Assembly: GCA_021904315.1 (NCBI GenBank)
Contig: CM038925.1
Coordinates: forward strand, 5,954,501-6,018,500
DNA from: Sphagnum magellanicum
Lineage: Eukaryota > Streptophyta > Sphagnopsida > Sphagnales > Sphagnaceae
Reading direction: 5' to 3'
Length of the DNA: 64,000 bases
Shown here piece after piece: positions 1 through 64,000 of this stretch (position 1 is the first letter of the stretch; each line of letters opens with the position of its first letter). The notes beneath the pieces were generated by a model that was given only the letters and a program-made list of their open reading frames with translations, did no database searches and was not told the origin of the DNA. Made by a program: the position numbers and the translations under genes.

Positions 1-185
1 TGGCAGCATCTGCAGCTGCCTTAACTACCACTTGCTTATGTTTTCTACAACTGACAACGCTCTTGGCAAACCTTTTAGACCTTCTTTCTGTTAAGCATCA
101 AATGAAAATTTTCTTGAACCAATTCAACCTGAGAAAATGCTAAGGTGATGATGGTGATGCCTCTTCTCACAAGGGCGCTCACTCA

Positions 186-479
186 CTAGATCATGAATTG
201 TGGCAAAACTCCAATGAGTCGAGCAAAGAAAGCATTCACGTAATTTACCCCTGCTGTTGCCACACTGAGTTCAAGCTTCAAGTCTTTGATCTTTTGCTTC
301 ACGGAAACGGTCATTGCCAGTGTTTTATCGTGCGATTTTTGCAAGTGCTTATTCACTTGTGCTTTGACTGCGCTCATCATTTCACACTTGATATCGATGT
401 AGGCATCCTTTAGTTGACGACGTATGGATGCACTCTCCCTTTCAAGTGCTTGTTGGACGATGCCGCGTTCCGTCTCCAC
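186..479 (-). other. Open stretch with coiled-coil character, unknown
   Basis: A minus-strand open stretch of about 97 codons, rich in Lys, Glu, Gln and Ala with heptad-like spacing, so a coiled coil is plausible. No ATG opens it; the first in-frame start-like codon is GTG, and a telomere-like TTTAGGG pair lies just upstream. I recognise no family. It may be a remnant of a larger gene whose exons lie outside the window, or chance. Confidence 0.2.
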
Positions 480-495
480 TATTTGTGCGTCTAGG

Positions 496-509
496 TTTAG
501 GGTTTAGGG
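496..509 (+). repeat. Two plant-type telomere units (TTTAGGG)
   Basis: Two perfect tandem TTTAGGG heptamers. This is the usual plant telomere unit, and short copies (telo-boxes) also occur in plant promoters. Two units are too few to indicate a former chromosome end. Confidence 0.6.
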
Positions 510-636
510 TCTCAAGAAGCACATGATCTGTAGCCGATTTTGGCTATTACTGCTGCAGTGTGATGTTTTGCAGAATGCGTATAGATTGTGTCCCTAAGAC
601 TCAAAGATTGATGATCTCATTTTGAATTTTTTTCAG

Positions 637-942
637 GTGGAACTTGAAAGTGTAAGAAAGCTTGCAGCGAGGATGCAAGAGGACAGTGAAGAACTGGAGA
701 GGGAGAGAGGCAGCAGGCGAGTGGAAGGTGTCCGGGAGAGACTTCTCATTATGGAGAAAGTGGAGAGTTTGTCGCACCTGTACCTAGGAGGCTTGGAGGA
801 GGTTCGTGCTAATGTCTTCAATGTGAAGTTTAGTTGCTGTGACCGTGTTGATAAATTGGAAGATCAATGGAAAAAGTTTTAGCAGCAACGGTAGGAAACT
901 GCTGCTACCTCCGGAGATGAACTTAGATCCATGCCTTGTCAG
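637..942 (+). pseudogene. Degenerate coiled-coil exon
   Basis: A pyrimidine tract ending in CAG stands before 637 and a good donor (GTAAGT) begins at 943, so this looks like one exon of 306 bases. The first frame is rich in Glu and Arg and looks like a coiled coil for about 82 codons. It then meets TAG twice (from 880) before continuing open to the donor with a plausible protein composition. The two stops sit in a Gln-rich stretch and could each have been CAG. No neighbouring exon is recognised and I cannot name the family. Confidence 0.4.
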
Positions 943-1030
943 GTAAGTTGCATCACTCTCCCCTTTAGCTTCAAGACCCTGTGAAAGACATGTCTCGTTG
1001 TAGGACGATGCTAAAGAAGGTAGCAATATG

Positions 1031-1375
1031 GATTCCAGAACAGTAATGATTGCGATCTGAATCTCTGCCAGTTTGTTTGAGATGCTCAGGTTCTTCGTAT
1101 CTATGCGGAGAACCTGCACGATGTAGATTTCCATAGCAATAATGCTACCGATCTGAATTTCTGTGAGTTTGTTTGAGATGCTCAGGTTCTTTGTGACGAC
1201 CTGGAGAACTTGCACAACATAGATTTCGATAGCAATGATGATTTCGATATGAATATCTGCAATTTTGTTTGAAAGGCTCAGGGGCGTCTTAACGATCTGG
1301 AGAACCTGCGCAACGCTATAGATTTCCATAGCAGTGATGATATCGATCTGAATTTCTGCGAGGTTGTTTGAGATG
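1031..1375 (+). repeat. About 96-bp tandem repeat, 3.6 copies
   Basis: Units begin near 1031, 1126, 1222 and 1320 (spacing 95, 96 and 98 bases), each carrying a GATTTCCATAGCA-like start and a TTTGTTTGAGATGCTCAG-like middle. On the plus strand each unit has an in-frame TGA. The minus strand is open through all units but lacks an ATG. The near-multiple-of-three period hints at former coding repeats, but nothing shows present expression. Confidence 0.7.
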
Positions 1376-2011
1376 TACACACCAGGGAGCACAAGGAAGA
1401 AGAAGAAGGTATAGAGAGCTTTCTACCTTCACTGCCTTTTCAACTTTCTTGAGGTCCATCTCAAGCTTCAGATCAACGCCTTCGTACAGATGTTATGTGA
1501 TGGCTGTGCCCTAATAAGAAGCAAAAACGTCCAGTAATTGATTAAGTCTGGCCAGTTTTGTTTTCACTTTTAGTTTTGGTTGTTTTAGTTGGCTAATGTT
1601 GTGTGCTACCTGACTACAAATGTTCAGACTCCAATGCATGGCGGAAGGTTAGGAATGCTACTGTAGTAGGTCCATCAAGACCATCTTTCCTTTTGCATTC
1701 TTTCTTAGTTTAGATGGGTTCCACTCAGTATCCTGAACCTCATTTGCTGAAAGAAAATCCTAGGTTATGATATTTCCTTAATTCATGAATATTGTCATTT
1801 TTATTGGTATGGAGTGTCTGCGATGTTGTTCTGTAGTTTCCTCGCAATGCTTAGGTGTGGACTAGAAACTTTAATTTGGGTGAAGGACTGGTTTGGACCA
1901 CAGTTGTACTAAGAAAATGTGCTAGATGGTCACTTTCTTTTTTTGCAATCAAATTTGATTTACTGAAATGAGATTTGTTTGGGAAACATTGTATGCTTGC
2001 TGGTTGTGCAG
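1376..2011. other. Gene-free stretch
   Basis: I see no recognisable coding sequence or repeat here. It includes the intron-like sequence leading to the acceptor before 2012. The N-terminal exons expected of an ARGONAUTE were not found in it. Confidence 0.5.
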
Positions 2012-5000
2012 ATATTCCCCTGTTGGCCGCTCCTTCTATTCTCCAAACCTTGGTACTAGACAGTCACTGGGAGATGGACTGGAAAGCTGGCGCGGTTTCT
2101 ACCAAAGTATACGCCCAACTCAGATGGGCCTATCCTTAAACATTGGTAAGAGGAGAAGACCCTTGACCTTCAAGTGGTCGTTGTACTTTGACTTGTGCAA
2201 CATGTTGCAAGTAGACTTTGGCAACTTATGGCAGCATTTAGATGTCAGGTCAGATTTCTGCTTTCAGCACATACTGTCCAAGAAATTTGGCAATTTTGTA
2301 CCCTGTGATGGCAAGTACTTGGGATTCACCAGTCTACATGCTGTGGATTCTTCAAATATGGAGTGAATTCTAGATCTCATGGCTTGTGGGTTTGTCACAA
2401 ACATGTCATCAACTGCCTTTATTGAGCCAAAAACTGTGATGGAGTTCATTTAGGATCTTCTGAACAAGGATATATCAAGGGGATTAATGGATGCCGATCG
2501 AATAAAGGTCTGATTAGAGCCTAGCTTATATACCTGTGCTCTTGCAAAGTGGTCATTAGTAAATCCCTAAAAGAAAATCTTGATTTTGGATTTGGCAGCA
2601 ACCTCTGTTGAGACATCTCTGAAGTTCACTTCATACCTTATTGGGTGTCTGTATCATGATTGAGGAATTTCTTTGCCCATGGAATCAATTAAACTCAATT
2701 TGTGCATTAAAGGGGGACTGGACTTGCAGATCAAAAAAGCCTTGCATGGTGTGAAGGTTGAGGTCACACATCGTGGAAGTATGCGACGAAAATACCAAGT
2801 TTCAAGGCTCATGAAACTAGCCACAAATGAGCTTGTGTATGCAGCATCCTAACTTGTACCTTTAAAGTGGTATGCTCATCTTTTCAGTTTGCAATTGGAT
2901 GGAGTCTGGAAAAGGTCAAAGTAGTCATGGGTGTTTTGGATAGAGGCCACCCGGTTCACAATGAGTTCTTCTTGCAGATTCCTTGTTGATGAGAGGGGGA
3001 CTATGAAGTCTGTCACTGAATACTTTAAAGAGACATATGGGTATGTCATTCACCACCCATTCTTGCCATGCCTTCAAGTTGGCAATCAACAAAGACCCAA
3101 CTATCTTCCTATGGAGGTGTGCAAAATTGTGGAAGGTCAGTGGTACTTGAAGCGCTTGAATGAAAAGTAGATTACAACTCTCTTGAAAGTCACTTGCCAG
3201 CGACCTTATGAACGTGAGAAGGATATTTTGCAGGTTCTTGTTTGCTCTGAAGTCTGCTTGTGGCTGTTCTTGTTGATCAGGAGTTAGTTGATGTCTCTTG
3301 CTTTTTCAATTTGTATGGACTTTGTGCGGATGGCTCTTTTGAACGCTTTCAAATGTGCAATATGCCTATGCATCTTTGTGTAATTCCATCATTTGAATTG
3401 GCATGTGGGTCTTTTGTGGGTGGGTTGTAGACTGTGAATCATAATGCATACCATCAGGATCCATATGCACAAGAATTTGGTATTCGCATCAGTGCCCACC
3501 TCGCACAAGTGGAGGCTCGTATTCTACCAGCTCCTCGGGTTTGTCTCTTCCCACCACATGCTTGTGTATCTGACAAGTGCCTGCTAGATTTAACCCGTTG
3601 CAATTGATTCTTACTGTATTTTGGGTGACTTCGTAGCTCAAGTATCATGTTACTGGGAGAGAGAAAGAATGCCTTCCTCAAGTAGGACAGTGGAATATGA
3701 TGAACAAGGTATGCAAAATTGTTGTGTTCAGGTGATGACAACTTCTTTTGTGCTTGCTGGATTGAAGCTGCTATGATGAAGATGTCTTGCAACTATTGTG
3801 CAATTAGAAAGTCATGATTTGCAGGAGAAGTTGCACCAGCTCATGTTGTCAGTCAATCATTTATGTTGCTTATTTCAGATTATGATTCTGGATGTGTGCT
3901 TGTTATCTGCTTTGGCCTGTCTCATGCCAATGTTAAAACCGTGGTGTGACCATCTTTCAGGATGCTGACCAGCTCTTGGGACCTAATGGTGTCAATGTCA
4001 CTAATTTGCCTCTATTGTTGGTCCAGAGATTAGGTGACTTGAGATGTAGTGTTGGCTTATCAATGGCTTTTTACTGGTAATTGATATCTTCTTTGATTTG
4101 CAGAAAATGGTGAATGGTGGAGTTGTCAGCCACTGGGCTTGTCTCAATTTTTCAAGAAGTGTTCAAGAGAATGTTGCTGTTGCATTTTGCTCTGAGTTGG
4201 CTCGAATGTGCCATACCTCTGGAATGGTAATGCGTTCCACTGTCTCAGCTGTTAGTTTGTGCTTGGATTGCATTCCTTCTTGCAATGTTCTAAAGTTGGT
4301 ATGTTGTATGGAGCAAGATTTTCATCTTGAGCCAATAGTTCCAGTTCGGAGTGTGCGCCTAGAACATTTAGAACGTGCTCTTACACATCTGTGTGAGGAA
4401 GTTAAGAAAAGGACTAAGGAAAAAGACTTAGATCTCCTTGTGGCGATTCTGCCTGATAGCAATGGATCACTTTATGGTGTGTAAGCTGTTCAATGAGCTT
4501 TCTATCAGAATTTGAGAACTTCTAGATTTGCTTATTGATGGTCCTGGGTATGTGGTAGCAGTCAGTTAGCTGCTTTGTTTATACTTGCATTTAGGGATGT
4601 CTATGCTTTACTCATATGTATGGGGGACTGTTTCTGTTTTCTTATAGTGTAGTTGTGGATGTAGGTGATTTGAAGAAGTAGTGTGAGATTGTCCTTGGGG
4701 TAGTGTCACAATGCTGTCTGACCAAGCATGTTTACAAGATGAGCAAACAATATTTGGCCAATGTGGCTTTGAAGATCAATGTCAAGGTACATTGTTTGTG
4801 ATATGACCTTGTCATTGTTTAAGTTCTGTCAGAGGTTGAAAGTCTTGGAGAGGAGAATTGCATAGTTGTAGGGTTGATTTGGGTGGCTACTCATGTGTTA
4901 CTAGCTTGCTGGGAGGACAGGTTGGGGGCCGGAACACTGTCTTGGTTGATGCACTTTCATGAGAATCCCATTAGTAAGTGACATTCCCACCATCATATTT

Positions 5001-5364
5001 GGTGCTAATGTCACACATCCACATCCTGGGGAGGATTCAAGCCCTTCCATTGCAGTAGTGAGTTTCTCTTAATCAGAGTTTTTGCCACTTGATGATTTCT
5101 AGCTTCTTGTGTTCCCATAGAAATCACTGCATTCCAGCTCTTGAATATAACACTTGTAAGTTAGGGGTTGGAAGTTGTAAAACATGGTTGTTGATTTCTT
5201 GGAATTCTGGATGGAAATAGGTGGTAGCTTCACAAGACTGGCCTGAAGTCACCAAGTATGCTGGTCTAGTTTGTGCTTAAACACACCGATAAGAATTGAT
5301 TCAAGACCTCTACAAAACTTGGGTGAATCCCTAGAAAGGCCATTGTACATGTGGCATGATAAAG
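2012..5364 (+). pseudogene. ARGONAUTE1-like pseudogene, both ends missing
   Basis: Eleven exon-like blocks, most flanked by GT-AG, read as plant AGO1 in order: 2012-2145, 2402-2507, 2730-2834, 2978-3233, 3431-3538, 3637-3708, 4104-4226, about 4318-4476, 4665-4786, 4921-5057 and 5221-5364. Recognisable motifs include [46 protein letters not shown] (PAZ/L2), NGSLYG (MID) and [14 protein letters not shown] (PIWI). Functional AGO1 binds small RNAs and slices targets. This copy has in-frame stops at 2451, 3168, 4679, 5278, 5290 and 5332, and a one-base frameshift near 4962. The first PIWI catalytic Asp is Asn (GAN in place of GAD). N-domain exons and everything after about the first third of PIWI are absent. 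Retained introns make it a non-processed pseudogene; exon edges are estimates. Confidence 0.9.
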
Positions 5365-5755
5365 TAATACTCCTTTCTTTGGACCTTTTTCTCCCTCAAC
5401 TCAATGGTGATGTGGAGATTGGTTCATTATCTTCATGGGGGAGAATGTCTTGCTCCAGCTTTCAACTGAGGTTTGAGGAAAAAAGGATAGCACTCAAGCC
5501 AGGCCATTGCGGACATTTTCTTGTTTGGCATCAATTGGTAGTTGAGGCCTGAAAAACACCTTTTTGTTGCACAATGCTCTTTTGCTATTGCTGAACCTTG
5601 GAAAATGTTCCCATAATTTTGTAACTTTCCTTTTGGAATATATAGTTCTTTGCCTTGTACATGTGTTTCTCAGTGATTATAGAGTTTTGTTGATCGATCT
5701 GTTGTTGATAGGCACTCTAGGCAATTCTAGATAGCACATTGAACAAAGTAGATGA
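5365..5755. other. Gene-free stretch after the AGO remnant
   Basis: The next expected PIWI exon is not present downstream of the last recognisable AGO block. An open stretch at 5271-5552 overlaps the pseudogene end and has no recognised similarity beyond it. Confidence 0.4.
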
Positions 5756-5796
5756 AAACCCTAAACTCTAACCCTAACCCTAACCCTAACCTTAAC
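5756..5796 (+). repeat. Degenerate telomere-like CCCTAA array
   Basis: AAACCCTAAACTCTAACCC is followed by further CCCTAA units and then CCTTAAC. Most units are six bases, not the seven usual in plant telomeres. The stretch is short and imperfect. Confidence 0.6.
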
Positions 5797-6109
5797 AGTG
5801 GGACCATGTGACACATGGCGATTCAAACTCTCAAAATATTAGTTGCATTTGCAACTACATTGTGCGGTCACTAAGTTGCCACATGGCATGATCCTGATAA
5901 TTAAACCCTATAACTCTAACCTTAATTTGTGCCACGTGTACAATGACATAGCATGGTTGATCAAGCCTTAAATCCAACACGTGTCCACACCCCAACGGCT
6001 ACGACTTAGACGGTCTAGATTAATCAAAGTAATTTTTAAAACTAAATATTTAATTATAAAATAAAAGTACACGTGTTCGCATACAATTGGGTTAGCGAAT
6101 TAACATGTA

Positions 6110-6352
6110 ATGCAGTGTGAATGCAACCCTTGTAGTTGCATGTAGTCGCACGACCAACTGCTAGTATAGAGTATGGGTGGATGAAATTGTATAACCCAAC
6201 CGTATGTACTTGTATTATACGATTGTTGCATGCAACTGCAATTTTCATGCAACTTGTCTTAGGCAACTGGGTGAATTTCTAGTTACATGTGTCGCATGCA
6301 ATTGAAAACCAGTTGCATAAGACGGTTGCAAAATGCCAAATTTCTAGTAGTG
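6110..6352. mobile_element. CACTA-like transposon terminus with subterminal motifs
   Basis: Bases 6340-6352 read ATTTCTAGTAGTG, the reverse complement of CACTACTAGAAAT, a CACTA-superfamily terminal inverted repeat. Upstream, AGTTGCA or TGCAACT motifs recur in both orientations between about 6115 and 6320, as in CACTA subterminal regions where transposase binds. I did not find a convincing opposite terminus or target duplication, so this may be a solo or truncated end. Confidence 0.45.
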
Positions 6353-6990
6353 TGGTGATTGAAAAAAGGTTTCGGTTGCCAAATTGTTGGTAACTAAGAA
6401 CTTTCGGTTGGTCACTTGACAAATGGCAACTGAAAAATGAGTTTTGGTCACCATATCGAAAATGACTAAAAGTTTTTAATCACCCACTATTCAACGACTA
6501 AAATTGTGTGGCAATTAAAAGACATTTAAAATGCCATAGGGTTTATAGTGATTGAAACTACTACCTTTTTGGTTACTCATGAACTTGCCCTAAGCACCCA
6601 AAATGGCCTTTGACCTAAGTTCACTCTAGGTTGACCTACATTGACCCCATATTAACATGATGCAAGGTTATGTTTGCGTCCATATGTGTTCATCATGTTG
6701 TGATGGATGCATACATGTGGTGAAAACCCTTATTTAAACCCATAACATCTTGGGTTGCATTTGACCAAACCTTTTTTATATTGAAAATTTGGGCATGAAG
6801 TTAACAAATTTGATTTATTGGAAATGTGTTCAACCATCAATTATTAAGCTATTAACATATTTCACATCCACCATATATAAAATTACAAGGACTTGGTTTA
6901 AAGTTTTCAATCATTATTTTCCTATACTTATCCTTGGAGCCAATGGTGCTACAATGGTTCTAGCCTCACAATTATTGATTATTCCATGAT
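6353..6990. other. Gene-free stretch 3' of the receptor kinase
   Basis: AT-rich DNA. The first 180 bases contain degenerate repeats of a GGTTGCCAAATT or GGTCACCATAT type, possibly more of a CACTA-like element. It presumably includes the 3' untranslated region of the minus-strand kinase gene; no canonical AATAAA is obvious. Confidence 0.35.
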
Positions 6991-6996
6991 ATTTTT

Positions 6997-9900
6997 CTAT
7001 TTAGGATTCAAGTTGGTTAATTCAATTTCAACATTACTATAATTGTTGGGTATAAGAGATGAAACTAAATAGTTACTTTCACTAGTTGATACATTCACAT
7101 ATATACTTGAAACATCATTCTCACTCGAATTAGTTATAATATTAGGCAAATCCATTTCACCTTGTAACATTCTCAACACTTGTGACATTGTTGGGCGTTT
7201 TGTTGTTTCTACTTGCACGCATAAAAGTGCCACATTAATCACACGTTGCACTTCACTTTCCACAATTGTGTTTTGTATTTTTGGGTCCACCAAGCTTATC
7301 AACATGTTTGTTTTGTGCAAAGACCATGCCTGCAATAGTTTGACAATTCAAGTTTATCAAACAATAATTATTACTTTATATCTTTATAAATTATTACTTG
7401 TAAATTTTAGAGTGAAAAAATATAAACCATAATTGTAAGAAATGTGGAAATGATGTTGCAACTTTTGTGACACTTTTTTAAGAACTCACAAATAGATTGA
7501 TTGTGTACACATGATTAATTTTACCATTGTCACCATTCATTTCCAACATGATTTTATTCCTTTAGAATCTAATATATGTTTTCATCACATGAATGAAAGT
7601 TGATGTTAAAATTGTTCCTAATGTTTTAAAAATATAATAGTTTTGAAAGGCAAGATGATCAAATGTTCTTACCCATTCAACAAGGTACATGTTGTTTGTT
7701 GCATTTTGAAGTATGGCCTTCCTGCCGCTAATAATTTCAAGTAAAAGAACACCGAAGCTATACACATCAACCTTTGTACTGAGTTGACCCAATGTTGCAT
7801 ACTCCGGAGACATATATCCACTATATAATAGAATATCACAATTCATGTAATTTAACATCCAAACCAAAGTGAGAAAAATTAGTCATTTTGTAAATATATT
7901 CATAATTACATTTTAGTAATGTTAAACTCAAATGTTGCAATTATAATAAATTTTGATCTATATGATATTATTTTGATACATGTTATTAATCAAACTTATT
8001 GCACTTACAGTGTTCCGGCAACTTGTGTGAATAATTGACTTTGATTGTCGGAAAATAATCGTGCCAAACCAAAATCAGCAATTTTTGCATTAAAGTTTTT
8101 GTCAAGAAGGATGTTGGATGCTTTGATGTCTCGATGTATAATGCGTGGTTGCAAATCTTCATGGAGGTAAATTAAGCCTCGAGTAATGCCCACAAATATT
8201 TGAAAACGTGTTGGCCAATCTAAGAATATGTTATCCTCCATATTTGAACCTGCAAGCATAAAATATGAAGTCCTCAGTTGACATGATCATGGGTCAATTA
8301 TCATGATACATGTGGATTTAGAATCACATTGAACTATTTTTAACACATTATAGGTAATGAAGGTGAAAAGTTAGTCATATACCCCATAAGGCTTCTGCAA
8401 GATTTTTGTTTTCTACAAATTCATACACAAGAAGACGTTGTGTATGGTGTAAACAACACCCTTTCAACTTCACAAGGTTTTTGTGTCTAGCACCAGTGAT
8501 AGACACAACTTCATTCAAAAAATCATCAATGCCTTGGTGAGATTTTGTCGTCAATAGCTTTACTGCCAATTTTGTCCCATCCAATAAGATTCCCTACAAT
8601 ATACACAAAAAAATGCTATGCATTGTTTATTGGAAATTTGACACAAATCACACCAAAGTAAAAACTTAAATTAAAATTTGAAAATATATGAAAAGATGTA
8701 TGATGATAAAAGGGCATGCAAGATGTTGATAAAATCACCTTGTAAACAACACCAAATCCACCTTCCCCAAGCTTGTTATCTTGATGAAAATCTCCCGTAG
8801 CTCTACTTAGCATGTTATAGGAATATAATGTAGGTTGCACTTGTTGTTTAGCAAATTCTACAAGGAAGTGCAAGGTGTAATATTAACACACATTCACTTT
8901 ACTTTGGATAATTAAATGAATAAGAATGAGATTGATATTACATACTAATACCAAGTTTGAACAAACCTACACAATGTGTCATATATGGCTAATCATTATC
9001 TTAGCTAGTGATAACAATAAAAGCAGAATGACAAGAAATAATCATATAAATGAATGATACAATACAGTAATAGACAAACAAAAACACACCTTGTTGGATT
9101 TCATGCAAAGCTAATGCATTTGCACGATATTTCCGTAATATTACCACACCAATAATTCCACCAAAAACAAAAATAATTGGTAGTGTTGTGGACAATATCA
9201 AATTTAACTTATTTTTGCTTTGAATCCATACTGCCACAAGTGAAAAAAATAATTAATGTGTTAGTTTGGAATGAAAAGCAAAACAACATCAAACAACTAA
9301 CTAATTTCCATTATTCTAACATGCCAACAATATTGACATTTCACAACTAAGAATTTTCTTTTGCATACCCCCACATTAGCATCACAAGACAAAGAAAAGT
9401 TCCTTATTTTCAACATTTGGAACTTTAATGTATTCCAAATGCATCCCCCAAATTACAAAATTTATTTTTTATTTTAGTTTTCAAATTTAATTTTATAATG
9501 TGACATTTTAACCAAAAAATCTTAATGGATTAATTGTACCTATTTAATGTGACATGTTGTAGATTAGGTGCAAGGCTCATATGAAGACCCTAGATTTTCA
9601 ATTTATGAAATTGAACTTCAAACATATAATATAAATATCCTTTTTTTTATCATAAATATCTAAAAGTGATACCTATTTATAATTTCAACAAGTATATGTT
9701 GAAACTATTTTATGTATACAAGTTCCTTTTTCAATTCAAGGGTCTTGTTTAATTAATAGAGTAATGATGAAAATAAATATGGAATACAACCCTTCTATGG
9801 TAATGTAATGGGGATAGGGAATTGTTGTGAATGTAATCCCAACTTGTAGAGGGCTGCCCATTCGGGTTGCAACAACTGCTTTGTTGATTATTGCATGCGA

Positions 9901-12900
9901 TGGGATTTGAGCTACATTGAGGATTCTTGCAAATTGGATTTCCAAAAAGCCTACAATTAAAGTCCAAAATCATCATTAATATATTGGAATAATGATATTG
10001 ATTTTCAATTAAAATAAAAAAAATTCCAATTCCTATCATGTTCTTTCAATAACAATATTGAAGAATCTAAAACTTGAAGCTAAGTTACGATGACAAGATT
10101 GGTTCAAACTTGTGGGCCACAACTAGATATTTAAAAACAATCAATTTAAAACTTACCTGATCCTTATATAGAGCGGAAAATCTTCCCAACTTGGTTCAAG
10201 TGTGGTTATATCATTATACAGCATGGAGAAAAATACTATATAGGAAATATTTGTTTCCAAATCCCAAGAACTCATATTCAAAGTCCCACTTAAGTTGTTA
10301 TAGTCAAAATTTCTGCATTGTAGCAAGTTGTAAGAATATAATGTTAGTTCAAATTGTGCACAATAGTATATAATGGAATTTGATAAATGAAATTAAAATG
10401 TTTGTCCTTCACATCAATCCAAAATAACTTACATGTTGACCTTTTGTTGAATACTATTTTATAATTGAAAAAATGTTTCACATACATATATGGATCTTCC
10501 CATTTCAAATTTTCTTACAGAACTTGAGAAAATGTATCTTGATGTGTACCCACAAGTTTGAGATTGAACAAGCAAGCAAATGTGAAGGAAATGGACCACT
10601 CAAATTGTTGTTACCCAAATTCCTGTAATGAACATTTGTACCCACACTCAAACCTTGTTAAAAAAAAAACCAAGATTGGATGACATTTGCACATGTTGAA
10701 GGATTAAGGTTGAAATATTGAAAACTAATAAATTATTTTCAAAACTTTGCAAATGAAACAAAATTTTAAAAAAGAAGTAAATGAATTTATAATAAACCAC
10801 ATCTGCACCAATTTGATTTAAAAACTTGATGCATCTATTGAAACTTTTCCTTCTCTATGTCATTATATGATGAATTCTAAGATTATAAATCATCACATAA
10901 TTTTGTGTAATTTAACTAGCAATGTCTAAGATTGTGCAAAAGGACGCTTACACCATTGTTAAAGACGTTGGGCATGAGGTGCTTGTAATGGGTACAATGT
11001 TGCCTGAAAGATTGTTGTTCGATAAGTCCAAAACATTAAGTTCGGTTATATCCCAAATGGAAGGTGGGATCGATCCATTGAGTTGATTGTTCCTAATATT
11101 CCTATACAACCCCCAAAAAGAAAAAAACATGTTATTTTATATCTAATAAGTTGTAGATTTATTGATTGATAAGTTTGTGCTCAAAGATTTGAAAAAGTGG
11201 GTTAGTTTTTAAGGATAAACACATTTAATTAGAATCTTACATCTTATTATTAGTTGCACAGCATAAGATGAAAACCCTCATCTTCATTTTTCTGCCTTGT
11301 ATCCTTGTCTCAGAAATTTGAGAAATTTGATGAATAAATCATATGATTATTGCAGGATTTTTGGTATGTATTTCATAGTAAGTAGCTTGATGCTTTACAA
11401 AAAAAACTTCATTACTGATATTATTCGATATTCCTATACATATCAGTGGCAGAAATTTTATAAAAGTAGGGTCATAAAGGTTACATACAAGGTGGTGAGA
11501 TTTGGAGATTGCGAAAAGTTTGGTAGCAAACCATTCAATTCATTGTTCTCCAGTACACTGCACAACACAGAAAAACATACAAGGTGGAAAAATGAATTAA
11601 AATGTAATCATGATCAACGATTAATTTTATATGGACTTGTGAAGATGACCATTACTATTATTACATTGTATCTTAATTTGAACCATAAATTTTACAGCTT
11701 CTTCTAAATATTGCTATTGAAATGGAAGCAAACATTGCATTTGGATTTATAAGAAGAAAATTTTCTACTACATAATAAACAAATGCAATAAATATCATGG
11801 AGAATAATAATTGTGAACATTACTTACAGGCTAGTAAGACTCCTAAGCTTGCCAAAACCAGGAGAAATTGGCCCAGTTAAACCGTACCTTGAGAGATTCC
11901 TATTAAGCACAAAACACAATGGCCCACTTTTGAAGTTAGATTACATAATATACAACCCCTGTTTCATTGAAGAAGCTCATGAAGTCCAATCAACAGGTTC
12001 AAGCTAACTTTATGAACTGTGCCAACGCTCGGAGTATTGTGGATGATGATGACCTCTTTTGGAGTTATACATTTTTGTTTCTCATACACCAACAACACCC
12101 CATGGTTGATCAAGATTAGTTGACAAAATTTTGGCAAGTGATGGATCACGCGAATAATGTTGTTTGAAATATAATACGGGAACAAAATATCTTGTTACAT
12201 CTCATTTACAACATGACAAAATTCAAGCACCCAACACCACCTTGTTTTGGAAATATCTCTTTCCCACATCATAAATACCTGACCTAATTTTTTTTTGTAT
12301 TGGCATATATTCTACATTTAGCATAAGCTTCGTCCTAGCCCTGGAGGCATCTAATTACAAATCCAGAAGATGCCTCCAAGGTGCCAAATTCAACTGCTGT
12401 CAGTGTTTTACATTGAGTAATATATTGTCCTTGGGTTACTTCCTTATAAGTTGCCATGCCCTTAAACAACGTAAACGCCTTTGAACTTCAACTTCCCTAA
12501 CACATAACTACTCATGAATAACATTTGTAAACCCTATTACTTGATATTTCCAATTAACCATGTCACTTAATGTTAACAAAAAAGTCAAAGGAAAACTGAA
12601 GCAGTGAGACAAGAGGACCATAGCATCAGCCATTGTTTGATGATCTTCTACCCTTGCCAAAACACCCACTGGTTGTCCCACTAGAACGTTGTCATCATAG
12701 ATACTAGGTTCCATTCAATTTATAGGAGTGCAAGTGAGGTGAGAAAATCTCCTGTGCCACCCAAATCTAAACAACTGAAGGGAAGGAAGAAAACTTCCAG
12801 TATTTCTAGACAACAAAAGTTGGTGATTTTCAGTTATCGGGGGTTTGGCGAATTACTCACACTGCGATAATTGAAGAACTACTTTGAAGAATGCTGACGT

Positions 12901-15040
12901 TGCTACATGTGACCCATGGATGTGGATATGGAAGACAAGGATCCCCAGTCCATAAGGCAAGGTTTTCATATCTGGACTTTATCTCCTCAATGGCAAGAGC
13001 TGCACACCCCAGGTTAATCGCAGTCACTGACTGTCACACAATCTCAAACAATTCAAGAGCAAAATTGTTATATTTGTACCGTGTAACTTAGTATGCACAT
13101 AGGATATAAACATTTGAGCATCCTATCTTCATTTAGATATTAAGATATAGCCTTTTCCCCCCCCTTTACTGGAGCGGAACATCAATCTGATGTTCCTCGT
13201 ATCATTGGTGGATAGATGGTTGTAGGCAGCAAGGAAGGTAAGTTAGGCCATAAATACTAGCTCATTACTGCTATGATGTGAAAGCTGAAACATGAAACAA
13301 GAAGAATTTTACTAGGACTGGGTTGATCACTTACTGTCCTGCTCGTTTGTCAATGTGACGAATTGGGTTTGGCTACGCTCGAAAATCTCGAGGGCATTCA
13401 CCAGGGGACCCAAAGCAGTGGAAATAGATAGATTTTTAAACAAGCTAACATAGTTTGGCACTCGGCCAGAATAGGATAGATTGAAAATCTCGTCGAGGCC
13501 GCTTGTATTGACGAGTGGATTGACGAACTTGGTCTCATAACCAGGTACCCCCACATAGAATTGCCGTGAAGAGGCACTTGCATTTGGATATAATTCAGAC
13601 CAGTATAGTTTCATGAACCAGATGTAAGTGTGAAGGAATGGGATGTCGATTGTCATGCAGGTACCATTGGTTGTGAGGGCAGTGTCCATTACTGTCTCAG
13701 GGGGAAACACCGCGTTGACTGTATTGGTTGCTGTTAATGCTTCAACTTGAGCAGTACTCTGTACATACGACGAGTCCGACTTTATGGGAAACCAGTAGCG
13801 ATCAGCAATATCATCAGGGTGTCTGCATATACACAGCAACAATAGGAAACAAGGTCAAGCCAACAGAATCAACTTCATTATAAGCGAATTGTGTGGAGAT
13901 TATTTTGTAATCTCCTTGGATCCATGGACGAAATGGTTTATATTGGTCCCTTGGAGAGCTTTCCCTATGTTTTGTTAATTCAACTTTAATTCGGCAGAGA
14001 TTTCCAGTCTTTTCCCTCCATGGAATGCCAAAAAAGTTTCTTGCGCGTTTAATAAGCTGAGTTGAAGGAACTAGTCACAAATTGGTAAAGTAAAATAACA
14101 CGACAACAACGTCCATTTACTTCAATGGAACTCGAATAGAATTTTGGCTAATCACATACCTGATGATTCCATTTCCACCAAAGTTCCACCTGAACTGTGT
14201 CACGTAATAATATCCCTTATAGAGATCGTGAGCAACAACATGAGCTTCTGGTTTACTTTTTACCAAAGATATTGCAGAAATAAACGGAACAGAGTTTGTG
14301 ATATCTCGTGACAGGCAGAGAAAAGTCACGTTTCTCTGAGGCACATAACTGATCTCCTGATACTCTATTACATGTGCTTCCCTGATGAAGTTGGAGGCGA
14401 CTATAGTCCCCTCTATTGCCATCTGAAATTTGGGCACCGTGGCGTGATTGTCATAGTTGCCATAGAAGAAAGTGCCTCTGATCCGGTAGGTCGTGTTCGG
14501 CGTCACTGGAAATCTGTAACAGTTCTTGGCGCGAGAATCAGGAAAGTATCTAAGGGTCGTGAGTTCGGAAAAGCCTGGATAATATTGGGAGGAACTGGAG
14601 ACGTTTGCGTTTACACCAGACTTTTCGTCAATGAACCAATCGTCAGGCATCCATGTTATTCGGGTAACATTATCCACATAACTAGCTGTTGAACCACAGT
14701 TTACGAAGAAAGATCCTGTCAATGCAGAAAAAGTTCGGACTCTTAGGATGGAACCAGCTTGCGCAACGCCACTGCAAGGAGATTACAAAGAAACTCTGGA
14801 CGTAATTCGCTTTAATATTGGACCGCCCCTGTTGACAACTAACCCGTGAAGAAACTAGCTAGGCACGTAAACTAGATCTCGACACTTATTTTACTAGCTG
14901 GTAAATGCTACAAGATTAGCAATAGATTGGTACAAACCTGGTGGATTTTGGGCCAACGCTCCGGGAACGGAGACGTTGCACAACACTCCCAGTACCGCCA
15001 TCAGCAACCATGCGGTCGATACTCCCGTACATTTGTCCAT
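6997..15040 (-). CDS. Malectin-like/LRR receptor-like Ser/Thr kinase, complete
   Basis: Sixteen exons on the minus strand, high to low: 15040-14938, 14715-14160, 13822-13335, 13026-12861, 11899-11828, 11557-11489, 11101-10952, 10622-10554, 10312-10157, 9950-9844, 9230-9090, 8857-8739, 8593-8383, 8249-8009, 7820-7673, 7329-6997. All have GT-AG borders and phases agree, giving 1,042 residues. Order: signal peptide (first 30 residues, ending PGALA), malectin-like domain (exons 2-3), W-x-GDPC motif (exon 4), about five LRRs (exons 5-8), Cys-rich stretch (exon 10), one membrane helix (exon 11), cytoplasmic kinase. Kinase residues are present: GEGGFG loop, Lys in [20 protein letters not shown]. It should sit in the plasma membrane and phosphorylate Ser/Thr after sensing an outside ligand; the ligand is unknown. 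The start is the first ATG, just before the signal peptide. The exon 10 donor (ACAA|GTTGGG) is the least certain border. Confidence 0.93.
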
Positions 15041-17303
15041 GACGTCAGAATAACCGAATGATCTGGTGTTCGTCACTCCACGCTTTGCCTGCCGGCTGCT
15101 GAAGGAAGGAAGAGATCGCTTGCAAAGACGCTAGCTGGACGCGGGGATATGTGAACTCAGCTTTTGTCACTCACCCACAGTTCAGGCCTGCACCTCAATG
15201 ACCCAACATTCTGCAGTCAGGGGTTCATGCTACCAAGTTCCAACTTCGCTTTGAAGACTTATTAACTTGACTACGAAACATAGCGAGGACGTTGGAGCAA
15301 TGCACTTTCAAACCGTCTCGGAAAATCAACTTGTACATAATCTCACAAACAATCTTTTGAAGAGAAGCTTTTGAGCCACTTGACGAGAAGCAAGTTTCAA
15401 ATTGACTTCAAAAGTAGAAGGCCAAAAACCTGGGACGGAACCTTCAGAGGGAAGGGAGCTCAGACAGGCTATTTGTACACTGTTAAAGATCGTTTGGAGG
15501 AAGAACTTTCAAGCTAGTGCTTCCATCCATCAATTTAGAACAACGTCAGGTCATGACGCACAACATGCCAGGCTTAGTTCTAGCCCACGTCTATTAAACG
15601 AGACTCCTGACATTACCTTCTATTTTGTTGTAATCCTCAACTGCCCTTTAAAAACAGAAGCAAGAATACAGATCTCTCTGAAAACGCAAATATCCCCTCC
15701 CGCCGTCACTCTAGCAACATGTTTGTTAATCCTCCCAAAAAGCAACGATAACCCAAAATGAGACCTGTAGAAGCAGCAGTGAGTCGAGGTGGTATTAACT
15801 TGATAATTAGAAGCTTAGAAACCAACAAGAGCTTCTCTACATATATTATCTTTCAGCTCTGACTCTCTGATGGGTCTGAATCGTCTGATCGTCCTGGCAC
15901 CTGCAGCGTACTCTTGCCCAGTTGAATATTTGGTGAGCAAAATAGAAAGATTCAGCAGCGACAGAAACAACCAGGGATTAAAAAGCCGCAAAAAAAAAAG
16001 AAAATGATCCCCAGAGATTGAAGAGTCTGAGAAAGACGACAACCCCACACGCCTCTCCGGACTTTTCAACCACGGTACCAAAGTAAAGACCAGCTTGATT
16101 TTTTTCCTTTGTATTTTCAGGACGCGGAAGTGGCCAAGGTGTTACAGTAATGGGGATCAATTAAATGGCACACAACAAGGCCCAACTTACCTGGCAGAAT
16201 GTGTCAGGCGTCGCCAGTTCTCCAGTACATCACCTCAGTACCTTGGCCAGTTCGACACTAATTATATTATTTTTAGAAATGTTAAAATTTTCAAAAATTA
16301 TTTCTTCCAATTCAAAAAATATTGTGAAAGAAAATAGTGAATATTTCATTTGTTGAAATTAATGTTTCAAAATTATTTAACCATTCAACGAAAAGCCATG
16401 CTACTATATGAACCTCAACCCCCTCCACTTTGTTTTTATTCATCCTTGGTAAAATAATGTTTTAGATTTGTTTCTCGTCTGTCAGGTTTTGACAACAATC
16501 CAACTTGGGTAGGATTTACCCATCCTTACGAGGCCTCGAAGCCAGGACCGCATTTTGGTTAGAATTCTGCATGTGTTGAAATGACCAAGGTACTAGGGTA
16601 TTCTCCCATACCTATTGCAAGAAAAATAGTTCCTAACATCATTATCCTCTACTCTTGCAGGGCATACCTATTAATACCTACTTCAAGTTTGAAATGGTCA
16701 CCCCTCCAAATCAGCCTTCTAGGATCAGTCTTTTTGTTTTCAATTTTGTAATGCAGCCACATTGGCCAGCATCCACAGACACATTTCGCTTTAATTGCCG
16801 ACACTTTTGTAGAGGACCATTAAAACAGTAGCCAGTAGACAGACCTGTGGCGAGACTCTCCTCTGAAAACAAAAAATTTAGTATCTTTTATGAAGAAAGG
16901 GAATTTTGGCCATTTGCTTTTACCTGAGAGCTAGTAGCCCTTTAGCGACTTTTCACCTGAAAAAAAGGCTGTAGGGACCCAATTTTTCAAGGTGCAACTG
17001 CCGACCAATTGTAATGAGACTCATTTGATTTAGAAAAGTGGCTCCTAGCTCTCACGAGGAAAGATGTATTTGTCACTAGCACAGGACTTTTGTTGCCCAA
17101 AACCAAATAGCTGCAACCAGCGGGTCTTTTCGTTTCTACCGCTAGTGCAGCTCTATATCCCTATGCAATCAATGGCAGTGTACTTAGATTTGTATAAGAT
17201 TTAATGGGACAAACAAACCATGATGTATGGAAAGCCGTAGGGCCTCGTTTCTTGCTCTAGGGACAGTAGCTTTCCATTAAAGCTGCAAGAGCGTTGAAAA
17301 ATT
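15041..17303. other. Upstream region of left receptor kinase
   Basis: Contains the kinase gene's promoter and 5' leader, on the minus strand. I see no convincing TATA box close to the start. Several short open stretches exist but none has an ATG-led frame with recognisable features. The mirror lies at 55513-57775. Confidence 0.4.
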
Positions 17304-17490
17304 GTTGCAAGTGTGTTGAAAAACCTTGCAACTGCGTTGAAAACATGTAGTTTAACCCTATCTGCCAAGGCGGACCAATTTGGTCTGGAAACATGTGCAT
17401 TAAGTTGCAAATGCATTGAAAAAACTTGCAATTGTGCTGAAAATAGGTAGCTAACCCCTGACTGTCAAGGTGGACCAATTTGATTTGCTT
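17304..17490 (+). repeat. 100-bp tandem duplication (left arm)
   Basis: Two diverged copies with a period of exactly 100 bases: GTTGCAA at 17304 and 17404, and GGACCAATTTG near 17372 and 17472. Substitutions between copies show the duplication is old. Confidence 0.75.
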
Positions 17491-20169
17491 GTTAGTGTAT
17501 TTCTGAACTCTGGTTAATCACGTTAGGAACTCTGGGAAACATGTGTTCATGCAAAAAAAAGGATAGATGTCACTTGATAATGAGTCACACCTGTACTCCC
17601 AGCTCGTGCAATTGGTCAATGTTTGAACAGAACACCTGCAAGTGCACTGCGAGTGCAGATGTTAGTGCTTGGTACTTCTAGGAGTCCAATGGAAAGCCCG
17701 ATGTGATCAGGACAACCTAATGCAAGGACATATTAGTGCTCGGTAAGGCCATAGTTGTTGATGATGTTACGCTTCCAAAAAACACAAAAATAAATTGATG
17801 AGAGCCCCAATCCTCCTCTAGTGTGCAATTTATTGACCTGTAAAGGCAGATTACCATGAATTGTAGTTTCATGTCACCTTAGTGGACAAACTCTGCTTTG
17901 GAACAAATTATTCAATTTTTTTGGGCCTTATAAGATAAAAAAGCTTCGAGTGCATGTTGAAATAGTGTATAGCTGTAAATCAACTATTGATTAAAATGAA
18001 ACAGTGAACAATAGAGTTTTCCATACAGTCCCACGGTTAGGGGACAAGAAGGCCCAGTTTCATCGCATTAGGGGATGAGATTTTGACAAACAAAAATAAT
18101 AGGGGATGCAATTGGTTTTTTGCACCAAAATTGGGCCAAAAACTAGTTTCGTCACTAACTTTTTTTCTCCGTGTCTAGGGTATTTCGGTCAGTGACCAAA
18201 CACTTAAATGCTCAAAGTAAGCTGGATCCGAGGAGAGGGTTCCATTGTTTTTGGCATCCCAAAAAAACTTGAACCCCTCCTCTTGGCGCATCTAACACAT
18301 TAACAGTCGTTTAAACATATTAGAAATGAGAAAGTTATGGCCCCCCAAAGTAAAGAGGTCAAGGACTTTAATAAACAAACCACTAAACATTATAAAGTCA
18401 GTTCCTAAACACCCAAAAAATTCTTTGTATGTTGCTTTATTGCTATTAGAGTTCAAAGATGATTTGTAGAACTTTAGGTGGTGCTCCTATAGCACTTTAA
18501 ATTGTTTCAAATGAAAGAAACAAAAAAATTATGAGGTTTGAAAGTAGATGGGGTCCAAAAAGAAGAAAAAGGAAAAAAATCACATTTTGTAAGTTGGAAA
18601 GCTTATTTTTCTTCTTGTTATTTTTTCTTTATTCCTTTTCTTATGCACTTCAAAGATGATTTCTAAAACTTGAGGTAGTGTTCCCATAACATTTTAAATC
18701 ACTCAAAATGAAGCACATATGATGAAAATGTAAATAAATGTTTGGTCATAAGCAAGCGATCGATGATGGGCCGGTCTACTTTAGACCCAAGCTCAATTGA
18801 TCTTGCTAAAATTCGACCCCCAATTGTTTTTTCGCCTAGCCCAACTCTCAATTTCACTCACCTAAATTTTTTTTTCAAAAGCAGTCTTCATTCACCTAGA
18901 AGTTCTCTCTCATAAGCATTCTCTCCCTTCTCTCTTTTTCAAAGAAAATAAAACCTATTTTTTTTGGAAAAGACTTTCTTTCTTTCGCACACAGTTTTTT
19001 TACCCCTTTCTTTCAAAGAAAGTGAAGCCCAAATTTTGTGGAAAAGATTCTTTCTTTTTCGCACATAATCTTTTTTCCCTCTTTTTAACAAGTTTTTCTC
19101 TCTTTTAAATGTGGTCTCTCTTTCAGAAGCTCCCTTTCTAGCTTGTGGGTTCGCATTTCTAGAAATATTATTGGTGTAAAAAGAAGTGCCCGATGGTAAA
19201 ATGTGACTTAAACGCGCAACAGTGGAATGATTCAGGAACCCGATTACCTAGAGGAACACGATTACCTGCAAGAGCACCAATGATGGAAAGCAACAACATC
19301 CATTTGTTTTTGGTTGAAAAAGGTTAGCATCTATGAAGTTTGAATGAATTATAACTGAGGATTAGGGTTTAGGGAAATGATGTTAGGGTATAATTCTAAT
19401 GATGATGAATTTATTTGTTTATTGTCAAGGTGAGAACATGGATTTGTGGCAAAACTTCTTCTTGTTGGTGTGGTCAATTGCCACATCTTGTGTGACGGTT
19501 GGACAATTTGTCCAAAACTAGCAGCCACATGATTTGCCCATTCCTTCAAACATCCTACCCCAATTCCTCTTACAAAAATCAATGCCCAACCTACCCAACT
19601 TCCCATGCATAAAAGCCTTAAACCCTTATCCAATTCCAAGGTTCCTTGTTGCGCACTCTCCCAAATGCATTGTTCTTAAGCCACATCTTTACATGTTTTC
19701 CAATGAGACCATCAATGTTATGGCATCTTTACCAAGTGAACAAAGGTTGGTTTAGGGTTTGTTGGTAAGAGTGTGGTGTGGAATGACCTATAAATTGTTA
19801 AAATTGATCATAAATGATACATCAATGCCATTAAAAAATATGGCTTCGAGAGGTGGTTTCTTCAAACTTGATTTGATTTCGAACTCCATTGCTTGAATAT
19901 GTGTTTCTAGGTGTGGAGGAACTACTTCTTGATTGTAATTTGGATAGAAATTTATGTGATGACCATATTTTAGGGTTACATATACCTAGGTAAATTGCAA
20001 ACGTATTCAAATTTGTTCTGGGTTTTGGACATCAAGTTCAACATGTACAATTTTTTTCCCTCCTTACGATGAAGACCGAACTTTCCACTCAAAGGTTTAG
20101 TGCACCTTTTTTTCATTTTGTATCTAGTTGTTCTTTTCATTCCCCTCTTATTATTATTTCCTAATGGCT
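17491..20169. other. Gene-free stretch, left arm
   Basis: No gene recognised. It includes a pyrimidine-rich tract at about 18880-19140 (many TCTC and CTTTCTTT runs). An open stretch at 19349-19639 (minus) begins with TTG and resembles nothing I know. The mirror is 52647-55325. Confidence 0.4.
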
Positions 20170-21190
20170 TCTTAAAAGGTTTCATTATCCTCATATTAAC
20201 ATTATTATGGTTTGAATAATCTTTTATTAACCTACTAATGGTGTCCTTATCCTTTTATTATCCGACATTGGCTTTGTTCACCTTCATTCTAATCTAATTA
20301 GCCTTTTATTTATTCACCCACTTATGGTTTGAATAGCCTATTCTTAGCCTACTTATAGTTTCAATAACCTCTTATTAGCCTCCTAATGGTCTGCTTAGCC
20401 TTTTATTAGCCCACATTGGTTTTGTTCACCTTCGTTACAATATGATTAACTTTTTTTTGATTTGGTCACTTATGGTTTGATTTGTTTGGTTTTAGTTTGA
20501 GTATGGTCTTAATAAGTTATTTATGGTCTAAATAGCCTTTTATTAACTCATCCTAATGGTCCGATTAACTTCTTATTAACCCACGTTGGTGTTGTTCACC
20601 TCTTTTTGGTCTGATTAACCTGCTACTAATTTGCTCGCTTATGGTTTGCATCGTGATAATTTTTTATTAGCCTTCTAATGGTCTATTTAATCTTCTATTA
20701 GTTTGGATTGACTTTGTTGGTCTTGATTCTGGTATGATTAACTTCTTTTTTATTAACGTATGATTAGCCTACTTATGGTCTAATTAACCTTTTATTACCA
20801 CTATGAAGCCTTAATTAACCTCCTTATGGTCTAACTAAAGTATGATTATCCTCCTTATGTTTCATTAAGGATAGATTAATTTACTTATGGTTTGATTAAT
20901 TTTTAATTAGCCCCCTTATGTTTCATTAAGGACATATTAGGCTATTCATGGTTTGATTAAGGTTTGATTAGTCCCCTTATGTTTCATTAAAGATGGATTA
21001 ACCTCCTTGTGCTTTGATTAAGATTTGATTAGCCTCCTTATGTTTCATTAAGGACATAATAAGTTATTTATTGTTTAATTTAGGTTTAATCAACCTCCTT
21101 ATCTTTCATTAAGGATGGATTACTTGTTTATAGTCTATTTATGATCTAATCAACCTCCTTATGTTTCATTAAGATGGATTAGTTGTCAAG
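20170..21190 (+). repeat. Degenerate minisatellite (left arm)
   Basis: About 1 kb of loosely repeated 25-40-bp units built from TTAGCC, TCCTTATGG, TTTGATTA and TTTCATTAAGGA words. The distal part has the clearest periodicity (CCTCCTTATGTTTCATTAAG recurring). Probably a decayed satellite or the non-coding part of a long retroelement. Confidence 0.65.
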
Positions 21191-21610
21191 GACACGAAGA
21201 TTCACAAGAATAAAGGCTAAAGGAAAGGTTTAAGTCTAACTTTCAAACACGAAACAAGACAAGATTATGTGATTCAAAAACAAAAACACAAGATGTGTAA
21301 AACAAACATGGAAACGAATTTTTATTATGTTAACATATGCAAACATGAACATGGAAAAAACATGACAAGGCTATGGTGTAAGATTGTGCCTTAGATTAAT
21401 GTTGAACATATTTTTAAAAATGAGAGGTCTTACTTTTATTTACACCTTTTTGGGGACCTAGCTCAAAAAAACTTCCAAGAAGGCTTTTATGTGTGCATGG
21501 AGTAAAAAAACTTCTTGAGAACTTTCTTAACTAAGAATCAACTATGAATTAACTAAAACTTAACTAAAAGCTAATTGGGACTTAACTAGGAGTCAACTAG
21601 GAGTTAACTA

Positions 21611-21740
21611 GAGTTAATTAGGACTTAACTAAAATTTAATTAATAATTAACTAGGATTTAATTTGGAGTTAATTAGGACTTAACTAAAATTTAATTAATA
21701 ATTAACTAGGATTTAATTTGGAGTTAATTAGGACTTAATT
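21611..21740 (+). repeat. 55-bp tandem repeat, two units plus partial
   Basis: Two perfect 55-bp units (21611-21665 and 21666-21720), each starting GAGTTAATTAGGACTTAACT, and a 20-bp third start. They lie in a longer AT-rich field (21530-21900) of TTAACTAG-type degenerate repeats. The right arm has three full units, the largest difference found between the core arms. Confidence 0.95.
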
Positions 21741-22963
21741 GAGACCTAACTCAAAGTTGACTACAAATTAATTCAAAGTTAATTGGAATTTAACTAGAAC
21801 TTTATTATAAGTTAATTAAAAATTAATTAAACGTGAACTAAAGCTTAACTAGAAATTAATTAAGAGTGAACTAAAACTAAATTAAAGTTAAGTACAAATT
21901 TAATACAAGTCATGGATGAACATTCAAAGGAATGAACCTCATGGCATTGGCATTTGTGACATCACCTCCCCTTGTAATGACGAATCCCATAAGGAGTGGA
22001 CTTGGGCTTGTTTAAATATCATTGATGAAATTCAAGCACCTTTTCCATGGCATTTGATAGGTTTTTAATTGGTTCCTAAGTTCATTTGTTCACATCATAC
22101 CCATGCCAATGAACAAAATATTGGAATTAATGATTAGAGATTTTCAAATCCAAAATGTCTTCCATTTTATATTCATGTTCACTGTAGACTTCAATAGGTG
22201 GAAGGGGATCATGGATTCTTCTTGGAATGGTAGATATGTGATAAGGTCCTAACAAAAAAAACATGAAACACAAGATGGATTTTCATAGAACTTAGAAACT
22301 TGAGTTGGAAAGCCACGACATTAATTTGTTTTACGATGAAAAATGGACCTAATTTCTTATGATTCAACTTCTCTGATGGCCTTGTTGTTTTGATATGTTG
22401 TCGTTGAAACCAAATTTGGTCCCTAACCTTGAAGTTCAATCATTCCTTTCGATGTTTATAAGCATTCTCCTTGTGTCACCTTTGTGGTTTTTCAAGGTTA
22501 GATATAAATTAAACTCAAATGTCCACTAACCACATGGTTTGATCTTCAATTTTGTGCACACCTTCAATGTCAAACTTGTGGTGCAAACCATGATTTCAAT
22601 GATAATTGGTTGTGCGCCATAAATATTGCTCCAAGACTTGATTGACCCATTTCATTTGCCCATTTGTTTGGGGGTGAAAAGCTAATGACAACATTTCACA
22701 TTTACACCTAAAAGTTCAAAGAATCACTTTCAAAACTTGGATGCAAACTAAGCCCACAATTAGAGAAAATATCTTAAAAAAGACCATGATATCGAAAAAC
22801 ATGATCAAGGAATAACTTGGCTGTTCCTTCACCAATTATTGTTTTGGTGCACAAAATGAAATGAACCATCTTCGTCAAACAATCCACCACCATCAAGATG
22901 GAATCATAAGAATTAGAAGGTGGAAGGTTTGTGATGAAATCCATGGAAATTGAAAACTACGGG

Positions 22964-24462
22964 CATTACAAAAAATCATGACTTTTTAAACTGGGAATTT
23001 CCATAAAAAAAAACCCCCCATATGGTTTTTTTTGCCCCCATGTCCAACTTGACCAAAGTGCCATTTTGGACAAGTCGATTTAGACCTGACCATTATGACT
23101 AGGTTTTTTTAGTTAATTTTTTTTATTAAACCACCATGACAATAATATAACTTGGGCAGCGACCAAAAATACATATTATTTGAATTATTTTATTTTAACC
23201 AAATAACCTAGGCTAGGTGGTCTAGTAGCTTTTACAACCTAGGTTACCTAATTAGGTCAGCTAAATAGCCAAGGTAACCTAGGTTGCAAGTGTGGGGACT
23301 TGAACTCCTCACCTCCGCATTGAAAAGTCAAGTTTTTAACCATTGCATCACCGCCCATAAGGTCATTTTTTTGGACAAGATATTGGCAGTGAACATGATT
23401 TTAGACCAACATATTGTAATCAACTTCCATGAATGTTTTTTCAACAGACATATTCTACTAAATGAACTTGAATTTTTTACATTACGTCTTACATAAATAA
23501 GTAGGTTATAGGTAAGGTAGCTTAAGTAAGTACAAGGTACCTATTAATAAACACATGTATCTAAGTAAAATGTAGGTTATTGTCTACTAGGCCTTATAGG
23601 TACCTACTAAACTATTAATAGACCTAGCTTAGGCATACTAAGTAGGTAGACTAGCCTACTAGGTAGGTTTAGGCTTAGGCTACCTACCTACTTTGTAAGC
23701 CTAGGTGGCTTAGGTTATTAATCTAGTTAGTAGGATAAGCTACCTATAGGTAATTAATAAAATTAATTTAAAATGATTGATGAATTATTATAAATCATTG
23801 ATAAATAAATAATATCAATGATTAATAATTAATTATTTCTTAGGAATTACTAAATATTAAATATTAATTAATGATTATTTACTATTAATTAATAATTAAT
23901 CAATTAACAAGTTGATGGATAAATTAATTATATAAAATATTAATCATAAATTATTGAGCATTAATATCAATTATTATATATCAACTGATTAATGTACTAA
24001 GTTTAAATACCTACATGTGCCTAAAAGTAGCATGTAAGTAACCTATTAAACTTTATAAATAGCTAATAGGTGTAATATGCTTAACTTAGGGCCTACTAGC
24101 TATGAACTTAGGTTTGGTATGTACCCTATGCAAAATAAACTTGTAGGTTAAATAACCAAATTAGTATGTTTGATTTGATAAGTGCCAAATCAAAATGCCC
24201 AGTTTGACTAATTATAAATCACAATGGCCATTATGTATGGTCAATTTGACTAAACCTTGGTCATCTTGATAAACTTCTAACCTTTTTGACTAGATGTTTG
24301 GTTTGTCACAGATCAAAAAGGTCACTTTAATCAAATGTCTCAGTCAAAAGTAATTCATGTCTTTCATGCCCCAAGCCTTTAGTCAAAACAACCATCCCCC
24401 TTGGTCAATGTGGAGATTTCAATCAAATTGGACCTTCTAAAAAATCAAATTTTCTTATAGTG
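22964..24462 (-). mobile_element. Nonautonomous CACTA element, 1,499 bp (left arm)
   Basis: The ends read inward CATTACAAAAAAT (22964) and, from the other side, CACTATAAGAAAAT (24462), matching CACTA-superfamily termini. Both flanks carry GGG (22961-22963 and 24463-24465), the 3-bp target duplication typical of this superfamily. Removing the element and one GGG rejoins the interrupted chromovirus integrase at its start. No transposase is encoded, so movement would need an enzyme supplied elsewhere. The interior is AT-rich and full of TAGGTA/TACCTA words. Confidence 0.88.
23290..23357 (-). other. tRNA-like / SINE-like pol III promoter pair (left arm)
   Basis: Inside the CACTA element. On the minus strand an A-box-like TGATGCAATGG starts at 23350 and a B-box-like GAGTTCAAGTCC ends at 23296, about 31 bases apart, as in tRNA-derived SINE heads. 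No full cloverleaf or acceptor stem is apparent, so it is not a functional tRNA gene. Confidence 0.45.
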
Positions 24463-25725
24463 GGGGATGCAAGGATCAGTAATGGTTGAAGGAAACCATG
24501 AGGGCGATGATGAAGATTCTTTGTTCAAACACAAACATCACAAGATACGACAAACACTTTCACATATTTCCAAAGTTATGGCCACCAATAATCTCAAAAC
24601 ATTAACTCCATGGTCTTGTTATATCCAAATGGCTTGCAGCCAAAGTATCATGCTTAGTTTGGAGAACTTGAAATCGCGCATGGCCATTAGGAACATACAA
24701 AAAACCATCAAGATAAAGTACACCATCTTGAAACTCAAACTTAACATGATCACTGGAAAAATCTTGGACTTGATGACGATTCCTTAATTGGCCTTGGATG
24801 CCAATAGGAAGAGGGTCCTTCAAATCTTCACAAATTTGACAAAAAAAGGTTATGTCATTAGGAATTACCGATAATGTCTAAAATCAAAGATGTTCAAGCT
24901 TGAAAATGACATCACATTGTTGCTCATAGGCTACATCTCTTTCTTTAGGCGCGAGGTACGAGCAACGAAATAATGCATCAAGTTTCCCTTATTGGCGCCC
25001 AAGACGATATGTGATGACAAACTAAAATTGAAACAAGGACAATGTTCGTTGAGCTTGGCATTAATTCAAAACACAAGTTGTCATGAAATATTACAAGTTC
25101 TTATTGTCTGAATACACAGTGATTTCATGTTGAGTTATTTCAAGCAAATGACACCACTCCTCAAAGGCATCCATGATGGCTAAAAGTTTTTTATCATGAA
25201 TCTCGTAATTAATCTTTGTAAAAGAAAACTTACAAGAACGAAAATCGACAGGATGAAAAAGATTGTCTTCTCCAAGTTGTGAAAATACAACACCTACTTC
25301 AAAGTTGGAAGTGTTCGCCTCCAAAACAAAAGGTTTAGAAGGGTCTACATTAATCAAAAGTGAGGTAGTCATGAAAGAAGCCTTCAAAAGTTGAAAGGCA
25401 TTATTAGCTTCAATTCCCCAAGAAAAAGGTTAATCCTTCCTAGTCAACTGAGTAAAAAGGGGCACTATTAAATAATAGTGAGTAATGAAACGTCGATAAA
25501 AGTTGGCAAATCTAAGAAAACATTGAAAATCTCAAATAGAAGTTGGAGTAGTTCAATCAATAATGGTCTGAACCTTATGAGAATCCATGCGAATACCATC
25601 TCCAGAGATGACATAACCCAAGGATTCCACTTTAGATTGATGGAATTCACACTTTTCCAATTTGGCGTAAAGTCCCACCTCTTGAAACTTTCCAAAACCA
25701 GACGTATGTGAGCCATACCGACACA

Positions 25726-26299
25726 ACCATGTGCGGTAGTCTCAGTTTTTAACAGTTACATCAGGGTTATTTGAATGGGGTGAGGTTATTAAGGGCTTTT
25801 AGCGACTTCATAGGGTGATGAGTGTGCATGGTGCGAAGGGGGTTATTTTCTTTTCCGAAATGCGTTGTTGATGATTAAGGAGTTGGATTAGTTCTTTTCT
25901 TCAACAAAGGCTAATAACCGTAGTTTTAGAAACTTTGTTGCATAATTAGGGGCGAGAAATCTCTAGAGGGTTGGGGGTAGAAGTAGACACCAAAATCTAC
26001 GGTGTTCAACACAACATTAGTCTTGTTATGGTATTTAGAAAGTAGCAAGGATGTTAAAAATTCTTAAAGTAGTCGAAGGGGTGTTGATGGAAGATTTAAT
26101 AGAGGTAGAATAATATTCAAGCCGTTGAACATAAGGTTAATTCAAAGCAACTCAACAATTAAACAGATAGTATGATAGTGTGCTAATAACAATAGGAGTC
26201 TGATGATAATTGAAACATTTATTTATAATAGGGATAAGCTCAACAAGGAGCTACAAGTACATGTAGAATCCTGAGTTATGCCTTAGTGATAGTTCACAA
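25726..26299. other. Gene-free stretch downstream of the 138-codon frame (left arm)
   Basis: Contains the 3' flank of the small minus-strand gene, including an AATAAA at 26218-26223 read on the minus strand. Near 25985-25998 a TTTTGGTGTCTAC word (minus strand) resembles the primer-binding-site-like word of the gag element, but no LTR could be delimited. The mirror is 46462-47035. Confidence 0.4.
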
Positions 26300-26716
26300 C
26301 TACAGGAAATCTAAGATGCGTTGGATGGTGCGAACTAGGTAGTCCGCCTTGCTATTGGGAGACAGTCGACGAATCGGACCGCGCAACCAACGATAGTGAC
26401 CAACACCGAGAACTAAAGACCATGTGAAGATAGAAGTATCTTCAGTTTCGTAACAACCTTCATAAACAGTCTCGGGTTCGTCACCAGAAGCGGGGTCAAC
26501 TTGCAGCAAGATCACTAGGGTGCGAGAGTTCGAAGAAATGCGATAGTACCAGGCTCGAAGAGGTTCGACTTCAAAAGGAGCACGCACTTCTCGAAGTTCG
26601 GGTTTTTCATCGCGAGGATGTTGGGTTAGGGTAAGATCTAGGGACGACTCCAGAGGCCGTTCTTCATTCGCTTGTGCGGCTTGCGGCTTGTAAGATGAGA
26701 CCATGCGCGACACCAT
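26300..26716 (-). CDS. Intact 138-residue protein of unknown function (left arm)
   Basis: An ATG-led, uninterrupted frame with a complete small-gene layout. A TATAAAT stands 98 bases upstream (26814-26820), and an AATAAA lies 77 bases after the stop (26218-26223). Its codons are richer in G and C than the AT-rich surroundings. The protein has an acidic Glu- and Pro-rich first third, a hydrophobic centre (LVILLQVD), a Trp- and Tyr-containing segment (FTWSLVLGVGHYRWL), and a basic then hydrophobic tail. No signal peptide or clear membrane span. I recognise no family. It could be a captured host exon, an accessory frame of a retroelement LTR, or a real gene, and it stands among elements that are all broken. 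Confidence 0.5.
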   Translation of the reverse strand: MVSRMVSSYKPQAAQANEERPLESSLDLTLTQHPRDEKPELREVRAPFEVEPLRAWYYRISSNSRTLVILLQVDPASGDEPETVYEGCYETEDTSIFTWSLVLGVGHYRWLRGPIRRLSPNSKADYLVRTIQRILDFL

Positions 26717-26813
26717 AATTTCAAGCAAAGGAAGAAAAAGGTTAGATCTTCAATCGAAATCAATTTGACAATGGAGGTGGGAAAGACTTGTTACGTTGAG
26801 GTGCGCAATCGTA

Positions 26814-26820
26814 ATTTATA
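26814..26820 (-). promoter_or_regulatory. TATA box before the small gene (left arm)
   Basis: TATAAAT on the minus strand, 98 bases before the ATG, which would give a leader of about 65-70 bases. Confidence 0.45.
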
Positions 26821-26970
26821 GTTCGAAGAAGAGGAAAGAAAGGCGGGAGTAACGGCTTAGGACCATGGTAAAGTAAAATCGTGAGGTCAAAGGGAAAAAT
26901 TGAGGGTGTAAGTAAAGTTGTTGGGGGAAAATGGAAGAGGTGAAAAGGTGTTTATCCTTCACATTCCAAT

Positions 26971-27177
26971 GGCCACCAAGCTTGGAACCTTCCATTGGCC
27001 ACCAAGCTTGGAACCTTCCATTGGCCACCAAGCTTTGGATCCTTCCATTGGCCACCAAGCTTTGGATCCTTCCATTGGCCACCAAGCCTTGGATCCTTCC
27101 ATTGGCCACCAAGCTTTGGATCCTTCCATTGGCCACCAAGCTTTGGATCCTTCCATTGGCCACCAAGCTTTGGATCC
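26971..27177 (+). repeat. 26/27-bp minisatellite, eight units (left arm)
   Basis: Eight head-to-tail units of GGCCACCAAGCTTTGGATCC plus TTCCATT; the first two are 26 bases long with a GGAACC variant. It begins about 150 bases upstream of the TATA box of the small gene. All six frames are open, because a 27-bp unit without stops stays open, so the long frames here are not genes. Confidence 0.95.
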
Positions 27178-27399
27178 ACCTTCACCTCCCTTCTCCTTCT
27201 CTTTAAAAGGCGAACTCGGATCATGGGGAGCTTTTTCTTGGCCTCGAGGATAATTTTCATGCAATCTTGAACACTTGTTTGACAAGCTTCTTGAAGAGGG
27301 AAATAATGTTTAGTCTTGGTGGAGGGAAAAAGGAAGAAAAGTAGAATGAAAATCTAGTGATAGTGTTGGAAGGTTGGGATTCTAGAGAAATCTCAGAAA

Positions 27400-27750
27400 C
27401 CCTCTCGGGTTTCATAACATAACTTTTTACTGTCGTAGCTACAGATCTTAAGATTTGGTAGGTTGGTGCGCCTTGTTGTTAGCTTTCCAGAGAGCTATAG
27501 CAAGCCAGATTTGAACAATTGTGTGAGAAACAACAGTTTAAGTGACTAGTGGTCTGTAACAAAGTTTAATCATCATCTTTGTAAAACCCTCTCGGGTTTG
27601 GTAGTATAACTCCTTATTATCGTAGCTACAGATTTTAAGATTTGGTGGGTTGGTGCACCTTGTTGTTAACTTTCCAGAAAACTATAGCAAGCCAGATTTG
27701 AACAATCCATGTGTGAAAAACAACATTTTAAGTGACTAGTGGTCTGCAGT
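27400..27750 (+). repeat. 188-bp tandem duplication in retroelement leader/LTR (left arm)
   Basis: Two diverged copies start at CCCTCTCGGG (27400 and 27588). Both contain CGTAGCTACAGAT, GCAAGCCAGATTTGAACAAT and AGTGACTAGTGGTCTG. They precede the gag element and probably belong to its 5' LTR, whose start I cannot fix. Confidence 0.7.
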
Positions 27751-28026
27751 TATGTTGGACATGATGTTGAGTCCTTAAACATTGGTTGATTGAATGATAA
27801 TTTGACATGAAGTCCTAGGATGTGTAGTGTGTGAACTTGAAAATATATATCCATCGGTCCTAATCATAAATTATGCATAGAAGGCGAGCTATTTAATTTC
27901 AACTACAAACGCAATCTAACATCTAGAATGACATTTGTATTTTTCCATCATTAGTAGCATTTGTGCTTTCAAGCATAATCACCTTGTAGAACCGGGAGTA
28001 GAGGGACGGAAAGTCACCTCACATTT

Positions 28027-28045
28027 TGGTGCGTCTACCGGGAGG
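28027..28045 (+). other. Primer-binding-site-like sequence (left arm)
   Basis: TGGTGCGTCTACCGGGAGG begins with the TGG expected for pairing with a tRNA CCA end and follows a CCTCACA that could close the 5' LTR. It partly resembles the tRNA-Asp type site used by some plant Ty3/gypsy lineages; the actual tRNA is not identified. Confidence 0.5.
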
Positions 28046-28570
28046 TGATGCTACTAAGTGATTGGGTTTATTTTGCATATGGTGAAAGAGTGAATTCGTT
28101 GAAGGTCATTGGTGTTGGAGACCGTTGGTGTTGGAAGGAGCTCGGATCGAGAATCAACACCTTAGGTGCAAGTCAAGAAGTCATACAACCCCAAGTAAGT
28201 TTTTATTTTTTTTGCATTTGCATTTGAAATTTTAGATTGAGGAGCAAGGAAGGAACGTGTTAAGCTTACAGGTACTTATACTAAACTCTCTCAAGTATTG
28301 TTTCGTAATTCAACTTGAGAAATCATGTTGAGTGACAAGGAAGTTGTCCCAAGTTCCTTTGTGTGTTGATTGGGGATCCTTGAGTGTGTAGTTGTTTTGA
28401 ATTTCCTAGAAGACGTTTTGTTGGTGGTGAGGTCGGGTTAATCACCGGCGAGACCATTGGTGTTGTTGAGCCTGGAATGTGGTGGGAGTGATGACCCATC
28501 CTTCCAAAGTGTGATGTCCTACAGGTTGTTTTTTTTCATCCGATAAAACCAAATTCCCTAATTATGTTGT

Positions 28571-30871
28571 ATGCCGATTAAACCCAAAACAAAACCAGTA
28601 GTGTTGAAAAGTGATAGGATGCTTCGTCCTAGAGTAAGGAGAGAACACCTCCAACCCATCATAGAAGTTGTTTTAGAAGGTGACGAAAAAGGAAGGTTTG
28701 AAAACGATATGTCAGGAAGCTCAGTAACCTTAGGATTCGGTAAAGATCGTCAACCACCAGATAGGGGACCTGCAGGGGTGGCAGATGGTATCCATGTGGC
28801 AGCAGAAGGGCCTGAAGTTCGTGCCAATCCGCCCGATCTTAACATCCACCATATTGACCCAATGATGCTCCTTAGAGGTCTTCCCATTATAGTTCCTAAT
28901 GGTTTGAGAGGAGTCGCTATCCCTACAAATCTTCCTAAGTTCACCGGCTCTCCAAATGAAGATCCGGCAACTCACGTGGAAAGATTTGTAGAGGTTTTGA
29001 TTACTAGTTTGGTAGCCGACCATGATTATTATCTTATTTGGTTCCCTTCCACCTTGGCTGATTCTGCCTATGCCTGGTATAGATCCCATGCTGAAGGATC
29101 TTTCAACACTTGGGAACAACTCCAAGCTGCATTCTTACGCCATTATAGGCCAATGATTGGCCAACAATAAGCCTTAGCTGCTTTGACAAACATCAGACAA
29201 GGTCCTTCGGAAGACATCACTTCATACGTGCGTCAATTTAAAGTTGTGTGTACTCGATACGTGGGGAACTTGTTGAATGATGATACCATTCATCATTACT
29301 TCATCCAAGGGTTTAGTATGCCTTCCACCATTCGTGACATCCTAAACATGAGGCCTAGGAACCTAGAAGCGGCGATAGTGGCGACTTTAGAGGTCGAAGT
29401 AATTGACAAAGAAAATGATAGGATGTTTCGAAGGGCCGAGGAACCCATTCCTGCATTCATACTTCTTTATCATCGCCCTAATGAGTTCCCTCGTTATCCT
29501 ACAATGGATTATCATCATGCAACCGTTCCTCAGGTTCCATTAATCCAACCTGCACCCTTGGCCATGTTGCCACCACTAGAGCCTATCCGAATGGCGGCTC
29601 CATCCGTGGATCGTCAGTGGGAAGAGTTTAAAGTAGAGGTGAAACGATCAAATGATAGTTTCAAGGATGAGATGGTGAGGACCATGCGAAAAATGAGTGA
29701 ACAAATGTCATGTTTGGTCAAAAATCAAAACCAAAATGTTGTTCCGGTGCACCATGAATCTGGTGCTCATACGTCGGGCTTATGGTGCACCCATTGCAAA
29801 CAACCAAATCATACCGCTCAATTTTGCCCAATTTTATTACAACACCCATCTCAATTCGTGTCGATGAACACCCAACCATATAGGCCCCCTCACCAAGTAG
29901 GCCAAGCCGCTTCGAACATTCCGCCTGGTCATCGATTCCAACCTCACAATTGTGGTACTTGTGGGAACAAACATCCCCAAGGGAAATGCTGGATAGAAAA
30001 TCAGGTGGTGTGTTCCAACTGTGGGGGATACCATCCTACAGATCGATGCAAGAAGCCTGATAAGGTCATACCATTGAATCCTCCTCCTGGGGATTATCAG
30101 AAACAAGCTAGGGATAACATGAGAGGTGTGAGGTTCCCTAAACCTATGGCTACCAATGGTCCACCAAATCTCTTTTATGACCATCAAAACCATAAGCAAA
30201 CCCACAACCCGCCAGCCATGCTACAAACAAACCAAGGGGTAATTCACTTACCCCAACCTCAAGGTCAAGGTCTAAATCCCCCAGTGCAAGGTTCTCAAGA
30301 TGTTAGGTCTGCAGAAGTGCAACTAAATCTCACGCCTGTGCATGAGACAATACTCCCTCAATCTAACCTTGTGCAAGTGGGGGAGTTTGCCAAATGCTTG
30401 AACACCTTAGAACTACCGGCTTTGGTGGTTACACGAGGTATGGCCGTCAAAAGTCCGCTAATTGAACACGAAAAGGAGGCCATCTCTATAGATTCTTCCG
30501 AGGACTCGCCACATTTTTCTGAATTAAATGAAACAACTAAGCAGTTGGCGGGAGACATGAGAAAGGATGATATGCCGTCAACCCTGGTTGAACCTGATGA
30601 AGGTGATTACCAATTCTTGCCTGGGGATGAATCCTGGGGATCTGGTCATCATCACCAAGGTAAGATTAACCCTGTTAGAGCCCACAATCCTACGGAGTCT
30701 TATGATTTGTGGCAAGACCTATGCAAGGCCAAGGCTAACATCTTGTTTGGCCAACTCATTCAAATTGCACCATCTCTTAGGAAGGAGATGAAGGAAGGTG
30801 CTACAAATCATAGGAAACCTAAGAATATGTCAGTAGCGGCTAGGGTTGCCCCAGAAGATAATGAGCCTTGA
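28571..30871 (+). pseudogene. Retroelement gag with internal stop (left arm)
   Basis: Capsid and nucleocapsid region of a Ty3/gypsy retrotransposon. A retrotransposon-gag domain spans about residues 115-260 (WFPSTLADSAYAWYRSH near residue 157). Three zinc knuckles follow: one CX2CX4HX4C (about 29785) and two CX2CX3HX4C (about 29950-30050). An in-frame TAA at 29168-29170 interrupts the gag domain, after which the same frame runs open to 30871. The right arm has the same stop. Only one substitution (29399) was noticed between the copies over this frame. Gag assembles the particle that carries element RNA; this copy could not make full-length Gag without readthrough. Confidence 0.88.
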
Positions 30872-32147
30872 GCTTAATGAGCGAGAAGAAGATGATGTTT
30901 TTGGTTTTGGACCAGTTGAGATTGAGGTTGAGGTTATGGACAAAGTGATCCTTCATGTCATAGTGGATGATGGTAGTAATGTGAACATCATGCCAGAATC
31001 AACCATGTTGCGTTTAGGATTATCCATCACTGGACCATCACCATGGAAGGTGAAACTAGCGGACCAAAGACCGTCAAAACCACTAGGTCAAATTAAGGAC
31101 CTTCGCATACATGCTGGGGACAAAGAGTATACAATCACCTTTTATGTTTTGCGTATGCATGATGAAGATGGTGGTTACCCACTACTTCTTGGTAGGAAAT
31201 GGTTGCGGTTAGCAAAGGGGATAGTGAATTGGCAGGCCAAAGCGCCTTACATTTCTTTTGGTCCGCAAAATAATCGGACTATTGTCCCTGTGTTACCCCA
31301 TGGACCATTTAAACCAAGAACCTTCAACATGAAAAACAAGGAGGATCCAACTTTAGGTGTTGACGCAAGTTTCATACAAACTAACTCATGCACAAATATT
31401 GACCCTATCAAATGCATAGGTCCGGGCCTATATGGATTTGAAGATGATGGATCCTTTACCCAATGGTTGTTGGAGAACCCTTACGAAGAAGGTGAAGTCA
31501 CCATCCACTTTATTGAAGTAATTGAATTGCTTGATTTGGATGATGATTGCTCGGACTTGGCCACCTTGGTTGATGACATCTCTGTGGAAGATGTGTATGG
31601 CCTTGAGATAGATGGGACCCAAATAGAAGATTTAGATGCCATCATGAGGGAGGAAACTATATTGCCATCACTGCTACATTTTCAACAAACGTCAGATGGT
31701 CTCCAAGTAGGTCCAGACGTTTCCATATACCCATCCGTCCCGAATGATTGGTACCATGGCCCTACTGATCCTATACATGTGATAGAGAATGATTGGGTCA
31801 AGGTCCCAATCCATCGTGAGGATGAAGAACCTAAATATGTCAAATTTGGTTCTTAATTGAATGAGGAAGAACTGGGGAAGTATAAAGCTTTAGTCATGGA
31901 ATATCGAGACATATTTGCTTGGTCGTACAAAGACCTCAAAGGCATTCCACTAGAAATAGCCCAACACACAATTCCATTGATCCCAGGAACCAAACCAGTT
32001 CGACAAAAAAATAGAAGGTTGAACCCAAGAATGCAGCTTGTGTTTAAAGCAGAACTGGAACGATTGTTGCAAGCAGGTTTCATCCGGCCAATAGAACTCA
32101 CAGATTGGTTGTCGCACTTTGTGCTGGTAAAGAAGAAGGGTGGAAAC
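30861..32147 (+). pseudogene. Retroelement protease and truncated RT start (left arm)
   Basis: The frame is shifted by +1 from gag and overlaps its end (30861-30871). It encodes an aspartic protease with a catalytic-loop-like DDGSNVNIMP and a later LLLGRKWL, both typical of plant gypsy proteases, although Asp-Asp replaces the usual Asp-Ser/Thr-Gly context. A TAA at 31854-31856 separates it from the in-frame N-terminal RT segment (EYRDIFAWSY, then RLLQAGFIRP and SHFVLVKKKGG). RT ends at 32147, where a hairpin begins. The YxDD active site, RNase H and integrase of this element are absent, so it is dead. Confidence 0.85.
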
Positions 32148-32244
32148 AAATTTCAAGGGCCTTGATTGGATTATTTGATTATGGGGATATGTTAACTTGT
32201 TGTATCCCCATAATCAAATAATCCAATCAAGGCCCTTGAAATTT
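32148..32244. repeat. 97-bp perfect hairpin at the RT break (left arm)
   Basis: A 42-bp stem (starting AAATTTCAAGGGCCTTGATT) with no mismatches around a 13-base loop (TGTTAACTTGTTG). It sits exactly where the RT reading frame is lost; the sequence beyond is unrelated to RT. I see no target duplication around it. Confidence 0.97.
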
Positions 32245-32479
32245 TTGTACATAAGTGGATTTTGTGTACATCAATGGCTCATTGGCTTGGCTCCAAATAG
32301 TCCAATACAAATGTCATGGATAGAAAACTTAAAAAGGAAAACATGATAGATAAGGAAGGGTGCAAGTATATAGCAAGGCTTGTCCAAGTATCTATTAGGA
32401 CTTGAAGAAAATTTAGAAATATTAGATGGTTCGGATTTGAAGGAAGGATAGACATAAGTATTTCGTGAGCCTTGAACCA

Positions 32480-32850
32480 AGATTGGAAGTGTTCAATTAC
32501 TTACCTGGAAGAAGGTTGCAAGCATCTCTAGTAAGACATGAAAAAAGTATGGGAATATTCAAAAAGAAGGTTAGAAATACTCAATAAGCTTTCTAATGCC
32601 GAGCTAAATTACAAGTATTCAACAAGGTACTTGAAGGTTAATCTAAGTATTTGGTAAGGCATAAAAGAAGGCTTTACAAGTATTCAAAAAGAAGGTTGGA
32701 AGTATTCAATGAGCCAGTGAAGGAGAGTTAGAAGTATTCAACATCGTAATAAGGCATGAAAGCCAAGGTAGGAAGGCTAGAGGTATTCAAAAATAAGGCT
32801 ACAAGTATTCAATAAGGCATTTAAGGAAAGTTAAAAGTATTCAACGAGGT
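32480..32850 (+). repeat. AAGTATTC minisatellite (left arm inner edge)
   Basis: About a dozen degenerate units of roughly 25-35 bp, each with AAGTATTCAA followed by an AAGGC or GAAGG word. It occupies the last 400 bases before the inner border of the arm. Confidence 0.75.
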
Positions 32851-33162
32851 AGGAGGGTGAAAGCAGGAAAGAAGGAACCAAGTAGTGTGTGGACAAATTT
32901 GTTTCAAATTTGTGTGCTATGGTGTTTCAAAGTGAAAAGTCCTCATATGCCAATCCACTTGCAGATTATATAGACCAAGCCAAAACAATCCAATGATGAT
33001 AGGACTTTTTAGAGATGGAATGACATTGAAAACAACCTTGTTGGTGTAGGAACTAATGGTAACATCTAATAGTTTGGTTTCATGTGTGACTAGTCCTAAT
33101 GAAAGGTTTCAACCATCAATGACTTCAACCGTCATTGGTGTGTTTTTTCCACTATAGCCAAC

Positions 33163-33975
33163 TTGTATTGTCACATTGGTTTTTTGTCCACAAAACATGC
33201 TAATGCGTCAAAATCAAAAAGTGTTTGGGCCTCCATCGTCACAAGCTTATTGCATTTGATAATGATTGGTACCAAAAAACATGGTGCTTGGCCTAAAGAT
33301 AGGTTGGGACCATTCTCATTACATGATACATTAAGGTTGAACCTCACAATCCCTATTGAAACTGGACATGCTCGTTTTTTGATTCCTTTGGTTGTGGATT
33401 GGCAACAAAGATGGTGTGTGTCGCATGTGGTCCACGCTTCTTTAGACATTCACGAACAACATGACCTAATTCTTAACAATATAAACAAAGATTGTTTATA
33501 CATTGACATTATTTTTCTTACTTGGTGAGGGGCTTGAATCTTGTCTCATCAATCTGCATGGGATCGTCCTCTAGTAGGGTTGCCAAAAGTTGGGTTGGCA
33601 TTGTAGATGGAAAACTCCTTTATGTTGCTAGTGGTGCAAAATTCCTTTGTGTTGTTGATGTGGGTTCATGGTGCCTTTATTATCAACGTTCAAAAAGCAT
33701 GTTGTCACACCAAATAGGTTGTGCAATGGCTTGATTTAATCTTAAAGGGTCTTGCAAGGTGAGTAGCAAATCTTTCACATCACCTCTCAACCAAACTAGA
33801 ACTAACTTATGGACATTGCTTCACCCCAAGAAACATTTCAAAGTCATTGACCAAGGGTGATTGATGCTCCAACAAAGGTGCACACCAAGCAAAGGTCGCA
33901 CTTGACAAGGTGCTAATGAGTCCAACTTGAGCTAGGCCAAGTGGGTCACAATTTGCTTGAATGGTTCAAAAATAT
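33163..33975 (-). pseudogene. Decayed Ty3/gypsy gag-protease in the spacer
   Basis: Read on the minus strand: gag words GLAQVGLISTL and CAPLLEHQSPLVNDFE (33960-33840), then DVKDLLLTLQDP (about 33760), PMQIDETRFKPLTK (about 33570), a zinc knuckle CLYCxELGHVVREC with a stop in the x position (about 33500), and a protease-like VTMEAQTLF (about 33240) where the catalytic Asp-Ser-Gly is lost. Several stops and at least one frame change. The style fits a chromovirus, possibly the family of the RT-integrase fragment in the arms, but it is not contiguous with it. Confidence 0.7.
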
Positions 33976-36900
33976 TGTCCGTTTCATAGTTTTGGGCAAT
34001 TTTTGAAAGAAAATACTACATAAGGCATAATTAAATGCATGATATTGAAAATGTAAAATTATAATCTAGTAGTATTTAATGACTTAACCAAATTATATTA
34101 AAATATTTTCATGCATATGAAAAAAAATGGTATTTTGGTGGTATTGTAAAACGCCAAATTCTTGTTCTTCATAGGGTAATACTTTTTATATGTATGCAAA
34201 GGTCATGATAAAAAAAAAAATTTGGGAAAAAACTAGTGCAATTTGATAAATATACATGTCAAGCATCCTCGCACAAATTTGTGGGTTCATCCAAATGAAA
34301 AAGGCCATCCAAATGTGTATATTTGACTCATTCAAGATGATAGGAATTTGTCCACATGGCAAAATACCTTTTTTTTTAGGAAATGACATGCAATTAATTC
34401 TGAATGTGTTTAGATTGAAGTAAACTAATGCCCTGTAAATCTTGTTGGCAAATATGTAAATAATATTTTAGTGATTTTGGAGTTGGAATCTAATGGGGCT
34501 TTTGTGGTTTAGGTTCAAATGAATATATACTTATAAAAGACTAAACTGAAGTATTGTTTACACTGTTAGAGTGGAAAAAATGTGCTCCATGTCCACACAA
34601 ATTTTTAAAAGTAGCATCATAAAGATTTCCTACCCATGCAAAATGATGCTGATGTTGCATATGTAGCACGTACGACACAAAATTTATGTCATGAGATCGC
34701 AAGATTTCATCCATGATGATCACCTTGATTTGGGATGTGAATGGAAAGATGTGCATATGGATGAATGTTACAACAATTGACAATAATCGATTAGGCCCGA
34801 AATTGTGGCCCCTCATTTCAATGATAACAAATCTAGGACGTTCATTATGGGGTATGCCAACCAAGGCTTGAGCATTGGCCTATGGCATAATGCACTTGCA
34901 CTCTTGGTGTTCCCAACCTCCAAGCTTCCAACTCAGCACCTATCTATTGAGCAAGGTGCAGAAACGGTAACTCTACAAACATTGCAAAGCTTACATAAAG
35001 GTTATAGGTTTTTCACAAACCACATGTTTTTTATTTATGTGGATGTCAGCATTCATGTAAGAGTTTTAGTTTTTGTAGATCTATGGTGAAATGAAGGTTC
35101 CACCAAAAATGCGTTAGGGTTTTTTTTTTGTGTGAAAGGTGAAGAGGTGAAGGTCGCGTCCACAAGTTGTCTAACATTACCTTTCTATTGTCTATTTTTT
35201 TTCGGTAGAATGTGGTGATGTTGTTATATTATATGTGTGACTCATGGTTTTAGGTTTGAATCAATTACATCAAAAAAGGTTGTCGATAATCCTTGTGAAA
35301 TAGTTTGTTCATTCTTCTCAATATGCATTTGTTAGGCCTTAATGTAAAGAGCCAAAAACATTTGTCATCCTTATTCGAAAGACAGTGTTCAAACTAAAAC
35401 TCTATCCCAAGAACCTCAATGCCTTATATTCTTCCTTTAGCTACAGTCTTTGAGCTAAATCCACTATCGCATTATTGTATCAATCATCCCCACTTAGGAG
35501 ATTTGCTCTTATATAAGGTTTCAATGCATGTTCACCCATGGGGATGTATGTAATTTTGTGCAACAAAGAAAATCAAAAGGCATTTCTCAAAGATTGGACA
35601 TTATGTTTGCACAAGAAAGGATGGAACATGATCACATATGTGCACATAGGGGGGTGGTGGATTGAGTCCACACATAACAAAATGAAACATCTTTCTTTCA
35701 AGTATGACATGCATTTGTGATAGAACTTTGTGAGATTATTTGAAGTTGTAGACCTATTCATGAATTTGTCGGCATATTTGATAGATTTACTTTTCCTTAA
35801 TCAAATTCAAATACACTTAAATAATTTGCTATTATACTTGTATAGGATCTCGAAAATCAATTTTGACATGATTGGTGAAATTCAATGGATGTGGAGGAGG
35901 AAATGTTCTGACATCTCCTCATCAAGTTTCCAATAGTCTACATCAATGACCTAGTTGCCATGTGGGCATAGTGAAAAAGGCAATTTTGTAAGATACAATG
36001 TCTAAATTGGGTGAGCATTTAGCATGGATATGTAGTTTGAGGGTGGATCTTGGTTTTGAAATGTCATTACCAAACATTTGTAAAGGGTAATCTTGTGAGA
36101 AAAATGCAATATTTGGTTAAGGATGTTAGAAACTATCCAATTTTGTTAATGCCACATCTACCTACTAAGCTCCAAATTTCAATCTCAATAAATTTTTGCA
36201 ACTTTTTATCTCAATCAATTGTGCATACATTATGCTTTGTGTCCGTGAAGCTTGCCACTATTTAACTTTATACTTGGTTTTGCAAACACTACGATTTGAT
36301 TGTTAGTGCATAACATTGTTCATTTTTTGGGAATGACAATTCCTGTTCAACCTGCTGCTAACTAAATTTATAAATTTGTACTTTCTTGGCAAAATCACAT
36401 AGTGTTCTTTCCATATGTAACATGAACATCTTGAAGTCCTTGAAATTGAACTGTGAAATTGTTTAAAACATAACAAGTCATCCTAACTTACTTTCATCTA
36501 TTAGGTTGTGGCTAATTTTTGCATATTTATATCAATATGTTTTTTAGGGCTTTAGTGTGGATGTGATGATTTGGTTTTTAATATTGATTGTGTTGTTGAT
36601 TTCTAAGCTTGTAAAACATAAATATTTGCATCCATACATGAGTTTTAGAAGTTTGGTCTACAAGAATAGGGAATTGAGGAGCATGTCCATTGCCATTTTT
36701 TATTTCTTCATTATGTTGTGACAATGTATGGACTTAGTTAGAATCTTTCAACCCTTCCCATTATGAAAATTTTCAACCTTTATTAGAATTTTGTTAATGG
36801 ATAGTATGTTCATCATGTTGATCGTGATAGATATCTAGAAATGTCCATGTTTATATGAGGATCAATTGGAATTTATGGTTGTAAGTGTAGGGTATTTTCT

Positions 36901-37077
36901 CTTTATTATTTTTGAGAAATTCAAAATCCCCCATGCAATTTGGAAATTGTAGACTTTAGCTACTAACACACAAGTGTATAACCCAATAAAACTCTTGATT
37001 CTTATGTGACTAAGCAGAGCTGCAAATGAGGAATCATTAAAGGGCTTTAATTTGTAAGTATTTAACTAAACATATTT

Positions 37078-37940
37078 TTGAACTTTTTTTTGTTGTCTAT
37101 GTTTATATGGCAATGCAATATTGTACATAATAGGCCTAAATCTAGGTTACAAGTGTTTCTTTTGAGGTACATGCAAATTCATAGCTATAATAAATTGGAT
37201 CGTCTTGTTGAAAGTGTAGGTCCAAGACCACGGCAAACAAGAAAAATAGTAAGTAACGAGAAAATGTTAGACCCAGCTGGAACCAAAGAGCTTCATCAGC
37301 TCAAGGAGCCTTGGATGGCATGTTGGATGTGCAACATAGGCTATAGAAAAGAAGAGGATTTCTCGAGCTTTGTTCAAATAAAGATTGGAAATGTGCACAA
37401 GGGCACCCCCAGCCCAAGAAATTAGAAAATAAGCATTAAGGCTTTGTGCAACTTCCATTGCTCAGTCCCTTCTTGATCAATTATCAATTGTTGGATGTGT
37501 TGAACAACAAAAAACTATGCTAAACAATGCGTTGGATCATAAATAATTATTAACAATGAGGCCAAATCATTTACTTAGCCTAAAGGATGTTAAAACAACA
37601 ACTGACATTGTATCCAATGTGAAGGTTGGGTTGCAATCTGTTAGGGAAGTAAAAAGTAAGAATTAACTAATTGCAAAACATGTAGCTTTGAGCATGTGTG
37701 TGTTAGAAGGCATTCCTATTAAAAGGAAAACACACATCCTTGGATTACATCCACATAACATCATTGTTGATGTAAGTAGGTGCCAATTGATCGACACAAA
37801 CCTCAACCCAAAATGGGCAACAAGTAGCAAAACACCTCGATTTGACATTCTTTCTTATGCCATTAAAAACATTGTGGTGAAGTGGCGAGTGGAGGAGATT
37901 AAGGTTTCACTGAATCAAAAGGAGGTCTGCAATTTTTGAA
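37078..37940 (+). pseudogene. Degraded coding-like stretch, unknown
   Basis: Open stretches 37078-37425 and 37688-37939, joined by an interrupted middle, have protein-like composition (for example EPWMACWMCNIGYRKEEDF and GIPIKRKTHILGLHPHNII). I cannot name the family; a transposon-encoded protein is likely given the setting. Confidence 0.35.
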
Positions 37941-39254
37941 ACTCAAGGAAGGTGTACAAACAACATGCTAAACATTATTTCCTAGAAGACTAGGTATGCA
38001 TGCAAACTTATTTTGATTATTGTTCTAAAAGTGATTTGTTTTGGTCAAATGGCAACTGGAGACTAAAGTTTCATTGTTTTGTTCAAGATCATTAGAAGCA
38101 TGAAGGGTGTAGTTTTGTGTACCAACATTTGATATGTATGAATCTTGGAACACGTGTTTAGATTACATGGAGTGGACTATAATTTGTTTCATAACATTTG
38201 ACTTTTTCATTTGCAAGGAATATTCATGTGTTAGTGGATATGTAGGCAAAAGGGTAAAAGCACACTATAATGGACTTTTGTGGAAGTCACAATGGCGATT
38301 TTTTTTCTAAGTGAATCAAGTATTGTTGCATTGTATTCAAATCTATTTGAGAAACTTGGCAAAAGTGGGATGAAAAATTGAAACCTACATTTTAATCTTT
38401 CAAATCCAAAAAAGAAATTACCAAAAGGATAAATGTTAAATTCAAGGTGGACTTTACAAAGGATGGTACATCCAATGTCATAGTCCAAACTACCCCAAAA
38501 AATTATCATTATGGATTTTTTTTCTTTCAGTGAAATTGGAAACTAAGCCTATAACTTTTTACCATCACACATTGAAGTACCATAACACTTAAGATGAAAG
38601 AATCAAGCAAGAAAAAGTCTTTTAAATTTTTTAAGATTTAAAATTTAAAATTCATGAAGTCCATTTCAATATCTAAATTGATGAGGTTTCTAAAAAAAGT
38701 TTAAATTATGCTGGTATGAATTTGGAAATGGAAAAAAATGTGAACTTCAAAATCATTTAATTTATTTTTTTTGAAAAATCATTGGATTTGGACTTTAAAA
38801 ATGGACTTTCATTTGCCCTTTTGGGGTGAGTGTAATGTGCATTTACCCAGAATTCAATAGACAAAAGTTAGGAAGATACCTAAAGATACAATTATGCTTT
38901 GCAAATATTGTTCAAGATTTCACACTTGGGGTATTAAGGACTACCAAAAGTGTAATTGCTAGATCTAGTATTTTATTTGTGGGGGACTATAAATGCCTTA
39001 TTGAATAATTTAAGTATTGCTTCAACCTCAATGTTAAATACTTACAGACTATATGAATATTGACACCCTTACTTCATTGTTTGTTACTTATTTCTAGCGA
39101 TCTTCGACGGCTAATTAAATACTTCCATCCTTCATTCATGTATTATTCAATATTTCCAACTTCCTCTAGTGCCTTACGAAATACTTCCAACCTTTTTTCA
39201 ATGCCTCATCGAATACTTGTGTAATGCTTTATTGAATACTTAAATAGCCTTCTT

Positions 39255-39280
39255 GGGTGAAAGCATGAAAATAGGAACCA
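39255..39280 (+). repeat. 26-bp motif matching the arm edges
   Basis: GGGTGAAAGCATGAAAATAG plus GAACCA matches the left-arm inner edge (32855-32880) at 23 of 26 positions in the same orientation. It therefore lies inverted to the right-arm copy at 39882-39907, about 600 bases away. Confidence 0.7.
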
Positions 39281-39911
39281 GTTGCGCCAATGTTAAATTC
39301 CTTTCCAAGGATTGCATTTTCCATGTGGCAATTTTTTATTGGTTCACACTACAATTTTCAAAGTGTTTTTTAAATTGAATATCAAATTTGAGGCCAAATA
39401 TGACATATAACATGATAAAATTTCAAATGTTTTTTCATCAAGCCTTACACTATAATCAAATCTATAATGTTATTTTGAACCATGATTACAAATTCAAAAC
39501 TATAATAATGTTCAAGGACATTCGAGTATTAAAATCTAAAAAGGCATATGTATCTTTTTTTTTGAATGTTTTGAACACATGGATTGATTTTTGTGGAATA
39601 TATTAAAGTTCACAAAAAAAAATTGATATAATTTGGTGAACATTTGATGAGGGAAAAAGACTTTTGATACCAAAAAACCACCTATCCACATGTTTTTTTT
39701 GAGTGCTTTAAACATATAAAAGACTCTTCAAACAGGGTGAATTTTCATGAAAATTATGTAGTTGCAACTTTGAAAGTATAACAAAAAAAATTTTAAATAA
39801 TTTTTTTTTTGCTATATAGTGTTTCCATGGTGTTTTTCAAAAATTCAAAAAATAGTTTTTAAGGACTGTCCACACACTACTTGGCTCCTTCTTTCCTGCT
39901 TTCACCCTCCT

Positions 39912-40282
39912 ACCTCGTTGAATACTTTTAACTTTCCTTAAATGCCTTATTGAATACTTGTAGCCTTATTTTTGAATACCTCTAGCCTTCCTACCTTGGC
40001 TTTCATGCCTTATTACGATGTTGAATACTTCTAACTCTCCTTCACTGGCTCATTGAATACTTCCAACCTTCTTTTTGAATACTTGTAAAGCCTTCTTTTA
40101 TGCCTTACCAAATACTTAGATTAACCTTCAAGTACCTTGTTGAATACTTGTAATTTAGCTCGGCATTAGAAAGCTTATTGAGTATTTCTAACCTTCTTTT
40201 TGAATATTCCCATACTTTTTTCATGTCTTACTAGAGATGCTTGCAACCTTCTTCCAGGTAAGTAATTGAACACTTCCAATCT
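39912..40282 (-). repeat. AAGTATTC minisatellite (right arm inner edge)
   Basis: Mirror of 32480-32850, reading as GAATACTT units on the plus strand. A further block of GAATACTT units lies in the spacer at 39100-39250. Confidence 0.75.
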
Positions 40283-40517
40283 TGGTTCAAGGCTCACGAA
40301 ATACTTATGTCTATCCTTCCTTCAAATCCGAACCATCTAATATTTCTAAATTTTCTTCAAGTCCTAATAGATACTTGGACAAGCCTTGCTATATACTTGC
40401 ACCCTTCCTTATCTATCATGTTTTCCTTTTTAAGTTTTCTATCCATGACATTTGTATTGGACTATTTGGAGCCAAGCCAATGAGCCATTGATGTACACAA
40501 AATCCACTTATGTACAA

Positions 40518-40614
40518 AAATTTCAAGGGCCTTGATTGGATTATTTGATTATGGGGATACAACAAGTTAACATATCCCCATAATCAAATAATCCAATCAA
40601 GGCCCTTGAAATTT
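40518..40614. repeat. 97-bp perfect hairpin at the RT break (right arm)
   Basis: Mirror hairpin. Its loop is the reverse complement of the left loop, as expected if the whole arm was inverted. Confidence 0.97.
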
Positions 40615-41901
40615 GTTTCCACCCTTCTTCTTTACCAGCACAAAGTGCGACAACCAATCTGTGAGTTCTATTGGCCGGATGAAACCTGCTTGCAACAATC
40701 GTTCCAGTTCTGCTTTAAACACAAGCTGCATTCTTGGGTTCAACCTTCTATTTTTTTGTCGAACTGGTTTGGTTCCTGGGATCAATGGAATTGTGTGTTG
40801 GGCTATTTCTAGTGGAATGCCTTTGAGGTCTTTGTACGACCAAGCAAATATGTCTCGATATTCCATGACTAAAGCTTTATACTTCCCCAGTTCTTCCTCA
40901 TTCAATTAAGAACCAAATTTGACATATTTAGGTTCTTCATCCTCACGATGGATTGGGACCTTGACCCAATCATTCTCTATCACATGTATAGGATCAGTAG
41001 GGCCATGGTACCAATCATTCGGGACGGATGGGTATATGGAAACGTCTGGACCTACTTGGAGACCATCTGACGTTTGTTGAAAATGTAGCAGTGATGGCAA
41101 TATAGTTTCCTCCCTCATGATGGCATCTAAATCTTCTATTTGGGTCCCATCTATCTCAAGGCCATACACATCTTCCACAGAGATGTCATCAACCAAGGTG
41201 GCCAAGTCCGAGCAATCATCATCCAAATCAAGCAATTCAATTACTTCAATAAAGTGGATGGTGACTTCACCTTCTTCGTAAGGGTTCTCCAACAACCATT
41301 GGGTAAAGGATCCATCATCTTCAAATCCATATAGGCCCGGACCTATGCATTTGATAGGGTCAATATTTGTGCATGAGTTAGTTTGTATGAAACTTGCGTC
41401 AACACCTAAAGTTGGATCCTCCTTGTTTTTCATGTTGAAGGTTCTTGGTTTAAATGGTCCATGGGGTAACACAGGGACAATAGTCCGATTATTTTGCGGA
41501 CCAAAAGAAATGTAAGGCGCTTTGGCCTGCCAATTCACTATCCCCTTTGCTAACCGCAACCATTTCCTACCAAGAAGTAGTGGGTAACCACCATCTTCAT
41601 CATGCATACGCAAAACATAAAAGGTGATTGTATACTCTTTGTCCCCAGCATGTATGCGAAGGTCCTTAATTTGACCTAGTGGTTTTGACGGTCTTTGGTC
41701 CGCTAGTTTCACCTTCCATGGTGATGGTCCAGTGATGGATAATCCTAAACGCAACATGGTTGATTCTGGCATGATGTTCACATTACTACCATCATCCACT
41801 ATGACATGAAGGATCACTTTGTCCATAACCTCAACCTCAATCTCAACTGGTCCAAAACCAAAAACATCATCTTCTTCTCGCTCATTAAGCTCAAGGCTCA
41901 T
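40615..41901 (-). pseudogene. Retroelement protease and truncated RT start (right arm)
   Basis: Mirror of 30861-32147 with the same stop and the same truncation point. Confidence 0.85.
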
Positions 41902-44191
41902 TATCTTCTGGGGCAACCCTAGCCGCTACTGACATATTCTTAGGTTTCCTATGATTTGTAGCACCTTCCTTCATCTCCTTCCTAAGAGATGGTGCAATTT
42001 GAATGAGTTGGCCAAACAAGATGTTAGCCTTGGCCTTGCATAGGTCTTGCCACAAATCATAAGACTCCGTAGGATTGTGGGCTCTAACAGGGTTAATCTT
42101 ACCTTGGTGATGATGACCAGATCCCCAGGATTCATCCCCAGGCAAGAATTGGTAATCACCTTCATCAGGTTCAACCAGGGTTGACGGCATATCATCCTTT
42201 CTCATGTCTCCCGCCAACTGCTTAGTTGTTTCATTTAATTCAGAAAAATGTGGCGAGTCCTCGGAAGAATCTATAGAGATGGCCTCCTTTTCGTGTTCAA
42301 TTAGCGGACTTTTGACGGCCATACCTCGTGTAACCACCAAAGCCGGTAGTTCTAAGGTGTTCAAGCATTTGGCAAACTCCCCCACTTGCACAAGGTTAGA
42401 TTGAGGGAGTATTGTCTCATGCACAGGCGTGAGATTTAGTTGCACTTCTGCAGACCTAACATCTTGAGAACCTTGCACTGGGGGATTTAGACCTTGACCT
42501 TGAGGTTGGGGTAAGTGAATTACCCCTTGGTTTGTTTGTAGCATGGCTGGCGGGTTGTGGGTTTGCTTATGGTTTTGATGGTCATAAAAGAGATTTGGTG
42601 GACCATTGGTAGCCATAGGTTTAGGGAACCTCACACCTCTCATGTTATCCCTAGCTTGTTTCTGATAATCCCCAGGAGGAGGATTCAATGGTATGACCTT
42701 ATCAGGCTTCTTGCATCGATCTGTAGGATGGTATCCCCCACAGTTGGAACACACCACCTGATTTTCTATCCAGCATTTCCCTTGGGGATGTTTGTTCCCA
42801 CAAGTACCACAATTGTGAGGTTGGAATCGATGACCAGGCGGAATGTTCGAAGCGGCTTGGCCTACTTGGTGAGGGGGCCTATATGGTTGGGTGTTCATCG
42901 ACACGAATTGAGATGGGTGTTGTAATAAAATTGGGCAAAATTGAGCGGTATGATTTGGTTGTTTGCAATGGGTGCACCATAAGCCCGACGTATGAGCACC
43001 AGATTCATGGTGCACCGGAACAACATTTTGGTTTTGATTTTTGACCAAACATGACATTTGTTCACTCATTTTTCGCATGGTCCTCACCATCTCATCCTTG
43101 AAACTATCATTTGATCGTTTCACCTCTACTTTAAACTCTTCCCACTGACGATCCACGGATGGAGCCGCCATTCGGATAGGCTCTAGTGGTGGCAACATGG
43201 CCAAGGGTGCAGGTTGGATTAATGGAACCTGAGGAACGGTTGCATGATGATAATCCATTGTAGGATAACGAGGGAACTCATTAGGGCGATGATAAAGAAG
43301 TATGAATGCAGGAATGGGTTCCTCGGCCCTTCGAAACATCCTATCATTTTCTTTGTCAATTATTTCGACCTCTAAAGTCGCCACTATCGCCGCTTCTAGG
43401 TTCCTAGGCCTCATGTTTAGGATGTCACGAATGGTGGAAGGCATACTAAACCCTTGGATGAAGTAATGATGAATGGTATCATCATTCAACAAGTTCCCCA
43501 CGTATCGAGTACACACAACTTTAAATTGACGCACGTATGAAGTGATGTCTTCCGAAGGACCTTGTCTGATGTTTGTCAAAGCAGCTAAGGCTTATTGTTG
43601 GCCAATCATTGGCCTATAATGGCGTAAGAATGCAGCTTGGAGTTGTTCCCAAGTGTTGAAAGATCCTTCAGCATGGGATCTATACCAGGCATAGGCAGAA
43701 TCAGCCAAGGTGGAAGGGAACCAAATAAGATAATAATCATGGTCGGCTACCAAACTAGTAATCAAAACCTCTACAAATCTTTCCACGTGAGTTGCCGGAT
43801 CTTCATTTGGAGAGCCGGTGAACTTAGGAAGATTTGTAGGGATAGCGACTCCTCTCAAACCATTAGGAACTATAATGGGAAGACCTCTAAGGAGCATCAT
43901 TGGGTCAATATGGTGGATGTTAAGATCGGGCGGATTGGCACGAACTTCAGGCCCTTCTGCTGCCACATGGATACCATCTGCCACCCCTGCAGGTCCCCTA
44001 TCTGGTGGTTGACGATCTTTACCGAATCCTAAGGTTACTGAGCTTCCTGACATATCGTTTTCAAACCTTCCTTTTTCGTCACCTTCTAAAACAACTTCTA
44101 TGATGGGTTGGAGGTGTTCTCTCCTTACTCTAGGACGAAGCATCCTATCACTTTTCAACACTACTGGTTTTGTTTTGGGTTTAATCGGCAT
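41891..44191 (-). pseudogene. Retroelement gag with internal stop (right arm)
   Basis: Mirror of 28571-30871 with the same in-frame stop (43592-43594) and the same zinc knuckles. Base 43363 gives Ile where the left copy has Val. Confidence 0.88.
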
Positions 44192-44715
44192 ACAACATAA
44201 TTAGGGAATTTGGTTTTATCGGATGAAAAAAACAACCTGTAGGACATCACACTTTGGAAGGATGGGTCATCACTCCCACCACATTCCAGGCTCAACAACA
44301 CCAATGGTCTCGCCGGTGATTAACCCGACCTCACCACCAACAAAACGTCTTCTAGGAAATTCAAAACAACTACACACTCAAGGATCCCCAATCAACACAC
44401 AAAGGAACTTGGGACAACTTCCTTGTCACTCAACATGATTTCTCAAGTTGAATTACGAAACAATACTTGAGAGAGTTTAGTATAAGTACCTGTAAGCTTA
44501 ACACGTTCCTTCCTTGCTCCTCAATCTAAAATTTCAAATGCAAATGCAAAAAAAATAAAAACTTACTTGGGGTTGTATGACTTCTTGACTTGCACCTAAG
44601 GTGTTGATTCTCGATCCGAGCTCCTTCCAACACCAACGGTCTCCAACACCAATGACCTTCAACGAATTCACTCTTTCACCATATGCAAAATAAACCCAAT
44701 CACTTAGTAGCATCA

Positions 44716-44734
44716 CCTCCCGGTAGACGCACCA
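44716..44734 (-). other. Primer-binding-site-like sequence (right arm)
   Basis: Mirror of 28027-28045, at the start of the right-arm gag element. Confidence 0.5.
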
Positions 44735-45010
44735 AAATGTGAGGTGACTTTCCGTCCCTCTACTCCCGGTTCTACAAGGTGATTATGCTTGAAAGCACAA
44801 ATGCTACTAATGATGGAAAAATACAAATGTCATTCTAGATGTTAGATTGCGTTTGTAGTTGAAATTAAATAGCTCGCCTTCTATGCATAATTTATGATTA
44901 GGACCGATGGATATATATTTTCAAGTTCACACACTACACATCCTAGGACTTCATGTCAAATTATCATTCAATCAACCAATGTTTAAGGACTCAACATCAT
45001 GTCCAACATA

Positions 45011-45361
45011 ACTGCAGACCACTAGTCACTTAAAATGTTGTTTTTCACACATGGATTGTTCAAATCTGGCTTGCTATAGTTTTCTGGAAAGTTAACAACA
45101 AGGTGCACCAACCCACCAAATCTTAAAATCTGTAGCTACGATAATAAGGAGTTATACTACCAAACCCGAGAGGGTTTTACAAAGATGATGATTAAACTTT
45201 GTTACAGACCACTAGTCACTTAAACTGTTGTTTCTCACACAATTGTTCAAATCTGGCTTGCTATAGCTCTCTGGAAAGCTAACAACAAGGCGCACCAACC
45301 TACCAAATCTTAAGATCTGTAGCTACGACAGTAAAAAGTTATGTTATGAAACCCGAGAGGG
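45011..45361 (-). repeat. 188-bp tandem duplication in retroelement leader/LTR (right arm)
   Basis: Mirror of 27400-27750. Confidence 0.7.
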
Positions 45362-45583
45362 TTTCTGAGATTTCTCTAGAATCCCAACCTTCCAACACTA
45401 TCACTAGATTTTCATTCTACTTTTCTTCCTTTTTCCCTCCACCAAGACTAAACATTATTTCCCTCTTCAAGAAGCTTGTCAAACAAGTGTTCAAGATTGC
45501 ATGAAAATTATCCTCGAGGCCAAGAAAAAGCTCCCCATGATCCGAGTTCGCCTTTTAAAGAGAAGGAGAAGGGAGGTGAAGGT

Positions 45584-45790
45584 GGATCCAAAGCTTGGTG
45601 GCCAATGGAAGGATCCAAAGCTTGGTGGCCAATGGAAGGATCCAAAGCTTGGTGGCCAATGGAAGGATCCAAGGCTTGGTGGCCAATGGAAGGATCCAAA
45701 GCTTGGTGGCCAATGGAAGGATCCAAAGCTTGGTGGCCAATGGAAGGTTCCAAGCTTGGTGGCCAATGGAAGGTTCCAAGCTTGGTGGCC
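45584..45790 (-). repeat. 26/27-bp minisatellite, eight units (right arm)
   Basis: Mirror of 26971-27177, with the same number of units and the same variant positions. Confidence 0.95.
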
Positions 45791-45940
45791 ATTGGAATGT
45801 GAAGGATAAACACCTTTTCACCTCTTCCATTTTCCCCCAACAACTTTACTTACACCCTCAATTTTTCCCTTTGACCTCACGATTTTACTTTACCATGGTC
45901 CTAAGCCGTTACTCCCGCCTTTCTTTCCTCTTCTTCGAAC

Positions 45941-45947
45941 TATAAAT
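45941..45947 (+). promoter_or_regulatory. TATA box before the small gene (right arm)
   Basis: Mirror TATAAAT, same spacing to the ATG at 46045. Confidence 0.45.
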
Positions 45948-46044
45948 TACGATTGCGCACCTCAACGTAACAAGTCTTTCCCACCTCCATTGTCAAATTG
46001 ATTTCGATTGAAGATCTAACCTTTTTCTTCCTTTGCTTGAAATT

Positions 46045-46461
46045 ATGGTGTCGCGCATGGTCTCATCTTACAAGCCGCAAGCCGCACAAGCGAATGAAGA
46101 ACGGCCTCTGGAGTCGTCCCTAGATCTTACCCTAACCCAACATCCTCGCGATGAAAAACCCGAACTTCGAGAAGTGCGTGCTCCTTTTGAAGTCGAACCT
46201 CTTCGAGCCTGGTACTATCGCATTTCTTCGAACTCTCGCACCCTAGTGATCTTGCTGCAAGTTGACCCCGCTTCTGGTGACGAACCCGAGACTGTTTATG
46301 AAGGTTGTTACGAAACTGAAGATACTTCTATCTTCACATGGTCTTTAGTTCTCGGTGTTGGTCACTATCGTTGGTTGCGCGGTCCGATTCGTCGACTGTC
46401 TCCCAATAGCAAGGCGGACTACCTAGTTCGCACCATCCAACGCATCTTAGATTTCCTGTAG
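46045..46461 (+). CDS. Intact 138-residue protein of unknown function (right arm)
   Basis: Mirror copy encoding the same protein. TATAAAT is at 45941-45947, the ATG at 46045 and AATAAA at 46538-46543. It is transcribed outward like the receptor kinase on this arm. There is no sign of decay in either copy. Confidence 0.5.
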   Translation: MVSRMVSSYKPQAAQANEERPLESSLDLTLTQHPRDEKPELREVRAPFEVEPLRAWYYRISSNSRTLVILLQVDPASGDEPETVYEGCYETEDTSIFTWSLVLGVGHYRWLRGPIRRLSPNSKADYLVRTIQRILDFL

Positions 46462-48298
46462 TTGTGAACTATCACTAAGGCATAACTCAGGATTCTACAT
46501 GTACTTGTAGCTCCTTGTTGAGCTTATCCCTATTATAAATAAATGTTTCAATTATCATCAGACTCCTATTGTTATTAGCACACTATCATACTATCTGTTT
46601 AATTGTTGAGTTGCTTTGAATTAACCTTATGTTCAACGGCTTGAATATTATTCTACCTCTATTAAATCTTCCATCAACACCCCTTCGACTACTTTAAGAA
46701 TTTTTAACATCCTTGCTACTTTCTAAATACCATAACAAGACTAATGTTGTGTTGAACACCGTAGATTTTGGTGTCTACTTCTACCCCCAACCCTCTAGAG
46801 ATTTCTCGCCCCTAATTATGCAACAAAGTTTCTAAAACTACGGTTATTAGCCTTTGTTGAAGAAAAGAACTAATCCAACTCCTTAATCATCAACAACGCA
46901 TTTCGGAAAAGAAAATAACCCCCTTCGCACCATGCACACTCATCACCCTATGAAGTCGCTAAAAGCCCTTAATAACCTCACCCCATTCAAATAACCCTGA
47001 TGTAACTGTTAAAAACTGAGACTACCGCACATGGTTGTGTCGGTATGGCTCACATACGTCTGGTTTTGGAAAGTTTCAAGAGGTGGGACTTTACGCCAAA
47101 TTGGAAAAGTGTGAATTCCATCAATCTAAAGTGGAATCCTTGGGTTATGTCATCTCTGGAGATGGTATTCGCATGGATTCTCATAAGGTTCAGACCATTA
47201 TTGATTGAACTACTCCAACTTCTATTTGAGATTTTCAATGTTTTCTTAGATTTGCCAACTTTTATCGACGTTTCATTACTCACTATTATTTAATAGTGCC
47301 CCTTTTTACTCAGTTGACTAGGAAGGATTAACCTTTTTCTTGGGGAATTGAAGCTAATAATGCCTTTCAACTTTTGAAGGCTTCTTTCATGACTACCTCA
47401 CTTTTGATTAATGTAGACCCTTCTAAACCTTTTGTTTTGGAGGCGAACACTTCCAACTTTGAAGTAGGTGTTGTATTTTCACAACTTGGAGAAGACAATC
47501 TTTTTCATCCTGTCGATTTTCGTTCTTGTAAGTTTTCTTTTACAAAGATTAATTACGAGATTCATGATAAAAAACTTTTAGCCATCATGGATGCCTTTGA
47601 GGAGTGGTGTCATTTGCTTGAAATAACTCAACATGAAATCACTGTGTATTCAGACAATAAGAACTTGTAATATTTCATGACAACTTGTGTTTTGAATTAA
47701 TGCCAAGCTCAACGAACATTGTCCTTGTTTCAATTTTAGTTTGTCATCACATATCGTCTTGGGCGCCAATAAGGGAAACTTGATGCATTATTTCGTTGCT
47801 CGTACCTCGCGCCTAAAGAAAGAGATGTAGCCTATGAGCAACAATGTGATGTCATTTTCAAGCTTGAACATCTTTGATTTTAGACATTATCGGTAATTCC
47901 TAATGACATAACCTTTTTTTGTCAAATTTGTGAAGATTTGAAGGACCCTCTTCCTATTGGCATCCAAGGCCAATTAAGGAATCGTCATCAAGTCCAAGAT
48001 TTTTCCAGTGATCATGTTAAGTTTGAGTTTCAAGATGGTGTACTTTATCTTGATGGTTTTTTGTATGTTCCTAATGGCCATGCGCGATTTCAAGTTCTCC
48101 AAACTAAGCATGATACTTTGGCTGCAAGCCATTTGGATATAACAAGACCATGGAGTTAATGTTTTGAGATTATTGGTGGCCATAACTTTGGAAATATGTG
48201 AAAGTGTTTGTCGTATCTTGTGATGTTTGTGTTTGAACAAAGAATCTTCATCATCGCCCTCATGGTTTCCTTCAACCATTACTGATCCTTGCATCCCC

Positions 48299-49797
48299 CA
48301 CTATAAGAAAATTTGATTTTTTAGAAGGTCCAATTTGATTGAAATCTCCACATTGACCAAGGGGGATGGTTGTTTTGACTAAAGGCTTGGGGCATGAAAG
48401 ACATGAATTACTTTTGACTGAGACATTTGATTAAAGTGACCTTTTTGATCTGTGACAAACCAAACATCTAGTCAAAAAGGTTAGAAGTTTATCAAGATGA
48501 CCAAGGTTTAGTCAAATTGACCATACATAATGGCCATTGTGATTTATAATTAGTCAAACTGGGCATTTTGATTTGGCACTTATCAAATCAAACATACTAA
48601 TTTGGTTATTTAACCTACAAGTTTATTTTGCATAGGGTACATACCAAACCTAAGTTCATAGCTAGTAGGCCCTAAGTTAAGCATATTACACCTATTAGCT
48701 ATTTATAAAGTTTAATAGGTTACTTACATGCTACTTTTAGGCACATGTAGGTATTTAAACTTAGTACATTAATCAGTTGATATATAATAATTGATATTAA
48801 TGCTCAATAATTTATGATTAATATTTTATATAATTAATTTATCCATCAACTTGTTAATTGATTAATTATTAATTAATAGTAAATAATCATTAATTAATAT
48901 TTAATATTTAGTAATTCCTAAGAAATAATTAATTATTAATCATTGATATTATTTATTTATCAATGATTTATAATAATTCATCAATCATTTTAAATTAATT
49001 TTATTAATTACCTATAGGTAGCTTATCCTACTAACTAGATTAATAACCTAAGCCACCTAGGCTTACAAAGTAGGTAGGTAGCCTAAGCCTAAACCTACCT
49101 AGTAGGCTAGTCTACCTACTTAGTATGCCTAAGCTAGGTCTATTAATAGTTTAGTAGGTACCTATAAGGCCTAGTAGACAATAACCTACATTTTACTTAG
49201 ATACATGTGTTTATTAATAGGTACCTTGTACTTACTTAAGCTACCTTACCTATAACCTACTTATTTATGTAAGACGTAATGTAAAAAATTCAAGTTCATT
49301 TAGTAGAATATGTCTGTTGAAAAAACATTCATGGAAGTTGATTACAATATGTTGGTCTAAAATCATGTTCACTGCCAATATCTTGTCCAAAAAAATGACC
49401 TTATGGGCGGTGATGCAATGGTTAAAAACTTGACTTTTCAATGCGGAGGTGAGGAGTTCAAGTCCCCACACTTGCAACCTAGGTTACCTTGGCTATTTAG
49501 CTGACCTAATTAGGTAACCTAGGTTGTAAAAGCTACTAGACCACCTAGCCTAGGTTATTTGGTTAAAATAAAATAATTCAAATAATATGTATTTTTGGTC
49601 GCTGCCCAAGTTATATTATTGTCATGGTGGTTTAATAAAAAAAATTAACTAAAAAAACCTAGTCATAATGGTCAGGTCTAAATCGACTTGTCCAAAATGG
49701 CACTTTGGTCAAGTTGGACATGGGGGCAAAAAAAACCATATGGGGGGTTTTTTTTTATGGAAATTCCCAGTTTAAAAAGTCATGATTTTTTGTAATG
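48299..49797 (+). mobile_element. Nonautonomous CACTA element, 1,499 bp (right arm)
   Basis: Mirror of 22964-24462 with the same CCC/GGG target duplication (48296-48298 and 49798-49800). Identical insertion sites in both arms mean one insertion that was later copied with the arm. Confidence 0.88.
49404..49471 (+). other. tRNA-like / SINE-like pol III promoter pair (right arm)
   Basis: Mirror copy: A-box-like sequence at 49411-49421 and B-box-like sequence at 49453-49465. Confidence 0.45.
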
Positions 49798-51020
49798 CCC
49801 GTAGTTTTCAATTTCCATGGATTTCATCACAAACCTTCCACCTTCTAATTCTTATGATTCCATCTTGATGGTGGTGGATTGTTTGACGAAGATGGTTCAT
49901 TTCATTTTGTGCACCAAAACAATAATTGGTGAAGGAACAGCCAAGTTATTCCTTGATCATGTTTTTCGATATCATGGTCTTTTTTAAGATATTTTCTCTA
50001 ATTGTGGGCTTAGTTTGCATCCAAGTTTTGAAAGTGATTCTTTGAACTTTTAGGTGTAAATGTGAAATGTTGTCATTAGCTTTTCACCCCCAAACAAATG
50101 GGCAAATGAAATGGGTCAATCAAGTCTTGGAGCAATATTTATGGCGCACAACCAATTATCATTGAAATCATGGTTTGCACCACAAGTTTGACATTGAAGG
50201 TGTGCACAAAATTGAAGATCAAACCATGTGGTTAGTGGACATTTGAGTTTAATTTATATCTAACCTTGAAAAACCACAAAGGTGACACAAGGAGAATGCT
50301 TATAAACATCGAAAGGAATGATTGAACTTCAAGGTTAGGGACCAAATTTGGTTTCAACGACAACATATCAAAACAACAAGGCCATCAGAGAAGTTGAATC
50401 ATAAGAAATTAGGTCCATTTTTCATCGTAAAACAAATTAATGTCGTGGCTTTCCAACTCAAGTTTCTAAGTTCTATGAAAATCCATCTTGTGTTTCATGT
50501 TTTTTTTGTTAGGACCTTATCACATATCTACCATTCCAAGAAGAATCCATGATCCCCTTCCACCTATTGAAGTCTACAGTGAACATGAATATAAAATGGA
50601 AGACATTTTGGATTTGAAAATCTCTAATCATTAATTCCAATATTTTGTTCATTGGCATGGGTATGATGTGAACAAATGAACTTAGGAACCAATTAAAAAC
50701 CTATCAAATGCCATGGAAAAGGTGCTTGAATTTCATCAATGATATTTAAACAAGCCCAAGTCCACTCCTTATGGGATTCGTCATTACAAGGGGAGGTGAT
50801 GTCACAAATGCCAATGCCATGAGGTTCATTCCTTTGAATGTTCATCCATGACTTGTATTAAACTTGTACTTAACTTTAATTTAGTTTTAGTTCACTCTTA
50901 ATTAATTTCTAGTTAAGCTTTAGTTCACGTTTAATTAATTTTTAATTAACTTATAATAAAGTTCTAGTTAAATTCCAATTAACTTTGAATTAATTTGTAG
51001 TCAACTTTGAGTTAGGTCTC

Positions 51021-51205
51021 AATTAAGTCCTAATTAACTCCAAATTAAATCCTAGTTAATTATTAATTAAATTTTAGTTAAGTCCTAATTAACTCCAAAT
51101 TAAATCCTAGTTAATTATTAATTAAATTTTAGTTAAGTCCTAATTAACTCCAAATTAAATCCTAGTTAATTATTAATTAAATTTTAGTTAAGTCCTAATT
51201 AACTC
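51021..51205 (-). repeat. 55-bp tandem repeat, three units plus partial
   Basis: Mirror of 21611-21740 with one additional complete unit (51041-51095, 51096-51150 and 51151-51205). The identical units point to recent slippage or unequal exchange. Confidence 0.95.
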
Positions 51206-51625
51206 TAGTTAACTCCTAGTTGACTCCTAGTTAAGTCCCAATTAGCTTTTAGTTAAGTTTTAGTTAATTCATAGTTGATTCTTAGTTAAGAAAGTTCTCA
51301 AGAAGTTTTTTTACTCCATGCACACATAAAAGCCTTCTTGGAAGTTTTTTTGAGCTAGGTCCCCAAAAAGGTGTAAATAAAAGTAAGACCTCTCATTTTT
51401 AAAAATATGTTCAACATTAATCTAAGGCACAATCTTACACCATAGCCTTGTCATGTTTTTTCCATGTTCATGTTTGCATATGTTAACATAATAAAAATTC
51501 GTTTCCATGTTTGTTTTACACATCTTGTGTTTTTGTTTTTGAATCACATAATCTTGTCTTGTTTCGTGTTTGAAAGTTAGACTTAAACCTTTCCTTTAGC
51601 CTTTATTCTTGTGAATCTTCGTGTC

Positions 51626-52646
51626 CTTGACAACTAATCCATCTTAATGAAACATAAGGAGGTTGATTAGATCATAAATAGACTATAAACAAGTAATCCA
51701 TCCTTAATGAAAGATAAGGAGGTTGATTAAACCTAAATTAAACAATAAATAACTTATTATGTCCTTAATGAAACATAAGGAGGCTAATCAAATCTTAATC
51801 AAAGCACAAGGAGGTTAATCCATCTTTAATGAAACATAAGGGGACTAATCAAACCTTAATCAAACCATGAATAGCCTAATATGTCCTTAATGAAACATAA
51901 GGGGGCTAATTAAAAATTAATCAAACCATAAGTAAATTAATCTATCCTTAATGAAACATAAGGAGGATAATCATACTTTAGTTAGACCATAAGGAGGTTA
52001 ATTAAGGCTTCATAGTGGTAATAAAAGGTTAATTAGACCATAAGTAGGCTAATCATACGTTAATAAAAAAGAAGTTAATCATACCAGAATCAAGACCAAC
52101 AAAGTCAATCCAAACTAATAGAAGATTAAATAGACCATTAGAAGGCTAATAAAAAATTATCACGATGCAAACCATAAGCGAGCAAATTAGTAGCAGGTTA
52201 ATCAGACCAAAAAGAGGTGAACAACACCAACGTGGGTTAATAAGAAGTTAATCGGACCATTAGGATGAGTTAATAAAAGGCTATTTAGACCATAAATAAC
52301 TTATTAAGACCATACTCAAACTAAAACCAAACAAATCAAACCATAAGTGACCAAATCAAAAAAAAGTTAATCATATTGTAACGAAGGTGAACAAAACCAA
52401 TGTGGGCTAATAAAAGGCTAAGCAGACCATTAGGAGGCTAATAAGAGGTTATTGAAACTATAAGTAGGCTAAGAATAGGCTATTCAAACCATAAGTGGGT
52501 GAATAAATAAAAGGCTAATTAGATTAGAATGAAGGTGAACAAAGCCAATGTCGGATAATAAAAGGATAAGGACACCATTAGTAGGTTAATAAAAGATTAT
52601 TCAAACCATAATAATGTTAATATGAGGATAATGAAACCTTTTAAGA
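51626..52646 (-). repeat. Degenerate minisatellite (right arm)
   Basis: Mirror of 20170-21190. A 72-codon ATG-led Lys-rich frame begins at its edge (52622-52840, with its copy at 19976-20194) but has no recognised domain. Confidence 0.65.
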
Positions 52647-55325
52647 AGCCATTAGGAAATAATAATAAGAGGGGAATGAAAAGAACAACTAGATACAAAA
52701 TGAAAAAAAGGTGCACTAAACCTTTGAGTGGAAAGTTCGGTCTTCATCGTAAGGAGGGAAAAAAATTGTACATGTTGAACTTGATGTCCAAAACCCAGAA
52801 CAAATTTGAATACGTTTGCAATTTACCTAGGTATATGTAACCCTAAAATATGGTCATCACATAAATTTCTATCCAAATTACAATCAAGAAGTAGTTCCTC
52901 CACACCTAGAAACACATATTCAAGCAATGGAGTTCGAAATCAAATCAAGTTTGAAGAAACCACCTCTCGAAGCCATATTTTTTAATGGCATTGATGTATC
53001 ATTTATGATCAATTTTAACAATTTATAGGTCATTCCACACCACACTCTTACCAACAAACCCTAAACCAACCTTTGTTCACTTGGTAAAGATGCCATAACA
53101 TTGATGGTCTCATTGGAAAACATGTAAAGATGTGGCTTAAGAACAATGCATTTGGGAGAGTGCGCAACAAGGAACCTTGGAATTGGATAAGGGTTTAAGG
53201 CTTTTATGCATGGGAAGTTGGGTAGGTTGGGCATTGATTTTTGTAAGAGGAATTGGGGTAGGATGTTTGAAGGAATGGGCAAATCATGTGGCTGCTAGTT
53301 TTGGACAAATTGTCCAACCGTCACACAAGATGTGGCAATTGACCACACCAACAAGAAGAAGTTTTGCCACAAATCCATGTTCTCACCTTGACAATAAACA
53401 AATAAATTCATCATCATTAGAATTATACCCTAACATCATTTCCCTAAACCCTAATCCTCAGTTATAATTCATTCAAACTTCATAGATGCTAACCTTTTTC
53501 AACCAAAAACAAATGGATGTTGTTGCTTTCCATCATTGGTGCTCTTGCAGGTAATCGTGTTCCTCTAGGTAATCGGGTTCCTGAATCATTCCACTGTTGC
53601 GCGTTTAAGTCACATTTTACCATCGGGCACTTCTTTTTACACCAATAATATTTCTAGAAATGCGAACCCACAAGCTAGAAAGGGAGCTTCTGAAAGAGAG
53701 ACCACATTTAAAAGAGAGAAAAACTTGTTAAAAAGAGGGAAAAAAGATTATGTGCGAAAAAGAAAGAATCTTTTCCACAAAATTTGGGCTTCACTTTCTT
53801 TGAAAGAAAGGGGTAAAAAAACTGTGTGCGAAAGAAAGAAAGTCTTTTCCAAAAAAAATAGGTTTTATTTTCTTTGAAAAAGAGAGAAGGGAGAGAATGC
53901 TTATGAGAGAGAACTTCTAGGTGAATGAAGACTGCTTTTGAAAAAAAAATTTAGGTGAGTGAAATTGAGAGTTGGGCTAGGCGAAAAAACAATTGGGGGT
54001 CGAATTTTAGCAAGATCAATTGAGCTTGGGTCTAAAGTAGACCGGCCCATCATCGATCGCTTGCTTATGACCAAACATTTATTTACATTTTCATCATATG
54101 TGCTTCATTTTGAGTGATTTAAAATGTTATGGGAACACTACCTCAAGTTTTAGAAATCATCTTTGAAGTGCATAAGAAAAGGAATAAAGAAAAAATAACA
54201 AGAAGAAAAATAAGCTTTCCAACTTACAAAATGTGATTTTTTTCCTTTTTCTTCTTTTTGGACCCCATCTACTTTCAAACCTCATAATTTTTTTGTTTCT
54301 TTCATTTGAAACAATTTAAAGTGCTATAGGAGCACCACCTAAAGTTCTACAAATCATCTTTGAACTCTAATAGCAATAAAGCAACATACAAAGAATTTTT
54401 TGGGTGTTTAGGAACTGACTTTATAATGTTTAGTGGTTTGTTTATTAAAGTCCTTGACCTCTTTACTTTGGGGGGCCATAACTTTCTCATTTCTAATATG
54501 TTTAAACGACTGTTAATGTGTTAGATGCGCCAAGAGGAGGGGTTCAAGTTTTTTTGGGATGCCAAAAACAATGGAACCCTCTCCTCGGATCCAGCTTACT
54601 TTGAGCATTTAAGTGTTTGGTCACTGACCGAAATACCCTAGACACGGAGAAAAAAAGTTAGTGACGAAACTAGTTTTTGGCCCAATTTTGGTGCAAAAAA
54701 CCAATTGCATCCCCTATTATTTTTGTTTGTCAAAATCTCATCCCCTAATGCGATGAAACTGGGCCTTCTTGTCCCCTAACCGTGGGACTGTATGGAAAAC
54801 TCTATTGTTCACTGTTTCATTTTAATCAATAGTTGATTTACAGCTATACACTATTTCAACATGCACTCGAAGCTTTTTTATCTTATAAGGCCCAAAAAAA
54901 TTGAATAATTTGTTCCAAAGCAGAGTTTGTCCACTAAGGTGACATGAAACTACAATTCATGGTAATCTGCCTTTACAGGTCAATAAATTGCACACTAGAG
55001 GAGGATTGGGGCTCTCATCAATTTATTTTTGTGTTTTTTGGAAGCGTAACATCATCAACAACTATGGCCTTACCGAGCACTAATATGTCCTTGCATTAGG
55101 TTGTCCTGATCACATCGGGCTTTCCATTGGACTCCTAGAAGTACCAAGCACTAACATCTGCACTCGCAGTGCACTTGCAGGTGTTCTGTTCAAACATTGA
55201 CCAATTGCACGAGCTGGGAGTACAGGTGTGACTCATTATCAAGTGACATCTATCCTTTTTTTTGCATGAACACATGTTTCCCAGAGTTCCTAACGTGATT
55301 AACCAGAGTTCAGAAATACACTAAC

Positions 55326-55512
55326 AAGCAAATCAAATTGGTCCACCTTGACAGTCAGGGGTTAGCTACCTATTTTCAGCACAATTGCAAGTTTTTTCAA
55401 TGCATTTGCAACTTAATGCACATGTTTCCAGACCAAATTGGTCCGCCTTGGCAGATAGGGTTAAACTACATGTTTTCAACGCAGTTGCAAGGTTTTTCAA
55501 CACACTTGCAAC
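55326..55512 (-). repeat. 100-bp tandem duplication (right arm)
   Basis: Mirror of 17304-17490, with the same two diverged units. Confidence 0.75.
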
Positions 55513-57775
55513 AATTTTTCAACGCTCTTGCAGCTTTAATGGAAAGCTACTGTCCCTAGAGCAAGAAACGAGGCCCTACGGCTTTCCATACATCATGGTT
55601 TGTTTGTCCCATTAAATCTTATACAAATCTAAGTACACTGCCATTGATTGCATAGGGATATAGAGCTGCACTAGCGGTAGAAACGAAAAGACCCGCTGGT
55701 TGCAGCTATTTGGTTTTGGGCAACAAAAGTCCTGTGCTAGTGACAAATACATCTTTCCTCGTGAGAGCTAGGAGCCACTTTTCTAAATCAAATGAGTCTC
55801 ATTACAATTGGTCGGCAGTTGCACCTTGAAAAATTGGGTCCCTACAGCCTTTTTTTCAGGTGAAAAGTCGCTAAAGGGCTACTAGCTCTCAGGTAAAAGC
55901 AAATGGCCAAAATTCCCTTTCTTCATAAAAGATACTAAATTTTTTGTTTTCAGAGGAGAGTCTCGCCACAGGTCTGTCTACTGGCTACTGTTTTAATGGT
56001 CCTCTACAAAAGTGTCGGCAATTAAAGCGAAATGTGTCTGTGGATGCTGGCCAATGTGGCTGCATTACAAAATTGAAAACAAAAAGACTGATCCTAGAAG
56101 GCTGATTTGGAGGGGTGACCATTTCAAACTTGAAGTAGGTATTAATAGGTATGCCCTGCAAGAGTAGAGGATAATGATGTTAGGAACTATTTTTCTTGCA
56201 ATAGGTATGGGAGAATACCCTAGTACCTTGGTCATTTCAACACATGCAGAATTCTAACCAAAATGCGGTCCTGGCTTCGAGGCCTCGTAAGGATGGGTAA
56301 ATCCTACCCAAGTTGGATTGTTGTCAAAACCTGACAGACGAGAAACAAATCTAAAACATTATTTTACCAAGGATGAATAAAAACAAAGTGGAGGGGGTTG
56401 AGGTTCATATAGTAGCATGGCTTTTCGTTGAATGGTTAAATAATTTTGAAACATTAATTTCAACAAATGAAATATTCACTATTTTCTTTCACAATATTTT
56501 TTGAATTGGAAGAAATAATTTTTGAAAATTTTAACATTTCTAAAAATAATATAATTAGTGTCGAACTGGCCAAGGTACTGAGGTGATGTACTGGAGAACT
56601 GGCGACGCCTGACACATTCTGCCAGGTAAGTTGGGCCTTGTTGTGTGCCATTTAATTGATCCCCATTACTGTAACACCTTGGCCACTTCCGCGTCCTGAA
56701 AATACAAAGGAAAAAAATCAAGCTGGTCTTTACTTTGGTACCGTGGTTGAAAAGTCCGGAGAGGCGTGTGGGGTTGTCGTCTTTCTCAGACTCTTCAATC
56801 TCTGGGGATCATTTTCTTTTTTTTTTGCGGCTTTTTAATCCCTGGTTGTTTCTGTCGCTGCTGAATCTTTCTATTTTGCTCACCAAATATTCAACTGGGC
56901 AAGAGTACGCTGCAGGTGCCAGGACGATCAGACGATTCAGACCCATCAGAGAGTCAGAGCTGAAAGATAATATATGTAGAGAAGCTCTTGTTGGTTTCTA
57001 AGCTTCTAATTATCAAGTTAATACCACCTCGACTCACTGCTGCTTCTACAGGTCTCATTTTGGGTTATCGTTGCTTTTTGGGAGGATTAACAAACATGTT
57101 GCTAGAGTGACGGCGGGAGGGGATATTTGCGTTTTCAGAGAGATCTGTATTCTTGCTTCTGTTTTTAAAGGGCAGTTGAGGATTACAACAAAATAGAAGG
57201 TAATGTCAGGAGTCTCGTTTAATAGACGTGGGCTAGAACTAAGCCTGGCATGTTGTGCGTCATGACCTGACGTTGTTCTAAATTGATGGATGGAAGCACT
57301 AGCTTGAAAGTTCTTCCTCCAAACGATCTTTAACAGTGTACAAATAGCCTGTCTGAGCTCCCTTCCCTCTGAAGGTTCCGTCCCAGGTTTTTGGCCTTCT
57401 ACTTTTGAAGTCAATTTGAAACTTGCTTCTCGTCAAGTGGCTCAAAAGCTTCTCTTCAAAAGATTGTTTGTGAGATTATGTACAAGTTGATTTTCCGAGA
57501 CGGTTTGAAAGTGCATTGCTCCAACGTCCTCGCTATGTTTCGTAGTCAAGTTAATAAGTCTTCAAAGCGAAGTTGGAACTTGGTAGCATGAACCCCTGAC
57601 TGCAGAATGTTGGGTCATTGAGGTGCAGGCCTGAACTGTGGGTGAGTGACAAAAGCTGAGTTCACATATCCCCGCGTCCAGCTAGCGTCTTTGCAAGCGA
57701 TCTCTTCCTTCCTTCAGCAGCCGGCAGGCAAAGCGTGGAGTGACGAACACCAGATCATTCGGTTATTCTGACGTC

Positions 57776-60700
57776 ATGGACAAATGTACGGGAGTATCGA
57801 CCGCATGGTTGCTGATGGCGGTACTGGGAGTGTTGTGCAACGTCTCCGTTCCCGGAGCGTTGGCCCAAAATCCACCAGGTTTGTACCAATCTATTGCTAA
57901 TCTTGTAGCATTTACCAGCTAGTAAAATAAGTGTCGAGATCTAGTTTACGTGCCTAGCTAGTTTCTTCACGGGTTAGTTGTCAACAGGGGCGGTCCAATA
58001 TTAAAGCGAATTACGTCCAGAGTTTCTTTGTAATCTCCTTGCAGTGGCGTTGCGCAAGCTGGTTCCATCCTAAGAGTCCGAACTTTTTCTGCATTGACAG
58101 GATCTTTCTTCGTAAACTGTGGTTCAACAGCTAGTTATGTGGATAATGTTACCCGAATAACATGGATGCCTGACGATTGGTTCATTGACGAAAAGTCTGG
58201 TGTAAACGCAAACGTCTCCAGTTCCTCCCAATATTATCCAGGCTTTTCCGAACTCACGACCCTTAGATACTTTCCTGATTCTCGCGCCAAGAACTGTTAC
58301 AGATTTCCAGTGACGCCGAACACGACCTACCGGATCAGAGGCACTTTCTTCTATGGCAACTATGACAATCACGCCACGGTGCCCAAATTTCAGATGGCAA
58401 TAGAGGGGACTATAGTCGCCTCCAACTTCATCAGGGAAGCACATGTAATAGAGTATCAGGAGATCAGTTATGTGCCTCAGAGAAACGTGACTTTTCTCTG
58501 CCTGTCACGAGATATCACAAACTCTGTTCCGTTTATTTCTGCAATATCTTTGGTAAAAAGTAAACCAGAAGCTCATGTTGTTGCTCACGATCTCTATAAG
58601 GGATATTATTACGTGACACAGTTCAGGTGGAACTTTGGTGGAAATGGAATCATCAGGTATGTGATTAGCCAAAATTCTATTCGAGTTCCATTGAAGTAAA
58701 TGGACGTTGTTGTCGTGTTATTTTACTTTACCAATTTGTGACTAGTTCCTTCAACTCAGCTTATTAAACGCGCAAGAAACTTTTTTGGCATTCCATGGAG
58801 GGAAAAGACTGGAAATCTCTGCCGAATTAAAGTTGAATTAACAAAACATAGGGAAAGCTCTCCAAGGGACCAATATAAACCATTTCGTCCATGGATCCAA
58901 GGAGATTACAAAATAATCTCCACACAATTCGCTTATAATGAAGTTGATTCTGTTGGCTTGACCTTGTTTCCTATTGTTGCTGTGTATATGCAGACACCCT
59001 GATGATATTGCTGATCGCTACTGGTTTCCCATAAAGTCGGACTCGTCGTATGTACAGAGTACTGCTCAAGTTGAAGCATTAACAGCAACCAATACAGTCA
59101 ACGCGGTGTTTCCCCCTGAGACAGTAATGGACACTGCCCTCACAACCAATGGTACCTGCATGACAATCGACATCCCATTCCTTCACACTTACATCTGGTT
59201 CATGAAACTATACTGGTCTGAATTATATCCAAATGCAAGTGCCTCTTCACGGCAATTCTATGTGGGGGTACCTGGTTATGAGACCAAGTTCGTCAATCCA
59301 CTCGTCAATACAAGCGGCCTCGACGAGATTTTCAATCTATCCTATTCTGGCCGAGTGCCAAACTATGTTAGCTTGTTTAAAAATCTATCTATTTCCACTG
59401 CTTTGGGTCCCCTGGTGAATGCCCTCGAGATTTTCGAGCGTAGCCAAACCCAATTCGTCACATTGACAAACGAGCAGGACAGTAAGTGATCAACCCAGTC
59501 CTAGTAAAATTCTTCTTGTTTCATGTTTCAGCTTTCACATCATAGCAGTAATGAGCTAGTATTTATGGCCTAACTTACCTTCCTTGCTGCCTACAACCAT
59601 CTATCCACCAATGATACGAGGAACATCAGATTGATGTTCCGCTCCAGTAAAGGGGGGGGAAAAGGCTATATCTTAATATCTAAATGAAGATAGGATGCTC
59701 AAATGTTTATATCCTATGTGCATACTAAGTTACACGGTACAAATATAACAATTTTGCTCTTGAATTGTTTGAGATTGTGTGACAGTCAGTGACTGCGATT
59801 AACCTGGGGTGTGCAGCTCTTGCCATTGAGGAGATAAAGTCCAGATATGAAAACCTTGCCTTATGGACTGGGGATCCTTGTCTTCCATATCCACATCCAT
59901 GGGTCACATGTAGCAACGTCAGCATTCTTCAAAGTAGTTCTTCAATTATCGCAGTGTGAGTAATTCGCCAAACCCCCGATAACTGAAAATCACCAACTTT
60001 TGTTGTCTAGAAATACTGGAAGTTTTCTTCCTTCCCTTCAGTTGTTTAGATTTGGGTGGCACAGGAGATTTTCTCACCTCACTTGCACTCCTATAAATTG
60101 AATGGAACCTAGTATCTATGATGACAACGTTCTAGTGGGACAACCAGTGGGTGTTTTGGCAAGGGTAGAAGATCATCAAACAATGGCTGATGCTATGGTC
60201 CTCTTGTCTCACTGCTTCAGTTTTCCTTTGACTTTTTTGTTAACATTAAGTGACATGGTTAATTGGAAATATCAAGTAATAGGGTTTACAAATGTTATTC
60301 ATGAGTAGTTATGTGTTAGGGAAGTTGAAGTTCAAAGGCGTTTACGTTGTTTAAGGGCATGGCAACTTATAAGGAAGTAACCCAAGGACAATATATTACT
60401 CAATGTAAAACACTGACAGCAGTTGAATTTGGCACCTTGGAGGCATCTTCTGGATTTGTAATTAGATGCCTCCAGGGCTAGGACGAAGCTTATGCTAAAT
60501 GTAGAATATATGCCAATACAAAAAAAAATTAGGTCAGGTATTTATGATGTGGGAAAGAGATATTTCCAAAACAAGGTGGTGTTGGGTGCTTGAATTTTGT
60601 CATGTTGTAAATGAGATGTAACAAGATATTTTGTTCCCGTATTATATTTCAAACAACATTATTCGCGTGATCCATCACTTGCCAAAATTTTGTCAACTAA

Positions 60701-63700
60701 TCTTGATCAACCATGGGGTGTTGTTGGTGTATGAGAAACAAAAATGTATAACTCCAAAAGAGGTCATCATCATCCACAATACTCCGAGCGTTGGCACAGT
60801 TCATAAAGTTAGCTTGAACCTGTTGATTGGACTTCATGAGCTTCTTCAATGAAACAGGGGTTGTATATTATGTAATCTAACTTCAAAAGTGGGCCATTGT
60901 GTTTTGTGCTTAATAGGAATCTCTCAAGGTACGGTTTAACTGGGCCAATTTCTCCTGGTTTTGGCAAGCTTAGGAGTCTTACTAGCCTGTAAGTAATGTT
61001 CACAATTATTATTCTCCATGATATTTATTGCATTTGTTTATTATGTAGTAGAAAATTTTCTTCTTATAAATCCAAATGCAATGTTTGCTTCCATTTCAAT
61101 AGCAATATTTAGAAGAAGCTGTAAAATTTATGGTTCAAATTAAGATACAATGTAATAATAGTAATGGTCATCTTCACAAGTCCATATAAAATTAATCGTT
61201 GATCATGATTACATTTTAATTCATTTTTCCACCTTGTATGTTTTTCTGTGTTGTGCAGTGTACTGGAGAACAATGAATTGAATGGTTTGCTACCAAACTT
61301 TTCGCAATCTCCAAATCTCACCACCTTGTATGTAACCTTTATCACCTGACTTTTATAAAATTTGTCCCAGTGCTATGTATAGGAATATCGAATAATATCA
61401 ATAATGAAGTTTTTTTTGTAAAGCATCAAAGCTACATACTATGAAATACATACCAAAAATCCTCAAATAATTATGACTTATTCATCAAATTTATGAAACT
61501 CAATTGAAATTTCTCAAATTTCTGAGACAAGGATACAAGGTGGAAAAATGAAGATGAGGGCTTTCATCTTATGCCAATTGCAAGGTGCAACTAATAATAA
61601 GATGTAAGATTCTAACTAAATATGTTTATCCTTAAAAACTAACCCACTTTTTCAAATCTTTAAGCACAAACTTGTCAATTAATAAATCTACAGCTTATTA
61701 GATATAAAATAACATATTTGTTTCTTTTTGGGGGTTGTATAGGAATCTTAGGAGCAATCAACTCAATGGATCAATCCCACCTTCCATTTGGGATATTCCC
61801 AAACTTAATGTTTTGGATTTATCGAACAACAATCTTTCAGGCAACCTTGTACCCATTACAAGCACCTCATGCCCAACGTCTTTAACAACAGTGTAAGCAT
61901 CCTTTTGCACAATCTTAAAGATTGCTAGTTAAATTACACAAAATTATGTGATGATTTGTAATTTTATAATTCATCATATGGTGACATAGAGAAGGAAAAA
62001 TTTCAATAGATGCATCAAGTTTTAAACTCAAATTGGTGCACATGTGGTTTATTATAAATTCATTTACTTCGTTTTAAAAAAATTATGTCATTTGTAAAGT
62101 TTTGAAAACAATTTATTAGTTTCTGATATTTCAATCTTAATCTTTCAACATGTGCAAATGTCATCCATCTTGGTTTATTTTTGGGGTTTGTGTGTGGGTA
62201 CAAATGTTCATTACAGGAATTTGGGTAACAACAATTTGAGCGGTTCATTTCCTTCTCATTTGTTTGCTTCTTCAATCTCAACCTTACAAGAAATGTGGGT
62301 ACACATCAAGATACATTTTCTCAAGTTTTGTACAGAAAATTTGAAATGGGAAGATCCATATATGTATGTGAAACATTTTTTCAATTATAAAATAGAGTTC
62401 AACAAAAGGTCAACCTGTAAGTTATTTTGGATTGAAGTGAAGGACAAACATTTTAATTTCATTTATCAAATTCCATTATATACTATTGTGCACAATTTGA
62501 ACTAACATTATATTCTTACAACTTGCTACAATGCAGAAATTTTGACTATAACAACTTATGTGGGACTTTGAATATGAGTTTTTGGGATTTGGAAACAAAT
62601 ATTTCCTTTTCCATTGTCTCCATGCTGTATAATGATATAACCACACTTGAACCAAGTTGGGAAGATTCCCCGATCTATCCCGAAATTTTGTAAGTCTTTA
62701 ATTGATTGTTTTTAAATATCCAATTGTGGCCCACAAGTTTGAACTAATCTTGTCATTGTAACTTAGCTTCAAGTTTTAGATTCTTCAATATCGTTATTGA
62801 AAGAACATGATAGGAAGTGGAATTTTTTTATTTTAATTGAAAATCAATATCATTATTCCAATATATTAATGATGATTTTGGACTTTCATTGTAGGCTTTT
62901 TGGAAATCCAATTTGCAAAAATCGATGTAGCTCAAATCGCATCACATGCCTTCGTCAACAATTCAGTTGTTGCAACCCGCAGCTCTGTTCAAGTTGGGAT
63001 TACATTCACAACAATTCCCTATCCCCATTAGATTACCATAGAAGGGTTGTACTCCATATTTATTTTTGTCACTACTCTATTAATTAAACAAAACCCTTGA
63101 ATTGAAAAAGGAACTTGTATACATAAAATAGTTTCAACATATACTTGTTGAAATTATAAATAGGTATCACTTTTAGATATTTACGATAAAAAAAGATATT
63201 TATATTATATGTTTGAAGTTCAATTGAAAATCTAGGGTCTTCATATGAGCCTTGCACCTAATGTACAACATGTCACATTAAATAGGTACAATTAATCCAT
63301 TAAGATTTTTTGGTTAAAATGTCACATTATAAAATTAAATTTGAAAACTAAAATAAAAAATAAATTTTGTAATTTGGGGGATGCATTTGGAATACATTAA
63401 AGTTCCAAATGTTGAAAATAAGGAACTTTTCTTTGTCTTGTGATGCTAATGTGGGGGTATGCAAAAGAAAATTCTTAGTTGTGAAATGTCAATATTGTTA
63501 GCATGTTAGAATAATGGAAACTAGTTAGTTGTTTGATGTTGTTTTGCTTTTCATTCCAAACTAACACATTAATTTATTTTTTCACTTGTGGCAGTATGGA
63601 TTCAAAGCAAAAATAAGTTAAATTTGATACTGTCCACAACACTACCAATTATTTTTGTTTTTGGTGGAATTATTGGTGTGGTAATATTACGGAAATATCG

Positions 63701-64000
63701 TGCAAATGCATTAGCTTTGCATGAAATCCAACAAGGTGTGTTTTTGTTTGTCTATTACTGTATTGTATCATTCATTTATATGATTATTTCTTGTTATTCT
63801 GCTTTTATTGTTATCACTAGCTAAGATAATGATTAGCCATATATGACACATTGTGTAGGTTTGTTCAAACTTGGTATTAGTATGTAATATCAATCTCATT
63901 CTTATTCATTTAATTATCCAAAGTAAAGTGAATGTGTGTTAATATTACACCTTGCACTTCCTTGTAGAATTTGCTAAACAACAAGTGCAACCTACATTAT
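57776..64000 (+). CDS. Second malectin-like/LRR receptor kinase, cut by window end
   Basis: Mirror copy of the minus-strand kinase gene. Exons: 57776-57878, 58101-58656, 58994-59481, 59790-59955, 60917-60988, 61259-61327, 61743-61892, 62217-62294, 62537-62689, 62895-62992, 63595-63735, and 63968 to the window end (start of the kinase domain). Exons 1-6 appear identical to the partner. Exon 7 differs at six of 50 residues. Exons 8, 9 and 10 differ in length by 9, 3 and 9 bases, and the exon 11 membrane segment is the same protein. No stop or frameshift is visible. It has the same role as its partner, but variation in the LRR and Cys-rich region could alter ligand or co-receptor contact. Confidence 0.9.
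60438..60474. repeat. Small inverted repeat in intron 4
   Basis: An 11-bp perfect stem (TGGAGGCATCT with AGATGCCTCCA) around a 15-base loop, within the roughly 960-base intron 4. The same hairpin lies in the partner gene near 12342-12378. Confidence 0.6.

Follow-up and report, generated by a model that had tools for sequence, protein, structure and literature searches.

Most of the large palindromes described as maintained by gene conversion lie on sex chromosomes, and the explanation given for them there is a missing recombination partner. The closest plant case that we found is the willow Salix purpurea, whose sex-chromosome palindromes W.P1 and W.P2 are described as having four arms, stretches of ~20 kb that are >99% alike and a spacer of some kilobases (2.6 kb in W.P1), with gene conversion evidenced by sites at which the species differ although the arms agree (PMC7023750). 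For palindrome P6 of the non-recombining human Y chromosome and others of its kind, arm-to-arm conversion in tracts averaging ~2 kb, counted across 378 chromosomes, is reported to keep the arms >99.9% alike (PMC3723533). Two further systems share parts of this architecture. In Caenorhabditis elegans, duplicated genes that point away from each other lie in near-perfect inverted repeats for which gene conversion has been invoked, although these are far shorter than the moss structure described here (arms of 2,207 bp and a spacer of 126 bp at the F44E5.4 locus; PMC1803023). Human fold-back inverted duplications hold a single-copy spacer of 766–70,466 bp between inverted copies, but the cases described are new, large rearrangements in patients, whereas the moss structure is older (PMC3907307).

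The window, by which we mean the whole 64,000-nucleotide stretch analyzed, was placed by genome search and by the gene name CY35_19G033000 on chromosome 19 (C19) of the peat moss Sphagnum divinum/magellanicum, which belongs to the S. magellanicum complex. A prokaryotic or organellar origin was ruled out by its introns and plant gene family, with no tRNA found by ARAGORN under the bacterial code and no Rfam match reaching gathering scores. Sex is assigned to chromosome 20 in the Sphagnum genome paper (PMC9946827), so the palindrome does not have the sex-chromosome location that is usual, though not essential, for the Y/W type. The sequenced source is described as haploid, and allelic arms are therefore not expected (PMC9946827).

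Self-BLAST and alignment of the arms confirmed the giant inverted repeat reported in the first-pass annotation, with 8825–32895 matching 64000–39867. The ends given there did not stand, as position 8825 merely mirrors the edge of the window. In flanking DNA of the same chromosome the inverted match runs on to 6353/66471 and, past an insertion that interrupts the left arm, resumes as far as −8212/71903. The locus is thus a genuine long interrupted palindrome of ~80.1 kb, with two inverted arms of ~32 kb around a 7-kb spacer. The right arm, from 39867 to 71903, measures 32.0 kb, and the left arm, from −8212 to 32895, is interrupted by an 8.9-kb CACTA transposon unique to that arm. The insertion is bounded by inverted ends starting with CACTA (CACTACTAAAAATTTTG and CACTACTAGAAATTTGG), as is characteristic of this superfamily, and is flanked on both sides by a 3-bp target duplication, TGG; the right arm has the empty site with a single TGG. 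Like the fold-back duplications, the moss palindrome has a spacer that is single-copy as a whole, although parts of it are dispersed repeats (self-BLAST and genome searches, in each of which 40 candidates were scored, here of 704 and of 152). Nothing seen favors cruciforms or hairpin transcripts, as the arms stand 7 kb apart and both receptor genes point outward.

Features of the palindrome in window coordinates (negative numbers and numbers above 64000 lie in flanking DNA)
Feature	Position	Strand	Remarks
CACTA element part, left arm only	1..6352	.	whole element −2520 to 6352, 8,873 bp
Left arm, in-window portion inside the CACTA insertion	6353..32895	+	arm resumes −8212 to −2521, beyond the window
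Left malectin-LRR receptor-kinase gene	6997..15040	-	16 exons, 1,033 aa, open frame; exons 1–9 = CY35_19G033000
Divergent island, left copy	9744..11473	-	7.1%; receptor exons 7–10 and intervening introns
Core, left copy	11474..32895	+	3 substitutions in 21,421 aligned sites
Ty3-type element, second, dead, left copy	22212..25429	-	pieces of RNase H and of a Tf2-type SH3, each in its own frame; mirror copy in right arm
Ty3-type element, truncated, left copy	25707..32163	+	LTR-type repeat 25707–28023, then gag and protease-like frames with stops and frame change
Spacer	32896..39866	.	6,971 bp; dispersed repeats near 32913–33400 and 38249–38859
Right arm, in-window portion	39867..64000	-	arm end at 71903
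Core, right copy	39867..61342	-	from arm alignment
Ty3-type element, truncated, right copy	40599..47054	-	four stops matching left copy
Extra 55-bp tandem unit, right arm	51139..51193	.	largest arm difference within core
Right receptor-kinase gene	57776..64000 (continues to 65828)	+	splice sites intact; two stops in last 24 codons
Divergent island, right copy	61343..63092	+	receptor exons 7–10 block

The arms are not uniformly alike. Change-point analysis divided them into four sharply bounded divergence classes: an outermost segment in which 275 of 5,658 sites differ (4.9%), a segment at 6623–9743 with 48 of 3,108 (1.5%), an island with 122 of 1,710 (7.1%) and an inner 21.4-kb core with 3 of 21,421 (0.014%), where all counts omit gap columns (47 indels). 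The near-identity claimed for the core at first pass was borne out: its two copies differ by three substitutions, a 55-bp indel of one tandem unit and a 1-bp indel in a homopolymer, and they match perfectly over stretches of up to 10,148 bp. The core, at 99.986% identity over 21.4 kb, therefore resembles Y/W-type palindromes, which have kilobase-scale inverted arms of >99% identity around a smaller spacer, while the full arms, at 98.6% (448 of 31,897 sites differing), fall short of that identity. A single uniform age does not fit because an outer stretch at 0.8% and the core differ in divergence (Fisher 1e-7), and the unequal classes rule out a uniform recent duplication.

One way to retain a recent and uniform palindrome would be to regard the island as a patch that one of the arms received from a third receptor gene. 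While the exon differences are clustered and the family is large (at least 73 rows, with 40 of 59 candidates scored), no third-paralog donor appeared among the matches listed. The best island match after the two arms, among the matches listed, is a further copy on chromosome 19, C4, which lies 8.5–9.3% from both. C4 sides with the left arm at 46 of 114 sites and with the right at 59 of 114, and a truncated copy, C3, sides with the left at 8 of 12 and with the right at 4 of 12. Furthermore, the outermost arms are 4.9% apart without any such event. We consider this explanation extremely improbable.

Comparison of C4 with both arms points instead to copying between the arms (BLAST pieces of ≥300 bp, C4 compared up to C19:6189000). 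At 8,948 core sites, a count restricted to the arm, the left arm differs from C4 at 660 and from the right arm at none; in the cleanly aligned part, 11474–18142, the corresponding counts are 296 and 0 of 6,535. Outside the core the arms differ from each other as well, with 139 differences from C4 and 112 from the right arm at 1,616 island sites, 94 and 42 at 2,581 sites of 6623–9743, and 195 and 137 at 2,405 sites of the outer arm. The arms are thus alike where a related copy differs, as in concerted evolution, with the qualifications that the reference is a paralog and not another species and that the test covers the outer half of the core; it is silent on 21.4–32.9 kb because C4 aligns only to 11474–21384. 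These counts support the idea, raised at first pass, that the arms could recombine intrachromosomally, with copying from one arm to the other as the form that it takes.

We consider it probable that the palindrome arose as an inverted duplication some time ago and that its inner 21.4 kb was recently overwritten from arm to arm, with exons 7–10 spared. In such a history the receptor unit would first have been duplicated in inverted orientation, after which the arms would have drifted ~5–7% apart. An earlier repair event may then have rewritten 6.6–9.7 kb in part, and a later repair, with the other arm as template, would have rewritten the inner 21.4 kb from receptor intron 6 to the arm/spacer border while exons 7–10 escaped. 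The overwriting could have occurred by gene conversion or by one long repair, either as one very recent long tract or as many overlapping tracts. Human Y conversion tracts are reported to have a mean of 2,068 bp and a maximum of >9 kb, so a single 21-kb tract would be far longer (PMC3723533); conversion in the moss is moreover inferred from one genome.

Alternatively, the inner arms may have been born in one recent event, with no older palindrome. Here two inverted receptor genes would have had unlike upstream DNA until a broken end in intron 6 invaded the other copy, and break-induced replication copied 21.4 kb as far as the present spacer border. This would account for the single sharp edge at 11473 in a shared intron, for the near-zero and uniform divergence beyond it and for the finding that, among the matches listed, 21900–25700 matches the two arms and otherwise only one 154-bp row at 71% (40 of 2,222 candidates scored). 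However, the 1.5% segment at 6623–9743, beyond the island, requires a second copying in any case, and C4 carries 6 kb of the arms' upstream DNA at 80–95% identity (40 of 4,239 candidates scored), which means that part of the core was already family sequence. We therefore regard a single recent event as unlikely.

The assembly was built with MECAT and ARROW from noisy long reads sheared to 20 kb (PMC9946827). The length of the core is close to that of the sheared fragments, and therefore few reads would be able to span it. This coincidence raises the concern of a false inverted duplication, or of a consensus blending two diverged arms, which we judge very unlikely. A read with a missed adapter would leave no 7-kb spacer, and the arms differ by 7.1% over exons 7–10, where each copy has retained its reading frame and splice sites, by the CACTA insertion facing an empty site and by the 55-bp unit within the core. 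A further argument against an artefact is that the first 10.4 kb of the core, next to the well-separated island, show no substitution and could be reached by reads anchored in the island. Long-read polishing may still have left the arms less alike in truth than in the assembly.

We place the moss structure in a known kind, the gene-converting palindromes, for which a plant autosome is an unusual location. The remark at first pass that such palindromes are rare outside sex chromosomes and organelles seems reasonable, as the closest plant case that we found lies on the willow sex chromosome. The moss structure differs from the willow case in having two arms, receptor-kinase genes and an unconverted exon block. 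A palindrome with 32-kb arms that lies outside the sex chromosome in a haploid plant, was overwritten recently as judged against an outside copy and has one sharply bounded exon block unconverted would make the explanation given for sex chromosomes testable. The locus would also allow long-tract repair to be measured in a moss, within a likely recognition-receptor family, and it warns that noisy or short reads may misjudge such gene pairs.

The palindrome sits among locally clustered genes for malectin-LRR receptor kinases, and each arm carries one such gene of 16 exons, oriented outward. In a Pfam scan, the left protein showed the malectin-like, LRR and kinase domains expected of this receptor class (Malectin_like, 2.8e-52; Pkinase, 6.8e-47; LRR_1, 3.1e-7; LRR_8, 1.9e-6). 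Judged from sequence, the predicted twin receptors agree in their upstream DNA and in both signal peptide and malectin domain, and nearly so in the kinase, but have unlike LRR and stalk regions, which are encoded by exons 7–10 of the island. Over exons 1–6 the two proteins differ at 0 of 475 positions, compared with 47 of 451 between the left protein and that of S. fallax, whereas over exons 7–9 the counts are 21 of 125 and 30 of 124. For comparison within the family, 12 of the 120 proteins listed were chosen; against four outside proteins, the 37 columns of exons 7–10, gaps included, fell to the left protein alone in 10, to the right alone in 13 and to neither or both in 14.

Because the island comprises exactly exons 7–10, and because these exons when pooled are more diverged than introns 6–9 (49 of 468 vs 67 of 1,155 sites, p = 0.0014), we tentatively raise the possibility, which we hold to be doubtful, that the palindrome is a candidate receptor-diversifying cassette on the autosome of a haploid plant. 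Copying would keep the two outward-pointing receptors identical in upstream DNA and in both signal peptide and malectin domain. Exons 7–10 would stay unlike through selection or because pairing is blocked there, and the result would be co-expressed receptors with different recognition. The strong form of this idea is weakened because dN/dS in exons 7–10 is 0.82, that is, not >1, and because exon 7 has no excess over introns 6–7 (10 of 150 vs 53 of 709, p = 0.86).

Finally, the core also contains transposon remnants. The gag frame of the Ty3-type element had no match when searched against plasmid proteins. The first-pass annotation had described dead transposons with the same lesions in both arms, and this holds where checked: the stops of the Ty3-type element at 29168, 30869, 31854 and 32163 are identically mirrored.

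Self-comparison of the window, which contains 0 N bases, pairs positions 8825-32895 with 64000-39867 as an inverted repeat, and a genome search placed the window at C19:5954501-6018500 of 438,994,042 bases. The self-comparison, together with alignment of the arms, confirms the near-identical inverted repeat claimed in the first-pass annotation. The arms are inverted as described, but they do not end at 8825 and 64000: when flanking DNA is compared, they reach -8212 on the left and 71903 on the right (window coordinates). The right arm is thus 32.0 kb long, and the left is 32.2 kb plus an insertion because an 8,873-bp element interrupts the left arm only.

Each arm carries a 16-exon receptor gene, both facing outward, with the gene starts and upstream DNA falling within the near-identical core. 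The left gene encodes a 1,033-aa product with malectin-like, LRR and kinase domains, in which all 601 residues of CY35_19G033000 (Sphagnum magellanicum), equal to exons 1-9, are found unchanged. The right gene retains every splice site and has two stop codons in its final 24 codons; the two genes differ at 7 of the final 365 positions, stops included. Inward of the receptor gene lie two dead Ty3-type elements. The first has a gag match just below the Pfam cut-off (24.0 vs 24.1 bits), protease matches also below cut-off, and a reverse transcriptase-like stretch (31857-32162) that was read by eye and has no Pfam match. Its stops have exact mirror counterparts in the other arm, bearing out, for this element, the earlier claim of shared transposon lesions. 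In the second, RNase H and Tf2-type SH3 matches exceed the Pfam cut-off. An LTR-type part of the first element (25707-28023) has dozens of copies elsewhere in the genome, the best 95% alike among the matches listed.

Divergence between the arms is strongly uneven. Within the window, 130 of 133 differing sites fall at 9030-11473. Over the full arms, leaving out the CACTA-type element, we counted 448 substitutions in 31,897 aligned sites and 47 indels, and change-point analysis divided them into four segments.

Segments of arm-arm divergence and the inserted element (left-arm window coordinates)
Feature	Coordinates	Substitutions/sites or description
Segment 1	-8212 to 6622	275/5,658 (4.9%)
Segment 2	6623-9743	48/3,108 (1.5%)
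Segment 3 (island)	9744-11473	122/1,710 (7.1%)
Segment 4 (core)	11474-32895	3/21,421 (0.014%)
CACTA-type element, 8,873 bp	-2520 to 6352	left arm; CACTA-type ends, TGG target duplication

Besides its 3 substitutions, the core has two indels between the arms, one of 55 bp within a tandem array and one of a single base within a run of T. Perfect identity extends unbroken for up to 10,148 bp. The reference is reported as assembled with MECAT from PacBio reads sheared to 20 kb and polished with ARROW (PMC9946827). The core value may understate the true difference, since the near-identical stretch roughly equals the sequenced fragments in length; the adjoining island is well separated between arms, which speaks for genuine identity over some kb at least.

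As an outside reference we used C4, a receptor copy ~146 kb past the outer end of the right arm (analysed over C19:6172001-6189000), which aligns to the left arm in pieces from -5264 to 21384. In the core, left and C4 differ at 660/8,948 sites and the arms at 0/8,948 (296/6,535 vs 0/6,535 at 11474-18142). The corresponding counts are 139 vs 112 of 1,616 in the island, 94 vs 42 of 2,581 at 6623-9743, and 195 vs 137 of 2,405 in the outer arm. The non-core ratios (0.45-0.81) would predict ~130-240 arm differences at 11474-18142, where 0 are observed. Protein comparison with S. fallax BDL97_19G032000 agrees with this contrast: exons 1-6 differ at 0/475 residues between arms and 47/451 between the left protein and S. 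fallax, and exons 7-9 at 21/125 and 30/124. C4 has no counterpart of left-arm 9208-9813, a gap entering exon 11, so it may be damaged. Stretches of ~600 bp at 18176-18790 and 38249-38859 recur on many chromosomes at ~80-87% identity among the matches listed; the former is probably an insertion that postdates the divergence from C4, because C4 is unmatched at 18143-18927. A truncated receptor copy (C3, 72214-80106) lies right of the window and is oriented like the right-arm gene, which its pieces match at 81-94%.

The island contains exons 7-10 and no part of exon 6 or 11. Between arms these exons have dN 0.108 and dS 0.132 (ratio 0.82), and are more divergent than introns 6-9 (49/468 vs 67/1,155, p = 0.0014), as are their nonsynonymous sites alone (37/366, p = 0.006). 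Exon 7 alone shows no excess over introns 6-7 (p = 0.86). The island is also ~2x as distant from C4 as adjoining stretches. These comparisons show a fast-evolving island; they fall short of diversifying selection.

The divergence profile is best read as an older inverted duplication whose core would have been rewritten very recently, either in many tracts or in a single long tract of repair; human Y conversion tracts average 2,068 bp (PMC3723533). From the 1.5% segment it follows that copying took place more than once. A fold-back origin is plausible, as the spacer size fits fold-back inverted duplications described in PMC3907307. The first-pass interpretation of the palindrome is partly supported. 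Judged from one genome, the palindrome belongs to the gene-converting class, where it is notable for its plant autosome location and for an LRR exon block left unconverted. The genome paper for S. divinum, a name inside the S. magellanicum complex, describes a 439-Mb reference from a haploid genotype and concludes that chr20 is a sex chromosome; its main text has no 'palindrom-' words, and 'inverted' appears there three times, in connection with CACTA ends and the plastid (PMC9946827). Listing-level literature searches, which cannot exclude one, found no prior description of the chr19 palindrome.

The right arm has the empty site of the CACTA-type element, and C4 likewise lacks it. Inside the element, the + strand of 1959-4798 holds Argonaute-like pieces: ArgoL1 (1.1e-17), PAZ (6.6e-19) and a short stretch of Piwi (4.3e-7), plus a weak Mid hit that falls short of the cut-off; no full Piwi domain was seen. 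The pieces have the appearance of a fragment of a host gene captured by the element. The element also contains a 96-bp tandem repeat (3.4 copies, 1046-1375), and AACCCT is repeated in telomere-like fashion at 5757-5796 (6.5 copies).
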